This document shows, in pieces, positions 1-64,000 of a stretch of DNA of 64,000 nucleotides. Source of the stretch: Neisseria elongata subsp. elongata (GTDB lineage: Bacteria > Pseudomonadota > Gammaproteobacteria > Burkholderiales > Neisseriaceae). A program made the position numbers and the translations under genes. Positions within the stretch are counted from its first letter, which is position 1, and every line of letters starts with the position of its first letter. The stretch spans positions 1-64,000 of the forward strand of contig NZ_FOPS01000003.1 of the NCBI RefSeq assembly GCF_900113545.1, given 5' to 3'. The notes under the pieces are model-generated. The model did no database searches and had not been told where the DNA came from. It saw only the letters and a program-made list of their open reading frames with translations.

Positions 1-1185
1 TTAAGCGATGATAGAAGAAACCACGCCCGCACCTACGGTACGACCGCCTTCGCGAATCGCAAAGCGCAGACCTTCTTCCATAGCGATAGGTGCAATCAGT
101 TCTACAGTGATGGCCACGTTCTCACCAGGCATAACCATTTCTACACCTTCTTCCAAAGTAACCGCACCGGTTACGTCGGTAGTACGGAAGTAGAATTGTG
201 GACGGTAGTTAGCGAAGAACGGAGTATGACGACCACCCTCTTCTTTGCTCAATACGTAAACTTCTGCTTTGAATTTGGTGTGAGGAGTGATGGTACCCGG
301 TTTAGCCAATACTTGACCGCGTTCCACTTCTTCACGTTTGGTACCGCGCAGCAATACGCCTACGTTGTCACCTGCTTGACCTTCGTCCAGCAGTTTGCGG
401 AACATTTCAACACCGGTACAAGTGGTTTTTTGGGTTTCTTTCAGACCTACGATTTCGATCTCGTCACCGACGTGGATGATACCGCGCTCTACACGACCGG
501 TTACTACTGTACCACGGCCGGAGATAGAGAATACGTCTTCGATAGGCAACAGGAACGGTTTGTCCACGGCACGCTCAGGTGTCGGGATGTAGCTGTCCAA
601 TGCAGCAGCCAGTTCGAAGATTTTTTCTTCGTAAGCTGCGTCGCCTTCCAAGGCTTTCAGTGCGGAACCTTGTACGATCGGGCAGTCGTCGCCTGGGAAG
701 TCGTAGCTTGACAGCAAGTCACGGATTTCCATTTCAACCAGTTCCAGCAGTTCGGCATCATCAACCATGTCGCATTTATTCATGAACACGATGATGTAAG
801 GTACGCCTACTTGGCGGGCCAACAGGATGTGTTCGCGAGTTTGCGGCATAGGACCGTCGGCAGCGGAACATACCAAGATTGCGCCGTCCATTTGTGCGGC
901 ACCGGTAATCATGTTTTTAACGTAGTCGGCGTGTCCCGGGCAGTCTACGTGTGCGTAGTGGCGGGTTTCGGTTTCGTATTCTACGTGTGAGGTATTGATG
1001 GTAATACCGCGGGCTTTTTCTTCGGGAGCGTTGTCGATTTGGTCGTAAGCTTTTGCAGCACCGCCGAATTTTTTAGCCAAAATAGTAGTCAAAGCAGCAG
1101 TCAGGGTGGTTTTACCATGGTCAACGTGACCGATGGTGCCAACGTTTACGTGCGGTTTGCTACGTTCAAATTTTTCCTTAGCCAT
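1..1185 (-). CDS. tuf: Elongation factor Tu
   Basis: Translation elongation factor that delivers aminoacyl-tRNA to the ribosome as a GTP complex. The product is full length (394 residues). It has the G1 loop [10 protein letters not shown] near residue 19, the switch II DCPGH near residue 81 and the guanine-specificity NKCD near residue 136, followed by the two beta-barrel domains typical of the family. The start at 1185 has a good ribosome site (AAGGAATT, 8 nt upstream). It is the last gene of the str operon, about 90 nt after fusA, and its stop codon is the first three bases of the window, so nothing can be said about what lies downstream. Many Neisseria have two tuf copies; whether this one is tufA or tufB cannot be told from here. 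Confidence 0.97.
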
Positions 1186-1225
1186 GAGCTAATTCCTTTA
1201 CATTAAAGATCGATTAAAGAACAGA

Positions 1226-1262
1226 GGCCGTCTGAAAAATCATTTCAGCCTTTCAGACGACC
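1226..1262. repeat. DNA uptake sequence pair between fusA and tuf
   Basis: AGGCCGTCTGAA at 1226-1237 faces TTCAGACGACCT (complement AGGTCGTCTGAA) at 1251-1262, forming an imperfect inverted pair. The first is the AG-DUS dialect and the second the mucosa-type variant with one changed base. Such pairs often double as hairpins, but this one lies inside the str operon and is not followed by a T-run on the minus strand, so strong termination is unlikely. Confidence 0.85.
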
Positions 1263-1273
1263 TATTTGCCTGA

Positions 1274-3379
1274 TTAGCCTTTACGGGCTTCAGTTACAGC
1301 AGCAGCTATGTGGGCAGGAGCTTCAGAATATTTCTTGAACTCCATAGAGTAAGTAGCGCGGCCTTGGGTTGCAGAACGCAGGTCGGTAGAATAACCGAAC
1401 ATTTCTGCCAAAGGTACTTCGGCACGGACTTTTTTACCGCCGATACCGTCATCATCCATACCCAATACGACGCCGCGACGACGGTTCAAGTCGCCCATTA
1501 CGTCACCCATGTATTCTTCAGGGGTTTCCACTTCAACGGCCATGATTGGCTCAAGCAGAGCAGGATTGGCTTTACGCATACCTTCTTTGAAGGCTTGAGA
1601 AGCAGCCAATTCGAAGGCCAGTTGAGAGGAGTCAACGTCGTGTGAAGAACCAAAGATCAAACGTACGCGTACGTCAACTACTGGGTAGCCTGCAACGATA
1701 CCGTTAGGCAGGGTATCGCGGATACCTTTATCGACAGACGGAATGAATTCGCGAGGAATCACACCACCTTTAATCTCATCGATAAATTCGTAACCTGCAC
1801 CACCCGGCTCCATAGGTTCCATTTTGATCACAACGTGACCGTATTGACCTTTACCACCGGATTGTTTAGCGTGTTTGTATTCGGCTTCGACTTCTTTGCG
1901 GATGGTTTCGCGGTAAGCCACTTGAGGCGCACCGATATTTGCTTCCACGCCGAATTCGCGTTTCATACGGTCAACAATAATTTCCAGGTGCAGCTCACCC
2001 ATACCCGAAATAATGGTTTGACCGGATTCTTCGTCTGTACGAACACGGAAAGACGGGTCCTCTTTAGCCAGACGGTTCAGGGCAATACCCATTTTCTCTT
2101 GGTCAGCTTTGGTTTTCGGCTCAACGGCAATATGGATTACCGGCTCAGGAAATTCCATGCGTTCCAAGATAATCGGCGCGCTTTCTGCACACAAGGTTTC
2201 ACCGGTAGTAACGTCTTTCAGACCGATAGCGGCTGCGATGTCGCCAGCGCGTACTTCTTCAATTTCAGTACGGTCCGCAGCAGTCATTTGTACCAAACGA
2301 CCGATACGTTCACGAGTACCTTTTACAGAGTTCAATACGGTATCACCGGATTTCACGACACCAGAGTAAACGCGGATGAAAGTCAGTTGACCAACGTATT
2401 TGTCGTTCAGCATTTTGAACGCCAATGCAGAGAATTTCTCTTCGTCGCTGGCTTGACGGCTGTCAGCTTCTTCAGTGTTAGGGTTAACACCTTGAACCGG
2501 AGGAATATCGGTAGGAGCTGGCAGCAATTCTACAACTGCGTCCAACATACGTTGAACACCTTTGTTTTTAAATGCAGAACCACACAACATAGGTTGGATT
2601 TCGCCTGCCAGAGTACGTTGACGCAATCCGCCTACGATTTCTTCCTCAGTTAGCTCGTCGCCGCCCAAGTATTTATCCATCAATTCTTCGCTGGCTTCTG
2701 CTGCAGCTTCAATCATGTTTTGACGCCATTCTTCAGCAGTTTCAACCAACTCAGCAGGAATATCGCCATAGGTAAAGGTTGTACCTTTATCAGCTTCGTT
2801 CCAGATGATAGATTTCATTTTCAGCAGGTCAACAACGCCACTGAAGCTATCTTCTGCACCAACCGGGATTACGATAGGTACAGGGTTTGCGCGCAAACGG
2901 GTTTTCATTTGCTCGACAACGCGGAAGAAGTTGGCGCCTTGACGGTCCATTTTATTTACAAACGCCAAGCGTGGCACTTGGTATTTGTTGGCTTGACGCC
3001 ATACGGTTTCAGATTGTGGCTGAACACCGCCCACCGCACAGTAAACCATTACCGCACCATCCAATACACGCATAGAGCGCTCCACCTCTACGGTAAAGTC
3101 AACGTGTCCCGGGGTGTCGATGATGTTAAAACGGTGTTCGGGGAATTGTTTCGCCATACCGGACCAGTAGGAAGTTACGGCAGCAGAAGTAATGGTAATA
3201 CCACGCTCTTGCTCTTGTTCCATGTAGTCGGTAGTAGCCGCGCCATCATGTACCTCGCCCAATTTGTGGGTCAAACCGGTATAGAACAAAATACGTTCTG
3301 TAGTAGTGGTTTTACCCGCGTCAATATGGGCGGAAATACCGATGTTGCGGTACAGGCTGATCGGGGTCTTACGAGCCAT
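1274..3379 (-). CDS. fusA: Elongation factor G
   Basis: Ribosomal translocase GTPase of 701 residues, the usual length. The N-terminal G domain shows [12 protein letters not shown] (G1, about residue 18), DTPGHVDF (G3, about 90) and NKMD (G4, about 144). The C-terminal part has the domain IV/V signatures, including a GQYGHV segment and [13 protein letters not shown] near the end. It lies 18 nt downstream of rpsG and upstream of tuf, the standard str-operon order, so it should be co-transcribed from the rpsL promoter. Confidence 0.97.
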
Positions 3380-3397
3380 TTTATTAGCCTTTCAAAA

Positions 3398-3868
3398 TTA
3401 GAAACGGAAGTGAGAGAATGCTTTGTTTGCTTCAGCCATGCGGTGTACTTCTTCACGTTTTTTCAACGCACCGCCGCGACCTTCGGACGCATCAATCAAT
3501 TCGCCTGCCAAACGCAGGTCCATGGATTTCTCACCACGTTTACGGGCCGCATCGCGAACCCAACGCATTGCAAGAGCCAGACGGCGTGAAGGACGAACCT
3601 CAACAGGAACTTGGTAGTTTGCACCACCTACACGGCGGCTTTTCACTTCCACGATAGGTTTGGCATTTGCAATGGCTTCGTTGAATACTTCGATTGCTGC
3701 TTTGCCGGTTTTTTTCTCGATTTGCTCCAACGCACCGTAAACGATACGTTCGGCAACAGATTTTTTACCGTCAATCATCAATACGTTCATAAATTTAGTC
3801 AGCTCGACGCTGCCGAATTTAGGATCAGGCAATACATCGCGCTTTGGGACTTCTCTACGTCTTGGCAT
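3398..3868 (-). CDS. rpsG: 30S ribosomal protein S7
   Basis: Primary 16S rRNA-binding protein that nucleates assembly of the 30S head. The product is 156 residues beginning [11 protein letters not shown], the standard S7 start. The frame stays open 11 codons further upstream, but the ATG at 3868 has AAAGGAAA just before it, so I chose it. The family core ([15 protein letters not shown] and ALAMRWV) is intact. It is the second gene of the str operon; in other bacteria S7 binding represses this operon, which cannot be verified from the sequence. Confidence 0.97.
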
Positions 3869-3985
3869 TTTAATTTCCTTTAATCTATTCAGTCGGGTCA
3901 ATTCCCATGAATACCCAAAAGAGCATTCACTTACTCGGCCGTTGTTCAGCTTAGGCGACCGACGTGCCTATTTAAGTCCCTGTAA

Positions 3986-4357
3986 TTATTTAGGACGCTT
4001 AGCACCGTATTTAGAACGGGCTTGTTTACGGTCTTTAACACCTGCAGTATCCAAAGAACCGCGTACAGTGTGGTAACGTACACCCGGCAAGTCTTTTACA
4101 CGACCGCCGCGAATCAGTACGACGCTGTGTTCTTGCAGGTTGTGGCCTTCACCGCCGATGTATGAAATCACTTCAAAACCGTTGGTCAGACGAACTTTAC
4201 ATACTTTACGCAATGCAGAGTTAGGTTTTTTAGGGGTAGTCGTGTATACACGGGTGCATACGCCGCGTTTTTGCGGGCAGGCTTCCAGTGCAGGCACTTT
4301 GTTTACGTACACAGGCTTTTGACGGCCTTTGCGTACCAATTGGTTAATAGTTGGCAT
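3986..4357 (-). CDS. rpsL: 30S ribosomal protein S12
   Basis: Decoding-centre ribosomal protein of 123 residues starting [12 protein letters not shown] longer in-frame start exists upstream, but the ATG at 4357 is the conserved one. The loop [14 protein letters not shown] keeps lysine at position 43 and the [10 protein letters not shown] loop keeps its lysine at about 88. These are the wild-type residues at the two classical streptomycin-resistance positions, so the allele predicts streptomycin susceptibility. First gene of the str operon, preceded by a near-consensus promoter and a leader hairpin. Confidence 0.97.
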
Positions 4358-4383
4358 ATTTTCTCGTCCTGTTGAGTTAAATA

Positions 4384-4406
4384 CTTGCCGACACCATGTC
4401 GGCAAG
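4384..4406 (-). promoter_or_regulatory. Perfect hairpin at the 5' end of the str operon mRNA
   Basis: CTTGCCGAC (4384-4392) and GTCGGCAAG (4398-4406) form a perfect 9-bp stem with a 5-nt loop. From the -10 box at 4413-4418 the expected transcription start is about 4406, so the stem would be the first structure on the message. A 5' stem like this can protect an mRNA from 5'-end-dependent decay. Inference from position only. Confidence 0.6.
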
Positions 4407-4412
4407 AGTCGA

Positions 4413-4442
4413 ATTATATTATCCTGGACAATCTTCAGTCAA
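4413..4442 (-). promoter_or_regulatory. Sigma-70 type promoter of the str operon
   Basis: On the minus strand, TTGACT (4437-4442) and TATAAT (4413-4418) are separated by 18 nt. This is a close match to the housekeeping consensus and lies about 56 nt before the rpsL start. It fits the high expression expected for ribosomal proteins and EF-Tu. Confidence 0.8.
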
Positions 4443-4500
4443 GAAATCAACACTTAAACCGCATCTTTGGGTAGGATATTGACTAAATTTGATAACACAA

Positions 4501-4525
4501 AGGCCGTCTGAATTTCAGACGGCCT
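4501..4525 (-). terminator. DUS hairpin terminator downstream of ftsZ
   Basis: AGGCCGTCTGAA runs directly into its own complement TTCAGACGGCCT, giving an 11-12-bp stem with almost no loop. It lies 30 nt past the ftsZ stop and separates the dcw cluster from the str promoter. Inverted DUS pairs are a known terminator form in Neisseria. Confidence 0.75.
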
Positions 4526-4554
4526 GACAATAACTTTTTAATCAATAAAAAATC

Positions 4555-5802
4555 TTAAGATACTTCGTCAATGCTTCCTCTTTGACGGCGCAATACTGCA
4601 GGAATTTCCAAATCATCCAACACTCTCTGATCAGAAAAGTCGGGAGCCGCCAAATTCATATTTCTAACATCTCGACCAGACGTAATCACACCAGCGATAT
4701 TAGAAAAATCACTCTCTTCCGACATTTTCGCATTTACTGCGCCATACCCATCTCCGGATACATGACCACGGACACGACCTGATTGAATTTCTCTACCACT
4801 ATACGATGTCGTTGCAGATGCGGCATAGTGATTATTCTCCTTCAACCCTGTTGCAATAATGGTTATGCGGATCGCATCCTCAGGCATATTTTCATCTTCT
4901 GCCGTACCATATTTCCGCTCAGAGTCAGGATGCGCATAATCATCTATAACGCGCATAATCTCGCGATACTCAGACATCTTCAAGCAACCCGGAGCAGTAG
5001 TAATATTGACCAAAACGCCGCGTGCGCCGTCCAAACTTACATTATCAAGCAGCGGGCTGGAAATAGCTTCTTCCGTAGCCAAACGTGCACGATCCACCCC
5101 TTGCGATGAGCCTGAACCCATCATAGCCATGCCGGTAATACTCATAACGTTTTTAACGTCGGCAAAATCCAAGTTGATAAAGCCAGGGCGAGTTACCACT
5201 TCAGAAATACCGGCCACGGCAGCATGCAATACATTATCAGCTGCGCGAAACGCCTCACGTACCGTAACATCCTCACCCAAAGCCGTCATAAGTCTATCAT
5301 TGGGAATCACAATTAAAGAATCCACCTGACTCTTCAAATGTTCAATTCCTTGCTGAGCGATATGGATGCGCTTACCTTCATGCTCAAACGGACGTGTAAC
5401 GACTGCCACAGTCAAAATACCCATCTCTTTGGCAATTTCAGCAACAACCGGAGCAGCACCTGTACCGGTACCACCACCCATGCCTGTTGTAATAAACAAC
5501 ATATTGGCACCGCGAACCGCTTCGGTAATAGCCTCTCTTTCCTCCAAGGCAGCTTCTCGCCCAACTTCCGGATTGGCTCCCGCTCCTAACCCTTTGGTCA
5601 GATTGGTACCCAATTGTATGCGCTTGGGCGCATCACTCTTTCCCAAAGCCTGCGCATCAGTATTCGCACTGATAAACTCTACACCTTGGATAGTGTTTTT
5701 AATCATATTGTTGATAGCGTTACATCCGCCACCGCCAATGCCGATTACCTTAATTACTGCAGGGCTTGCAGCTGAATCTACTACGTCGTAAACCAAATCC
5801 AT
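4555..5802 (-). CDS. ftsZ: Cell division protein FtsZ
   Basis: Tubulin-like GTPase that polymerises into the Z-ring at mid-cell. The product is 415 residues from MDLVYDVVDSAA; the frame is open 11 codons further up, but GAAGGAGT precedes the ATG at 5802. The GTP-binding loop GGGTGTGAAP (about residue 107), the N-terminal GIGGGGCNAINNM and the T7 loop NLDFADV are present. The extreme C-terminus LDDLEIPAVLRRQ is the conserved tail that binds FtsA and other anchors. Last gene of the dcw cluster, 136 nt after ftsA. Confidence 0.97.
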   Translation of the reverse strand: MDLVYDVVDSAASPAVIKVIGIGGGGCNAINNMIKNTIQGVEFISANTDAQALGKSDAPKRIQLGTNLTKGLGAGANPEVGREAALEEREAITEAVRGANMLFITTGMGGGTGTGAAPVVAEIAKEMGILTVAVVTRPFEHEGKRIHIAQQGIEHLKSQVDSLIVIPNDRLMTALGEDVTVREAFRAADNVLHAAVAGISEVVTRPGFINLDFADVKNVMSITGMAMMGSGSSQGVDRARLATEEAISSPLLDNVSLDGARGVLVNITTAPGCLKMSEYREIMRVIDDYAHPDSERKYGTAEDENMPEDAIRITIIATGLKENNHYAASATTSYSGREIQSGRVRGHVSGDGYGAVNAKMSEESDFSNIAGVITSGRDVRNMNLAAPDFSDQRVLDDLEIPAVLRRQRGSIDEVS

Positions 5803-5938
5803 TAAAACTACTCCTTCGTGCCCTGCATGGGACAATACAACTTTGACAAAATACAGCGAATGATAAGCGGATTATATAAGAAGCTACCGAATCTTAGCAA
5901 AAACCTTCAATAACTTTTACTCATATTCCTATGGGCAC

Positions 5939-7186
5939 TTAAAAACTATTCAGCAACCAGTCTTTCAGTTTCCCCCAAAACCCGTCTTTATGCTCATGAT
6001 ATACAGACCCGGTTTCGGCAATTTGATTGCCTTCAGTATCACCACGGGCAGCATATAGCAGACCTATTACTGTGGCATTTCGAGGATTACGAACTCTTTC
6101 CGACACACCCGGCATTTCCGGCGGAACGCCGATTCTGGCAGGCAGGCCGAAAATATCTTCGGCCAAATCAACGATACCGTTCAACATAGACGCACCGCCC
6201 GTCAATACGATTCCCGAAGTCAGCATATCTTCGAAGAAACCGCTTCTGTGTAATTCATTACGGGTTAATTCCAAAATTTCTTCCACGCGCGGACCGATTA
6301 CGCTGGCCAGCACTTTGCGTGAAATCTGTCTCGGTTGACGCTCCCCTACGCTTGGCACTTCAACCATCTCGTCCATATCTTCATCCGGCAGATCTGGATG
6401 AGCCGCACCGTGATGGATTTTAATATATTCGGCCGCTGCATAAGGCGTACGCAAAGCCTGAGCCAAATCACTGGTAATCAAATCGCCGGCAACGGGTATT
6501 ACTGCGGTATGACGGATGGCACCATTGGTATAAACCGCGATATCGGTCGTACCGCCACCGATGTCAATCACACAGACGCCCAAATCCTTTTCATCATCGG
6601 TTAATACAGCCTGGCCGCTGGCCAAGGGCTGCAACATAATTTGATCCATCTGCAAACCGCAGCGGGTAATACATTTTTGAATATTCTGCAATGCGGTAAC
6701 CGCGCCGGTAATAATGTGGACACGAGTATCCAACCGCACACCGCTCATCCCGATCGGCTCGCGCACGCCGGGCTGGTTATCGATAATATATTCCTGAACC
6801 ACAGTGTGCAGAATACTGTGATCCGGCGGAATATTGACTGCTTTCGCCGTTTCGATGGCGCGGTCGATATCCGCCTGACTGACTTCACCGTCTTTGATTT
6901 TAACCACGCCCTGGGAATTAAGGCTTCGGATATGGTTGCCCGCAATTCCCGTAGTCACACTGCCAACCTCGCAATCAGCCATCAATTCGGCCTCGCTGAC
7001 CGCATGTTTGATGGCCTGTGCGGTTGCATCGATATTCGTTACCATACCCGCCTTCAAACCGCGTGAAGGTGCCTGCCCAATACCGACGATATGGATTTGA
7101 TTGTCTTCCTGCACTTCGCCGATTAGGGCGATTACTTTGGAGGTGCCGATATCCAAGGCACTGATGTAGTGTTTACCTTTAACCAT
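5939..7186 (-). CDS. ftsA: Cell division protein FtsA
   Basis: Actin-fold ATPase (415 residues) that tethers FtsZ to the membrane and recruits later divisome proteins. Visible features are the N-terminal phosphate loop SALDIGTSKV, the phosphate-2 segment VIDIGGGTTD near residue 205, the adenosine motif VLTGGAS near 325, and a C-terminal amphipathic membrane-targeting helix (FWGKLKDWLLNSF). It lies 24 nt downstream of ftsQ in the standard dcw order. Confidence 0.96.
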   Translation of the reverse strand: MVKGKHYISALDIGTSKVIALIGEVQEDNQIHIVGIGQAPSRGLKAGMVTNIDATAQAIKHAVSEAELMADCEVGSVTTGIAGNHIRSLNSQGVVKIKDGEVSQADIDRAIETAKAVNIPPDHSILHTVVQEYIIDNQPGVREPIGMSGVRLDTRVHIITGAVTALQNIQKCITRCGLQMDQIMLQPLASGQAVLTDDEKDLGVCVIDIGGGTTDIAVYTNGAIRHTAVIPVAGDLITSDLAQALRTPYAAAEYIKIHHGAAHPDLPDEDMDEMVEVPSVGERQPRQISRKVLASVIGPRVEEILELTRNELHRSGFFEDMLTSGIVLTGGASMLNGIVDLAEDIFGLPARIGVPPEMPGVSERVRNPRNATVIGLLYAARGDTEGNQIAETGSVYHEHKDGFWGKLKDWLLNSF

Positions 7187-7210
7187 AATCTTCCAGTCTT
7201 TTTAAATTTT

Positions 7211-7960
7211 TCAATTATTTTCAGACGGCCTCTCCAAGCCGCCCTGATTATCTGTTTGTTGTTCTTTCAAGCGGACGGCAAAACCGTCCTTATAGCGCAT
7301 ATCGACATAATGAAGACCATCTGCCTGAGGTTTAAGCAATGTCGGCCAAACGCGGACAAAACGCTTCAGCCGTTCGACAACCTTGTCGCGCCCCAATTTT
7401 ACCGTAATACCGTTGGATAACACGATTTCCCATGCCGAACGGGACGTGTAGGCCAAAGTGGCGACGGACAGCTTTTCTTTTGCCAGTTCACGTTTGAACA
7501 TGGAGAAACGCTCCACCATAACCTTTCCCGCACCATCCTGCCCTTTGAATTTCGGCAAAACCACTTCCTCATCCAGCCGGCCCGCAAAAACATTGCCCTC
7601 GCTGTCTACCAAACCGCCATCCTCCCAATACGCGACAGGTACGCGCTCACTCAATCGGATTTCCACTGTATCAGGCAGACGGCGGCGGACTTCGGCTTTG
7701 GCTATCCACGGCATTGCGGCAAACGCAGCCTGAGCACCGTTCAAATCGGCTTTAAAGACATTACCCCGTATATAGCGCGCGGCAATGTTCTGCAATTCTT
7801 CCCCATCGGTATATTGCAAATCTCCGTTGATATTAACCTGCTTGACGGGGAAATATGACGAATGATACAGCCATACGCCTGCCGAACCAAGCAGCATGAC
7901 AAACACCACCACATAAAGCCACCTGCTGGCACGGCGCATGGCTTGTGCATTATTCCACAT
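7211..7960 (-). CDS. ftsQ: Cell division protein FtsQ
   Basis: Bitopic inner-membrane divisome protein (249 residues) that links early and late division proteins. One transmembrane helix spans about residues 13-31. It is followed by a periplasmic POTRA domain ([20 protein letters not shown] and the [15 protein letters not shown] segment) and the FtsQ beta domain. The start at 7960 overlaps the 3' end of ddl by 11 nt, which implies translational coupling. Confidence 0.93.
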
Positions 7961-8861
7961 AAGCCGTTTTCAGAATCTCAACGCACAACTGTGCGAAATC
8001 CAAACCCTGCTGCGCTGCAGCTTTGGGCACCAGGCTGTGGGAGGTCATGCCCGGCAGCGTATTGGCTTCCAATAAATACAAACGGCCCGACTCGTCTTTC
8101 AGAAAATCAATCCGCCCCCAACCCCTGCCGCCGATGGCATGGAATGCGCGGACGGTCAAATCGCGCATCAGGCGTTCGTCTTCCTCGCTCAAATCAGACG
8201 GGCAGAGATAAACCGTATCGTCGCGGTCGTACTTGGCCTCTTTGTCGTAAAACTCGGTGGCAGGAATAATCCGCACGCTGGGCAGGGCGCGGCCGTTCAA
8301 TATGCCGCAAGTGTATTCGCCGCCGCCGATAAAGGCTTCGGCAATAATCTCACCGCGAAACTGCTTCAGTTCGTGATACACCTCTTTCAGACGGCCTGCT
8401 TCTTTTACTTTCACCACGCCGACACTGCTGCCCTCATTTGCAGGCTTGACGAACATCGGCAATCCGAGCTGCCGTTCTACTGCGTCGAAATCGCTGTCGT
8501 CGCGCAACACGGCATAATCCGGCACAGGCAAACCCAAACCTTTCCACAGCAGCTTGCTGCGGTATTTGTCCATACCGATGGAAGAAGCCAGCACGCCGCA
8601 ACCGGTGTAGCGGATACCGAGTGCCTCCAACGCGCCCTGCACCGTGCCGTCTTCGCCGAACACGCCATGCAGAATATTAAACGCACAATCAAAACCCTGT
8701 GTTTTCAATTCACCCAACGGCGTTTCTTTCGGGTCGAACGCATGGGCATCGACACCTTTGCTGCGCAATGCCTCCAATACTGCCTGCCCGCTGGCGAGGG
8801 AAACCTCGCGCTCGCTGGAAAAACCGCCCATCAATACGGCTACTTTACCAAAATCCTGCAT
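7950..8861 (-). CDS. ddl: D-alanine--D-alanine ligase
   Basis: ATP-grasp ligase making D-Ala-D-Ala, the terminal dipeptide of the peptidoglycan stem. 303 residues from [13 protein letters not shown], preceded by AGAAGGAAG; two in-frame ATGs further upstream lie in DUS-rich DNA and are less likely. Family motifs include [14 protein letters not shown] near the N-terminus, [11 protein letters not shown] near residue 145, and the ATP/Mg-binding C-terminal [19 protein letters not shown]. It sits between murC and ftsQ in the dcw cluster. Confidence 0.95.
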
Positions 8862-8879
8862 AACTTCCTTCTTCATCCT

Positions 8880-8985
8880 GCAAAGGCCGTCTGAAAAAAC
8901 CAACCGGTTTCAGACGGCATCTTGATTGACACATTTTTTTCAGACGGCCTCAGCCTGCATCCGGCCGGCCGTCGTTTCCCACATT
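8880..8985. repeat. Cluster of three DNA uptake sequences between murC and ddl
   Basis: The 120-nt gap upstream of ddl holds AGGCCGTCTGAA near 8884, a partner TTCAGACGGCAT near 8909, and a third TTCAGACGGCCT near 8938. The first two could pair as a hairpin within the dcw transcript. No promoter is evident. Confidence 0.7.
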
Positions 8986-10395
8986 TTATTTACCGTTCTG
9001 CCGGGACAATTCCACCAAAGCGGCAGGCACTTTATTGATGCTGCCCGCACCCATATTCAGCAGCACGTCGCCGTCGCGCAAGACGTCCAGCAACATGGCG
9101 GGCAATTCGTTCACGTCGGCGCAATAAAGCGGATCGACCTTCCCGTAGGCGCGGACGTTACGCGCCAACGCACGGCTGTCCTGCGGCAACGGGTCTTCCC
9201 CTGCCGCATAAACATCGGTCAGCACCAACACATCAACCGTGTTCAACACCTTGCTGAAATCATCAAACAAATCCCGCGTGCGGGTATAGCGGTGCGGCTG
9301 GAAAGCCAGCACCAGGCGTTTGTCCGGATATGCACCCCGCGCAGCCGACAAAGTAGCCGCCATTTCCACCGGATGATGGCCATAGTCGTCCACCACCAAA
9401 GCCTTGCCGCCCTGAGGCAGATCGATTTCGCCATAGCTTTGGAAACGGCGGCCAACACCGGCAAATCCTTCCAAACCGCGGCGGACGGCTTCTTCATCGA
9501 CACCGCACTCCAAGGCCACGCCAATGGCGGCCAGTGCATTCAACACATTGTGGCGGCCGGGCAGATTGAGGACAACGTCGAACGTACGCGGCTCATGGCC
9601 TTTCAACCGCGCATGGACGGTAAACTTCATCTGCGCGCCGATGCTTTCCACATCCGTGGCGTAAATGTCGGCACTGTCGTCCAGCCCGTAAGTTGCATGG
9701 GGTTTGCTGATTCTCGGCAGGATGGCGCGGACATGCTCGCTGTCAATACATAAAAATGCTTTACCGTAGAATGGCATACGGTGAATAAAATCCACGAAGG
9801 CCTGATGAAGTTTTTCGACGCTGTGGCCGTAAGTGTCCATATGGTCTTCGTCGATATTGGTTACTACCGACATCAAAGGCGTGAGGTATAGGAACGATGC
9901 GTCGGATTCGTCGGCCTCGGCAACGATGTAGCTGCCTTTGCCCAAACGGGCATTGGTGCCCGCCGCAGTGAGTTTGCCGCCAATCACGAAAGTGGGGTCC
10001 AGCCCCGCGGCGGCCAAAATGGAGGCGGTCAGGCTGGTGGTGGTGGTTTTGCCGTGCGTGCCCGCGATGGCGATGCCGTCTTTGAAACGCATCATTTCCG
10101 CCAGCATCAGCGCGCGGGGAATGACGGGAATCTGCTGCGCCACCGCCGCCGTTACTTCGGGATTGTCTTTTTTCACTGCAGTGGAAGTAACCACCACGTC
10201 CGCACCCTGAATGTGCTCGGCCGTATGGCCGGGGTAAACCTGCACGCCCAGCGAGGCCAAATGACGGGTTACCGCGCTTTGCGCCTGATCTGAACCCGAA
10301 ACGGTATAGCCTTGATTGTGCAGCACTTCGGCAATGCCGCACATGCCCGAACCGCCGATGCCGACAAAATGGATGTGTTTGACTCTGTTTTTCAT
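8986..10395 (-). CDS. murC: UDP-N-acetylmuramate--L-alanine ligase
   Basis: First amino-acid ligase of muropeptide synthesis, adding L-Ala to UDP-MurNAc in the cytoplasm. 469 residues. The N-terminal nucleotide-sugar loop [17 protein letters not shown], the ATP P-loop [10 protein letters not shown] near residue 115, and the Mur-family [11 protein letters not shown] and [13 protein letters not shown] are all intact. It lies downstream of murG with a 304-nt gap, unusually wide for this cluster. Confidence 0.96.
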
Positions 10396-10699
10396 GATGG
10401 TGTTCCAAATAATTTTTGACGGCGAATCGGATTGGAAGCCGGTTCAAAGGAAGCAGTGCCGCAGCGGCTTAACGTCGATTCACCCTATTTTTCAGACGGC
10501 CTGAAAACGTTTGCGCGCAGGCATTTCCGCCCAAGCCCGCAAGCGTGGCAAAAGGAAGGGATTGTAAGGTTTTTACCTGCCTGATGTCATGTTGTTTAAA
10601 GTAAAAACAGGTTTGCATACCGATGTGCGGGATATTTTCAGACGGCCTCACATCAGGGTCTGAGGCCGTCTGAAAACCGGAAGGACGCATTTCGTTTTT
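10396..10699. repeat. murG-murC intergenic spacer with DUS copies
   Basis: About 300 nt without a convincing gene. It holds TTCAGACGGCCT near 10492, an inverted DUS pair at about 10638-10675 able to form a hairpin, and a further DUS into which the murG stop codon is built (TGA at 10700-10702). A short minus-strand frame here has DUS-derived residues (FQTA) and no family resemblance; I do not call it. An internal murC promoter is possible but I could not identify one with confidence. Confidence 0.6.
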
Positions 10700-11773
10700 T
10701 CAGACGGCCTTTGCTGCCGACATGGCTGCTTCGGCCACCCGTCCGGCACTGCCGGGCATGGCCAGTGTTCGTGCGTTTTCCGCCCATTCGAGACATTTTT
10801 CACGGTTCAGCCCGCCAATGATTTCCGCCAGCTTTTCCGCAGTCAGCTGTGTTTGCGGCAGCAGCAGGCCTGCTTCGGCCTGCACCATAAAGCGCGCATT
10901 GGCGGTTTGATGGTCGTCCACGGCATAAGGGTACGGCACCAGCAGCGCGCCCACGCCCGCCGCCGTCAGCTCGGCAATCGTCAGCGCGCCTGCGCGGCAG
11001 ACCACCAAATCGGCATCGCGGTAGGCCGAAACCATATCGTCGATAAATTCGCAGCACTCCGCCCCTACGCCGTGTTCGCGGTAGGCCGTCTGAAGCGCGT
11101 CCAATTTGCCGCGCCCGGATTGGTGGCGCACATCCGGGCGTATTTCAGCGGGCAATGCGGCCAATGCCGCCGGCACGGTTTCATTCAATACCTGCGCCCC
11201 CAAGCTGCCGCCGACGACTAAAATTTTCAGACGGCCTTCTCGCCCAGCAAAGCGTGCGGCGGGCGCAGGCAGATTGGCAATATCGGCGCGGACGGGATTG
11301 CCGACCAATCCGTCTTCCGCTCCGAAAGCCTGCGGGAAGGCATACAGCACACGACGGGCGATTTTCGCCAACATCCGGTTGGACAGCCCGGCCACGGCGT
11401 TTTGTTCATGAATCACAACCGGCACGCCGCACAATTTCGCCGCCACGCCGCCGGGGAAAGTAACAAAACCGCCGAAGCCGATGACGCAGGCGACCCGGTG
11501 TTTCCTGATAATCCGCTGTGCTTCGCGGATGGTTTTGAAAAGTGTAAACGGCAGCGTCAGTTTGCGCTTGATGCCGTTGCCGCGCACACCTTTAATCGCC
11601 AGTTTCTCCAACAAGATGTCGTGCTGCGGCACAATCCGCTCTTCCATCGAACCTTCGCTGCCCAGCCAAATCACATGCTGCCCCGCCGCCTTTAAGGCTT
11701 CGGCCACCGCCAAAGCGGGGAAAATATGGCCGCCGGTGCCTCCGGCCATCAACATAAAGGTTTTACCGCCCAT
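10700..11773 (-). CDS. murG: UDP-N-acetylglucosamine--lipid I GlcNAc transferase
   Basis: Peripheral inner-membrane glycosyltransferase (GT28) converting lipid I to lipid II. 357 residues. The N-terminal glycine-rich loop MAGGTGGHIFPALAVA, the second G-loop VVGGSLGAQVLNE near residue 188, and the acceptor/donor segment VVCRAGALTIAELTAAG with PYPYAVDDHQTANA near 265-290 are all present. It starts 3 nt after the ftsW stop. Its own stop codon is embedded in a DUS. Confidence 0.96.
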   Translation of the reverse strand: MGGKTFMLMAGGTGGHIFPALAVAEALKAAGQHVIWLGSEGSMEERIVPQHDILLEKLAIKGVRGNGIKRKLTLPFTLFKTIREAQRIIRKHRVACVIGFGGFVTFPGGVAAKLCGVPVVIHEQNAVAGLSNRMLAKIARRVLYAFPQAFGAEDGLVGNPVRADIANLPAPAARFAGREGRLKILVVGGSLGAQVLNETVPAALAALPAEIRPDVRHQSGRGKLDALQTAYREHGVGAECCEFIDDMVSAYRDADLVVCRAGALTIAELTAAGVGALLVPYPYAVDDHQTANARFMVQAEAGLLLPQTQLTAEKLAEIIGGLNREKCLEWAENARTLAMPGSAGRVAEAAMSAAKAV

Positions 11774-11776
11774 TCT

Positions 11777-12943
11777 TTATCCTTCCACTTTATAACCGCG
11801 CATTTTACGGCGGTTTTCATAATCCACGCGCAGCAACAAGGCCATGCTGACCAGCATTACCACCGCCGCCGAACCGCCATAGGAAACCAAAGGCAGCGTC
11901 AGTCCCTTGGTCGGCAGCAGGCCGATGTTCACGCCGATATGGAAAAAACTCTGCACGCCCAGCCACAATGCGATGCCATAAGCGACGAACGAACTGAAAA
12001 ACAACTCCAAATCGCGCGCCTGTTTGCCGATGGAAAACGCCCGCCACACCAGCCAACCGTAGCAGAATACGAGCATGCACATACCGAAAAAACCCCATTC
12101 CTCGCTGATAACGGCGAAGATAAAGTCAGTGTGTGCTTCCGATTCGGTCAGATAAAACCGCTTGTCGAGGCTGGCCCCCAACCCTGTACCAAACCACTGG
12201 CCGCGTGCGGACGCCATCAGGGAATGAGTTAATTGATATCCTGCGCCGTGGGGGTCATTGAAAGGATCCAAGAAAGAAACCACACGCGCCATGCGGTAGG
12301 GTGCGGCCAATACAGCAAACAGAATGGTTACCACACCCGCAATAACCGCCACCGAAAACCATTTTTTCGGCAAATCAGCCAAAAACAACAAACCCAAACC
12401 AATCAGCGAGGCCACAACCATCGCACCCAAATCCGGCTCGGCCAGAATCAAAGCCAATCCGGCTCCGATGGCAATACCAGGGAATATCATACTTTTCAGA
12501 TGTTTCAATACTTCCGCGCGGCGGTTAAAAAAGGCGGCCAAGTAGAGAATCATCGCCAGCTTGTAGGTTTCACTCGGTTGATAACTGAAAAAGCCAAGGT
12601 TAATCCACCGCTGTGCGCCGTTAATTTCACGACCGACAAACAAAATCAAAAGCAAAATAAAGGTGTTGGCCAACAGTAACCACAGCGATGCCTTGCGCCA
12701 AACCGACATTTTGACGCAAAAAGCCAATACGGCGAACACCAGTCCCCCGGCAACAAACTGCGCCTGTTTTTCCACTACCTGCCACTGATTGCCGCCGTTG
12801 TATCCCGCCCAGGCGACGGATGCCGAATACACCATCAAAAGGCCGAACGACACCAACAGCACCAGCATCCACAACAGGGATTGGTCAAACTTATGGCCGT
12901 TTTTCAATACTTTGCGGTCAAGTAATTTGGATTCGCTAATCAT
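11777..12943 (-). CDS. ftsW: Lipid II polymerase FtsW
   Basis: SEDS-family multi-pass membrane glycosyltransferase that polymerises septal peptidoglycan together with PBP2 (ftsI). 388 residues with about ten hydrophobic segments. The family block SYQPSETYKLAMILYLAAFFNRR (about 140-162) and the C-terminal GLLPTKGLTLPLVSYGGSA are intact. The short basic cytoplasmic N-terminus matches Neisseria relatives. It lies 28 nt after murD, and only 3 nt separate it from murG. Confidence 0.95.
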   Translation of the reverse strand: MISESKLLDRKVLKNGHKFDQSLLWMLVLLVSFGLLMVYSASVAWAGYNGGNQWQVVEKQAQFVAGGLVFAVLAFCVKMSVWRKASLWLLLANTFILLLILFVGREINGAQRWINLGFFSYQPSETYKLAMILYLAAFFNRRAEVLKHLKSMIFPGIAIGAGLALILAEPDLGAMVVASLIGLGLLFLADLPKKWFSVAVIAGVVTILFAVLAAPYRMARVVSFLDPFNDPHGAGYQLTHSLMASARGQWFGTGLGASLDKRFYLTESEAHTDFIFAVISEEWGFFGMCMLVFCYGWLVWRAFSIGKQARDLELFFSSFVAYGIALWLGVQSFFHIGVNIGLLPTKGLTLPLVSYGGSAAVVMLVSMALLLRVDYENRRKMRGYKVEG

Positions 12944-12971
12944 CGTTGTCCTAATATTTTTTCAGACGGCC

Positions 12972-14309
12972 TCATAAAGCCTTAAACGCCTCGATAAACA
13001 CTTCCGAACGGTGTGCATAGCCTTTGAACATATCGAAGCTCGCGCAGGCGGGGCTGAGCAACACAATATCGCCCGCTTCGGCTTGGGTGTATGCTGTCTG
13101 AACCGCTTCTTCCAAAGTGGCGCAGTCGGTCAGGTTCAAGCCGCAGCCGTCCAAATCGCGACGGATTTGCGGCGCATCTACACCGATCAGGAACACGCCT
13201 TTTGCCTTGTCGGCAAGCGCATCGCGCAGGGGCGTGAAGTCCTGCCCTTTGCCCATGCCGCCCAAAATCACGAAGAGCGGGTTTTGCAAACCGGCAATCG
13301 CGGCGGCTGTCGCGCCGACGTTCGTGCCTTTGCTGTCATCAATGAACACCACGCCGTTTTTCTCGCCGATTTTTTCCACGCGGTGCGGCAGGCCTTGGAA
13401 GGTTTTGACGTGTTCGAGCAATGCTTCGCGCGGCAAACCGACGGCTTCGCACAAGGCGACGGCAGCCATGACGTTGGCGGCGTTGTGCAGACCTTGCAGC
13501 GGGATGTCTTGCGTGGCAATCAAATCTTCATCGCCCTGTTTCAGACGGCCTGTCTCGCGTTCCAACCAAAAATCGGCTTCGTGTTCCAACGAAAACCATT
13601 TCACCTCGCGCTCGGCGCGCTTCATGGCGCGGCAGAAAACGTCGTCTGAATTCAAAACCTGCACGCCATCGCCACGGAAAATCTTGGCTTTGGTATGCGC
13701 ATAGTCGAGCAAGTCGTCGTAGCGGTCGAGATGGTCTTCGGAAATGTTCAGCACCGTCGCTACAGTCGGGCGCAGGCTTTCGGTGTTTTCCAATTGGAAG
13801 CTGGAAAGCTCCAACACCCACACGTCCGCCTTTTTGCCTTCTCGCTGCAATTCCGCCTCCAAAACCGGCGTGCCGATATTGCCCGCGATGACGGTATCCA
13901 GCCCGCACTTGATGCAGAGATAGCCGACCAGGCTCGTTACCGTCGTTTTGCCGTTGCTGCCGGTAATCGCAATCACCTTATCGCCGCGGCAGTTCACAAT
14001 GTCCGCCAGCAATTCGATGTCGCCCAACACGCGCCCGCCGTTTTGCTTGAACGCCTCAATATCCGGCTGACGCTCGCTGATGCCGGGACTGAGCGCCAGA
14101 ATATCGAAACCGTTGTCCAACGCATCTTTCAGACGACCCGTGTAAAACACCAGCCCGTCAAACATCTTACCGATTTGCGACACGCGCTCGGCTTTCAGCT
14201 CCGCATCATACGCAGCCACCTCCGCGCCGTTTTTGCGCAGGTAGGCAATCATGGAAATACCCGTGCCGCCGAGTCCGGCGACGAGGATTTTTTTGTTTTG
14301 GAAAGTCAT
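12972..14309 (-). CDS. murD: UDP-N-acetylmuramoylalanine--D-glutamate ligase
   Basis: Adds D-Glu to UDP-MurNAc-L-Ala. 445 residues. N-terminal Rossmann loop [19 protein letters not shown] loop [15 protein letters not shown] near residue 115, [12 protein letters not shown] near 190, and the C-terminal domain with [13 protein letters not shown] near 315 are all seen. It lies downstream of the Sel1-repeat gene. A variant DUS (TTCAGACGACCC) lies inside the coding region near 14128. Confidence 0.95.
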
Positions 14310-14394
14310 TTTGGTTTTGTCCTAAAACAAATCATATTGAGCAGGAAGATGTCCGCTCCTGCTCAAGCCGCTTTCAGACGGCATCGCGAGCTGT

Positions 14395-15315
14395 TCAATA
14401 ACCCGCCTTCAGGCGTTGGTTATTGTCGCAGCCTTTTTGGTCTCCGTTTTGACAAGCCTTGCCAAACCATTCTTGTGCAAGGGCGCGGTTTTGGCGCACG
14501 CCGTGCCCGTGTTCATACATCATGCCCAACAAGACTTGGGCTTGGGCAAACCCCTGCGCTGCCGCCTGCCGATACCATTTGAACGCTTCGGCATCATCCT
14601 GGCGCACGCCTTGTCCTTCGTCATACATCACACCCAAATTATACTGGGCTTGGGCTACCCCCTGCTCCGCCGCCTGCCGATACCATCTGACCGCTTCGGC
14701 ATCGTCTTGGCGCACTCCACGTCCTTTGGCATACATCACGCCCAAATTGTATTGGGCTTGGACAACCCCCTGCGCTGCCGCCTGCCGATACCATCTAACC
14801 GCTTCGGCATCGTCTTGGCGCACGCCGCGTCCGTTAGCATACATCAAGCCCAAATTGGTTTGGGCTGCGGCATACCCCTGCTCCGCTGCCTTACGATACC
14901 ATCTGACCGCTTCGGCATCGTCTTGGCGCACGCCTTGCCCATTTTCATACATCACGCCTAAATTATGTTGGGCGGCAGCATCCCCCTGCGCTGCCGCCTG
15001 CCGAAACCATCTGACCGCTTCGGCATCGTCTTGGCGCACGCCTCGTCCTTTGTAATACATCAAGCCCAAATTGGTTTGGGCTTGGGCTAACCCCTGCTCC
15101 GCCGCCTGCCGATACCATCTGACCGCTTCGGCATCGTCTTGACGCACACCTTCTCCATTTTCATACATCACGCCCAAATTATGTTGGGCTGCTGCATTTC
15201 CCTGTGCTGCCGCCTGCAAGGTTTCCCGAAAATCCGATACGTCATCCGCCCATACCGCTTGGTTCAAGCCCAAGGCAATCAGGGCGGCGGCAAGCCATTT
15301 GACTGTCTGTTTCAT
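14395..15315 (-). CDS. Exported Sel1-repeat (TPR-like) protein
   Basis: 306 residues: a signal peptide (hydrophobic 8-20, cleavage probably after VWA at about 23) followed by seven 36-residue Sel1-like repeats with the core NLGVMY-x-GxGVRQDDAEAVRWYRQAAxQG, then a short Cys-containing tail. It is probably periplasmic or secreted, where Sel1 repeats scaffold protein-protein contacts. Meningococci carry a comparable Sel1 gene at this place in dcw (from memory, NMB0419, linked to epithelial interaction). The repeats are nearly identical at the DNA level (108-bp units), so copy number could vary by slippage or recombination. Confidence 0.88.
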   Translation of the reverse strand: MKQTVKWLAAALIALGLNQAVWADDVSDFRETLQAAAQGNAAAQHNLGVMYENGEGVRQDDAEAVRWYRQAAEQGLAQAQTNLGLMYYKGRGVRQDDAEAVRWFRQAAAQGDAAAQHNLGVMYENGQGVRQDDAEAVRWYRKAAEQGYAAAQTNLGLMYANGRGVRQDDAEAVRWYRQAAAQGVVQAQYNLGVMYAKGRGVRQDDAEAVRWYRQAAEQGVAQAQYNLGVMYDEGQGVRQDDAEAFKWYRQAAAQGFAQAQVLLGMMYEHGHGVRQNRALAQEWFGKACQNGDQKGCDNNQRLKAGY

Positions 15316-15440
15316 GGTTTTACTCCTGTTTTAGTATAAGGCGGGTTTCAGCCGCCGTTAACGATAAGGCGGGGCGGATTGCCGCCGCAGGTTTATTGCG
15401 CGTTCAAATGCCGTCTGAAAGGTGTTCAGACGGCATAGGT

Positions 15441-16523
15441 TCAGCGGATTTTTAACGAAGACAGCCCGATTAACACCAATACGATGGTGATAATCCAAAA
15501 GCGGACGACGACTTGGGTTTCTTTCCAGCCTTTTTGTTCGTAGTGGTGATGGATGGGCGCCATCAGGAAGATGCGTTTTTTGGTTTTCTTGTACCAGCCG
15601 ACCTGAAGCATGACGGATATAGCTTCGACGACGAACAAACCGCCCATAATCACTAAAACAAACTCTTGGCGAACGATGACGGCAACGGTACCAAGTGCCG
15701 CACCCAATGCCAGCGCGCCGACGTCGCCCATAAAGACTTGCGCGGGATAGGCGTTGAACCACAAAAATCCGAGACACGCGCCGCACATGGCGGTACAGAA
15801 AATCACGACTTCGTTCGCGCCGGCGACATAAGGCAGTTGCAGGTATTGGGCGAATTGCGAGTGTCCGCTGGCGTAGGCGAAGATGGCAAGGCCGGCGGCA
15901 ACGAGGACGACGGGGAAGGCGGCCAGGCCGTCAAGGCCGTCGGTGAGATTCACGGCGTTGGAAGTGCCGACGATGGTCAGATAACTCAGCACCATAAAGC
16001 CGACCACGCCAAGCGGCAGGGCGACCTGCTTGAAGAAGGGGACGATTAGAATATTGTTGGTCGAATTTTCGGCAAGGAAAAACAGGGCCAGTCCGGCAAT
16101 CACGGCCACACTCGACTGCCACACCATTTTGAATTTGGCGGACACGCCGTTGGGGTCTTTATAGACCACTTTGCGCCAGTCGTCGTAAAAACCGAGTGCG
16201 CCGGTGGCGAGCAATACGCCCAAGAGAATCCAGATATACGGGTTCGCCCAGTTGCCCCACAACAGCGTGGACACGGCGATGGCGGTCAGAATCAGCGAAC
16301 CGCCCATGGTCGGCGTGCCGTTTTTGATAAGGTGGGTTTGCGGCCCGTCGGTACGGACAGCCTGGCCGACTTTGAGTTCGGTCAGTTTGCGTATGGTCCA
16401 CGGGCCGAACAATAATGAAAACGCCAACGCGGTCAGTGCGGCCATCACGGCGCGGAATGTGGTGTATTGGAACAGGTTCAGCGCGGACAAAGAGCCGCTG
16501 AAACGGGCAAACCATAAAAACAT
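15441..16523 (-). CDS. mraY: Phospho-N-acetylmuramoyl-pentapeptide transferase
   Basis: Integral membrane enzyme (360 residues, about ten transmembrane segments) that transfers phospho-MurNAc-pentapeptide to undecaprenyl phosphate, making lipid I. Family motifs GTPTMGG near residue 70, [13 protein letters not shown] near 191 (catalytic aspartates) and the histidine-rich loop MAPIHHHYE near 320 are present. It sits between the Sel1-repeat gene and two small membrane-protein genes within dcw. Confidence 0.96.
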
Positions 16524-16614
16524 CTGTAACTTCCTAGATTTATTGTGTGTTAAACATCAAATTTCAAAATATATCCTTTTCAGACGGCCTACCATTGATG
16601 AGGCCGTCTGAAAA

Positions 16615-17040
16615 TCAATCCGTCCCCTCACGGGTGCGGAAATAATCCTTAGGCAGCAGGAAAAACAGGCTGAAGCAAACCACGGCACAGGTGGCGACAT
16701 CCAGCCAAGACAGCCCGCCCAACCACGGGAAGGCCAAATATTTTACCGTATTGACAGCGATATACAGCATACAGCAAATCAAACACAACCAACGCGCCCA
16801 ATTCTTGCCGCGCCACAACCCGACTGCCGTTACCACCATCATCAAGGACAACACAAAAGGTTGGAAGGCCATCACCAGCCACCAGCCTATGCCGCTTGCG
16901 GCCTCCACAGCCTCGCGGTCAAACGCTTCGACAGCATGCCACACCGCCATTACCGCCCCCGCCGACCATAAAACCGCCACCGTCATCATCATCCAAACGA
17001 TAAACTGCAACAGCAAAGGCCGCTTTGCTTCCTGCTTCAT
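16615..17040 (-). CDS. Small integral membrane protein of the dcw cluster
   Basis: 141 residues from MKQEAKRPLLLQ; the frame continues 11 codons upstream through a DUS, but the ATG at 17040 follows GTCTGAAA, a pattern repeated at other starts in this cluster. Four hydrophobic segments (about 8-32, 52-74, 82-100, 108-130) with a charged C-terminus. I do not recognise a catalytic motif. Hypothetical genes occupy this place in other Neisseria dcw clusters, so a cell-envelope role is plausible but unproven. Confidence 0.75.
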   Translation of the reverse strand: MKQEAKRPLLLQFIVWMMMTVAVLWSAGAVMAVWHAVEAFDREAVEAASGIGWWLVMAFQPFVLSLMMVVTAVGLWRGKNWARWLCLICCMLYIAVNTVKYLAFPWLGGLSWLDVATCAVVCFSLFFLLPKDYFRTREGTD

Positions 17041-17054
17041 TTTCAGACGGCCTC

Positions 17055-17219
17055 TTACCGTTCCAGCACGCAAATCGGATAATTCCCTGGATGCTTACCG
17101 CCGCCCAAATCCAGACAAAGGTCTTCATAAAGATACGCCTGCGTCCGCATTCCGGCATAAAACGCACCAACCAGCGCGACAATCAGCAATAAGGCTTTCA
17201 CAAAGCCGCTGCTGTTCAT
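17055..17219 (-). CDS. Short single-span membrane protein (54 residues)
   Basis: Reads MNSSGFVKALLLIVALVGAF, then a soluble tail with two cysteines (DLCLDLGGGKHPGNYPICVLER) and a stop. One N-terminal hydrophobic helix (7-23) suggests a bitopic or exported protein, and the two Cys could form a disulfide. The ATG is 2 nt after the murF stop and a DUS (AGGTCGTCTGAA) overlaps the murF stop just before it. The next gene starts 14 nt after this stop. The tight packing between murF and the next membrane gene supports a real gene. Function unknown. Confidence 0.65.
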   Translation of the reverse strand: MNSSGFVKALLLIVALVGAFYAGMRTQAYLYEDLCLDLGGGKHPGNYPICVLER

Positions 17220-17221
17220 TT

Positions 17222-18589
17222 TCAGACGACCTCTTTATCGAGCAATGCCTCGACCACTTCTTCCATCTTCATAAAGCGCGAACCTTTCACCAACACGGTG
17301 GCGTGTTCGGGCAAATCGTGGCTCAACACTTGAATCAACGGGTCTTTGGCGGCAAACCACAAACCGTCCGCACCAAACGTTTCCGCCGCTTCGACGCTGT
17401 TGTCTCCGACAAAATAGGCCGCTTCGATGCCTTGGTCTCGGGCGTACGCGCCGACTTCGGCGTGCATGGCGGCGGCTTCGTCCTCGCCCAGTTCGCCCAT
17501 ATCGCCCATCACGAAAATTCGCGGCGCAGGCATACGCGCCAACACGTCAATCGCAGCTTTCATGCTGTCGGGGTTCGCATTGTACGTATCGTCAATCAGG
17601 GTCGCGCCTTTGATACCGGCTTTGACGTTCAGACGACCTTTGATGTTGCTGAAACCTTGCAAACCTTCCGCCACATCGTTCAAACTCAAACCAGCCGCCA
17701 AAGCCAACGCGGCGGCAGCGGCGGCGTTGTGGATATTGTGGCGACCGGGAACGGGCAGCACCACGGCGGCGCACTCGTTGCCGCACACCAAATCAAATTC
17801 GCACGACAAAGGTTTCAGCACAATATTTTCCGCATGGACATCGCCGCTATCGACGCCGAAAGTCCGCTGCTGATGACCTTGGGAGGTCGTCTGAAACACG
17901 GCGGCATGTTCGTCTTCGCACGGAATCAAAGCCAATCCGTCTTCGCCCAAGCCTTGATAAATCTCGCTTTTCGCCTTGGCAATATCGAGCGTACCGTCAA
18001 AACCGCAGCCGACATGGGCGCGCAGGGCGTTGTTGACCAAGGCGGCATCGGGTTTGGCGATTTGCGTCAAAACCGCCAGTTCGCCGAAATGGTTCATGCC
18101 CATTTCGATCACGGCATAGCGGTGTTTTTCGTTTAATTTCAACAAAGTCAGCGGAAGGCCGATATGGTTGTTGAAGTTGCCCGCCGTCGCCAACACGGCA
18201 TCATCGCCGAAACGGCGGCGCAATACCGCGGCCAACATTTCCTTCACCGTCGTTTTGCCGCCCGAGCCGGTAATGCCGAACACAAACGGGTTCACATTAT
18301 CGCGCCACGCCTTCGCCAACGTTTGCAACGCGGCAAGCGTGTCATCGACTTTCAACGCGCCATCCAAAGCAGCGCAATCTTCGCGCGAAACCACAACCGC
18401 CGCCGCACCCGCAGCCAATACGTCTTCAACAAAATCATGCGCGTCAAACCGCTCGCCCGCCAAAGCAAAAAACACATCGCCCGCGCGAATGTCGCGGCTG
18501 TCGGTTACGATGCGCGAAACGGGTTTGTTTTCAGACGGCGTCGGAAGGTTGAGGGTTTGGCAGATGAAGTTTAGGTCTAGTGGTTTCAT
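17222..18589 (-). CDS. murF: UDP-MurNAc-tripeptide--D-alanyl-D-alanine ligase
   Basis: Adds D-Ala-D-Ala to complete the UDP-MurNAc-pentapeptide. 455 residues from MKPLDLNFICQ, the start conserved in Neisseria; further in-frame starts upstream are less likely. Seen: SRIVTDSRDIRAGDVFFALAGERFDAHDF at the N-terminus, ATP loop GITGSGGKTTVKEML near residue 104, and LIDDTYNANPDSMKAA near 320. The stop TGA is contained in a DUS. Three AGGTCGTCTGAA-type DUS lie in or at the end of the gene (17221, 17628, 17884). Confidence 0.95.
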   Translation of the reverse strand: MKPLDLNFICQTLNLPTPSENKPVSRIVTDSRDIRAGDVFFALAGERFDAHDFVEDVLAAGAAAVVVSREDCAALDGALKVDDTLAALQTLAKAWRDNVNPFVFGITGSGGKTTVKEMLAAVLRRRFGDDAVLATAGNFNNHIGLPLTLLKLNEKHRYAVIEMGMNHFGELAVLTQIAKPDAALVNNALRAHVGCGFDGTLDIAKAKSEIYQGLGEDGLALIPCEDEHAAVFQTTSQGHQQRTFGVDSGDVHAENIVLKPLSCEFDLVCGNECAAVVLPVPGRHNIHNAAAAAALALAAGLSLNDVAEGLQGFSNIKGRLNVKAGIKGATLIDDTYNANPDSMKAAIDVLARMPAPRIFVMGDMGELGEDEAAAMHAEVGAYARDQGIEAAYFVGDNSVEAAETFGADGLWFAAKDPLIQVLSHDLPEHATVLVKGSRFMKMEEVVEALLDKEVV

Positions 18590-18628
18590 GGTTTCTTTCA
18601 TTTGTTTTTTCAGACAGTTTTTTGACAC

Positions 18629-19489
18629 TCAGCTACCGATTTTTCCGTACTCCTGATAATCGGAGAAACACAATACGATGGTTTTACCGTTTTTACGGTA
18701 AGGATGGCAGAGGCTGTAATGACCGTCTTCCGCTTCATAGCGCATTTCCTGGGTTTGTCCGGCAAATACTTTTTGCAGGTATTCGCGCCCCTTCAAATCC
18801 GGGGAATAGACATAGTCCGTTTTCTTGACCGCCACTTTCTCACCATTTCGATTCACGACGAAATTATCGCCACCTTCTGCATTCTGATTGGCGGCAGGCA
18901 CGACTTCGTCACTCAGGGTAAGACGGGTGGAGTCGGCTGAAAAAGCCAGATAAACCGGTTTGTTGCCGATCTTATCCGGCACGATAATCATGGCAGCGTT
19001 GAACGAAGAATCATCTTTAGCCATCAAATCCAAGATTTCCGACGTTTTTCTGATATACGCCAAGTCAAAACGGTAATCGGCCAACGCATCGAGTTGAGCA
19101 GAATTGTCTTTGACGATGCGCTCCGACGATTGGATTAAGATATCGCGTTTTTGTTGAATAGTCAGGTAATTGCCGCCGAACAGCAACACCGCCAAAATAG
19201 GAAATACCGCCAACAGCAGATATACGGTTTTCCTACCGCCACGGACTTCTTCTTCCTGCCCGCGCTCGGCAATACGGGTCAGATTCAACATGATGTTCAG
19301 CATCAACGTGCCGCCCATCACAGCCAAAATCCCCAAAATACTCATCAGGAAAATTTCTGTAATGTGTTCACGGAACACCTTGAGTCCGAAGACTTGAATC
19401 AATATCAACGCGAACACCCAGTACACCAGCAGTGTCACTGCTACCATACCGATGATGTTCGTTGCCTTGACCAATTTTTTTGCGTTCAT
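18629..19489 (-). CDS. Membrane-anchored protein with periplasmic sensor-like domain, unknown
   Basis: 286 residues. Hydrophobic segments at about 10-33, 43-65 and 86-105 are followed by about 180 residues that would face the periplasm. That domain (PDKIGNKPVYLAFSADSTRLTLSD, then KNGKTIVLCFSDYQEYG at the end) resembles a double-Cache-like sensor layout in general shape, but no signalling domain is attached. It lies between murE and murF with the same orientation. I do not recognise the family; it may be Neisseria-specific. The stop is 39 nt before murF. Confidence 0.75.
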   Translation of the reverse strand: MNAKKLVKATNIIGMVAVTLLVYWVFALILIQVFGLKVFREHITEIFLMSILGILAVMGGTLMLNIMLNLTRIAERGQEEEVRGGRKTVYLLLAVFPILAVLLFGGNYLTIQQKRDILIQSSERIVKDNSAQLDALADYRFDLAYIRKTSEILDLMAKDDSSFNAAMIIVPDKIGNKPVYLAFSADSTRLTLSDEVVPAANQNAEGGDNFVVNRNGEKVAVKKTDYVYSPDLKGREYLQKVFAGQTQEMRYEAEDGHYSLCHPYRKNGKTIVLCFSDYQEYGKIGS

Positions 19490-19513
19490 CTCTTCACTCT
19501 TTTTTCAGACGAC

Positions 19514-19612
19514 CTATTTGTCCTGATTAATCAACGGATAGGGATTGATCGCTCCGTTTGGTAAATACACGCCATAATGCAGGTGCGCCGGTGTGGTTTT
19601 GCCAATGGCCTT
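19514..19612 (-). pseudogene. C-terminal remnant of an M23-type peptidase gene
   Basis: Between murE and the membrane-protein gene, the minus strand reads [20 protein letters not shown] and then [13 protein letters not shown] before a stop. The HLH within AHLHYGV is the second zinc-ligand motif of LytM/M23 endopeptidases, and the GAINPYPL tail is the usual end of that domain. Only about 33 codons survive, with no start or catalytic core upstream, so this is a gene scar. Its stop overlaps a DUS. Confidence 0.65.
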
Positions 19613-19635
19613 AAGGAATTATCTGGAAAATATTT

Positions 19636-21114
19636 TTACCTGAGTTCTGCTAATGCTTTTTCTGCGATTTCAAAATCGGAGAAATGGTACTTCACGCCTT
19701 GTACATCCTGATAGTTTTCATGTCCTTTACCGGCAATCAGGATGATGTCGTTTGCCGCGGCGCGTTCGACTGCGTAACGGATGGCGGCGGCACGGTCGGC
19801 TTCGACGCATTCGGGCGCGGGCACGGCAGGCAGGATGTCGTTGATGATGTCTTGCGGATTTTCCAAGCGCGGGTTATCGCTGGTTACGACGACTTTATCC
19901 GCGCCCTGTACGGCTGCGGCACCCATCAGTGGGCGTTTGCCGCGGTCGCGGTTGCCGCCGCAGCCGAATACGCACCACAAAGCCGCACCTTGCGGTTTGA
20001 TTTCCTGCAAAGTAGCGAGTGCTTTTTCCAATGCGTCAGGTGTGTGGGCGTAATCGACAACGACCAAGGGCTTGCCGCTGTTCATGATGCAGTCCATGCG
20101 GCCTGAGGCGGGACGGATTTTTGCCAGCACATCCAATACTTTATCAAGCGGATAGCCGTTGGCACAAAGCAAGGCGATGCAGGCGGCAAGGTTTTGCGCG
20201 TTGAAGCGTCCGAGCAGGCGGGTGCGGCAGCGGCCTTCGCCCCACGGGGTTTGGAATACGGCTTCCATGCCGTCTGAAGAGGCAGTGAAATGAACAATGC
20301 GGATGTCAGCGTGTTCGCTGAAGCCGTAGCCGTAAACGGCCAAATCAGGACAGTCTTTTTTCAGACGACCTGCGAGTTCTGCGCCATATTCGTCATCTAC
20401 GTTGATGACGGCGTGTTTCAAGCCTTGCCAGTAAAACAGGCGCGACTTGATGGCGCCATAGGCTTCCATCGTGCCGTGGTAGTCGAGGTGGTCTCGGGTG
20501 AGGTTGGTAAAAATTGCGCTGCAGAATGGCACGCCGTTGACGCGCGATTGGTCAAGGCCGTGGCTGGAGACTTCCATCGCGGCAGCTGTTGCGCCTTGTT
20601 GACGGAAACGGTAGAGCAAAGTTTGGACATCTACGGGGGCAGGAGTGGTGTGCGTGGTTTCTTCCAATACGCCCCAAAAGCCGTTGCCGACCGTGCCGAT
20701 AATGGCGGTTTTTTCGCCCAACAAATCGGCGGCTTGCGCCAGCCATTGTGTGATGGAGGTTTTGCCGTTGGTGCCGGTTACGCCCCAGACTTTGAGGTCG
20801 TCTGAAACATTGCCGTAAACTTGCGCCGCCAACATGCCGGCACGGTGTTTCAAATCTTTGATGCCTTGATTGGGGACTTTCCATTCGGGATTCCACGCAA
20901 ATTTGCCGTCGTCGTCCCAAAAAACAAAAGCCGCGCCGTTGGCAATGGCTGCGGGGATATAACTGCGGCCGTCTGTATATTCGCCCTGACAGGCAACGAA
21001 AATATCACCTTGTTTGATTTGACGGCTGTCTGAATGCAACAAACGCCCTGCTGCGTTTGCACACAGCAGAGGCGGAAAGTTGGTTTCAGCTAAAGGGGTT
21101 AACTTGCTGAACAT
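19636..21114 (-). CDS. murE: UDP-MurNAc-L-Ala-D-Glu--meso-diaminopimelate ligase
   Basis: Adds meso-DAP to the muropeptide. 492 residues. SRQIKQGDIFVACQGEYTDGRSYI at the N-terminus, ATP loop GVTGTNGKTSITQWLAQ near residue 109, LTRDHLDYHGTMEAYG near 209, and the DAP-recognition motif DNPRLENP near 410 (DNPR is the DAP-type signature) are present. It lies 30 nt downstream of ftsI. Two AGGTCGTCTGAA-type DUS lie inside (20360, 20795). Confidence 0.96.
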   Translation of the reverse strand: MFSKLTPLAETNFPPLLCANAAGRLLHSDSRQIKQGDIFVACQGEYTDGRSYIPAAIANGAAFVFWDDDGKFAWNPEWKVPNQGIKDLKHRAGMLAAQVYGNVSDDLKVWGVTGTNGKTSITQWLAQAADLLGEKTAIIGTVGNGFWGVLEETTHTTPAPVDVQTLLYRFRQQGATAAAMEVSSHGLDQSRVNGVPFCSAIFTNLTRDHLDYHGTMEAYGAIKSRLFYWQGLKHAVINVDDEYGAELAGRLKKDCPDLAVYGYGFSEHADIRIVHFTASSDGMEAVFQTPWGEGRCRTRLLGRFNAQNLAACIALLCANGYPLDKVLDVLAKIRPASGRMDCIMNSGKPLVVVDYAHTPDALEKALATLQEIKPQGAALWCVFGCGGNRDRGKRPLMGAAAVQGADKVVVTSDNPRLENPQDIINDILPAVPAPECVEADRAAAIRYAVERAAANDIILIAGKGHENYQDVQGVKYHFSDFEIAEKALAELR

Positions 21115-21144
21115 AAATTAAAAATTCCTGATTGGCAGTTAGAG

Positions 21145-23142
21145 TTACTTCGCAGCCAGGTCGACGGCTTTGACGGCGTTGGTCGGATGTACGCCCAAGA
21201 TATTCAGTGTACCCGCCATGATGCCTTTAAATGCCGGGCCTGCCACCACGCCGCCGTAATAACCGTTTGCCCGCGGTTCGTCGATGGCTACTGCAACAAT
21301 CACACGCGGATTCTCTGCCGGCGCAAAGCCGATAAAGGTGCCGATGTGTTTGTCTTTGGCATAACGGCCGTTCAGGACTTTTTGCGCAGTACCGGTTTTG
21401 GCGGCAACATTAAAACCTTCCACTGCGCCATTCTGCCCGGTACCGCCTTTTTCCGTTACCGATACCATGATTTGGCGCATGGCTTTGGCTGTTTCCGGCT
21501 TCAGAATCCGTTCGCCGGCAGGTACGCTGTCTTGTTTTTCAAGAGAAACGGGCATCAGCTTGCCATCGGCGGTAAAAATCGTATACGCCCTGGCCAATTG
21601 CAGCAGACTCAGCTGCATGCCGTAACCGAACGACATGGTTGCCTGCTCGAATTTGCCCCATTTCTTCCAATCGCGCAGCGCACCCGTACTCTCGCCGGGG
21701 AAGCGGATGTCGGACTTTTTACCGAATCCGATGCTGCGGTAATAACTGTGCATCTCTTCCGGGCTGTACATCAAAGAGATTTTGCTGGTGCCTACGTTGG
21801 AAGACTTCTGCATGATGCCGCGCACGTCGAGCGACGGATAAAGGTGCGTGTCGCGCACCGGATGGCCGCCTACGTTGTACGGACGGGTATCGAAATGCGA
21901 ACGCGTGCTGATTTTTCCGTCGTCCAATGCTTTGGCAATCGGAAACGGTTTCAAAACCGAACCGAATTCGTACATATCGGTTACGGCACGGTTGCGCCTG
22001 TGATCGCTGTCGGCTTCGGCCGGTTCGTTCGGGTCGTAAGACGGGCCGTTAACCAATGCCAAAATCTCGCCCGTGCGCGCATCCAATACCACCGCACTGC
22101 CGGATTTTGCCTGATGGTGCGCTATTGCTTTGGTCAATTCGTCGTAAGCCAAAGTTTGGATACGCTGGTCGAGTGCCAAAACGATGTCGCTGCCGTTTTC
22201 AGACGGCCTGTTGTTTTCGGAATCGATGTTTTCGACGATTTGGCCTTTATTGTCCCGCAAAACATTGCTTTGGCCGTCTTTGCCGTGCAGTTCTTTTTCA
22301 CGGGATAACTCCAAGCCTTCCTGCCCCTGGCCGTCGATATTGGTAAAGCCGATGATTTGCGCGAACAGGCTGCCCATCGGATAGTGCCGCTGCGGCTCTT
22401 TTTGGAAAGCCAGCCCTTGAATGCCCATATCGGCAATCTGCTTGGCCAATTCGGGTTTCATCTGCCGTTTTAAAAAGACGAAATCAATCTTCTTGCCCAT
22501 ATCCTCTTTCAGGACAGACACACTTTTCTTATCGAGCTTGGACTGGATGGCAGGGTTCAATACATCGGCCAACTGCTGCAACTTCTCATCGGAAGGCAAG
22601 TTTTCCAGTTCAGACGGCTTAACATACAGTTCGTAAGTCCCCGAATCGCCTTTCGCTTTGCCTTTACGGAATTTCAAACCCTCGATTCCCAAAGCCTGGA
22701 CGGCTTGGATGGTATTTTCGTTCAGACGGCGTGCAATAATCGAAACGGTGCTTTTGCGGTCCAAGCGTTCGCGGATGATTTCGGACGGCAAATCGATTAA
22801 ACCCGACAATTCCTCTATCTGTTCGTCGGTCAAATTAGCCTCTGAAGGAATGGCGTACAGCGATTCGGCCGGCGCACTCAGGGCCAGCGTGGCACCGTTT
22901 CGGTCGCTGATAACGCCGCGCGAAGCCGGCAGTTTGAGCGTGCGGACAAAGCGTTTATTGCCCTCTTCGGTCAAAAATTCGTGATTTGAGGTTTGCAGAT
23001 ATAAGCCGCGCCCGATCAATGCCAAAAAACCGATACCGAGCGCACCCAGGACGAAAACAATCCGCCCGTTGCTGGTAACCGGTTTTTTGCCTACAGCTTG
23101 CTTGGGCAACATCTTCGGCTTATATTCGTTTTTAATCAACAT
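21145..23142 (-). CDS. ftsI: Penicillin-binding protein 2 (septal transpeptidase)
   Basis: Class B PBP that crosslinks septal peptidoglycan with FtsW; called penA in Neisseria. 665 residues against about 581 in the gonococcus. Membrane anchor about 26-48, then the pedestal, then the transpeptidase domain with SVLK (Ser395, Lys398), SSN (447-449) and KTGT (582-585). The extra length is in the pedestal: residues about 104-160 and 183-248 look like two copies of one segment (each ends IEGLKFRK or IQGLAFQKE). Relative to the gonococcal sequence recalled from memory, Val396 and Pro401 match the A311V and V316P substitutions. Confidence 0.95.
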
Positions 23143-23164
23143 GTAATTACTTCCGACTGCTTTT

Positions 23165-23425
23165 TTATTCTATTTCAATAACTTTGGTATCCGCCGCGCT
23201 CGGCTGTACCAATTTTCCTTTTTCGGCCGCCTTCCGAATCAGCTGGTGATTGGACAACTCGGCCTGTTTTAATTGCAGGCGCGAATACTCCTGCTCCAAT
23301 TCTCTCTGCTGCTTTTCTGCCGCACTCAGTTCCGCATGCCGCTGGCGTGCCAAATTTTGCTGGGTAACCACGGCAAAGCCGGAACCAACCGCCACCGTCA
23401 ACAAAACAATATTAATGTAATTCAT
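23165..23425 (-). CDS. ftsL: Cell division protein FtsL
   Basis: Short bitopic divisome protein of 86 residues: a transmembrane helix at about 3-20 followed by a periplasmic coiled coil (heptads through [24 protein letters not shown]). It forms a complex with FtsB and FtsQ that activates FtsW-PBP2. Identification rests on size, layout and position between rsmH and ftsI. It starts 15 nt after the rsmH stop. Confidence 0.9.
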
Positions 23426-23440
23426 TTAAAAATCTGTTTT

Positions 23441-24409
23441 TCAGACGGCCCGGCCGTCCTCCGAAAATATACCTTCAGTCCGCTCTGCAATACGCAACAC
23501 TGCCGAACGCGCACGTGGGTTTGCAGCCACTTCGTCCGCCGAGGCCTTGATTGCCTTGCCTATGCTTTTCAACGGCGGTTGCGGCAAATCGGCCTCGCGC
23601 ACGGCAGCCCATTTCGGTAACGGCGCATGTGTGGAATAGCGTTTGACAAACTGTTTGACAATCCTGTCTTCCAACGAATGGAAGGCGATCACCGCCAATC
23701 TGCCGCCGCTTTTCAGACGGCCTGCCGCCTGAGGCAGAACCGCCGCTATTTCTTCAAGCTCACGGTTGATGAAAATCCGAACGGCTTGAAACGTCCGCGT
23801 CGCCGGGTCTTGGCCGCGCTCGCGAGTACGGACGTTTTGCGCCGCAATCTGCGCCAGCTTGCCGGTTGTATCGATGGGGCTGTCTGCCCGCTGTGCAACA
23901 ATGGCACGCGCAATCTGGCGACTAAACCGCTCTTCACCATAATTTTTGATTACCTCGTGAATTTCATCCTCATCCGCAGACATCAACCATTCGGAGGCGG
24001 ACATCCCCCTCGTTGTGTCCATACGCATATCCAAAGGCGCATCAAAGCGGAAACTGAAACCGCGCGAACCGTCGTCTATTTGCGGCGAGGAAATACCTAA
24101 ATCAAACAAAGCACCGTCGATTTGACCGATACCCAACCCATCTAAGGCCGTCTGAAAAGAGGAAAAACCGTCGTGCACCACGCTGACCCTGCCATCCCGA
24201 GCCGCCAATTCGTGCGCAACGGCAATCGCCTGCGGGTCTTTATCGAAAACGACCAAGCGGCCCTTTTCTCCCAATCTGGACAAAATCAGGCGCGAATGAC
24301 CGCCGCGGCCGAACGTGCCATCCACATATACGCCGTCTGAAACGACATTCAAACCATCCACCGCTTCATGAAGCAGGACGGTAACATGTTGGAATTCCTG
24401 ACTGCTCAT
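23441..24409 (-). CDS. rsmH: 16S rRNA m4C1402 methyltransferase
   Basis: SAM-dependent methyltransferase (MraW) that modifies cytosine 1402 of 16S rRNA in the decoding centre. 322 residues. Diagnostic pieces are [12 protein letters not shown] at the N-terminus, [15 protein letters not shown] (SAM loop) near 28, [14 protein letters not shown] near 98 and [14 protein letters not shown] near 240. The start overlaps the mraZ stop by 4 nt, so translation is coupled. An in-frame DUS lies near 23712. Confidence 0.96.
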
Positions 24410-24861
24410 AGCTGAAATCCGGCCTGGCCCAATTCGGATGCCAATTCTTCGGGATCGATATCCAATGCGGCTTCGTCTTTGAGATGGTATTTCTCCCTAT
24501 CCCATAACTCGAGGCGGTTCATACGGCCGGTGAGGGAAACCTCTTTATCCAGCCGAACCTTACGGCGCAAGCCGGCCGGCAGGAGAATACGGCCTGCCGC
24601 ATCCATTTCCAGAACTTCGGCATTGTTCAACAACAAATCGCGCCAAGCCGACAGCACGGGATTGCCTGCCGCATTGACCGCCATCAGCCTGGCCGCCTCC
24701 TGCTCCCACACACTTTCCGGATACAGCAGCAAACGTTCGCGGTTTTCCAGAGTTGCCACCAAGGCAGGCGTATACCGGCGCAACAACAGATCGCGGAATT
24801 TGGCCGGAACAGCCAAACGCCCCTTACTGTCGATGTTTAAATCATGAATGCCGCCGAACAT
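24406..24861 (-). CDS. mraZ: Transcriptional regulator MraZ
   Basis: AbrB-fold DNA-binding protein (151 residues) that heads and autoregulates the dcw operon. Two MraZ half-domains are visible: [22 protein letters not shown] at the start and [21 protein letters not shown] near 76, each with the DxxGR motif that contacts DNA. Three operator-like repeats lie 38-62 nt upstream of its start codon, in the 5' leader. Confidence 0.95.
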
Positions 24862-24898
24862 AATAAATACGCCTAAACTCCGTTTTCAGGGAAAATTG

Positions 24899-24923
24899 AC
24901 ACACTTTGCACCACTTTCCCCCA
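24899..24923 (-). promoter_or_regulatory. MraZ operator: three direct repeats
   Basis: On the minus strand TGGGG, TGGTG and TGTGT follow one another at exact 10-nt spacing, with GAAAG and CAAAG as spacers. This is the layout of MraZ boxes described in E. coli and other bacteria (TGGG-type pentamers separated by 5 nt). The boxes lie just downstream of the predicted promoter, so bound MraZ would block initiation or clearance. Confidence 0.8.
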
Positions 24924-24934
24924 CATAAGTCGAA

Positions 24935-24963
24935 ACTATAAAAAAAAACCGGCACGCGGTCAA
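24935..24963 (-). promoter_or_regulatory. Promoter of the dcw cluster, with a T-tract in the spacer
   Basis: Minus strand TTGACC (24958-24963), 17-nt spacer, TATAGT (24935-24940). The spacer ends in a run of eight T next to the -10 box. Predicted start about 24928, at the edge of the MraZ boxes. Homopolymer tracts between -35 and -10 are a known phase-variation device in Neisseria, although a run of eight T is short. Confidence 0.75.
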
Positions 24964-25182
24964 ACCGGTTTGCCGGAAAAATAAAAGGAGTAACAGACAC
25001 TTAAAAACCAAAATTCAAGACAAATATGCATATATAGTCTGCTCGAGGCATTACATTACCAGCCTTCTCACTATAAAATACACAGACTTAACTTTACTAA
25101 TCCCGCTCCCTGCATCTTCATAGGCCGTATACTTGCTTACTCAACCATTCCAAATGTCATTTTATTTTTACACAACTTAACT
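24964..25182. other. Divergent intergenic region mraZ / midA-like gene
   Basis: About 220 nt, AT-rich, between the dcw promoter and the plus-strand methyltransferase gene. Near 24950-24979 are palindromic CCGG/CCGGTT elements around the -35 box. On the plus strand TATAAA at 25072-25077 could be a -10 box for the methyltransferase, but I see no good -35. No gene is evident. Confidence 0.5.
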
Positions 25183-26337
25183 ATGAACACCCTTCATTTA
25201 CCCACCCCAAACCCTCAAGCCAAACAGTCCTCCGAAAAACTAGAGCAAATAATCTATAACGAAATCAAAACCTCAGGCGGCTGGCTGCCTTTTTCCCGAT
25301 TCATGGAACTGGCCCTATACACCCCTCGCTACGGCTATTACACCGGCGGCGCACACAAGATAGGTGCAGAAGGCGACTTCGTTACCGCACCCGTCATCAG
25401 CCCACTGTTCGGACAAGCCCTCGCCCGGCAAATCGACTTTCTTCTGCCGCAAACTGCGGGCATTGTTTACGAATTTGGTGCAGGAACGGGAGAATTAGCC
25501 GCCACCCTGCTGAACAGCCTGTCAAACGACAATCTGAAAACATATTGCATCATCGAACTTTCCGCCGAGCTGGCGGAACGGCAACTCGCACACATTAAAC
25601 AAACCGCCCCGAAAGCAGCACACAAAGTCCGCCACCTGTCCGCCCTTCCCGACTCTCTCGACGGCATCATTATCGGCAACGAAGTATTGGATGCCATGCC
25701 ATGCGAACTGGTTCGACGCAGCGAAGGCCGATTCCTGCAAATCGGCGTCGGGATAGAAAATGGAGAGCTTTCCCTCATTCCGCACACCCTGAGCGACACG
25801 TCCCTCATAGATGCCGCACATAGCTATTTTCCCGACACCGAACCCTACACCAGCGAACTTCATCCGGCACAGTATGCCTTTATACGCACATTGGCCGACA
25901 AACTGCAACGCGGTGCCGTCATCATGATTGATTACGGCTTCGACGCTGCCGAGTACTACCATCCGCAACGGCATATGGGTACGTTGATCGGCCACTACCG
26001 CCACCACACCGTCCACGACCCATTCTTCAATATCGGTCTGACCGATCTGACCGCGCACGTCAACTTTACCGACATCGCCCAAGCCGGAACCGATGGCGGC
26101 CTGAATTTGATCGGCTACACCACACAGGCCGATTTCCTACTGAATTTGGGTATCACCAAACTGATTCCGCCCGACATCGCCCACGACTCGCCCGCCTATA
26201 TTCAGACGGCCTCCGCCCTGCACAAACTGCTGATGCCGCACGAAATGGGCGAATTATTCAAAGTCATCGCGTTCGGCAGAAACATAAGCATAGACTGGCA
26301 AGGCTTTGCGCGCGGCGACATCTGCCACAAGCTGTAA
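25183..26337 (+). CDS. MidA/NDUFAF7-like SAM-dependent methyltransferase
   Basis: 384 residues of the family that includes NDUFAF7/MidA, protein arginine methyltransferase-like enzymes. The N-terminal block GGWLPFSRFMELALYTPRYGYYTGG and the SAM-binding loop VYEFGAGTGELAATLL near residue 95 are clear, followed by GNEVLDAMPCELV near 166 and MIDYGFDAAEYYHPQR near 249. The bacterial substrate is not established. It is transcribed divergently from mraZ and followed by two tRNA genes. A DUS fragment lies in the frame near 26203. Confidence 0.85.
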   Translation: MNTLHLPTPNPQAKQSSEKLEQIIYNEIKTSGGWLPFSRFMELALYTPRYGYYTGGAHKIGAEGDFVTAPVISPLFGQALARQIDFLLPQTAGIVYEFGAGTGELAATLLNSLSNDNLKTYCIIELSAELAERQLAHIKQTAPKAAHKVRHLSALPDSLDGIIIGNEVLDAMPCELVRRSEGRFLQIGVGIENGELSLIPHTLSDTSLIDAAHSYFPDTEPYTSELHPAQYAFIRTLADKLQRGAVIMIDYGFDAAEYYHPQRHMGTLIGHYRHHTVHDPFFNIGLTDLTAHVNFTDIAQAGTDGGLNLIGYTTQADFLLNLGITKLIPPDIAHDSPAYIQTASALHKLLMPHEMGELFKVIAFGRNISIDWQGFARGDICHKL

Positions 26338-26434
26338 ATACTTTTTTAACCGTAAAATCATATGGAAAGAAAAAAACTTCGACAGACCTGTTGCCAGTTC
26401 CTGCAAAATCCGTATAATCGCGGCTTCACTTCAC

Positions 26435-26511
26435 GGCGAATTAGCTCAGTCGGTTAGAGCAGAGGAATCATAATCCTTGTGTCCGGGGTTCGAGTCCCTG
26501 ATTCGCCACCA
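26435..26511 (+). tRNA. tRNA-Met(CAT), elongator type
   Basis: 77 nt including an encoded CCA. The acceptor GGCGAAT pairs with ATTCGCC; the D-arm GCTC/GAGC, the anticodon stem GAGGA/TCCTT with loop ATCATAA (anticodon CAT at 26469-26471) and the T-arm with GTTCGAG are all canonical. The initiator hallmarks (mismatched first pair, GGG/CCC in the anticodon stem) are absent. A lysidine-modified tRNA-Ile2 also carries CAT and cannot be fully excluded. Confidence 0.93.
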
Positions 26512-26517
26512 AATTCC

Positions 26518-26593
<76 letters not shown>

Positions 26594-26603
26594 TATTTTC
26601 AGA

Positions 26604-26636
26604 CGGCCTAATCAACTAGATTAGGCCGTTTTGTTT
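26604..26636 (+). terminator. Terminator after the tRNA pair
   Basis: CGGCCTAATC (26604-26613) and GATTAGGCCG (26619-26628) form a 10-bp stem with a 5-nt loop followed by TTTTGTTTT. The left arm overlaps a DUS (TTCAGACGGCCT). Confidence 0.85.
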
Positions 26637-26730
26637 TACCGATACTTTGCACCAACCCGCGTACAACGAATAAACGCATTTTCAAAACCAAGCCCAACCC
26701 ACAACCATCAGGCCGTCTGAAAGAATTTCC

Positions 26731-27567
26731 ATGCGCCCGAACCGCAAACTCCCCCTCCTCTTCGCCCTCCTACTCGGCTGTTCGCTGTTCGGCCTGTCGT
26801 CCTGCGCCCAGCAAGCGTTTTATTATCCCGACCACGCCGACTACGGCACACCTGCCCAAGCCGAATTGCAACATGAAGACATATTCTTTCAAAGCGAAGA
26901 CGGCACCCGCCTGCACGGCTGGTTCATCCCGGCACAAAACGCAGGCGGACTGATACCGGCGCGCGCCACCATCATCCATTTCCACGGCAACGCCCAAAAC
27001 CTTTCCGCCCACAAAGAAGCCGTACAATGGCTGCCTGCGCACGGTTACAACGTATTCCTTTTCGACTATCGGGGCTACGGGCTTTCGGAAGGCCGGCCAA
27101 ATCAGGCCGGACTGTTTGCCGACAGCAATGCCGCCTTAAATTATGTCCGCAGCCGCCCGGATGTGGACAAAAACCGCCTGTTCGTCTTCGGCCAAAGCTT
27201 GGGCGGCACCAATGCGATTGCGGCAGTTGGTGCAGGCAACCAGGCCGGCATACGCGCCGTCGCCATAGAATCGACCTTCTCATCCTACTCCGATATTGCC
27301 AACGACAAATTCAGCGGCAGCGGCCTGCTGGTTCGCAACACTTACAGCTCCCGCCGCTTCATCGGCCGAATCAGCCCGGTTCCCCTGCTGCTGATTCACG
27401 GAACCGCCGACCAAGTGATTCCGGACAAACACTCCCAAACACTGTTCGACTTGGCCGGCGAACCGAAACAGCTGGTACTCATCCCAAACGGAACACACCT
27501 CGGTCTGCAAGGCAAATCGGGATACGAACAACTGCTGTTAAATTTCTTCAACCGACACAGCGAATAA
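26731..27567 (+). CDS. Alpha/beta-hydrolase lipoprotein
   Basis: 278 residues. The signal peptide ends in the lipobox LSSC (Cys about residue 25), so the protein should be lipid-anchored. The hydrolase fold has the oxyanion/DYRGYG segment FDYRGYGLSEG near 109, the nucleophile elbow GQSLGG near 153, the acid in HGTADQVI near 225 and the catalytic His in NGTHLGL near 255. It resembles the Bem46/ABHD13-like group; the substrate is unknown. It is convergent with the comM fragment and separated from it by a DUS hairpin. Confidence 0.85.
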   Translation: MRPNRKLPLLFALLLGCSLFGLSSCAQQAFYYPDHADYGTPAQAELQHEDIFFQSEDGTRLHGWFIPAQNAGGLIPARATIIHFHGNAQNLSAHKEAVQWLPAHGYNVFLFDYRGYGLSEGRPNQAGLFADSNAALNYVRSRPDVDKNRLFVFGQSLGGTNAIAAVGAGNQAGIRAVAIESTFSSYSDIANDKFSGSGLLVRNTYSSRRFIGRISPVPLLLIHGTADQVIPDKHSQTLFDLAGEPKQLVLIPNGTHLGLQGKSGYEQLLLNFFNRHSE

Positions 27568-27571
27568 TTTT

Positions 27572-27604
27572 GAGGCCGTCTGAAAATCAGTTTCAGACGG
27601 CCTC
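27572..27604. terminator. Bidirectional DUS hairpin terminator
   Basis: GAGGCCGTCTGAAA and its complement TTTCAGACGGCCTC form a 14-bp stem with a 5-nt loop between the convergent hydrolase gene and comM. Confidence 0.85.
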
Positions 27605-27609
27605 TTTCG

Positions 27610-28259
27610 TCAAAACGCCCGCCTAAATGCCACCGCCCGATAAACATGGGCAGGCAGTACGGTTTCATCGCCGGCCAAATCGGCAAGCGTACGCGCAACG
27701 CGCAAAATACGGTGGAAACTGCGCGCGGAAAGCGACAGCTTTTCCAGCATACCCGCCAACACCGCCTTCGCTTCCGGGCTGATTAAATCAGGCTTGTCCA
27801 AATCCGTCGGCAGCAATTTGCTGTTGGGCTTCCCCTGCCTCGCCTGCTGTCTGTCCCGCGCCTGCAACACCCTCCGCAAAACATCGGCACTGCTCTCGCC
27901 GGGCTTCATATCTGACAGTTCGGCAGCCGACAACACGGGTATTTCCACAATCAAATCAATCCTATCCAGCAAAGGTCCGGAAATTTTCCCGCGATACCGC
28001 GAAATGCTGTCGGGCGTACAACGGCAGGGCTTGGTCGGGTGGCCGAGATAGCCGCACGGACAGGGGTTCATCGCCGCCACCAATTGAAATTCGGCCGGAA
28101 ACACCGCCTGCCGCGCCGCACGCGAAATATGGATTTCCCCCGTTTCCAAAGGTTCGCGCAACGCCTCCAACACCTTGCGGTCAAACTCCGGCAACTCATC
28201 GAGAAACAAAATTCCCTTGTGGGCCAATGAAATCTCACCAGGCCGAAGATTATTGCTGT
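27610..28259 (-). pseudogene. comM: comM, 3' half (interrupted)
   Basis: C-terminal half of ComM, a hexameric AAA+ (Mg-chelatase-like) helicase that drives branch migration during natural transformation. It reads NNLRPGEISLAHKGILFLDELPEF (Walker B region) through AMNPCPCGYLGH (zinc-binding Cys motif) to RVARTLADLAGDETVL and the stop. It is separated from the 5' half by the 32-kb element. Joining 61354-60497 to 28254-27610 gives a 1,503-nt frame (500 codons plus stop) reading VGGGNSNNLRPGE across the join. As it stands this half has no start and the protein is presumably lost. Confidence 0.95.
28255..28259 (+). repeat. Target-site duplication, left copy
   Basis: GCTGT directly precedes the element's first base; the same five bases follow the last base at 60497-60501. 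Five-base duplications are characteristic of Tn7-like transposition. On the comM coding strand the target is ACAGC. Confidence 0.95.
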
Positions 28260-28425
28260 TGTGATATTCAGAATAACCTGACACAAAACTCTGCTAAAAC
28301 CCTAATCTCTTCGTAAAATATTCAGAATAATGTGACACAAAAATTCAGAAATAGATGAAACACGGTCTTTTTATACCAGAAATAAGTAAAACACAGTAAA
28401 TCACATCAGAAATAAATAAAACACT
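28260..28425 (+). repeat. Left (tnsA-side) end: five TnsB-site-like repeats
   Basis: Five direct copies of a roughly 22-bp motif of the form ATTCAGAAATARRTGAAACA. Copies start at 28266 (ATTCAGAATAACCTGACACA), 28320, 28343, 28375 and 28404. The outer two are the closest to each other; the inner three have drifted to CAGAAATAARTAAAACAC. Multiple transposase-binding sites at each end are typical of Tn7 elements. Confidence 0.85.
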
Positions 28426-28427
28426 CT

Positions 28428-28433
28428 TATAAT
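28428..28433 (+). promoter_or_regulatory. Possible -10 box for the tns operon
   Basis: TATAAT lies 36 nt upstream of the tnsA start and 2-3 nt past the innermost TnsB-like repeat. The place where a -35 box should be is inside that repeat, so bound TnsB would occlude the promoter; autorepression is inferred. The ribosome site AAGGGTG precedes the ATG at 28469. Confidence 0.5.
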
Positions 28434-28468
28434 CTTATTTCAAGTAGTTATTTTATAAGGGTGTTTTT

Positions 28469-29104
28469 ATGTTTCATCCTGTGCGAGAGATCAAACCTAC
28501 ACGACGCAGTGTATCCGGGGTGTATCCATTCCGCAAACAGTATTCACTTGCTTACGAATCGTCTTTAGAGCGCGATTTTATTGTATTGCAAGAATTTGAC
28601 AGTTCTGTCATTGAAGTTATTGCCCAGCCCATCAAGATTCCTTTTTTGTTAAAAGGAAGAAATTATCACTATACGCCGGATTTCCTTGTGCTGTTTGAGC
28701 AAAGTTGTCTAAAGCGGGGAATGTTGGTCGAAGTCAAACCGGAATCCGAATGGCGCAACCATTGGCGTTCTTGGTTGTCGAAATGGAAGGCTGCTTACCG
28801 TTGGGCTGTTGAGCGGGATTTCCTGTTTCATATTTATGATGAGTCACGCATAAGAGGACAGCGGTTAGCGAATATCAAAACACTTTCACGTTTTCTCGAT
28901 AAGCAGTCTGACGATGCACTGGCCGGTCTGATTGCTGATTTTGTAGGTGACAGCATGGTTTCGATGGGAGATATTTTGTCGCACTTTTCAACTTTTCCTG
29001 CCTGCAGCTCGGAGGTCTATCGGATGCTGGCAAATCGAGGGTTGTTTTTTGACTTAGAAGGTCCTCTCTCTGCCGATACTTTGATATGGAGAAAAAATGA
29101 CTGA
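28469..29104 (+). CDS. tnsA: Tn7-like transposase endonuclease subunit TnsA
   Basis: Restriction-fold endonuclease (211 residues) that nicks the 5' ends of the element so that it moves by cut-and-paste. The catalytic arrangement is readable: Glu34 in YESSLERDF, Asp71 in HYTPDF, and the E-x-K pair Glu88/Lys90 in MLVEVKPE. The C-terminal part (about 110-211) is the winged-helix domain that contacts TnsC and TnsB. First gene of a five-gene overlapping operon; its stop overlaps tnsB by 8 nt. AT-rich compared with the flanking core genome. Confidence 0.92.
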   Translation: MFHPVREIKPTRRSVSGVYPFRKQYSLAYESSLERDFIVLQEFDSSVIEVIAQPIKIPFLLKGRNYHYTPDFLVLFEQSCLKRGMLVEVKPESEWRNHWRSWLSKWKAAYRWAVERDFLFHIYDESRIRGQRLANIKTLSRFLDKQSDDALAGLIADFVGDSMVSMGDILSHFSTFPACSSEVYRMLANRGLFFDLEGPLSADTLIWRKND

Positions 29105-30998
29105 TCCGGACAAACAAAAAAAGGCAACTTCCCGAGGTAAATTAAGCCTTTCTGTCAATGAGTATGTGCGTCACATTCCTACCAATCGGCAGTACCGGAT
29201 CAGTAAGCTGATTGACCACACTTATATTTTGGCTGCTAATGAAAACGGCCAAGAAAAAGTATTAAAAATTGAAGAATTGGGGTTACCGGAAACCAATATT
29301 ACTCCTTATACGGGAGACTTGGATCAACTTGAGGATAAGCTTTGGGCAGAAGCAAAATATCGCCATGAGTTGATCCAGCCATTGTTGAAAGATGAAATCG
29401 CCGGCAGAACAGCCATTGAAGCGTATGCAAAGGAAAAAGGAGTGGGTTATTCCTCTCTTTACCGCTGGCTGCGTGTTTATAAAACCAGCAACAGTATTTC
29501 TTCTCTAATTTCCCGACAAAGAGGCTGGTTGAAAGGTGCATCCAGACTGGATCAAGAAACAGAGAAAATCATTCAGGAATCCATTCAGAAATACTACTTA
29601 TCAGAACAACGTCTCTCCCCGATCAAAGTCATCCAGCAAATACGGGTTTTATGCCATCAGCAGGGCATCAAACCGCCGGCAGACAATTCAATCAGGAAGC
29701 GGATGAATGAACTGTCGGAGAAGGAAATTTTGCGTAGGCGCGGCTACAAAGAAAAGGCCAAAAACAAATTCCAGCCGAAGCCCGGCCGCTTTCCCGATGT
29801 ATCTTACCCTTTGGATGTGATCCAAATTGACCATACGCCGATGGATATCATCTTGGTGGACGATAAAACCCGCCAAGCTATCGGACGGCCTTGGTTGACG
29901 GTTGCCATTGACGTTTACAGCCGCATGATTTGTGGTTATTACCTATCTTTGGATGCTCCGTCTGAAATTTCGGTTGCTATGTGTATTGCCCATTGTGTAC
30001 TACCGAAAGAGGAATGGCTGTCAGCCAAAGGTGTAAATGGAGAGTGGAAGGTTTGGGGGTTGCCGAAAAAAATCCATGTGGACAATGGCATGGATTTCCG
30101 TACCGAAACCCTGAAAAGAGCCTGCCTTGAGTATGGTATTACCTTGGAATACCGACCTGTCAGGATGCCGAATTACGGTGGTCATATTGAACGCCTGATT
30201 GGTACTTTGATGCGGGAAAGTCATCAGTTAGCCGGCACTACGTTTTCCAATATAAAAGAAAAAGATAATTATAAATCAGTCAATAAGGCATCGTTCACGT
30301 TTGATGAACTGGAAGAATGGCTGTTGAATTTGATTGTGAATATTTATCACAAGCGTATTCACCGTGGTATTGAAATGCGGCCTGAAGATAAATGGGATCT
30401 CGGCATTTTCGGTAACGGTCGTGAACACATCGGATGCGGATTACCTGATATCCCTGTGGATAAAGAAAGGCTCATGTTGGATTTCATGCCTTTTACCTAC
30501 CGTACCATACAGGCTAATGGCGTGACGTGGGACGGAGTGCGTTATTTCGACTTCTGTCTGGCACCGTTTATTGGGAAGAGTGAGAACGGCAAATCGTGTG
30601 AATACCTGTTTCGACGGGATCCGCGCAATGTGGCAGTCATTTACTTTTTTAATCCGAATTCAAAAAGTTATGTCGGTATTCCTGCAGCGGATCAAAAGTT
30701 TCCCCGAACAAGCGTATGGCAACTGCGGGAAACAAAAAAACGTTTGCGTGAATTGGGAAGAAAAAATTACAACGAGCATCAATTGATTGAGGCAATACAG
30801 CAGATGAGTCGTTTAGAAGAGAGCGCACAACAAAAAACTTTGAAAGCACGACGGAAAAGGCAGCGCAATGTTCTTCACGATAGGCAGATTACCCCTATTA
30901 AACCCGATGTATCCCGAAACCTGCCACCTGTTTCGGAGATTGCAGTACCGGATGTGGCCGTAAAAGTTGAAATCAAACCATTTGAGGACATTGAGTGA
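29097..30998 (+). CDS. tnsB: Tn7-like transposase TnsB (DDE family)
   Basis: Rve-superfamily DDE transposase (633 residues) that binds the end repeats, cuts the 3' ends and joins them to target DNA. N-terminal helix-turn-helix domains lie at about 95-215; the catalytic core has Asp245 (VIQIDHTPMD), Asp329 (IHVDNGMDF) and Glu365 (GGHIERLIGT). A beta-barrel and a basic C-terminal tail (KARRKRQRN) follow, the tail being the part that contacts TnsC in relatives. The overlap with tnsC is ATGA (4 nt). Intact, so transposition could still be possible. Confidence 0.94.
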   Translation: MTDPDKQKKATSRGKLSLSVNEYVRHIPTNRQYRISKLIDHTYILAANENGQEKVLKIEELGLPETNITPYTGDLDQLEDKLWAEAKYRHELIQPLLKDEIAGRTAIEAYAKEKGVGYSSLYRWLRVYKTSNSISSLISRQRGWLKGASRLDQETEKIIQESIQKYYLSEQRLSPIKVIQQIRVLCHQQGIKPPADNSIRKRMNELSEKEILRRRGYKEKAKNKFQPKPGRFPDVSYPLDVIQIDHTPMDIILVDDKTRQAIGRPWLTVAIDVYSRMICGYYLSLDAPSEISVAMCIAHCVLPKEEWLSAKGVNGEWKVWGLPKKIHVDNGMDFRTETLKRACLEYGITLEYRPVRMPNYGGHIERLIGTLMRESHQLAGTTFSNIKEKDNYKSVNKASFTFDELEEWLLNLIVNIYHKRIHRGIEMRPEDKWDLGIFGNGREHIGCGLPDIPVDKERLMLDFMPFTYRTIQANGVTWDGVRYFDFCLAPFIGKSENGKSCEYLFRRDPRNVAVIYFFNPNSKSYVGIPAADQKFPRTSVWQLRETKKRLRELGRKNYNEHQLIEAIQQMSRLEESAQQKTLKARRKRQRNVLHDRQITPIKPDVSRNLPPVSEIAVPDVAVKVEIKPFEDIE

Positions 30999-31879
30999 TG
31001 GAACGCTATCCACATATCAACCCGAAGTTTCGACACTGTTTATCATTGTCGGATGAAGAGCGGATCACTTTTATCCGGGAATCTCGTTGGATTGGTTACA
31101 GTCAAGCGCGGGAAATCCTGCAGCTGTTGGAAGAAATGCTGAATTACCCGAAGAAACCGCGTATGCCAAATATTTTGTTGGTTGGTGAATCAAATAACGG
31201 CAAAACAACCTTGATTCATCATTTCTACAAAAAGCATGGTGAGGCATACGAAGACGAAGATCTGAACTTGGTCAAGCCGATTCTAATGATCGAGTCCCCT
31301 GCTATAGCCAGTGAAAAAGCATTATATATGGCTATTTTGAATGAGTTAATGGCGGTATACCGGGATACGGCGTCAGTTGAGACGCTTTACACGCAAACTT
31401 TGCATTTAATGCGTACTTTCGGGGTAAAAATGCTGATCATTGATGAATTTCATTCAATGTTCAGCGGAACGGCCCGCAAACAGCGGGACATGATGAATAC
31501 TTTAAAACGTCTGTGCAACGAATTACAGATTCCGATCATTGGCGTAGGTACAGAAAATGCGGTCAATATTTTACATACGGACAAACAGTTCGCCAGCCGT
31601 TTTGAAGTCTGGGAATTGCCGGCATGGGAATTCAACGAGGATTTCCTGCGCTTGATGATGTCTTTTGAATCCGTTTTGCCTTTAAGAGAAGCATCCAATC
31701 TTGCAAGCCCTGATATAGCAAGAGCAATCTTTTACAAAAGCAAAGGCAATTTGGGTAATGTGAGCAGGCTTTTGGAGCGCTGTGCGGTTGAGGCTATCCG
31801 GACAAAAACAGAGAAAATAAATTTGAAAGCCATTGAGAAGCAGCAGAACTTTATGTCTACTATAAAGGGGCTAGTATGA
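30995..31879 (+). CDS. tnsC: Tn7-like AAA+ regulator TnsC
   Basis: AAA+ ATPase (294 residues) that links target selection (TniQ or TnsE) to the transposase. Walker A is GESNNGKTTL (about 64-73) and Walker B is MLIIDEFH (about 145-152), followed by the sensor-1 region PIIGVGTENA and a C-terminal helical lid. It is short like TniB rather than like the longer Tn7 TnsC. It overlaps tnsB and tniQ by 4 nt each. Confidence 0.93.
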   Translation: MMERYPHINPKFRHCLSLSDEERITFIRESRWIGYSQAREILQLLEEMLNYPKKPRMPNILLVGESNNGKTTLIHHFYKKHGEAYEDEDLNLVKPILMIESPAIASEKALYMAILNELMAVYRDTASVETLYTQTLHLMRTFGVKMLIIDEFHSMFSGTARKQRDMMNTLKRLCNELQIPIIGVGTENAVNILHTDKQFASRFEVWELPAWEFNEDFLRLMMSFESVLPLREASNLASPDIARAIFYKSKGNLGNVSRLLERCAVEAIRTKTEKINLKAIEKQQNFMSTIKGLV

Positions 31880-32931
31880 AAATACGTACTCCGAAAATTA
31901 TTCCGGAAGAATCTTTAAGCTCTTGGATGATACGCATATCTTTGTTGAACGCTTGCGATATGTGGACTTTATCTTGGAAAGTCTGGGAGAAAGGCCGCCT
32001 CCTTACGAGTGACTTCGAGCGAAATCTCCCTGCAGAACGTATCCATCAACTGTCGGAGGTTTCTGGCAGACCGTATGCCGAGATTGATGCTCTACTGCTG
32101 ATTCACTCTGTGCGACAGCATACAGTAGTATTGAACACTGCGGGCAAAATTTGGCCTTGGATGATACCTATCGGTATCTGTTATAGAAGCCGGTCAATCG
32201 GACAACCATTTTGCCCGCAATGCTTTCAAGAAGGCACTCCCCATCTTCGTCGCGAGTGGCGTATGGCGTGGGCAACAGCTTGCAATAAGCATCGGATTTT
32301 ATTGCAAGATTGCTGTCCGGAATGCGGATTTTTATATTCCCCTACCAAATTAACCGGCTTCGAAAGGAGCATGGTATTTTGTCATCACTGTGGCCACGAC
32401 ATGCGGAAAAACTCAGTTAAGCCTGCTTTTTCTGCCATACAGTCTGCAATCGAGAAGAATAAGTTGTGTTGTTTCGGGCAGAAATGCGATATGTCCACAT
32501 GGCTGCTCACTTTGGATAATGCAGTCTGTTTAATTCGGAGAGCAACTTTGGCACCCACCGGATACATCAGTACCATGTTGCATGATTTAGGACTAATCCG
32601 ACTACCGGAGTCTCCGAAAACCGGCGGAACATTCGAATGGTTGCCAATTTGGGAACGTCATGCCTTATTAGAAGCCGCGGCCTGCGTGATAAGCCAACGC
32701 ATGTCCAATTTGATTCAATCGGCTCAGAAAAATCGTGTAACAAAAAGCACTTTACTAAACACATTGCATAGAGATCGGTCTCCTGTTTTTGTCGAATTAT
32801 ACGATCATCTCCCGGTTAGTGAGCGGACTTCAGGGTCAAAAACCAAGCACAACTGTCCACAATCGAAACAAGCCGTAATGAAGAAATGGGCTCGTTTGGA
32901 ACGTAAAATTCAAAGAGTCATTGCATCATGA
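31876..32931 (+). CDS. tniQ: TniQ/TnsD-family target-selection protein
   Basis: 351 residues. The TniQ signature is at the N-terminus (ESLSSWMIRISLLN) with zinc ligands CPQCF (about 112), CNKH, CCPECGFLY and CHHCGHD (about 170). The helix-turn-helix-rich C-terminus is expected to bind the attachment site. Given the insertion in comM, this protein is the likely comM-recognition factor (inference). It overlaps both neighbours by 4 nt. Confidence 0.9.
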   Translation: MKIRTPKIIPEESLSSWMIRISLLNACDMWTLSWKVWEKGRLLTSDFERNLPAERIHQLSEVSGRPYAEIDALLLIHSVRQHTVVLNTAGKIWPWMIPIGICYRSRSIGQPFCPQCFQEGTPHLRREWRMAWATACNKHRILLQDCCPECGFLYSPTKLTGFERSMVFCHHCGHDMRKNSVKPAFSAIQSAIEKNKLCCFGQKCDMSTWLLTLDNAVCLIRRATLAPTGYISTMLHDLGLIRLPESPKTGGTFEWLPIWERHALLEAAACVISQRMSNLIQSAQKNRVTKSTLLNTLHRDRSPVFVELYDHLPVSERTSGSKTKHNCPQSKQAVMKKWARLERKIQRVIAS

Positions 32932-34367
32932 AAGACTGCTCCCAATGTGGTAAATCCGTGCGGATATACAACCGGGTCTTCAACGGAATGGGGTATTGTG
33001 CTGCCTGCTATAATCGGGAGTTCAAACACAAGCCCTGTGCCAAGTGCGGCGAGATTTACCGCCTGCCTCACCGAGAAAAAGACGTCGTTTGTGACAAGTG
33101 CCAGAAAAACCGTCCGTGCCTGCGTTGCGGAAAAGAACATTACTCCATCGGAAAGCTGACTCAGTACGGTCCGGTGTGTCATGCTTGTGCTGTTTATTTC
33201 AGGGAGAAAAAAATCTGCTCTGTCTGTAAAAAGCAATCTTTCGGAGCTACCCGTTTGGGGAAAAGCGGTACGGGCGCTTGGTTTTGCCCAAGTTGTTATG
33301 GCAAGGCGAGAGGCCATGCCAGCTGTCCCCAGTGCGGTAGACACCGGATGTTACAAAAAACAGAGCATGGACTCATGTGCAAAAAATGTGCTACTGAAGG
33401 GCATACCAAATGCACAATCTGCCATGCAGAAATACCCGCAGGAAAAGGAAAAAAGTGTGATGATTGCGCTTGGGCAGAAAGGTTGGCACACCGAATAAAT
33501 TTACTCAAAGTTTCCGTTCGGAAAGGGGCAGTGCGGGACGCATTTCCTGTCTTCGCCCTGTGGTTGGCACAAGATGTCGGCAACGATAAAGCCGCCATGA
33601 CCATAGAGCGTTATGCCCCTTTTTTCCGCGATGCAGCGCAACAATGGCCTACCTTGCCGGATTTTCCAACCATTTTGAGCCACTTTAAACCCAAAGGCAT
33701 GCGCCGTTATCTCAAGGTCAAACAATGGTTGGAACAATTACCCAATCAGAAAACCGACAAGCAGTTGGCCGTAGACTTGGCCGAGCTGGACAGGATTGAA
33801 GTTTTACGGGGGAAGTTGGCCGGCAACCCCGTTGCAGAAAGCTTATTTGACAGCTATCACGACAAATTGCTTTCAAAGTATCACGCTGGTAAAACATCCA
33901 TTACTTCCATCCGTTTAGCGATGCAGCCTGTTATCGGTTTAATGCAAGGCTTTAACCATTTTCCGACTCAGAAGGATATTGATGCCTATTTGAGAAAAAA
34001 ACCAGGGCAGAGAGCCGCACTGACTGGGTTTATCAGTTACCTACGCCGTGAGCATGCTTTGGATTTGCACATCAGCAAAGTCACGAAAAAAGACCAACAG
34101 CGAATGAAAGTTGCCAAAAGGAATGCTTTGGAAAAAAAGGTGATTGCTTATATCATGCGTTGCTACAAAGATCCGGATGCTTTCCGGTTACATGATTGGC
34201 TCAGACTGGCCCTGCCGTATTTCCATTGGCGGGAAATACGCTCAGAGTATACTGTTATCGAACGTCCCGACGGCTATATGGTATCTCAATTGGGAGAAGA
34301 AATGTTTGTCCCCAAACTGACAGGTGAATTTAGTTTTATGAAAAAAGTTATGGCTGAAATAAATTAG
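32928..34367 (+). CDS. Zinc-ribbon-rich transposon protein, TnsF-like candidate
   Basis: 479 residues, fifth gene of the tns operon (ATGA overlap with tniQ). The first 185 residues hold about a dozen CxxC pairs (CSQCGK, CAKCGE, CDKCQK, CLRCGKEH, CSVCKK, CPQCGRHR, CTICHAE), so it probably binds several zinc ions. Residues about 330-400 (SITSIRLAMQPVIG through AALTGFISYLRREHAL) resemble the SAM-like core-binding domain of tyrosine recombinases; the C-terminus shows no complete R-H-R-Y catalytic set. From memory, comM-type Tn7-like elements carry a recombinase-derived accessory protein called TnsF; I assign this one tentatively. The role is unproven. Confidence 0.6.
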   Translation: MKDCSQCGKSVRIYNRVFNGMGYCAACYNREFKHKPCAKCGEIYRLPHREKDVVCDKCQKNRPCLRCGKEHYSIGKLTQYGPVCHACAVYFREKKICSVCKKQSFGATRLGKSGTGAWFCPSCYGKARGHASCPQCGRHRMLQKTEHGLMCKKCATEGHTKCTICHAEIPAGKGKKCDDCAWAERLAHRINLLKVSVRKGAVRDAFPVFALWLAQDVGNDKAAMTIERYAPFFRDAAQQWPTLPDFPTILSHFKPKGMRRYLKVKQWLEQLPNQKTDKQLAVDLAELDRIEVLRGKLAGNPVAESLFDSYHDKLLSKYHAGKTSITSIRLAMQPVIGLMQGFNHFPTQKDIDAYLRKKPGQRAALTGFISYLRREHALDLHISKVTKKDQQRMKVAKRNALEKKVIAYIMRCYKDPDAFRLHDWLRLALPYFHWREIRSEYTVIERPDGYMVSQLGEEMFVPKLTGEFSFMKKVMAEIN

Positions 34368-34898
34368 CATCCATGCCGGTTACATTAGCATTATTCATTT
34401 TAAAGGGTTTTTCCGCAACATTTTCAATAGCACTTTATACAGATCATCATGCCGGTAGTTGAAGCGGAACTCGGTTTCTTTTAAATGCAGGTAAAAGGTA
34501 TGCTTCGGTACCCCGTTAAATTGTACCAAACGATGCTTGGCATAGCTCCAAAAGGATTCAATACCGTTGATATGTTGCACACTTCGAGCAAACTCATTGT
34601 CGCCGTGACGAACTCTAAAATGTTTGGCAAAACCCATGTCGACCAATCCCTGACAGCCCCGCCAGCCGTCGGTATTGGTCACACCCTCAATCACGATACG
34701 GCCTCGGATAACCTTTTGCAGCGTTGCTTTGGAAGCATCGGGAACGATTTCGGTATAAACCTTGTCGCCTCGTTTGAGGATGTCGAAGACGATGGTTTTA
34801 CCGCCTGCTCCGCGCCCGCGTTTACCTCGGATGCGCTTTGCACCGAAATAGGATTCGTCTAATTCTACAATGTCGTAGAAAGGCGTGTGCTGTTCGCA
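34368..34898 (-). mobile_element. Truncated IS1595-family (ISXO2-like) element
   Basis: The minus strand encodes the C-terminal two-thirds of an ISXO2-like DDE transposase, ending at 34395. The catalytic regions VELDESYFGAKR, NTDGWRGCQ and HINGIESFWSYAK are present, but the N-terminal zinc-ribbon/HTH is lost. On the transposase-start side the homology stops abruptly at about 34898, where it abuts an unrelated HTH gene fragment. The other boundary is set just after the stop of the preceding gene and is approximate. A different subgroup from the copy at 56.3 kb. Confidence 0.75.
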
Positions 34899-35067
34899 TT
34901 TCCGGCTATCTGAAAATGAGCCGCAGCAAGCTCTATCAGATGGCCCCAAAAGGCGACCTGCCAGTTTCAAGATCGGAACCCAATGGCGATTCGACCGAGA
35001 CAAGATCGATGACTGGGTGAAAAGTCACAAGTTTTCTACTTCGAGAAATAAGGATGGCATCCAATAA
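34899..35067 (+). pseudogene. Excisionase-type HTH protein remnant, truncated and frameshifted
   Basis: Joining two frames gives GYLKMSRSKLYQMAPKGDLP then FKIGTQWRFDRDKIDDWVK and a stop at 35067. This is the HTH_17 (MerR/excisionase) fold. One T appears to be missing in CCAGTTTCAAG, which shifts the frame at about 34969, and the start codon was removed at the IS junction. The stop codon overlaps the ATG of the dynamin-like gene, so the intact gene was probably its operon partner. Confidence 0.7.
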
Positions 35068-37166
35068 TGTTTCAATACGATGTTGATTCAGGCACAGAGC
35101 TTGAGGATGCGCTCAAGAGTTGTCGTAAAGCAGCCCGCCATGGATACGCTATTGCCAAAGAAAATCTTCAGGAAACCGCCAAAGCCATTAAGGGTGTTTC
35201 TGATTCGCTATCCAAATGCTTGATGTCGCTCGAGAATGGATCGGTGCGCACTCCGGGAATTGTAAACCAGCTCAAGTCACAACTATCCGGTGTAGTTACT
35301 GAGCTCGAAGGTTTACAGAAAACGTCCGATTTGGCCCTGGAAGAACGCCGTAAGAGCCTGGACAGTTTTTCCATTACCCTTTTCGGTCGCACCATGGCTG
35401 GGAAGTCAACACTGATGGAAATTCTCACGCGTGGAGACGGAGAATCAATCGGTACCGGATCACAAAGAACCACGCGTGACGTCCGAGGTTATCAGTGGAA
35501 CGGGCTTGAAGTAACAGATGTGCCGGGTGTTGCTGCGTTTGAGGGCGCAGAAGATGAGGAGCTTGCATTTAAAGCTGCCGCCCAAGCCGATCTGGTTCTT
35601 TTTCTGATTACAGATGATGCCCCTCAGCCGGTTGAAGCGGAATGCTTGGCGCAAGTGCGCCGCTTGGGAAAACCTGTTCTGGGAATATGCAACGTCAAGG
35701 CTGCCGTTGACGATGAAGATGACCTACTACTATTTCTAAGAGCCCCACACCGCCCCTTTGATCGAACGCGCATAGATCAACTGCTTCAACAATTTCATCT
35801 CCTTGCCGACCAGCATATACCTGGAAAGCGGATACCTTTCGTGGTAACCCATCTTCGCTCACGTTTTCTCGCATATCAGCCTGGGCTTGAAAAGCATCGA
35901 GGTAAACTACTCAAGGCAAGCCGTTTCGATGGTGTTGAATCCCGTATCGTTAACGAAGTCGTTGGTCGAGGTACTTTTTTACGAGTGAAAAGTTTCGTCG
36001 ACGGATCTGTTACCTCCATGATGGATCTTACCGACCTGCTATTAGAATTTAGTGCTAAAAATTCCAGCAGTGGACGGGTTCTAATAGATAAAAGACAACA
36101 GTTCCGAGATTGGGCACAAGAGTTTAGAACCTCTGGTCAAGAGCGGATCAATACTTTGATTTCAAAAGCTATGGATTCACTCCGCGATGAAGTCCCCTCT
36201 TTCGCTGAAGACCATTACGAGAACCGGTCCGCTGGAGAAAGCTGGAAACGGCTTGTTGAATCCAACGGTGTGATCCGTAAGGTCGAAAAACTTCAAAAAG
36301 AACTTCTCGATGAATGCAAAAAAGCCCTTAGTGAAGTCGCTCGGGAATTGAAGTCTGAACTTTCGCTTGTTGCAAGTCTTTCCAGTGACCGCCACATCAA
36401 GATGGATAGTATCTTTAATGTGAAACGTGCATGGAATTGGGGAACCAATATCCTTGCTGGCGGACTTGGAATTGCCGCCCTGGTTCTTGCTAATGGACCG
36501 CTAGGTTGGGCGGCGGCAGCGGTTGGTGCTGTGGGATGGCTTATCTCTTTGTTTTTCGATGATCGAGAGGAAAAAGCCCGAAGAGCAAGAGAAAAATTAA
36601 GCAGGCGGCTCATCGACAATATCAATAAAATGGAACGCGACCTTCGAAAGAACTTAGGTGACTGGTTCCATCAAGAGCTCTTGGGCAAGCAGATAGACGT
36701 TCTCTTGGTCGATTTGGGTGCGGTTACATCAGGATTGTTTGAGCTTGCCGATGCTCAACGCGCACTAGCTTGGACGTTAAATGACAGACAAAAAGATCTT
36801 GGGCGTACTCTTGCGAGGGAAGCATTGAGCCAGCTGGGTGCAGTAGGTCTGCTTGACTCGATAATGGATGTAGCCAGGGTTCCGGGTCTTGCCACAATGT
36901 TTTTGATCAAACCCAATGTTACATTTCCTGGTCAAATTCGCAGCGAACTTGAAAAGCTACTGGGTGAGCAAATCTGGTTCGTTATCGATACGAAAAACAC
37001 ATTTTCGATTCTTTCACAGGCCATTGGGCGGAATTGTGGAAAAAACAAAATCAGCATCGAAAAAAAAATACGTGTTGCGCATGTCCCCCTTGATGACCTT
37101 GATGCGGTAACTAAAGCGCGAGTAAGGCTTGCCCAGCAACTTACAGGCTTCCATGTAATGAGATAA
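35067..37166 (+). CDS. Dynamin-like large GTPase
   Basis: 699 residues. After a helical N-terminus (1-100) comes a GTPase domain: G1 GRTMAGKSTL near 109, a threonine-rich G2 (RTTRDVRGY), G3 DVPGV near 152, and a possible G4 NVKA near 212. Long helical regions follow, interrupted by a hydrophobic glycine/alanine-rich stretch (about 470-500, LAGGLGIAALVLA, WLISLFF) that could insert in membrane. This is the layout of bacterial dynamin-like proteins, which occur in pairs and in some cases act in phage defence or membrane repair. It is paired with the next, damaged gene. Confidence 0.7.
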   Translation: MFQYDVDSGTELEDALKSCRKAARHGYAIAKENLQETAKAIKGVSDSLSKCLMSLENGSVRTPGIVNQLKSQLSGVVTELEGLQKTSDLALEERRKSLDSFSITLFGRTMAGKSTLMEILTRGDGESIGTGSQRTTRDVRGYQWNGLEVTDVPGVAAFEGAEDEELAFKAAAQADLVLFLITDDAPQPVEAECLAQVRRLGKPVLGICNVKAAVDDEDDLLLFLRAPHRPFDRTRIDQLLQQFHLLADQHIPGKRIPFVVTHLRSRFLAYQPGLEKHRGKLLKASRFDGVESRIVNEVVGRGTFLRVKSFVDGSVTSMMDLTDLLLEFSAKNSSSGRVLIDKRQQFRDWAQEFRTSGQERINTLISKAMDSLRDEVPSFAEDHYENRSAGESWKRLVESNGVIRKVEKLQKELLDECKKALSEVARELKSELSLVASLSSDRHIKMDSIFNVKRAWNWGTNILAGGLGIAALVLANGPLGWAAAAVGAVGWLISLFFDDREEKARRAREKLSRRLIDNINKMERDLRKNLGDWFHQELLGKQIDVLLVDLGAVTSGLFELADAQRALAWTLNDRQKDLGRTLAREALSQLGAVGLLDSIMDVARVPGLATMFLIKPNVTFPGQIRSELEKLLGEQIWFVIDTKNTFSILSQAIGRNCGKNKISIEKKIRVAHVPLDDLDAVTKARVRLAQQLTGFHVMR

Positions 37167-37183
37167 ACGACGAAGGAGATTAT

Positions 37184-38696
37184 ATGGCCACCGAAAAATT
37201 CGAACTATATCAATGGACAACCATCGGTAATAATTTGCTTTTTCGCTCAAGGCAGTGTTTGGAGACCGCCCCTAAGGCCCGATCATGATGAAATTACATA
37301 CAGAGCAATTGCAGGTGCCGACCTCCTTGTCTTTGTTGTAACAAATGAGCTGTTTGATTCTCACCTCGCAAAACATTTTCGCAACCTTGCCATAGAACGT
37401 GACAAGGCACATGAAATGATGCTTGTAGTCAACAAAATGAGAAGGTGCGCCAAAGGCAACAGCCAGGAAGCACAGAATGTTATTCGTGAGGATCTTCGCA
37501 AGGTCCTCGCCCCTTTCACCCCCGAAGACCTTGGCACTACCTTTATCGATGCCGAAGCTGCGCTCGAAAGCAAAACAGAGACAGATGACGAAATAGCAAA
37601 AATTCTGTTGAAGAAAAGCGGCGTCGACGGATTCACACAAGAGCTAAACAGGTTCGTTAGAGAAAAAGGGTTGTCTTCTCGATACACAACGGCGCTTTAT
37701 AGCCTTGAGCAGATTCTCCAAGAAGCACTTGCCAGTGAATCCACGGGTGATAAGGACATTGATGCACTCGAAGCGCTTTTGTTGCAGCGTCGCCGAGCAC
37801 TCTTGTATACACAGGATCGTATACCACGGGCGGTGGAAGGAGAAATTCAAAACGCGAGTTCTCAAATCCGGCAGGAAGGACGAAAAGTCGCGGACATGAT
37901 CAATGGTTCTGCCGATCAGAAAGCTGTTGATCAGGAGCTGCAAGCCGCACAGGATCGCGTTCAAAACCTTGCTGAACAGCTTGAAAAATCTGTTCAGGTT
38001 GTCATTGGCAAGCACATGAAAGCATTAGATGACCGCGTTGGCGATATTGCCAACAGTGAGCTTGCCAAAGAGTTGCTTCCGCGCCTCGTTCATCGGATTG
38101 AGCAGGCATCTATTTCGCCTGAAGCAATGAAAAACCTCAAAAAAGCATCGGATATATCTTCCAAGCTGGGTGAATTTCTGGTCAGGAACTCTTTTACGCC
38201 AAAAACTGGAACCCTCGGAGGCCTTTTCAAACTCAACCAATATTCCGGTACGGCAACCCACGGTGCAGTGAAAGCTATTGGTAAATTTTTCGGGAAGTCC
38301 TTCAAGCCATGGGAAGCGGTCAAATGGACACGCACTGTGGCAAATGTTGGACGAGTTTTCACAGTGGCGGGAACGGTTCTTACATTTGTATTGCAAATCA
38401 AAGAAGACGCAGATGCAGCTCAACTTGAAGTTGATCTTAGAGAAAGTCGTTCGGCGGTGAGGTCTGGATTTAACGATGCCGCGCATGTAATTGAAATGCA
38501 CTTTGATAAGGCGACACAATCATTTGTCTCAAGTGCCATTTCTTCCGAGATAGAAAATGTTGATTCACAGTTGGATGAACTCCGTAATTTGCAGCAAACC
38601 CGGAGTGACCTGTTTCAAAATCTTCTAGGACTGCTGGAAGAGACCAGGGAGCTTATCAAAAGCATTCACTCAACTGAGAGCGGATCAGTTTCATAG
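37184..38696 (+). pseudogene. Second dynamin-like GTPase, P-loop region deleted and frameshifted
   Basis: An ATG at 37184 with the ribosome site AAGGAG opens MATEKFELYQWTTIGNNLLF but meets a stop by 37288. The real frame resumes at about 37255 as LRPDHDEITYRAIAGADLLV, and continues through VVNKMRR (G4-like) to 38696. No GxxxxGK[ST] loop exists between the two parts, so the stretch with G1-G3 is missing along with the frame. The remaining helical part (about 470 codons) is intact and includes a long coiled coil. Internal ATG starts (37416) would give a protein without a working GTPase. Confidence 0.7.
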
Positions 38697-39064
38697 TTTC
38701 TCGATTTTTTCGAATTCGAAAGAGTTCATGTCGGGCAAGTTTGTACATCGACAAAATGGATGCGCTGGCTGCTGCGGAAACTTTTCCGCCGGAAATATTT
38801 TTCCGTTAAGGGGGCCACAAACGGGACAGGTTCGTTCGTCGCCCATTGTCATCCATTCAAGCTGTTTGACTCCCACGTGCTGATGAAATTTTAGACGCCC
38901 CATATTATGTGCCCGGAGCACCTCTGTCCGGGCGATCATCTCCATGCGGTACTGGGCCTTGCTGAATACTTTTGTCCCTGCCTGTTTGAACGAGTCCTTG
39001 TATATCACCACCTTTCCAAGATCCCGAACGATGTCGTCGGTTCCTTTTCCCTCGACGATAGACT
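38691..39064 (-). pseudogene. Phage MuF-type head morphogenesis protein, C-terminal fragment
   Basis: Reads SIVEGKGTDDIVRDLGKVVI, then RTEVLRAHNMGRLKFHQ, CPVCGPLNGKIF and HPFCRCT before the stop. The CPxC and HPxCRC cysteine/histidine cluster is the signature of the SPP1 gp7/Mu gpF minor head protein domain. The upstream (N-terminal) part ends where the IS end begins at 39065. Its stop codon overlaps the 3' end of the dynamin-like pseudogene by 6 nt on the opposite strand. Confidence 0.75.
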
Positions 39065-39339
39065 GAGACCTTTACAAAAAAGCCCTTCCTTCGACAGCCG
39101 AAACCCAAACACAGGTTTTCGGCTGTTTTCGGCTGTTTCCGCCCCCAATCACTCCTGATTTTACCCAAATACCCCCTTAATCCTCCCCGGATACCTGATA
39201 ATCAGGCATCCGGGCCGCTTTTTAGGCGACAACAGGCACACTTAGCCTGTTAGCCGCTTTCAACAGGTTCAAACACATCGCCTTCAGATGGCTTTGCGCA
39301 CTTACTTTACACAGACCAAAATAGGCTGCCCGGGCGTAG
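39065..39339 (+). mobile_element. Terminal remnant of an IS5-family (IS1106-like) element
   Basis: Starts GAGACCTTTACAAAA, close to the GAGACCTTTGCAAAA end seen (as its complement) at 58673-58687, and continues through a long non-coding 3' region with GGTTTTCGGCTG and GGCTGCCCGGGCGTAG. This is familiar from Neisseria IS1106-type elements (from memory). It is cut off near 39339, where integrase-derived sequence begins. No transposase frame survives. Confidence 0.65.
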
Positions 39340-39666
39340 AGACCGTGGCAGCACGCCATAAAAATAGCGGGGGTAAGGTACAGGAAACCCTACAACTCCT
39401 GCCATACATTTGCTACACTCAACCTCATGGCCGGAGCCAACCCCATGTGGGTAGCCCGTCAGATGGGACACAGCACCATGAAAAGGCTACTTGAAAACTA
39501 CTCCCGCTGGATTGACTTGGCTGACAAGCAGCGTGAAAAGTCTAAAATCGAGCAGCTTTTTGATGGAAAATGTGCCAATAGTGTGCCAAAAAACACAGAA
39601 ATGGAGATAAGTATAGGATACTTATCAGATATCTTGGTGGTGGAACACGGAACCGAACCCACCTAG
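39340..39666 (+). pseudogene. Tyrosine recombinase (phage integrase) C-terminal remnant
   Basis: Frame from about 39396: CHTFATLNLMAGANPMWVAR, then QMGHSTMKRLLENYSRWIDL. This is the end of a phage integrase catalytic domain with HTFAT, the GHS histidine and the nucleophile Tyr of ENYSRW. The N-terminal domains and the first Arg box are missing. An ATG at 39427 would give only a small piece, so I treat it as a remnant of an integrated element. Confidence 0.75.
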
Positions 39667-39694
39667 CCCGTAACCAGTAGTATGTGTATAGACA

Positions 39695-39720
39695 AACGCC
39701 CTTGATTTAGGGCGTTTTTT
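39695..39720 (+). terminator. Rho-independent terminator after the integrase remnant
   Basis: AACGCCCT (39695-39702) and AGGGCGTT (39709-39716) form an 8-bp stem with a 6-nt loop, followed by a T-run. Confidence 0.8.
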
Positions 39721-39746
39721 ATCTGTTCATATACTACTGGCTGCGG

Positions 39747-39983
39747 TCATTTGTGCCACGATTTGTGCCAAGGCCGATCCATCGCGGGTTCGAGCCGCTG
39801 CCATTCGACCTCCCCATCACGGCTACGCTGTTGCAGGCCGTGCAGCATCGCGGCCAGCGGAAGATCCCCATTGTCGAGCAAGGTCGACTTCAGATTGGCT
39901 GCTCGAACGGGGTACGCGATGTCCGGCAACCCGTACTTTGCCAGCGTCTCTGGCTTGAGATGAAGCTCTGCGAAATTTTGCAT
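39747..39983 (-). pseudogene. N-terminal fragment of an unidentified gene, divergent from brxR
   Basis: The minus strand reads MQNFAELHLKPETLAKYGLP, and on to LHGLQQRSRDGEVEWQRLEP, then breaks at about 39770 where composition changes from GC-rich to AT-rich. High-GC codon usage matches the BREX backbone, so it probably entered with BREX. It may be the first part of a gene normally found upstream of this BREX type. I do not recognise the family. Confidence 0.45.
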
Positions 39984-40142
39984 GACGCCCGTATCGATCC
40001 TTTTGCCGCTGCGCCGATTGTGGTTATCACAATACGACGAACACACAAATCAAAATAGAGTCATGGACAAATTCTAGGGCAGACCATATACTTTCCGCAA
40101 TAATCAGCACAAGCATTTGCTAACCCGAACGAGCCAGCCAGG

Positions 40143-41057
40143 ATGTCGAACGAACAGCTTGCAGATCTCACCCAGCCACAACGCGACCGGCTCGTGTTTG
40201 TGAAGTTACGCGTGCGCTTCATCGGAGAGATACGCCGTCAGAACCTGGTCACGCGGTTTGGCATCCAGTCCGCCGCCGCATCCAGGGATTTGGCGCTGTA
40301 CAAGGAGTTAGCCCTGGGCAACATCGATTACGACTCCAAGGGCAAGTCCTACGTCCTGTGGCCAGACTTCCGGCCAGTCTTCGACTTCACCCCGGAGCAG
40401 GTGCTGTCGTGGCTAACTCAGGGCTTTGGCGATGGCGAGCCGATGCGGCTAAAGGCGTGGGTGACCAGCGAGAGCCCGTCACGGCTCACGCATCCGGATC
40501 TGGATGTGCTGGCGAGCGTGACCCGGGCGATCCACCAGGAGTATCCGCTCGGCATCGAGTACCACTCTATCTCCAGTGGTCGCACTGAGCGGGAGGTCCT
40601 CCCGTTCGCACTGATTGACAACGGCCTTCGTTGGCACGTCCGCGCCTTCGACCGGAAGTCCCAAGAGTTCCGAGATTTCGTCATCACTCGGATCAAGCGA
40701 CCGGTGGTGCTCAAGGGGCAACCAGTGGCACCTGATGAGATGAGTGATCAGGACATTCAGTGGCACCAGATCGTCGAGCTGAAGCTGGTGCCACACCCCG
40801 ATCAACCCTGGCCAGAGATTACAGAGATTGACTACAGCATGCAGGGTGGCGTGCTGCGGATGAAGCTGCGTGCAGCCACCACCGGTTATATCCTTCGCCA
40901 ATGGAGTGTGGACTGCACGCTCGACCAAAGCTTGCGTGGGCACGAGTACCGGTTATGGCTGAAGGACCACCTGGCTATCTACGGCGTGCACAATGCCGTG
41001 CTGGCGCCAGGCTATCGCTCCCCTGATCAACAACGGCTCGAAGCCGAGTCGGACTGA
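40143..41057 (+). CDS. brxR: WYL-domain transcriptional regulator (BrxR/CapW type)
   Basis: 304 residues. An N-terminal winged helix (about 10-75) is followed by a WYL domain around ALIDNGLRWHVRAFDRKSQEFRDFVITRI (about 155-185) and a C-terminal dimerisation domain. This is the BrxR/CapW layout, repressors that head BREX and other defence operons and are thought to respond to a nucleotide signal. It lies 10 nt ahead of brxF in the same direction. GC-rich. I could not define its operator in the 160-nt upstream region. Confidence 0.85.
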   Translation: MSNEQLADLTQPQRDRLVFVKLRVRFIGEIRRQNLVTRFGIQSAAASRDLALYKELALGNIDYDSKGKSYVLWPDFRPVFDFTPEQVLSWLTQGFGDGEPMRLKAWVTSESPSRLTHPDLDVLASVTRAIHQEYPLGIEYHSISSGRTEREVLPFALIDNGLRWHVRAFDRKSQEFRDFVITRIKRPVVLKGQPVAPDEMSDQDIQWHQIVELKLVPHPDQPWPEITEIDYSMQGGVLRMKLRAATTGYILRQWSVDCTLDQSLRGHEYRLWLKDHLAIYGVHNAVLAPGYRSPDQQRLEAESD

Positions 41058-41067
41058 GGGAATGAGC

Positions 41068-41523
41068 ATGCTCGCAAAACTCGAACGACTCATCGGCGAA
41101 ATCGGCGACCTCAACAGCAAGTTGATCCTGCTGATCGGACCCAGCCGCAGTGGAAAGACCCAACTGCTGCGCCAACTCAGCGCCAAGCTCAACATCGAGC
41201 CGCTCAACGTCGGCCTGGAGCTGGGGCGCCGTTTGGCTGCTACGCCGAACAACAAGCGCGGCTTCTCGGCAGGCGAACTGCTGCGGGAGATCGCGGACAA
41301 GGAACGAACTGAAGACCCGCTGCTGCTCGACAACCTGGAGTTGTTGTTCGAGCCGGGCCTGCAGATCAACCCGCTTGACCTCATCAGGCGGCTGGCTCAC
41401 TCCAAGCGCGTCGTGGCCGTCTGGCCTGGCGAGCTGCGCTGTGATCGCTTGGTGTACGCCGACATGAGCCATCCAGAACATCGTGACTACAGCCGTGATG
41501 GCGTGGCCGTACTTGAAATTTGA
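41068..41523 (+). CDS. brxF: BREX protein BrxF (small P-loop ATPase)
   Basis: 151 residues starting MLAKLERLIGEIGDL; the ATG at 41062 is equally open, but AGGGA is better spaced for 41068. Walker A is LLIGPSRSGKTQLL near residue 24 and a hydrophobic-Asp stretch PLLLDNLELLF near 90 may be Walker B. Small P-loop proteins at this position define type 3 BREX (BrxF). It lies 10 nt after brxR and 23 nt before brxC. Confidence 0.82.
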   Translation: MLAKLERLIGEIGDLNSKLILLIGPSRSGKTQLLRQLSAKLNIEPLNVGLELGRRLAATPNNKRGFSAGELLREIADKERTEDPLLLDNLELLFEPGLQINPLDLIRRLAHSKRVVAVWPGELRCDRLVYADMSHPEHRDYSRDGVAVLEI

Positions 41524-41546
41524 CGCTACGGGGAAGAGAGAACCAT

Positions 41547-44500
41547 ATGGCCAAGAACATGAAATACGGAGATCTGATCCAGTTCGAGCAGATCGAGTCA
41601 GTCATTCAACTGCTCGATGCCGGGTGCCCGGACGAGGCCAAGAAGCTCGTCGCGACATACGTCATCTCTGATGACATGGCCGAGCGGATCTCCAAGCTCA
41701 TGGTTCCTCAGCTCAGTTTTGACGACTCGGTCGATCACAAGGGCATGCTGATCGTCGGCAACTACGGCACCGGTAAGTCGCACTTGATGTCGGTGCTGTC
41801 GCTGGTGGCCGAAGATGTGGCCTACGCACCGCTGATCCGCCACCCCAAGGTCGCCGAGGCGGTTGCCCCAATCGCTGGTCGCTTCAAGGTGCTGCGCATC
41901 GAGGTGGGTGGCCTGCAGATGCCGCTGCGCCAGATCATCACCCTACAGCTTGAGCGCTTCCTCGAAAAGCTCGGCGTCGATTACACATTCCCGACCGCCG
42001 ATAAGGAGCTTAACAACAAGGACTCCTTCGAGGAGATGATGGCCGCGTTCGCGGAGAAATTCCCGGACCAGGGTGTGCTGCTGGTTGTCGATGAGTTCCT
42101 GGAGTACCTGCAGTCCCGTCGCGATCACGAGCTGGTGCAGGACCTGGCCATCCTGCGTCAGATTGGCGAAGTCACCAAGCACTTGAAGTTCCGCTTCGTG
42201 GCTGGCGTGCAGGAAGCCATCTTCGACAGCGTGCGCTTCCAGCACGTTGCCGACAGCATGCGCCGCGTTAACGAGCGCTTCACGCAGATCCTGATCGACC
42301 GCCAGGACGTCAGCTTCGTCGTCTCCGCGCGCCTGCTCAAGAAAACGGCCGACCAGCAGAACAAGATCCGCGAATACCTCACGCCGTTCGCCAAGTTCTA
42401 CGGCTCCATGAACGAGCTCATGGATGAATACGTGAGGTTGTTCCCGGTTCACCCAGACTACCTGAAGACATTCGAGCAGATCCACTTCACCGAGAAGCGC
42501 GGCGCACTCAAGACCATCGAGGCCGCCATGCTGGCCATCCTCGACCAGGAAGTACCCGACGACAAGCCGCTGCTCATCAGCTACGAGAGCTTCTGGAACA
42601 CCGTCAAGGCCAACTCGGTACTGCGCGCTGACCCGAACATCAAGGAGGTTATGCGCGTGTCCGAAGTGCTGGAGTCGCGGGTCCAGCAAGCCTTCACGCG
42701 CCCGGCTTACAAAGCCATGGCTCTGCGCGTTATCAATGCGCTGGCTGTACACCGTTTGACCACGGGCGGCGACATTCATGTGCCCATCGGCCCCACGGCC
42801 GCCGAGCTGCGCGATGCCTTGTGCCTGTTCCAGCCGGGCGTGGAGGACATGCCCGGCGATCCAGCCGAGAACCTGCTCTCTATGGTCCAGACCGTGATGC
42901 GGGAAGTGCTGAAAACCGTCAACGGCCAGTTCATCTCCAAGGCGCCGGACACCGAGCAGTACTACCTCGATCTCAAGAAAGACATCGACTACGACGCGCA
43001 GATTGAAAAGCGCGCCGAAGCCCTGTCCGACGATGCGCTAGACCGCGCCTACTACAGAGCCATCAAAACACTGATGGAATGCAGCGACGACCTGCGTTAC
43101 CCCGGCTTCCAGATCTGGCAGTACCAGATCGAGTGGCAGGAGCGCCGCGTCGAGCGCATGGGCTACCTGTTCTTCGGGGCACCGAACGACCGTCCCACGG
43201 CGCAGCCTGAGCGTGACTTCTACATCTATTTCCTCCAGCCCTTCGACAAGCCGAAGTTCAGCGACAACAACCTGGCTGACGAAGTGTTCTTCCGTCTGAA
43301 GTCACCCGACGAAGACTACAAGCGCTACCTGTCACAATACGCGGCGGCACTGGATCTGGCGTCCACCGCCAGCGGCGGTGCGAAGGCCATCTACCTGTCC
43401 AAGGCTCAAGATTCCTTGCGGTCCATGAGCAAATGGCTGCAGGAAAAGCAGATGACCGCGTTCGAGGTCACCTACCAGGGCAAGACCAAGACGCTGCAGG
43501 ACTGGTTCAAGGGCGTGTCCCTGCGCGACCGTGCGCGACTGGGCTCGGACGAGCGCATCAACTTCCGCGACGTGGTGAACATCGTCTCCGGCCTGGCACT
43601 GGACCAGCGTTTTGTCGATCTCTCGCCGGAATATCCCACCTTCTCGGTGCTTGTCACCGAGGCCAACCGCAAGCAACTGATCGGCAACGCGCTGCGCGCA
43701 CTGGCCGGCGGTACTCGCACCAAGGATGCACTCGCCGTGCTTGATGCGCTAGAACTGCTCGATGGCGACCGCGTCGATCCGGCCAACTCACGCTATGCGC
43801 AGGAAGTGCTGAACCGACTCAAGGCCAAGGGCCACGGTCAGGTGCTCAACCGCAGCGAACTGCTGTCAGGAACGTCTGACGTCGAGTATTTTACGCCGAT
43901 CAAGTACCGGCTGGAACCCGACCTGTTGGTTACTGTGCTGGGCGGGCTGGTCTACTCCGGTGACATCGTGCTGTCGATCACCGGCGACAAGATCGACTCC
44001 GGAAAGCTGACCCAGCTGGCAGAACGCTCGCTGGAGGAACTCAAGCAGTTCAAGCACATCGAAGCACCCAAGGAGATCAACCTCGCGGTGCTTCGTGCCT
44101 TGTTCGAATTGTTCGACCTGCCGTCGGGCCTGGCTCAGAAGGCCAGCCAGGGCGACACCGAGCCGGTCATCAAACTGCAGGAGAAAATCAGTGCGCTGGT
44201 GCCCCGTGTGCTCAAGGCCGGTTCCGATCTGCAGCAAGGCAAGCTCGGCTTCTGGGGCCAGAACCTGCTGCGCGAGGAAGAAACCAAAGACTGGCTCGTC
44301 CGGCTGGATTCGCTGAAGAAGTTCACCGAGTCGCTGGCGCCGTACAACACCGTCGGCAAGCTGAAGAACTTGCGCGTCACGCAGGAAGACCTAGACAGCC
44401 AGAAGAAAAATCTGGAGATCCTGGCTGCCGTCGAGCGTCTGCTCGAACTGGTGGTGGAGCTAGGCGGCACGGCGTCCTACCTCTCGCAGGCCGAGATGGT

Positions 44501-45287
44501 TTTGCCCGCCGAGCATCCGTGGGTGAAGCAGGCCGAAGCCGCCCGCAAGGCGCTACAGGAGAGGCTGAGCCAGGACCGCACGGCCGAGCACGCCGCCGAA
44601 TACCGGCAAACGCTCAACCAGCTCAAGAAGGACTACATCACCGCCTACATCGCCAGCCACAGCAAGGCGCGGCTGGGCGTGGCTGAGGACAAGACCCGCA
44701 ACGCTCTGCGCAAGGACGACCGCCTGCTGGCGCTGCGCGTGTTGGCCGGCGTCTCGCTGATGCCCACCAGCCAACTCATTGCCTTCGAGGAGTCGCTCAA
44801 CGGCTTGAAGAGCTGTTCCTCGCTGGATGAGCCGACCCTGGTCACGGCCGCCGTCTGCCCGCACTGCCAGTTCCGCCCGTCCGTCGAGCAGTTGGAGTTG
44901 ATCCCGGCGGCCAACCGCCTGCACAAGCTGGATGACGATCTGGACGAACTGCTGGCCAACTGGCAGCAGACCCTGCTGGAGAACCTGGAAGACCCGTTCA
45001 CGCAAGACAGTCTGGGCCTCCTGCCTCCCGCGTCCAAGAAGCTAATCGACGCCTTCCTGACATCGCGCAAGCTGCCGGACCCGATGACCACCGAGTTTGC
45101 GAATGCCGTGCAGGAGGCGCTGTCGGGGCTGGAGAAGATCGCGGTCAAGGGCGACGAGATCAAACAAGCGCTGCTGCAAGGCGGCTCGCCGGCCACGTCG
45201 GACGACCTGCGCAAGCGCTTCGACACCTTCATGAACGAGCGCTGCAAGGGCAAGGATGCCACCAAGCTACGCTTCGTGATCGAGTGA
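41547..45287 (+). CDS. brxC: BREX protein BrxC (large P-loop ATPase)
   Basis: 1246 residues from MAKNMKYGDLIQFEQIESVI (the frame is open 9 codons earlier, but the ATG at 41547 follows GGGGAAGAGAG). Walker A GNYGTGKSHLM near residue 78 and Walker B VLLVVDEFLEYL near 183 are clear. Long helical regions follow, with a CPHCQFRP zinc-ribbon pair near 1105. BrxC/PglY-type ATPases are essential for BREX defence; their biochemical role is not settled. Markedly GC-rich throughout. Confidence 0.93.
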   Translation: MAKNMKYGDLIQFEQIESVIQLLDAGCPDEAKKLVATYVISDDMAERISKLMVPQLSFDDSVDHKGMLIVGNYGTGKSHLMSVLSLVAEDVAYAPLIRHPKVAEAVAPIAGRFKVLRIEVGGLQMPLRQIITLQLERFLEKLGVDYTFPTADKELNNKDSFEEMMAAFAEKFPDQGVLLVVDEFLEYLQSRRDHELVQDLAILRQIGEVTKHLKFRFVAGVQEAIFDSVRFQHVADSMRRVNERFTQILIDRQDVSFVVSARLLKKTADQQNKIREYLTPFAKFYGSMNELMDEYVRLFPVHPDYLKTFEQIHFTEKRGALKTIEAAMLAILDQEVPDDKPLLISYESFWNTVKANSVLRADPNIKEVMRVSEVLESRVQQAFTRPAYKAMALRVINALAVHRLTTGGDIHVPIGPTAAELRDALCLFQPGVEDMPGDPAENLLSMVQTVMREVLKTVNGQFISKAPDTEQYYLDLKKDIDYDAQIEKRAEALSDDALDRAYYRAIKTLMECSDDLRYPGFQIWQYQIEWQERRVERMGYLFFGAPNDRPTAQPERDFYIYFLQPFDKPKFSDNNLADEVFFRLKSPDEDYKRYLSQYAAALDLASTASGGAKAIYLSKAQDSLRSMSKWLQEKQMTAFEVTYQGKTKTLQDWFKGVSLRDRARLGSDERINFRDVVNIVSGLALDQRFVDLSPEYPTFSVLVTEANRKQLIGNALRALAGGTRTKDALAVLDALELLDGDRVDPANSRYAQEVLNRLKAKGHGQVLNRSELLSGTSDVEYFTPIKYRLEPDLLVTVLGGLVYSGDIVLSITGDKIDSGKLTQLAERSLEELKQFKHIEAPKEINLAVLRALFELFDLPSGLAQKASQGDTEPVIKLQEKISALVPRVLKAGSDLQQGKLGFWGQNLLREEETKDWLVRLDSLKKFTESLAPYNTVGKLKNLRVTQEDLDSQKKNLEILAAVERLLELVVELGGTASYLSQAEMVLPAEHPWVKQAEAARKALQERLSQDRTAEHAAEYRQTLNQLKKDYITAYIASHSKARLGVAEDKTRNALRKDDRLLALRVLAGVSLMPTSQLIAFEESLNGLKSCSSLDEPTLVTAAVCPHCQFRPSVEQLELIPAANRLHKLDDDLDELLANWQQTLLENLEDPFTQDSLGLLPPASKKLIDAFLTSRKLPDPMTTEFANAVQEALSGLEKIAVKGDEIKQALLQGGSPATSDDLRKRFDTFMNERCKGKDATKLRFVIE

Positions 45288-45335
45288 TGCGACGTGATCA
45301 ACCGACCATGACAACCAGAATTTGAGGTACGACTG

Positions 45336-48152
45336 ATGAGTGATCTTTTCCAGAACCACGCGGCCAAGTCCGGCCCGGTTGAATGCCTCGGGCAAACGTT
45401 CCCGAGTGACGAGGCTCGCCGCGAGCACTATCTGAATCTGCTTGCTGAGAAGCTTAAAGATCCGACATTTCGAAAAACAGAAGGGTTTCCTGTTGGGTCA
45501 GACGAGAAAATTCTTTCGCTCTCGAATCCTCCTTACTACACAGCATGTCCGAACCCATTTATATCGAGCTTCGTTCAGCATCTAGGCAAACCCTACGTGC
45601 CAAATGGCAGCTTTGTACACGAACCGTTTGCTGCAGATGTCAGCGAAGGGAAGATGGACCCAATCTATAAAGCGCATAGTTACCACACAAAAGTTCCTCA
45701 TAAAGCCATCATGCGCTACATCCTACACTACACGCAGCCTGGCGATATTGTTTATGACCCATTTTGCGGGACTGGCATGACCGGGGTCGCTGCGCAGATG
45801 TGTGGCGATAAGAAGGTAATCGAGTCTCTTGGGTACATGGTGGATAAAGACGGTGTTGTGTATTCAAAAGATCGAGAAGATGCAGGCGGGAAATGGGTGC
45901 CGTTCTCAAGGCTTGGCGCTCGCCATGCGATATTGAATGATTTATCGCCGGTTGCTTCTTTTATTGCAGCTAACTACAACTCTCCCGTCGATGTGCACTC
46001 CTTCAAAGACGAGGCGCTGTCTATCCTGCGCGAGGTCGAATGCGAGTTTGGCTGGATGTATCAAACACTCCATCAGCCAACCGAAGAGGAGGTTGTTAAT
46101 GCGATTAACTCAATCCGGTCAGAGCGGAAGCTGTTAGCCAAACTTTCAAATAAAGTGGGGCGCATCAACTACACCGTATGGTCCGATGTTTTTACTTGCC
46201 CAGATTGTGCTGGCGAAGTTGTCTTCTGGGAGGCTGCCGTAGACAAGAGTAGCGGAAAGGTAAGTGATGCATTTGATTGCCCTCACTGCGGATCAGAACT
46301 AACAAAACGGAAGATGGATAAGCTGCTAGTACTGATCCATGATGATGCGCTCGGGAAGAATATTAAGCAGGTAAAACAGATTCCGGTTCTTATCAACTAC
46401 TCGGTTGGTAAAAGTCGATTCGAAAAGAAACCTGATGCTTTTGACCTCGAACTGATTGCGCAGATAGACGCAATGACAATTCCATATTGGTTTCCCAAAG
46501 ATCGCATGATCGAAGGGCGAGAGACGCGGAGAAATGATCCAATTGGACTGACCCATGTGCACCACTTCTATTCGAGACGAAATCTTGCCTACCTGGCTGC
46601 ACTCAAAGCTAGATGCAAGTCGCCGCAGACAACGCTTTGGTTTAACGCGCAGTTAATCAACGTAAGCAAGCTAAATCGCTACAGGCCGGAAGTGTCTTTT
46701 CCGTATAACCCGCTCAGTGGAACGTTCTATATCGGCTCGCAGATTTCGGAGGCGGATGTCTACGTGGCATACGAGAACAAGCTTAATAGGCTTGTTGAGG
46801 CTTTCTCGCAAATTAAGCACTTCAATATCGTTGGAACAAGCTCAGCAACCAATGAGGCCCCTGTGCTTGCTGACTATATTTTCACGGACCCTCCTTTTGG
46901 CGCAAATATTGACTATTCAGAGCTGAGCTTTTTATGGGAGGCATGGCTCGGAATTAGAACGGATAACAGCCATGAGGCCATAGCCAGTAAAGCGCAAAAA
47001 AAGGGCCTTGATGATTACCGGCGACTGATGGCGGATTCTTTTAAGCGGGCCTACGAGGCATTAAAGCCAGGTCGGTGGATGACCGTGGAGTTTTCAAACA
47101 CTCAGGCTTCGGTATGGAACGCGATACAGACGGCACTTCAAGAAGCTGGCTTTGTCGTGGCCAATGTTTCGGCGCTTGACAAGCAGCAGGGAAGTTTCAA
47201 GGCCGTTACAACGACTACTGCCGTTAAGCAAGATTTGGTGATTTCTGCATATAAGCCAAATGGCGGATTGGAAGATCGGACGACTCGTGGCGGTGGCACC
47301 GAAGAATCAGTTTGGGATTTCGTGCGAACCCACTTGGGCTACTTGCCAGTCGTCAAACACGCAAATGGAATGCTCGAATTTGTTGGGGAACGTGATCCAC
47401 GAATTTTGTTCGACAGAATGATTGCCTGGTTTGTCCGACACAATATGCCGGTTCCCATGTCATCACAAGAATTCCAGTCTGGCTTAGGCGCTCACTTCGA
47501 AATTAGGGATGGAATGGTCTTCCTTTCGAGTCAGGCGATGGAATACGACAAAAAGCGTCTCCAGTTTGCAAATGCACCGCAGATGGAGCTTTTTATTGCT
47601 GACGAGCGTAGTGCGATTGATTGGTTAAGTGACTATCTGAAAGTGAGGCCCTCAACGTACCAAGATCTTCATGGTAATTTTATTAGTCAGCTGGGTGCTG
47701 GGTGGAAAAAACACGAAGAAAAACCGGAGCTGCTATCACTTCTTGAGGAGAACTTCCTCAAGTACACAGGTAATGGAGAGGTTCCCAGTCAAATTCACAG
47801 CTATCTATCTTCAAATTTCAAGGACCTTCGTGGGCTTGCAAAGTCTGATTCGAGGCTTGTTGAGAGAGCCTTGGATAGATGGTTTGTGCCTGACCCAACA
47901 AAAGCTCTAGATTTGGAGAAGAAACGAGAGAAGGTGCTGCTCAAAGATTTTGCGCAGTATCAAGATTTTGCAGGACGTCGCCTAAAAGAATTCAGGCTCG
48001 AAGTGATGCGCGCGGGATTTAAGGATGCTTGGGCAAGGAAAGACTACGGAACTATCGTCTCGGTTGCCCAAAAACTTCCAGAGGATGCTTTGCAGGAGGA
48101 CGAAAAACTATTGCTTTGGTACGACCAAGCTCTAACTAGGTTAGGGATGTAA
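45336..48152 (+). CDS. pglXI: BREX adenine-specific DNA methyltransferase PglXI
   Basis: 938 residues. SAM-binding motif YDPFCGTGMTGVAAQ near 146, catalytic DPPFGANIDYSELSFLWEAW near 530 (DPPF in place of DPPY), and a zinc-ribbon insertion CPDCAGEVVFWEAA...CPHCGSEL near 289-325. This is the DUF1156-type methyltransferase of type 3 BREX, which marks host DNA and sets the recognition sequence. The first 30 or so codons are GC-rich like brxC; from about 45440 the gene turns conspicuously AT-rich, a change that continues through the next gene. Confidence 0.9.
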   Translation: MSDLFQNHAAKSGPVECLGQTFPSDEARREHYLNLLAEKLKDPTFRKTEGFPVGSDEKILSLSNPPYYTACPNPFISSFVQHLGKPYVPNGSFVHEPFAADVSEGKMDPIYKAHSYHTKVPHKAIMRYILHYTQPGDIVYDPFCGTGMTGVAAQMCGDKKVIESLGYMVDKDGVVYSKDREDAGGKWVPFSRLGARHAILNDLSPVASFIAANYNSPVDVHSFKDEALSILREVECEFGWMYQTLHQPTEEEVVNAINSIRSERKLLAKLSNKVGRINYTVWSDVFTCPDCAGEVVFWEAAVDKSSGKVSDAFDCPHCGSELTKRKMDKLLVLIHDDALGKNIKQVKQIPVLINYSVGKSRFEKKPDAFDLELIAQIDAMTIPYWFPKDRMIEGRETRRNDPIGLTHVHHFYSRRNLAYLAALKARCKSPQTTLWFNAQLINVSKLNRYRPEVSFPYNPLSGTFYIGSQISEADVYVAYENKLNRLVEAFSQIKHFNIVGTSSATNEAPVLADYIFTDPPFGANIDYSELSFLWEAWLGIRTDNSHEAIASKAQKKGLDDYRRLMADSFKRAYEALKPGRWMTVEFSNTQASVWNAIQTALQEAGFVVANVSALDKQQGSFKAVTTTTAVKQDLVISAYKPNGGLEDRTTRGGGTEESVWDFVRTHLGYLPVVKHANGMLEFVGERDPRILFDRMIAWFVRHNMPVPMSSQEFQSGLGAHFEIRDGMVFLSSQAMEYDKKRLQFANAPQMELFIADERSAIDWLSDYLKVRPSTYQDLHGNFISQLGAGWKKHEEKPELLSLLEENFLKYTGNGEVPSQIHSYLSSNFKDLRGLAKSDSRLVERALDRWFVPDPTKALDLEKKREKVLLKDFAQYQDFAGRRLKEFRLEVMRAGFKDAWARKDYGTIVSVAQKLPEDALQEDEKLLLWYDQALTRLGM

Positions 48153-48240
48153 GCTCAAAGAAGATCATTCTAAAACTCGTATTGATCGACCAATCAGGAC
48201 GAGTTCTTCGTTCGACTTTTTATTAATCGCTGTGGCCTTT

Positions 48241-48257
48241 TGAGGCCTATGGCCTCA
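48241..48257 (+). promoter_or_regulatory. Small hairpin just before the ribosome site of the BREX accessory gene
   Basis: TGAGGCC, loop TAT, GGCCTCA: a perfect 7-bp stem that ends 3 nt before the GAGGTG ribosome site of the gene at 48269. It lies in a 116-nt gap, unusually long for this operon. It could tune translation; purely positional inference. Confidence 0.4.
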
Positions 48258-48268
48258 TGAGGTGAAAA

Positions 48269-48988
48269 ATGGCACAAGCTACGCCAAGCTATGGATTTGC
48301 AACAGGAAAACCGGAAAAGCCAATTGTGGATGCTCTTGTTAACAAGTATGGGCATCAGTCAGTCGTATGGCCAATTGCGCTGTCCAACAATACCTCAACG
48401 TTGGCTTATATCTTTGAGAGAAACAGCAATAACCTTATTAACTCGCAAGGTGACACTCGTCCAAAAAGCAATTCAGGAGTGGGTGAAGTTTACCTCGATT
48501 ACACAGCCCAGCCAAGGCTGATAATTCCAAACGATCCGTTCTTTTCCCAATTTGTAGATCCACAGTTTAACAATAGTTATGACTACATATTGTCTCCGAT
48601 CAATGGAGGCTACAGTACCGTAGATCTTGATTATGTTTGGCACAACGGAGAAGTATTTCGTGGCTTCGAACTGACGACGTATTGGATGGATTTCTCGTCC
48701 GAAGCAGAAGCAAAAAGGCTCGTCTCAACGATGAATAGACGGCCATCTTGGAGCGGACCGAACGGTGCTCATGCCCTTCAAAAAGTTGCGGCAGCCGCGC
48801 AAGACTTAAATATTGAATACCACATGGTATTTGCAAACACCGTTGGCAAAGTCGGCAGTGCTCTAAAGACAAATGGAAATGTTCTCTATTTTCCACTAAC
48901 AGCGGCTGCAGTCGATTTGCTTTCGAAGGGGCAGGTTCCTCCGAATGCCATCTTCTGCTCGTTCCAAAGCTTCATGAACCAGATTTAA
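48269..48988 (+). CDS. Unrecognised protein encoded between pglXI and brxHII
   Basis: 239 residues, no signal peptide or membrane segment. The central stretch VDLDYVWHNGEVFRGFELTT (about 118-137) resembles the D...ExK core of PD-(D/E)xK nucleases, but the position of the lysine holds threonine (E134-L-T136), so it is either a degenerate or an unrelated fold. It has the same AT-rich composition as pglXI and unlike the GC-rich genes on both sides, so the two seem to have travelled together. A functional link to PglXI (target recognition, or a nuclease/inhibitor arm) is inferred. I do not recognise the family. Confidence 0.7.
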   Translation: MAQATPSYGFATGKPEKPIVDALVNKYGHQSVVWPIALSNNTSTLAYIFERNSNNLINSQGDTRPKSNSGVGEVYLDYTAQPRLIIPNDPFFSQFVDPQFNNSYDYILSPINGGYSTVDLDYVWHNGEVFRGFELTTYWMDFSSEAEAKRLVSTMNRRPSWSGPNGAHALQKVAAAAQDLNIEYHMVFANTVGKVGSALKTNGNVLYFPLTAAAVDLLSKGQVPPNAIFCSFQSFMNQI

Positions 48989-49037
48989 TGAATGAGTTAT
49001 CCCAATGCAGTCCATTTACTGATCCCGGATTTGAGTC

Positions 49038-51865
<2,828 letters not shown>

Positions 51866-51869
<4 letters not shown>

Positions 51870-53881
51870 GCCAGTGGTCAGAACGCATTCTCAGCCACTT
51901 CACGGCCGATCTCACCCGGCTGTGGGTGGCGTGCGACCCCGACGATGTGCTGCTGGACGAAAAGCTGTTGTCCGAACTGCGCGGTCGCGGCTTCGAGGTC
52001 ATGCTGTACGAAGACCCGTTCGCCTTCCGTGCTGAATACGAGGAACGCTATCGCGCAGCCTGGGATTGCGGTGAACCGGGGCCAGCGCCTTCGCTGGTTC
52101 TGCATCTGCGCAGCGCCGACGCGAATGCGCTGCCTTGGGACATCGTGCACCACGGACGTGTGGTTCGATTAAGCCTTGCGGAGCTCTTCCCCAGACTGGC
52201 ATACAGCGCGGTACAGCAAGTCGAGCCGGAGCATTTTGCCGGGCTGTTTCATGCCCACCAGACCGAATTGCAGTCAGCGCGCGGCGAGAACGAGTCCAAG
52301 GACTTCATTCTCGAACACGTCTACCAACTGACGCCGAGATCCATTCGCAACCCGGTCGACTTCTGGCGCGAGCTGCTGCGCATGCACTTCGCCAACCGCT
52401 CGTTGCCACCTCTGTTTGCTCAACACACGGCAGGCATCATTCAAGGCAAGGGGCTGCTCGTCGACCAACCCGTCGCCACATGGCTGGCATCCAAGAGTGC
52501 GCTGCTGCGCGTCGTGCAGGACGCGTGGTATCGCTACCTGAAAAACCTGGGGCTGGATGGCACCCGAACTGGCGAACCTCCGCCACCGGACTACGTCGCA
52601 AAGATCGAGATTCCGTTCGATCACTCCGATGTGCAGGTGCTGGTCGACTCCATGTTCCTCGACGGCAGCTTGAGTCCGCTCGCGGCGCACAATGTTCTGG
52701 CGGGGATGCCGAGTTGGATCAAGGCCGGCATCGTCCAGGACCCCGCTGCATTGCAGGCTTTGGTGCTCAAAGGCATCGATGGCCTGATCGAGACGACCCC
52801 AACAGCCGCCTCCTCGCACAAGGACTGGAGCGAGTTCGCCAAGCGCTACGGCGAGATCCTGGCTCGCACGCATAGCCTGCCCGGCACGGAAGGCAGCGAA
52901 CACCTACCCGTGATTCGGGAACGGATCAAGACCTTGCAGGCGCAATCGGACGAGCATCTGCAAGCCTGGGTCGCAGCCAAGCATTACGCCGACCTGATCC
53001 TGCAACCAGTGACCAAAGGCCCGGTGATGGTGCACCACGTGCCACGCTTCTTGCGCCATCGGCGGTCCGCAGGGGAAACCAAGGTCGCATTGCTGGTATT
53101 CGACGGGTTGGCCTTCGACCAGTGGGTGCAGATCCGGGAGCGCCTGATTGCCACCACCAAGCGCTTCGCGTTCGATGAGGGAACCGCATTCGCATGGCTG
53201 CCGACCGTGACATCGGTATCGCGCCAGGCGCTGTTTTCTGGATTGAAACCGCGTGAGTTCGACGACTCCATCGACCGGACGGACAAGGAGGAATCCTTGT
53301 GGAAGACGTTCTGGCAGAACGAAGGCGTCAACGCGAATGAGGTGATGTATCGACGTGCGCTACGTCAGACCCATCAGCTAGACGCACTTGAAGTGGATTT
53401 GAATGACCGTCGACCGAAGGTGGTGGGCCTGGTCATCGATGAGGTGGACGATCGGCTCCACAAGGAGCGGTCCAAGAAGGACGTGGCGATGTGGATCGGG
53501 AACTGGTTGACGACTGGTTTCGTCGACCGGCTTTTCTCGCTGCTGCTGGACAAGGGATACCACATCTATCTCACGGCGGACCACGGCAACGTAGAGTCCA
53601 CCGGCGTCGGCAGACCCAACCAAGGTGTGATTGCCGAGACGCGCGGCGAGCGCGTTCGGGTCTACCGGAGTGAGCCACTGCTGGCCGATTCTGCTGCGGC
53701 CTATCCCACCACAGTCAGGTTGGACATCGCTGGACTGCCCGCGAACTTCATGCCCCTATTCGCAGGCGGACGAACCGCCTTTGTGCCGGAGGGTGAGCAG
53801 GTGGTAGTCCACGGCGGGGTGTCGGTCGAAGAGTTGATCGTGCCCTTTGTGAAAGTCAGTTATGTGATTGGTACCGAATGA
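51866..53881 (+). CDS. pglZ: BREX protein PglZ (alkaline phosphatase superfamily)
   Basis: 671 residues, metal-dependent phosphatase fold. Nucleophile/metal region VALLVFDGLAFDQW near 403 and the C-terminal metal site YLTADHGNVESTG near 570 are the visible landmarks. PglZ is the gene common to all BREX types; its substrate is unresolved. It overlaps brxHII and brxA by 4 nt each, so the three are translationally coupled. Confidence 0.93.
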
Positions 53882-54600
53882 ATTCATCAGCCCCAAAAAT
53901 AGGCTTTGATCGGTTCATTCAGCTTGATTGGGCGGCTGCGGCACTGAATGTTCGTGCGGGCGTGGCTGGGCTAAATGATCTGAATGCACTGCTCGATGCA
54001 GCCGAGCTTGGCTTGGAAGCCAAGAAGAAAACACGCACCGTGCTGAATCGGCTGTGGCTGGAGCCACGCGCCGAATTGGTCGAGTACGCCGATCGCGGCG
54101 TGGCCATCCACCAGACGCAGCCGGACACTCCCATCTCAGCACTGTGCTGGGGCATGTCCGTGGCGACGTACCCGTTCTTTGGGAAGGTAGCCGAGCTGGT
54201 GGGCCGCCTGTCCGCGATTCAGGGCGACTGCGCGTCCGCCGAGGTCCATCGGCGCATGAGTGAAACCTATGGGGAGCGCGAAGGCACCCGGCGTATGACC
54301 AACATGGTCATCCAAAGCCAGGCGAGTTGGGGCGCCGTGGAGCGGGTCGAAAAAGGCAAGCGGGTCATTCGCTTGCCACAGACGAGCATCGACAACGATG
54401 CGCTCACTGCTTGGCTGATCGAAGCTGCTGTGCGCTACGCAGGTAAGCCCGTTTCAGTACCCAGTCTGCAGTCGCTGCCCGTGCTGTTCCCGTTCAACTT
54501 GACGCGGCCCCTGGCCTACGTGGCGTCGAACAGCCCGAGCCTCGACCTCCGGTCGGAAGGCCCGAGTAACCAGTTCGTCGCTTTGCGCAGCACGATATGA
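53878..54600 (+). CDS. brxA: BREX protein BrxA
   Basis: 240 residues, small helical protein of the DUF1819/BrxA type expected at the end of a type 3 BREX operon. Visible landmarks are the tryptophan/arginine-rich N-terminal half (VLNRLWLEPRAEL, LCWGMSVATYPFFGKVAELVGRL) and the segment EGTRRMTNMVIQSQASWGAVE, a candidate winged-helix DNA-binding region. GC-rich, coupled to pglZ. Identification rests on size, place and these features together. Confidence 0.8.
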   Translation: MNSSAPKIGFDRFIQLDWAAAALNVRAGVAGLNDLNALLDAAELGLEAKKKTRTVLNRLWLEPRAELVEYADRGVAIHQTQPDTPISALCWGMSVATYPFFGKVAELVGRLSAIQGDCASAEVHRRMSETYGEREGTRRMTNMVIQSQASWGAVERVEKGKRVIRLPQTSIDNDALTAWLIEAAVRYAGKPVSVPSLQSLPVLFPFNLTRPLAYVASNSPSLDLRSEGPSNQFVALRSTI

Positions 54601-54616
54601 AAACGGAACTTGGTCA

Positions 54617-55021
54617 ATGACGGAATCGAAGCAACCGCATGGCGACGAGCCGAAGAAAAAATCGCTGAAGCTACTGCTGAAGTCGAAGCCCGTTGCCGAG
54701 GTTGAGACATCGATTGGCCGCATCTATCTGTACCCGCTTCGGGTACGAGATATGACTGACTTCGAAAAGCTGGAGCCTGCGGAGGCCATCGATCAGATCA
54801 GAAACTTCCTCACCAGCATAGGCAGCCTGGCGTTGGAATCTGATGAGACACCGGAACGTATTCCCCTCGATCCTGAGATAGCGAAGACACTTTCGGACGA
54901 TGAAGTAGAGCTGCTTTCCGAAGCTTATGTGCAATCGTCGGTATGGCAGAAAGTCCGGGAAGGCGACGAGGATCGAAAGCCTGTTGCTCGGGAAGCCGAT
55001 CAACATCGTTGCAGGCAATGA
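54617..55021 (+). CDS. Unidentified gene, probably truncated at its 3' end
   Basis: 134 residues as read: acidic and charged, starting MTESKQPHGDEPKKKSLKLL, with SIGRIYLYPLRVRDMTDFEK in the middle. The last 15 or so residues read through a different gene fragment in the wrong frame, so the native C-terminus appears lost at about 54970. It lies 16 nt after brxA in the same direction. No family recognised. Confidence 0.5.
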   Translation: MTESKQPHGDEPKKKSLKLLLKSKPVAEVETSIGRIYLYPLRVRDMTDFEKLEPAEAIDQIRNFLTSIGSLALESDETPERIPLDPEIAKTLSDDEVELLSEAYVQSSVWQKVREGDEDRKPVAREADQHRCRQ

Positions 55022-55241
55022 CTTCTACAAGGCGAAGCAGACTGAGTACGGCAAGAGCGGCAACTACCTGACGCGCAGTCTGGTGGCGCTGACCGAGGTC
55101 GGCCAGAACACATCGATTTCCCGGATCAACGCCAAGCTGGAGGCTTTTCCTGCGTGGAATGCCGCGTCTATCGAGAAGCGCCACGCGCTGCTCATCGCGC
55201 TAGCGCAGGAAGTCTGGAAGACGACACCAACCGACGTCTGA
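54960..55241 (+). pseudogene. C-terminal fragment of a GmrSD-like (DUF262/DUF1524) restriction protein
   Basis: In the frame ending at 55241: GKPINIVAGNDFYKAKQTEY, GKSGNYLTRSLVALTEVGQN, then ISRINAKLEAFPAWNAASIE and RHALLIALAQEVWKT. This matches the end of type IV modification-dependent GmrSD/DUF1524 proteins (pattern of IxxRxxxLxxxAxxVW at the C-terminus). The HNH catalytic part is absent, and the fragment is fused out of frame to the preceding gene. Confidence 0.55.
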
Positions 55242-55259
55242 TGATGGAGGTCTATCAAC

Positions 55260-55478
55260 ATGAGTAATGCATCACCACCTGCGCCGATGTGCGATGACTG
55301 CAAGGCTTTGATTGGTGCGTCGCGAAGCACCAAGCCTCATGCAAATCTCGAGTACAAGGATGGCAGAAAGGTCTCGTCGATGATGGGCGCTGCCGATGAG
55401 GCTTACTACCGCTGCAAAGTGTGCGGCCACGAATGGCTGCACGAGACCGGATCGTGCGGCATTGGATGGGTTGCATAG
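55260..55478 (+). CDS. Small zinc-ribbon protein
   Basis: 72 residues. Two cysteine pairs, CDDC (11-14) and CKVCGHEW (52-59), separated by about 37 residues, form a likely single zinc ribbon. No known family. It starts 18 nt after the GmrSD fragment. Possibly a remnant of a larger defence island; could be functional on its own. Confidence 0.5.
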   Translation: MSNASPPAPMCDDCKALIGASRSTKPHANLEYKDGRKVSSMMGAADEAYYRCKVCGHEWLHETGSCGIGWVA

Positions 55479-55521
55479 CTGTGGCGACTCGCATGGCGAG
55501 ATCAACCCACAATGACGCGCC

Positions 55522-56302
55522 GTGAAGATTATGGACAGAATCGATATCGACACTTGGGCACACATCAGCGCTGAAGGTTGGAGCTCTCTCGTTCTGGGCA
55601 ACGGCGCCAGCATCGCCATCCACAAGGAGTTTGCAAACCCCACACTCCATGGCATTGCTGATGCAAAAGGATTGCTTGTCCCCACTGCTCCAATATTCGC
55701 CAAGCTCTGGACAACTGATTTCGAGCACGTCAACGTGGCATTGTGGACGCCGTCCTGCCTACTCGGAAATATGCACAGCGCTGATCGAAGCGGTGCACAG
55801 TGTGCATCCGGTGCATGCCGATGTTGCCACCGACCTACAGCAGACCAGTGCGTTTGCGAGCGTATTTCCAACTGGCGTCAGCCTGAACTACGACCTCACC
55901 TTGTACTGGGCTATGCTGCTGCTCAATGCGGCGCATGGGAGTTGGTTCAATGACGCGTTCCACGACGGGGGGCAAACGGATTTGGAATATCTACGGAGAC
56001 CCTATGGACAGGCTGCAGGCGCAACATTGGTTTTCTACCCTCACGGCAGTCTTGCGGTTGCGCGTGACTACCTTGGTGATGAGACAAAGCTCGCTGTTGA
56101 CGCGGGAGCCGCAGGCGACCTGCTAGACACGATCACGCTCAGGTGGTCATCCGGGAACTACGTGCCCGTGTTTGTTAGCGAGGGAACCAGCAAGCAGAAA
56201 ATTGCCGCAATTCGTCGGAGCCACTACCTGACGAACGTGTACGAAGAGGTTTTGCCCAGCCTCGGAGAGAGTTTGGTCATGTATGGCTGGAGCTTTGACG
56301 AA
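55522..56302 (+). pseudogene. SIR2-like (DUF4917) defence protein, frameshifted and truncated
   Basis: The first frame reads DTWAHISAEGWSSLVLGNGA and on to TLHGIADAKGLLVPTAPIFAK. At about 55750 the coherent frame moves to ICTALIEAVHSVHPVHADVA, VSLNYDLTLYWAMLLLN, VFYPHGSLAVARD, and GTSKQKIAAIRRSHYLTNVY up to LVMYGWSFDEG. GNGAS (NAD-loop) plus NYDL and a central histidine are the SIR2-like arrangement of DUF4917 proteins, NADases in several phage-defence systems. The 3' end is cut off by the IS at 56303, so two lesions make it inactive. Confidence 0.7.
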
Positions 56303-57015
56303 GGGGCTGACGTAGATTAGCAGTTATGCTAGGCTACAAAAATACAGATAACCAATTGTAAATTAAGCAAGAGAACTCAAAAGAAACTGCTTGAATTTTT
56401 TGTACTCCAAGTTACCGCCCGTTCCGCTGCCGATATTTTGGACATTCAGCCCAACTCCGCCATTCTGTTCTACCGCAAAATCCGTATGGTCATCAGCTAT
56501 CATTTGGCCTTGGCTACCGATGAGGTTTTTGAGGGCTCTGTCGAGTTGGACGAAAGCTATTTCGTCGGACGGCGTAAAGGCAGACGTGGTCGCGGTGCGG
56601 CAGGAAAAGTGGTTGTCTTTGGCACTCTGAAACGCAACGGACGGGTCTATACCGTTGTCGTAGATAATGCCAAGTCTGAAACGTTACTCCCTGTCATCAA
56701 AAAGAAAATCATGCCGGACAGTATTGTTTATACCGATAGTCTGAGCAGCTACGACAAGTTGGACGTGAGCGGTTTTACCCATCACCGCATCAACCATTCC
56801 AAGGAATTTACAGACCGTCAAAACTACATTAACGGCATTGAGAATTTTTGGAATCAGGCAAAACGCGTCTTGCGAAAATACAACGGAATCGATCGCAAAT
56901 CTTTTCCGCTGTTCTTGAAAGAATGCGAATTTCGATTTAACTTCGGCACACCATCTCAGCAGCTAAAAATCCTGCGGGAGTGGTGTGGAATTTAAGGCTA
57001 ATCTAGTACAGCCCC
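56303..57015 (+). mobile_element. IS1016-like element (IS1595 family), structurally complete
   Basis: 713 bp between imperfect terminal repeats GGGGCTGACGTAGATTAG and (complement) GGGGCTGTACTAGATTAG. Contains one transposase frame. The 8 bp on each side (TTGACGAA and ATTAAATT) do not match, so the flanks have rearranged since insertion. A 56-bp left-end copy in inverted orientation lies at 58687-58742. Confidence 0.85.
56342..56995 (+). pseudogene. IS1016-like transposase with its start codon changed to ATA
   Basis: 217 codons in frame: the HTH region KKLLEFFVLQVTARSAADIL, and DDE-type positions in VELDESYFVGRRKGRRG, VYTDSLSSYD and HINGIENFWNQ-type sequence (here YINGIENFWNQAKR). The reading frame begins ATA CAG ATA ACC. 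The inverted left-end remnant at 58687-58742 has ATG CAG ATA ACC at the same place, so a G-to-A change removed the start. Otherwise intact. Confidence 0.8.
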
Positions 57016-57120
57016 ATTAAATTTCCCTGCTTATCTAGGATAACACCAAATATTTTTCCAATTAACCGACACGCCGCCGTCTCTGCGTTTTGTTTCCATC
57101 ACTCAATTGCAACCGTTCCC

Positions 57121-57720
57121 ATGATCCGCCTTGCCCTGTTCGCCGACATCCACGGCAAATTCCTGCTCCCATTCAAGCTGGCGCACCACTACCAGCAAAC
57201 CACCGGCAAATCCATAGACTTAATTGTCCAATGCGGCGATATGGGCGCATTCCCGGATAAGAGCCGTATGGACAAGGCCACGCTGCGTCATGCGGCAAGG
57301 GACCGCGATGAATTGGGCTTTATGGATGACTTTGTACACGCCAAGCCGCCGATCGCCCAATTCCTCGAGCGGCTCAACCTCAATATGCTCTGCGTGCGCG
57401 GCAATCATGAAGACCATGATTTTTTGGATGAATTGGAGCGGCAAAGCGTGCAGGCTGCTTTTCCGATTGATGCGTACCGGCGCGTTTGGGTGCTGAAAAC
57501 GGGCGAGCCGTTTGTGTTGCAGAAGGATGGCGAGTCGCTGGAAATTCTCGGCATCGGGCGCATTGGCGATAGGAAACAGCGGCCGCACGGCGAATTTATT
57601 CAGGAATATGAACGGCAAACCCTGCGCCGCTTTGTTAAAGACTGCCTGAAAAACAAACACGACCCCGATGTGTTGATAACGCACGACCAGCCTGCCGACA
57701 GCCAAAGCGGTTATTGCTGA
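57121..57720 (+). CDS. Calcineurin-like metallophosphoesterase, probably C-terminally shortened
   Basis: 199 residues. Dimetal motifs: FADIHG (8-13), QCGDMG (39-44), RGNHED (about 97) and THDQP (about 190). The second C-terminal histidine motif (GHxH) expected after this is missing, and the protein stops at SQSGYC, so the 3' end looks cut. A strong hairpin terminator follows. Next to uptake sequences of a foreign dialect, so it may come from Eikenella or another Neisseriaceae genus. Confidence 0.65.
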   Translation: MIRLALFADIHGKFLLPFKLAHHYQQTTGKSIDLIVQCGDMGAFPDKSRMDKATLRHAARDRDELGFMDDFVHAKPPIAQFLERLNLNMLCVRGNHEDHDFLDELERQSVQAAFPIDAYRRVWVLKTGEPFVLQKDGESLEILGIGRIGDRKQRPHGEFIQEYERQTLRRFVKDCLKNKHDPDVLITHDQPADSQSGYC

Positions 57721-57725
57721 TGCGG

Positions 57726-57756
57726 AAAGGACGGATTGAAAACCCGTCCTTTTGTT
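57726..57756 (+). terminator. Terminator after the phosphoesterase gene
   Basis: AAAGGACGG (57726-57734), 9-nt loop, CCGTCCTTT (57744-57752), then T-rich sequence. Confidence 0.8.
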
Positions 57757-57766
57757 ATACTGGCTA

Positions 57767-57804
57767 TTTTCAGGTAGTCTGGACAGTTCTAGGCTACCTG
57801 AAAA
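57767..57804. repeat. Inverted pair of Eikenella-dialect uptake sequences
   Basis: AGGCTACCTGAA (57791-57802) faces TTCAGGTAGTCT (complement AGACTACCTGAA, one mismatch), giving an inverted pair extended to TTTTCAGGTAG/CTACCTGAAAA. AGGCTACCTGAA is the AG-eikDUS dialect (established knowledge), different from the host AGGCCGTCTGAA. Marks a DNA segment acquired from a different genus. Confidence 0.8.
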
Positions 57805-57824
57805 TTCATTTCTAAAATAAAAGC

Positions 57825-57944
57825 TCATTGGTTCAATGCCGCCAATCTCGCCCGAACTTTTGCAGCCGCATCTTCCGTGCTGTTGCCAACGATAACATTT
57901 TGCTTGTCGTCGAAATACTGCACGGCAGGGAGGTCGCGCAGGAA
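57825..57944 (-). pseudogene. C-terminal fragment of an unidentified gene
   Basis: The minus strand ends FLRDLPAVQYFDDKQNVIVG, then NSTEDAAAKVRARLAALNQ and stop. About 39 codons remain; the upstream part was replaced by IS5-family sequence at about 57945. Together with the adjacent Eikenella-type DUS this is a scrap of foreign chromosome. Family not recognised. Confidence 0.4.
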
Positions 57945-58687
57945 TGCCTTCCAACAAAGGGGACAGATGGTTGCACTCATGGGTATTGGCGGGGGTGATA
58001 TGCAGTTTCTCGATATAGCCTTCCTCATCGGTACGAGTATGTTGTTTGTAACCGAGTTTGTAGAGGCCGTTTTTCTTTGTCCAGCGGGCATCTTTATCCT
58101 TACTCGGTGTGGTTTGGCCGCTGACTTGTCCTTCTTCATCGACTTCTATGGCCTGACGTTGTTTGCTGCCAGCGGTCTGAATAATGGTGGCGTCAACGAC
58201 GGCGGCGGATGCCTTCTCTAATTTTAGGTTTTTTTCGGCCAGTTGTCGGTTAATCAGTTCCAGCAATTCGGACAGGGTGTCGTCTTGCGCCAGCCAGTTG
58301 CGGTAGCGGCATAAGGTGCTGTAATCGGGGATGCTCAGTTCGTCAAAACGGTAAAACAGGTTGAAATCGATGCGGGTGATGAGGCTGTGTTCGAGTTCGG
58401 GATCGGAGAGGCTGTGCCATTGTCCGAGCAGGACGGCTTTGAACATAGACAACAGGGAATAGGCGGGACGGCCGCGGTGGTCTCTAAGGTAACGGGTTCT
58501 TTGACGATTCAGGTATTGTTCGATCGGTTGCCAATCAATCACCTGATCCAACTTCAATAGTGGGAAGCGATCGATGTGTTTGGCGATCATGGCTTGGGCG
58601 GTTTGCCGGAAGAAGGTGCTCATGAGAAATCCCCTAAATGTCTTGATGGTAATTTAGGGGATTTTAGAGGGATTTTGCAAAGGTCTC
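57945..58687 (-). mobile_element. IS5-family element, 5' part only
   Basis: The outer end (complement) is GAGACCTTTGCAAAA at 58687 inward. The minus-strand transposase starts at 58623 as MSTFFRQTAQAMIAKHIDRF and keeps the IS5 hallmarks RFDELSIPDYSTLCRYRNWL and VVDATIIQTAGSKQRQ. It breaks off after HLSPLLEGIP at about 57945, where an unrelated fragment begins. Roughly the second half of the transposase and the other terminus are missing, so it cannot move itself. Confidence 0.8.
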
Positions 58688-58742
58688 AATTGGTTATCTG
58701 CATTTTCGTAGCCTAGCATAACTGCTAATCTACGTCAGCCCC
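58687..58742 (-). mobile_element. 56-bp left-end remnant of an IS1016-like element, inverted
   Basis: The complement reads GGGGCTGACGTAGATTAGCA and continues to the CAATTG that touches the IS5 end at 58687. It matches the left end of the element at 56303 except for two changes, one of which restores the ATG of the transposase. It forms a roughly 56-bp inverted repeat with that copy across 2.3 kb. Confidence 0.85.
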
Positions 58743-58756
58743 ATTCATTATTAAAG

Positions 58757-60448
58757 TTAAAGCTCTCTCATGACTCTCTCCACCGTATTACGCCCTTCTT
58801 CCCCATGCTTGTACACCTTGTAATGAGTGTATAAGCTTTTCTTTATGAACTTGTTGAATACACCGGCATGTTTAACTACCTCACGCAATACCCAGTTAAC
58901 CCAGCGTGGTAAAGTGCTGACCATCTCATTTACTTCAACCATTAAGCCAGTAAAATCTTCTTTACCGTTTCTTCCTATCAGTTCAATGCATACCAGCTGC
59001 TTACCACCTGATAGCGTCAGGCGCATAACAAAAGCACCCACTACTGGTGGAGTGGTCCCTGTATTTCCGGCAATCTTGATAATACCTATGTCTGGTCTGG
59101 TTTCAAATGCCGTGCCATTCAGCCATTCGACTTCTGTGATTAGCCCCTGTCGCTTCAATTCTTGGGCTTCCAGCCACATCTGCTCATATCGTAGCGGCTT
59201 GGTTTCCATTCCCTGACCGACTATTCCGCCTACACTGGTGCCGGTTCCTTTTGCCGGCAATGTAGAGCCTGATCCTGGTATGTTGTCTATTGGAACAACC
59301 TTTCCGCCACCGACACCGACATCCTGATCTTTCGCCGTCACGATATTACGCTTATCCCCGATTAACTGATTATGTAGAGGCAAGGCAAGATTGGCAGCGT
59401 CCCAACTTGCTGTAAACGTGGCACTAACCGGCACTTCAGACAGCTTAACCGTCCTGCGAATAATGACCGGTTCGCCCCCTGAGCCGCTTCCGGAAGCCAT
59501 GCTTTTTTTCCACCACATGATGTCCGGACCGGGCGGGTCAGAAATACCGAGAATGTTCAGCCCGAGAAAACTTTTTTGATTATCGAATGGAATACCACGC
59601 ACCCGAATAGTCACATCGGGATGGGTGTGCCACGGCTCAGGAGCGAGGAAAACAAATGGAATAGAGCCTTTTTTACTTTGATTGAAAAAAGATTTGAAGC
59701 AATTATTTGCAAATTCATGAACCACTTGTTTCGTATGCGCATCTCGCTTCAAGTGAGCCAAAAATACCGCATCTTGCTTCACAAACTTGTGGGAAGGCTG
59801 CAAAACGTCCAAATTTCCCGAAGGCTTCAAATGCGAAGGGAAAGGCGGTAATAACAGACTCAGGATGCTGTCTCCTTGGCTCGGAGGTTTGATTTGATAA
59901 GGGTAGCTTGTCAAAATGCGTTTGAGTTCGGGCGAGTGGCCGTAAGCTGCCCGGAAGAAATCCGTACCGTTCAATACCAGCTTGCCACCATTATCCAAAT
60001 CAAACTCAATCAGCCGACTAAAATCATTTGCACCGTACAGCAAAGGGTAAAGATCAAGAGGGAAAGGGTCATTTTGCTTGCCCAACTTAGACTGGGCATT
60101 GAAGGTTTTATAACGCCAGCATCCCTCTGTAAATGATACTTTGAATTCAACAACAGGGTAATGGACTTCTTTAACAGACTTGCCGTTTATCCAGATAGAA
60201 CCAATACGGTACTGCCCTAAAAGGGGAAGCGGGAGAATTTCTTTCACAATCTTCCCCAACTCCAAGCCGGTATAAGTTCGATCCAGAATTTCTCTGAAAA
60301 GCACTTGCAGATTATTTTGACCCGATTCCGAACCTTTTACCAAGGCGGCATACCACCAAAGCAGATAGGGCCGGTTCGGTGACAGCTTCGCCAGTGAGAA
60401 GGTAGACGTAACAGGATTTTTGATTGTATAGGGATAGGTGAGCATCAT
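58757..60448 (-). CDS. tnsE: TnsE-like transposon target-selection protein
   Basis: 563 residues (Tn7 TnsE is 538). It opens MMLTYPYTIKNPVTSTFSLA. The centre has VTIRVRGIPFDNQKSFLGLN (about 275-295), which lines up with the WKLHVKG...VGLEI region recalled from Tn7 TnsE. The C-terminal domain GIIKIAGNTG...LVCIELIGRNGKEDFTGLMV, then LPRWVNWVLREVVKH, matches the TnsE C-terminal fold in order. TnsE directs insertion to replicating and conjugal DNA. Transcribed convergently with the tns operon from the other end, as tniE is in AbaR elements. Its start is 48 bp from the terminus and overlaps end repeats. Confidence 0.7.
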   Translation of the reverse strand: MMLTYPYTIKNPVTSTFSLAKLSPNRPYLLWWYAALVKGSESGQNNLQVLFREILDRTYTGLELGKIVKEILPLPLLGQYRIGSIWINGKSVKEVHYPVVEFKVSFTEGCWRYKTFNAQSKLGKQNDPFPLDLYPLLYGANDFSRLIEFDLDNGGKLVLNGTDFFRAAYGHSPELKRILTSYPYQIKPPSQGDSILSLLLPPFPSHLKPSGNLDVLQPSHKFVKQDAVFLAHLKRDAHTKQVVHEFANNCFKSFFNQSKKGSIPFVFLAPEPWHTHPDVTIRVRGIPFDNQKSFLGLNILGISDPPGPDIMWWKKSMASGSGSGGEPVIIRRTVKLSEVPVSATFTASWDAANLALPLHNQLIGDKRNIVTAKDQDVGVGGGKVVPIDNIPGSGSTLPAKGTGTSVGGIVGQGMETKPLRYEQMWLEAQELKRQGLITEVEWLNGTAFETRPDIGIIKIAGNTGTTPPVVGAFVMRLTLSGGKQLVCIELIGRNGKEDFTGLMVEVNEMVSTLPRWVNWVLREVVKHAGVFNKFIKKSLYTHYKVYKHGEEGRNTVERVMREL

Positions 60449-60496
60449 TTTGTGTCACCTATTTCTGATTTGTGTCAGATTATTCTGAATACCACA
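60449..60496 (-). repeat. Right (tnsE-side) end: two abutting TnsB-site-like repeats
   Basis: On the complement, from the terminus: TGTGGT, then ATTCAGAATAATCTGACACA (60490-60469), then ATCAGAAATAGGTGACACAA (60470-60450). Only two adjacent sites lie here against five spaced over 160 bp at the other end, the kind of asymmetry that gives Tn7 elements their fixed orientation. The inner repeat touches the tnsE start codon. Confidence 0.85.
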
Positions 60497-60501
60497 GCTG
60501 T
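60497..60501 (+). repeat. Target-site duplication, right copy
   Basis: GCTGT immediately after the last element base, identical to 28255-28259. Confidence 0.95.
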
Positions 60502-61354
60502 TACCGCCGCCCACCAAAGCCACCGTACTCGCGCTGTGATGGGGGCTTCTAAACGGCCTCTTGGCCGACTGCCCTTCGCCCTGTTGGGACAACAGCGACT
60601 GTAAGGCCCACACCGCCACCAACTCTTCATCATCCAAGGGCGGCATAATGCCGGGCAGCCGCTGCGCCAGCATCGACTTGCCCGTTCCCGGCGGCCCCGT
60701 CATCAAAAGGCTGTGGCCCCCGGCCGCTGCGATTTCCAATGCCATCCGCGCCGTATGCTGCCCTTTGACATCGGCCAAATCAGGTTGTGCGGCATTTTTA
60801 GACGGCCTCAAAGACACCGAAGACTTGGCAGGAGGCAGCATTTCGATACCGTTCAAATGCGCGGCCACCTGCCCCAACGATACGGCCCCGAACGCGCCGA
60901 CACCCTTCAAAGCTGCCGCCTGCGCGGCATTTTCCGCCGGCAGCACGAAGGCGCGCCCTGCCCTCATTCCCTGCCAAGCCATAGCCAACGCACCGCGCAC
61001 CGGCCTGAGCAGGCCGGACAACGCCAATTCGCCGGCAAATTCGTATCCGTCCAACTTATCCGCCGCCACCTGACCCGAAGCCGCCAAAATACCGACCGCT
61101 ATCGGCAAATCGAAACGGCCCGACTCTTTGGGCAAATCGGCCGGAGCCAGATTGACGGTGATTTTTTTGGCCGGAAAATCAAACCCGCTCTGAATAATCG
61201 CCGCCCGCACACGGTCGCGGCTTTCCTTTACCTCGGTATCCGGCAAGCCGACAATATTGAATGCGGGCAAACCGTTGGCCAAATGGGTTTCCACCTCCAC
61301 CAAAGGCGCGTCCATGCCGTACAAAGCCCGGCTGTTTACAAGGGAAAAAGTCAT
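60497..61354 (-). pseudogene. comM: comM, 5' half (interrupted)
   Basis: Starts MTFSLVNSRALYGMDAPLVE (the frame is open 35 codons further up, but this is the conserved ComM start) and includes HLANGLPAFNIVGLPDTEVKESRDRVRAA, the AAA+ Walker A MTGPPGTGKSMLAQRLPG near 215 and FRSPHHSASTVALVGGG near 270. It then runs into the transposon after GGGNS; read-through adds 14 transposon codons to a stop at 60455. Without the second half there is no Walker B, sensor or arginine finger, so no helicase activity is expected. Confidence 0.95.
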
Positions 61355-61584
61355 AAATCCACATCCTGAAATCCGCAAACGCGGCGTACATGGCGGGATT
61401 ATAGAGAAATCAATAAGAAACCGATACAAAACGCGAAACCGAACCGGCACGGCGGGCAAGCCTGCATCCCGCTACGGTAAAGTTTCCGCAACTGGGGAAA
61501 ATGACGGATACAGGCCGTCTGAATATTTGCTAGAATACGTCCCGCCGTTTTCAGACGGCCCGTACATCAACAAAAAGGTAGTTT

Positions 61585-62361
61585 ATGAAAACAGAGAAAC
61601 CATACGGCAAAGGCTTTACCGGCTTCATTATCGGCCTCCTCCTGGCCACACTGATTATCGGCGGCCTGGTTTACGTGCTGGAAAATAACCGCAAACGCGA
61701 CTTCAAAGACCCGATTGTCGAAAAAGAACTTCCCCCTCCCGAAGTCCTGACACCGAAACAACCCGCACCTCCGCCTGCCGCACCGCCGCAGCAGGAGCCC
61801 GCATCCCAAGAAAAAATCGAACCGATCGAGCCGGCCGAAACCGTCAATCCGCCCGAAGAGCCGAAACAGACTCGGGTCGACGAACCGGAAAAACCGGAAG
61901 ACAAACCCGCGCCCCCGCCGCCAACGGATCGCACAACGGAGCGCAAACACAAAGCTGACAACCGCAAACAGGCGGATAAAGACAAAAACCAAAACGACAA
62001 ACTTACCCCCGAGCAAATATTGAACGGCCAGGCGGGTAAAAGGCAACGCGAAGCCGAACGCCGCAAAGCGCAGGCCGCACTGAGCGGACAGGCGGGCAAA
62101 CCCGCCCCATCCGAAAACAGTAAAGGCGGCAGCCAATCCGTCATCGTCCAGGCAGGCGCATACGGCAGCCGCGACAAAGCCGAAATCCAACGCGCCAAAT
62201 TGGCTGCGGCAGGCGTTCAAGCCGAAATTGCCGAAGCTTCCGTACAAGGCAAAACCATGTACCGCGTCCAAACCGCCCCGCTGGACAAAGCCCAAGCGGC
62301 CGACGCACGCGGCAAACTGCAAAACAACGGGATAGACAGCTTCGTCCGCCCCGCCCGATAA
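61585..62361 (+). CDS. SPOR-domain (FtsN-like) membrane protein
   Basis: 258 residues. Short cytoplasmic N-terminus, a transmembrane helix at about 12-31, a long Pro/Glu/Lys-rich linker (about 45-175), and a C-terminal SPOR domain (about 183-258: SVIVQAGAYGSRDKAEIQRA, MYRVQTAPL). SPOR domains bind denuded septal peptidoglycan, so a role in division or cell separation is likely. 26 nt upstream of dsbA on the same strand, so probably co-transcribed. An inverted pair of DUS precedes it. Confidence 0.85.
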   Translation: MKTEKPYGKGFTGFIIGLLLATLIIGGLVYVLENNRKRDFKDPIVEKELPPPEVLTPKQPAPPPAAPPQQEPASQEKIEPIEPAETVNPPEEPKQTRVDEPEKPEDKPAPPPPTDRTTERKHKADNRKQADKDKNQNDKLTPEQILNGQAGKRQREAERRKAQAALSGQAGKPAPSENSKGGSQSVIVQAGAYGSRDKAEIQRAKLAAAGVQAEIAEASVQGKTMYRVQTAPLDKAQAADARGKLQNNGIDSFVRPAR

Positions 62362-62387
62362 ACCCGTCTTACCAAGGAAACATCATC

Positions 62388-63086
62388 GTGAAAACAAAAC
62401 ATACCCTGTTGGCCGGCGTACTGGCTCTAGCATTTGCTGCCTCTGCACAAGCCGAATTGGTTGAAGGCAAAGACTACACCGTCCTCAGCAAACCCTTACC
62501 CCAACTCCAAAGCAGCAAAATCGAAGTAACCGAATTCTTCGGCTATTTCTGCGTCCACTGCTACCACCTCGAACCCGTCATGCAGAAACACAGCAAGAAA
62601 TGGGCTTCCGACACCTACCTGCGCCCGCTGCACGTCGTTTGGCAACCCGAAATGATGGGCTTGGCCCGCGTAGCGGCGGCTGTAAACAGCAGCAACATGA
62701 AATATCAGGCCAATCTGCCGATATTCCGCGCCTTCTACGAAGAAAAAATCAACTTGGCTGACAGCGCGACCTTTAAAAAATGGGCAGCTGCGCAAACTTC
62801 TTTCGACGGTGCGAAACTGATTGCCGCCTATGATTCTTTCGGCAACCAGGCTCAAGCCAAACAAATGGCCGACCTAACCGTTGAAATGAATATAGAAGGG
62901 ACGCCTACCGTAATTGTCGGCGGCAAATACATGATGCGTTTTGCAGGCAACGACTGGAACGTCTCCATGAAAAAAGTAGACGAAATGATTGCCAAAGTAC
63001 GCCAAGAACGCGGTATGAAAGCACCGGCAGCCAAAGCCGCCATCGGCAACACCGGCGCCGCCATTGCCAAAGCAGCCAACAAATAA
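62388..63086 (+). CDS. dsbA: Periplasmic thiol:disulfide oxidoreductase DsbA
   Basis: 232 residues. Signal peptide MKTKHTLLAGVLALAFAASAQA (cleaved after about 22), a thioredoxin fold with active site FFGYFCVHCYHLEP (CVHC, near 61-64) and cis-proline region GTPTVIVGGKYMM near 172. The -VH- dipeptide instead of -PH- is common in Neisseria DsbA paralogues. Substrates include pilus and competence proteins in Neisseria. An Ala/Lys-rich C-terminal tail is present. Confidence 0.92.
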   Translation: MKTKHTLLAGVLALAFAASAQAELVEGKDYTVLSKPLPQLQSSKIEVTEFFGYFCVHCYHLEPVMQKHSKKWASDTYLRPLHVVWQPEMMGLARVAAAVNSSNMKYQANLPIFRAFYEEKINLADSATFKKWAAAQTSFDGAKLIAAYDSFGNQAQAKQMADLTVEMNIEGTPTVIVGGKYMMRFAGNDWNVSMKKVDEMIAKVRQERGMKAPAAKAAIGNTGAAIAKAANK

Positions 63087-63110
63087 ACCGCTTTTCTTGC
63101 TTTTCCATAC

Positions 63111-63148
63111 AAACAAGCCGTCTGAAAATGTTTTCAGACGGCTTGTTT
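63111..63148. terminator. Long perfect DUS hairpin terminator after dsbA
   Basis: AAACAAGCCGTCTGAAAA and its exact complement form an 18-bp stem with a 2-nt loop, containing the 10-base DUS core in both arms. It ends the dsbA transcript and can act in either direction. Confidence 0.9.
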
Positions 63149-63311
63149 CATATCCAATCATTCGGCGGCAATCATCAAAAAGCAGCTGATAACCCGTTCC
63201 ATCACCAACTATGCTACCCACGCCTCCAAACAGGGGATCAACTGCAACACAGCAATTACTCCCGCTGCCTCTCCGAGCCATGACAAACCTTCAATGAAAG
63301 CTTTTTTATTA
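63149..63311. other. Spacer with gene-scrap-like sequence
   Basis: About 160 nt between the dsbA terminator and the AT-rich gene. The minus strand has short readable pieces (for example GEAAGVIAVLQLIPCLEAWV), interrupted by stops, and no coherent domain. It may be a decayed gene end; I cannot support a call. Confidence 0.35.
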
Positions 63312-63965
63312 TCACTTCTGTTCCACGCATGCCCCATCACTTGTTGGCCTAAAAATTGAATAAATAAGAACAATTGATAGTCCTATCATGCTTGGACAGA
63401 CAAAGTCTATCGCTATAACCAAGAAAATGTTCCATAAGAATAAGAAAAATTGATAATTTGAAATAAGCTTGAATAGCCAAAATGGTACAAACGGAACGCC
63501 AAACCAAATAAACCACTCTAAAGCAGCAAAAAGCGTCAAAATAACAAAAAACAACGATGCTACTTTAAAAAGAATAGATTTCTGATCTGATAATTTATGA
63601 AACCTAATAGGATCTATTACCGTGAAACCAAGTATATATAAAATTTCATTATCATTTTTAATTTTATTAAAAAATGAATTTTCCTTATTGCTTAAATAAT
63701 ACAAAGCTAGAAAGATACTTAAAAATACATTAATAATAAATAAAAACAAACTGATTAAAAGAGTAAACTGTAAGGAGTCACTGGTTATTCTTGGAAATGA
63801 AGAATTGTTTACAAGAGTAACAATTAATTCATTTTTTAAAAGATAATTAAAATTGAAATTTATTACTTTGGTAAATATTAAAAAATTAAGCACAATTACA
63901 GCAATAAAGATATAAAAATTTAAATTTAAAATCTTTTGTGTAACGTTATGAAAAACATCCTTCAC
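63312..63965 (-). CDS. AT-rich multi-spanning membrane protein, unknown
   Basis: 217 residues with about five hydrophobic segments (13-33, 48-70, 92-110, 132-165, 175-200). It starts at GTG (63965) with a good AAGGAG 6 nt upstream. The composition is far more AT-rich than the core genes around it, with many Phe, Ile and Asn codons. The last residues (TSDGACVEQK) are a poor fit to the rest and may mark a truncated end. No family recognised. Probably horizontally acquired. Confidence 0.6.
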   Translation of the reverse strand: MKDVFHNVTQKILNLNFYIFIAVIVLNFLIFTKVINFNFNYLLKNELIVTLVNNSSFPRITSDSLQFTLLISLFLFIINVFLSIFLALYYLSNKENSFFNKIKNDNEILYILGFTVIDPIRFHKLSDQKSILFKVASLFFVILTLFAALEWFIWFGVPFVPFWLFKLISNYQFFLFLWNIFLVIAIDFVCPSMIGLSIVLIYSIFRPTSDGACVEQK

Positions 63966-64000
63966 TATAAACTCCTTATACTGACAACAGGTTTACTTGT

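What the first reader, a model, noticed from the sequence alone, without database searches (positions are those of the whole stretch)
28255..60501. Complete Tn7-like transposon with exact ends in the comM gene of a Neisseria
Both termini, the 5-bp duplication and a restorable comM frame (858 + 645 = 1,503 nt) can be read directly. The comM-targeting Tn7-like family is known from Acinetobacter (AbaR/Tn6022); I am not aware of a described Neisseria example with a BREX cargo. The duplicated target (ACAGC on the coding strand) lies 4 nt from the ACCGC/GCGGT duplication I recall for AbaR, within the same GGCGGTAACAGC codons.
Basis: partly seen in the sequence, partly recalled or inferred. Interest (0 to 1): 0.88.

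Follow-up and report, generated by a model that had tools for sequence, protein, structure and literature searches.

The report
Competence-gene transposon carrying phage defence
A 32-kb jumping element of a known type sits in a DNA-uptake gene (comM) of a Neisseria and carries a complete-looking anti-phage system; its position in an unusually long copy of that gene hints at how such elements measure where to land.

Summary
A 32,237-bp element (28260-60496) has 28-bp inverted ends (26/28 identical), is flanked by GCTGT copies, and splits comM, which reads as one 1,503-nt frame when joined. It is a Tn6022-type Tn7-like transposon: tnsA-tnsB-tnsC-tniQ-tnsF in one operon, and a tnsE-like gene on the other strand at the far end. 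TnsF is the published comM target selector (PMC10293859). The lineage is divergent: TnsF is 23-38% identical to 62 of 63 named loci (one 120-residue fragment, 47%). Its ends occur nowhere else in 83 family genomes. Cargo: a type III-like BREX operon, Leo-type genes, IS and phage fragments. The host comM has two extra codons at the site. In 33 of 36 paired junctions the element lies exactly 17 nt before the PGE proline codon (59 nt before the Walker-B Asp codon), including both comM length variants; two are off by 1 nt, one shows no duplication. This suggests the register is set from the Walker-B side. A second Tn7-like element in this genome lies in the 3' end of lipA.

The parts
28255..28259 (.). 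target-site duplication, left copy (GCTGT)
   Evidence: sequence
60497..60501 (.). target-site duplication, right copy (GCTGT)
   Evidence: sequence
28260..28287 (+). left terminal inverted repeat (28 bp)
60469..60496 (-). right terminal inverted repeat (28 bp)
28262..28424 (+). left end array of five TnsB-type repeats (28262, 28316, 28339, 28376, 28406)
   Evidence: role as TnsB sites inferred
60449..60488 (-). right end, two TnsB-type repeats, abutting the start of the tnsE-like gene
   Evidence: role inferred
28469..29104 (+). tnsA
   Evidence: Pfam Tn7_TnsA-like_N 4.8e-15; DFLV...EVK motif
29097..30998 (+). tnsB, DDE transposase
   Evidence: Pfam Mu-transpos_C and rve (rve below its Pfam cut-off); PDB TnsB of Tn6677 1.3e-48
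30995..31879 (+). tnsC (TniB-type AAA+ ATPase)
   Evidence: Pfam TniB 1.7e-70; Walker A and B motifs
31876..32931 (+). tniQ, short (351 aa)
   Evidence: Pfam TniQ 6.8e-17
32928..34367 (+). tnsF, comM target selector: Cys-rich N-terminal part, helical C-terminal part
   Evidence: relatives in the same position next to split comM; conserved Cys columns
58757..60448 (-). tnsE-like gene at the far end, opposite strand
   Evidence: same place and strand as in Tn6022-type relatives, 23-29% identity; no Pfam or PDB match
60497..61354 (-). comM 5' part (858 nt, includes right GCTGT)
27610..28254 (-). comM 3' part (645 nt)
34395..35003 (-). IS1595-family transposase ORF (cargo)
   Evidence: Pfam 5.4e-19
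35067..37166 (+). LeoBC-like dynamin-type GTPase (cargo)
   Evidence: PADLOC LeoBC 8.7e-108
37416..38696 (+). LeoA-like, matches only from profile position 166 on (probably N-truncated)
   Evidence: PADLOC LeoA 3e-65, 166-556 of 559
40143..41057 (+). WYL-domain regulator
   Evidence: Pfam WYL 3.3e-13
40993..41523 (+). brxF
   Evidence: PADLOC 4.2e-48
41520..45287 (+). brxC (DUF6079 type)
   Evidence: Pfam DUF6079 full length; PADLOC BrxC 1831 bits
45336..48152 (+). pglXI methyltransferase
   Evidence: PADLOC PglXI 1346 bits
48269..48988 (+). unknown 239-aa protein inside the BREX operon
   Evidence: no match in Pfam, PADLOC, NCBIfam or PHROGs
49038..51869 (+). brxH helicase
   Evidence: PADLOC BrxHI 1454 bits
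51866..53881 (+). pglZ
   Evidence: PADLOC 5.1e-247
53878..54600 (+). brxA
   Evidence: PADLOC 5.2e-70
55631..56320 (+). DUF4917 protein, PDC-S21-like
56438..56995 (+). IS1595-family transposase (cargo)
   Evidence: Pfam 1.1e-32
57121..57720 (+). metallophosphoesterase-like ORF
   Evidence: Pfam Metallophos 6.7e-9

Best explanation
A complete, probably mobile Tn6022-type Tn7-like transposon inserted in comM. Inferred mechanism, by homology with the reconstituted A. johnsonii Tn6022: TnsF binds the Walker-B-coding DNA of comM, the short TniQ links it to TnsC, and TnsA+TnsB cut the element out at its TGT...ACA ends and join it with a 5-bp duplication. The insertion lies 17 bp before the PGE proline codon (59 bp before the Walker-B Asp codon), breaking comM. 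The far-end tnsE-like gene would serve a second route, to conjugative plasmids. Shown here: ends, duplication, gene set, family-wide register. Inferred: activity, TnsF binding, TnsE role, lowered transformation from comM loss, phage restriction by the BREX cargo.
For: Ends, duplication and frame. TnsA/TnsB/TnsC/TniQ families; 4- to 8-nt start-stop overlaps, so one operon. TnsF relatives lie beside tnsABC-tniQ and a comM 3' part with readable PGE in 48 of 65 loci (window, L009 and 63 named loci); 44 of 48 have ACA exactly 17 nt before the PGE proline codon, 2 have TCA there, 2 are off by one. Of 36 paired junctions (PGE-side nt, valine-side nt): 31 at (17,9), 1 at (17,12), the window at (17,15), 1 at (16,10), 1 at (18,8), 1 without a duplication. 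The same gene set was shown to be needed for comM insertion by Tn6022 (PMC10293859, passages). A second Neisseriaceae genome, G003, has a related element whose left end is at the same comM point. 0 copies of the 10-nt uptake core GCCGTCTGAA in 32,237 bp against 36 in 28,259 bp and 4 in 3,504 bp of flank: foreign DNA.
Against: Foldseek found no PDB match at E 0.001 or better for the TnsF model (pLDDT 90.4), so the dead tyrosine-recombinase fold was not reproduced; VIA-align was unavailable. The tnsE-like gene matches no Pfam or PDB entry. No conspecific empty site was available. The window's place in the TnsB tree rests on a long branch. G003's right end joins comM near residue 173, so its duplication cannot be checked. 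One pair, L156/L082, shows no duplication.
Confidence: 0.93

Rival explanations
1. The element is a decayed, immobile island at comM: once a Tn6022-type transposon, now only a carrier of BREX.
For: Cargo is patched with IS and phage fragments and a truncated LeoA-like gene; no second copy in 83 family genomes.
Against: All six tns-type genes are open; catalytic and Walker motifs of TnsA, TnsB and TnsC are present; both ends and both duplications are exact; the comM halves are open.
Confidence: 0.15
2. The site is chosen by local sequence (GNGGN glycine codons) rather than by distance from the Walker-B codons.
For: 34 of 35 duplications found are glycine-codon sequence (32 of 35 fit GNGGN; the two wobble cases are GGCGG and CGGGG).
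Against: The window's GCGGT was passed over for ACAGC, which fits the 17-nt register; in the Lysobacter MAG (L105/L155) a GNGGN also exists in the valine-side register but the insertion is again at 17.
Confidence: 0.1
3. The two extra comM codons are a scar of an earlier insertion and loss at the same site, not natural loop variation.
For: They sit exactly at the hot spot and none of 29 congener loci has a nine-codon loop; the flank shares the 8-mer AATAATCT with the element's right end.
Against: Loop length varies anyway (7 codons in 25 and 5 in 4 of 29 congeners; 8 in L105); by hand estimate an 8-mer match is not unlikely; 6 extra nt is not a multiple of the 5-bp duplication.
Confidence: 0.12

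Closest known systems
Tn6022 / AbaR backbone of Acinetobacter (Tn7-like, TnsABC-TniQ-TnsF-TnsE, comM)
   Same: Gene order, short TniQ overlapping TnsF, tnsE-like gene at the far end on the other strand, 5-bp duplication, same comM register.
   Different: TnsF 31-36% and TnsB 37-43% identical to the Acinetobacter copies compared; different end sequence; BREX cargo; Neisseria host; longer comM loop.
Tn6022-type elements of Pasteurellaceae and the G003 element (another Neisseriaceae genus)
   Same: Nearest in the TnsB tree, SH-aLRT 98; same comM point.
   Different: About 46-48% TnsB identity; long branch, so placement is unsure; different end sequences. G003 groups inside the Pasteurellaceae type (branch 0.013); the window element does not.
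Tsy transposons (active tyrosine-recombinase relative of TnsF, comM)
   Same: Target comM through a TnsF relative (PMC10293859).
   Different: Have no Tn7 components; the window element has tnsABC and a 5-bp duplication.
Type III BREX
   Same: brxF, brxC, pglXI, brxH, pglZ, brxA in order (type III gene list recalled).
   Different: Extra 239-aa ORF between pglXI and brxH; in a megablast search of plasmids only two records matched, the better 75% identical over 41% of the operon (Roseomonas).

Membership tests
Tn7-like transposons | TnsA-type endonuclease, DDE TnsB, AAA+ TnsC, TniQ | tested here: met
Tn7-like transposons | TGT...ACA ends, several TnsB-type repeats at both ends, 5-bp duplication | tested here: met
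   that the repeats bind TnsB is inferred
Tn6022 family | short TniQ in an operon with TnsF (zinc-finger N-terminal region) | tested here: met
   ATGA overlap; paired Cys columns invariant in 41 sequences; zinc binding itself not tested
Tn6022 family | TnsF C-terminal part is an inactive tyrosine-recombinase fold | tested here: inconclusive
   no invariant or nearly invariant Tyr after position 310 in 41 sequences; no significant Foldseek match
Tn6022 family | insertion in comM at the family's fixed point | tested here: met
   ACA 17 nt before the PGE proline codon, as in 44 of 48 loci
Tn6022 family | tnsE on the opposite strand at the far end | tested here: inconclusive
   place and strand met, 23-29% identity to relatives' genes; no Pfam or PDB match
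Tn6022 family | TnsF-dependent transposition | not testable with these tools
   shown by others for A. johnsonii Tn6022
BREX type III | brxF, brxC, pglXI, brxH, pglZ, brxA, all open (gene list of type III recalled) | tested here: met
BREX type III | blocks phage, methylates host DNA | not testable with these tools
   needs an experiment

The most novel reading that the evidence does not exclude
comM copies whose loop before PGE is longer by one or two codons act as a natural ruler test: the element keeps 59 bp to the Walker-B Asp codon and ignores the upstream glycine codons and the local sequence. TnsF therefore sets the register from one side only, which helps explain how one kind of selector can hit comM across distant phyla. 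The window element would also be the first described of a separate Neisseria lineage of Tn6022-type elements carrying type III BREX.
Probability: 0.65. Interest if true: 0.5.

Novelty: new member of a known kind. Interest (0 to 1): 0.42.

Why it matters
It takes the comM-targeting Tn6022 kind into Neisseria, a genus known for competence guided by DNA uptake sequences, with an element that lacks that sequence altogether and whose entry breaks a transformation gene. It carries a defence operon whose BrxC scores 50 bits against a cut-off of 400 for NF033441, the model that the published Tn7 cargo survey lists for BREX, so such cargo may be undercounted. The two comM length variants turn a question about TnsF's ruler into a simple plasmid-target experiment.

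Tried and rejected
Single-protein TnsF scans of viral contigs and genome contigs gave no relatives; the alignment-based scan did. AlphaFold2 of TnsF alone was poor (pLDDT 49.9); with an alignment of 41 sequences it reached 90.4, but Foldseek gave no match at E 0.001 or better. A profile search of solved structures with TnsF gave only weak matches, best E 0.012, a zinc-finger protein. Twelve window cargo proteins (Leo, BREX, DUF4917, phosphoesterase) against 70 loci of Tn6022-type and related elements: none at E 1e-10 (repeated, where the tns proteins matched as positive control); most of those loci reach only about 10 kb past tnsF. PglZ in 83 family genomes at E 1e-30: only the window's own.

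Literature, held open-access library only: Tn7-like + comM + Neisseria, 29 papers, 20 listed (a loose search: 'comm' also matches words such as 'common'); PMC11472951 was the one whose passages I read. Tn6022 + comM + TniQ, any two: 170 papers, 20 listed. TnsF + comM + Tn7, any two, whole word: 60 papers, 25 listed. Neisseria + 'Tn7-like transposon' + BREX: 0 papers. Neisseria + comM + transposon + insertion: 33 papers, 15 listed; passages of two more read. None that I saw describes a Neisseria comM insertion. No paper was read whole.

The idea that the 8-mer AATAATCT beside the insertion is a footprint was set aside as too likely by chance (hand estimate, not computed).

Rows dropped: one search leaves out 17 of 65 loci with no readable comM 3' part with PGE. 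In one search I gave 39 genomes; of the 48 loci, the window, L009, L050 (cut at its contig end) and six loci with both halves in hand were not given. 36 of 39 had a match, 30 became loci, and six with only partial matches were not read. One search leaves out the pair L138/L052, because L138 is an intact comM elsewhere in that MAG. Of 45 congeners, 39 matched the joined site and 29 became loci; 10 matched without a locus and 6 had no match, and these 16 were not read. One search read 28 of the 29 (L017 failed a motif filter); one search read 29 of 29. The TnsB tree leaves out eight loci by hand (L047, L051, L063, L064, L084, L096, L102, L104) and sequences under 550 aa. Alignment A3 holds the window and 40 of 58 TnsF sequences of suitable length. 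In some searches my comM 5' query was in the wrong frame; it was put right.
Full report
OBSERVATION. The window holds a 32,237-bp element, 28260-60496. Its ends are TGTGATATTCAGAATAACCTGACACAAA (left) and, read inward, TGTGGTATTCAGAATAATCTGACACAAA (right), 26 of 28 identical. GCTGT flanks it at 28255-28259 and 60497-60501. Dropping the element and one GCTGT gives one open comM frame of 858 + 645 = 1,503 nt, 500 aa plus stop. The joined site finds only the two halves in the host genome. The 28-bp end, up to 3 mismatches, occurs in 1 of 83 family genomes, only at these two places; the reversed-pattern control gives none. The left end has five TnsB-type repeats, the right end two.

WHAT IT IS. 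Left operon: tnsA (Pfam TnsA-like), tnsB (Mu-transpos_C and rve, the latter below its Pfam cut-off; nearest solved relative Tn6677 TnsB, 1.3e-48), tnsC (TniB, 1.7e-70), tniQ (351 aa), and a 479-aa gene with no family match. Genes overlap by 4-8 nt. At the other end, on the opposite strand, is a 563-aa gene. This is the layout published for Tn6022 (TnsA, TnsB, TnsC, TniQ, TnsF; tnsE on the opposite strand), in which TnsF has N-terminal zinc fingers and directs insertion into comM (PMC10293859, passages only). The 479-aa protein is TnsF by position, by its Cys-rich N-terminal part and by similarity to same-position genes (best-segment identity 23-38% in 62 of 63 named loci; L102, a 120-residue fragment, 47%). 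In 41 aligned TnsF sequences the Cys pairs from residue 24 to 180 are invariant and no Tyr beyond position 310 is invariant or nearly so. An AlphaFold2 model from that alignment has pLDDT 90.4, but Foldseek found no PDB match at E 0.001 or better, so the published XerH-like fold was not independently reproduced. The 563-aa gene aligns at 23-29% with same-place genes of relatives but matches no Pfam or PDB entry: TnsE-like by place, not by proof.

DISTRIBUTION. TnsF was sought in 83 family genomes at E 1e-5: 3 matched. They are the window's genome; G003, of another genus, with tnsABC-tniQ-tnsF and a tnsE-like gene in comM; and G053, a C-terminal fragment of about 120 aa, with no TnsB match in that genome. 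In 369 genomes drawn evenly from the class, 2 matched at E 1e-20: own and G240. A genome-contig scan with the TnsF alignment gave 63 named loci, chiefly Acinetobacter, Halomonadaceae, Pasteurellaceae and other Pseudomonadota, with Campylobacterota and a Methylacidimicrobium; none is titled Neisseria, though records very near the window's genome may be left out. In a TnsB tree (57 rows, quick method) the window is sister to the Pasteurellaceae + G003 group (SH-aLRT 98) on a long branch of 1.03; the program warns that such joins may be false. G003's TnsB sits inside the Pasteurellaceae type on a branch of 0.013, so at least two different Tn6022-type lineages have entered Neisseriaceae.

WHERE IT LANDS. 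In 65 loci (window, L009, 63 named), 48 gave a readable comM 3' part with the PGE motif. In 44 of 48 the element's terminal ACA ends exactly 17 nt before the proline codon of PGE; 2 more have TCA there; L049 and L078 are off by one. The comM 5' half was sought in 39 genomes of these loci: 36 had a match, and 30 loci were made. With six loci that already held both halves and the window, 37 pairs were read; one (L138/L052) was dropped because its 5' half proved to be an intact comM. Of the 36 left: 31 have 17 nt on the PGE side and 9 nt after the valine/isoleucine codon on the other; L105/L155 (a Lysobacter MAG) has 17 and 12; the window has 17 and 15; L049 and L078 have 16 and 18 with proper duplications; L082/L156 (Pasteurella bettyae) shows no duplication. 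The PGE-to-Walker-B distance is 14 codons in 36 of 36. So in the two comM genes whose loop is longer, by one and two codons, the element kept 17 nt to PGE (59 nt to the Walker-B Asp codon) and not the distance to the upstream glycine codons. The window's duplication is ACAGC, the only one of 35 that is not glycine-codon sequence, although GCGGT lies 6 nt upstream unused. Because both copies are ACAGC, the long loop must pre-date the insertion. In 29 of 29 congener loci comM is continuous across the site, with 7 codons (25) or 5 codons (4) in this loop and none with 9; none has ACAGC at the 17-nt register. The reading that TnsF sets the register from the Walker-B side agrees with the published need for a 10-bp Walker-B region, but rests on two natural cases.

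CARGO. 34.4-58.7 kb: IS1595-family transposases (34395, 56438), LeoBC-like and N-truncated LeoA-like genes (35067-38696), phage head and integrase fragments (38694-39663), a WYL regulator, then brxF, brxC (DUF6079 type), pglXI, an unknown 239-aa ORF, brxH, pglZ, brxA, all open. This is the type III BREX gene set (list recalled). GC is 58% in BREX, 44% in the tns block and 53% in the left flank, so cargo and carrier probably have different sources. In a megablast search of plasmids two records matched the operon, the better 75% identical over 41% (Roseomonas). PglZ occurs in 1 of 83 family genomes at E 1e-30, the window's own. BREX is already known as cargo of Tn7-like elements (40 listed under BrxC NF033441, PMC8649781, passages); the window's BrxC scores 50 bits against that model's cut-off of 400, so a count based on it would probably miss this type. 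Hosts of comM insertions named in the passages read include Acinetobacter, Aggregatibacter, Mannheimia, Francisella, Pseudomonas and, for Tsy, Zoogloea (PMC4774983, PMC11472951, PMC10293859), not Neisseria.

ORIGIN. The element has 0 copies of GCCGTCTGAA; the flanks have 36 in 28,259 bp and 4 in 3,504 bp. It is foreign to the Neisseria uptake system, so carriage by plasmid (the TnsE route) or transfer with flanking host DNA are the likely ways in; this is inference.

VERDICT. A new member of a known kind, confirmed in detail. The added value is the natural ruler test, the Neisseria host, the BREX type III cargo and a second element at lipA in the same genome. The family and its comM mechanism are published, hence a moderate score.

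Noticed in passing
L011 (G000:C10) 5299-16410: A second complete Tn7-like element in the same genome (tnsABC, 345-aa TniQ, a second 590-aa far-end gene, type III restriction-modification cargo) lies in the last codons of lipA with duplication GAATG; its end supplies a new lipA stop codon. A close relative in G048 has duplication AAAAT at the lipA end (read by eye); related genes lie beside lipA in G013 (broken) and G002, but lipA was not in the 20-kb stretches read of G024 and G050. lipA as a Tn7-like site was not found in the one paper search made (1 listing) or in the main text of PMC10293859.
   Followed up: partly
L009 (G003) 4500-19390: Another Neisseriaceae genus carries a Pasteurellaceae-type Tn6022 element with its left end at the same comM point; its right end joins comM near residue 173, so part of comM seems deleted.
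   Followed up: partly
L012 (G053) 6099-10482: A 120-aa ORF like the TnsF C-terminus follows two large recombinase-like ORFs (by eye) and smaller ORFs, in a genome without this TnsB; perhaps a remnant of a Tsy-like or other recombinase element.
   Followed up: no
window 48269-48988: A 239-aa ORF between pglXI and brxH has no match in Pfam, PADLOC, NCBIfam or PHROGs.
   Followed up: no
window 28260-60496: The whole element lacks the uptake core GCCGTCTGAA, while the lipA element has one copy, near 9415 of L011.
   Followed up: yes
L156 with L082 (Pasteurella bettyae): The only one of 36 paired junctions with no matching duplication at the two ends.
   Followed up: no
window 34395-35003 and L009 13692-14159: Closely similar IS1595-family transposase ORFs lie inside both Neisseriaceae comM elements, judged by eye.
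   Followed up: no
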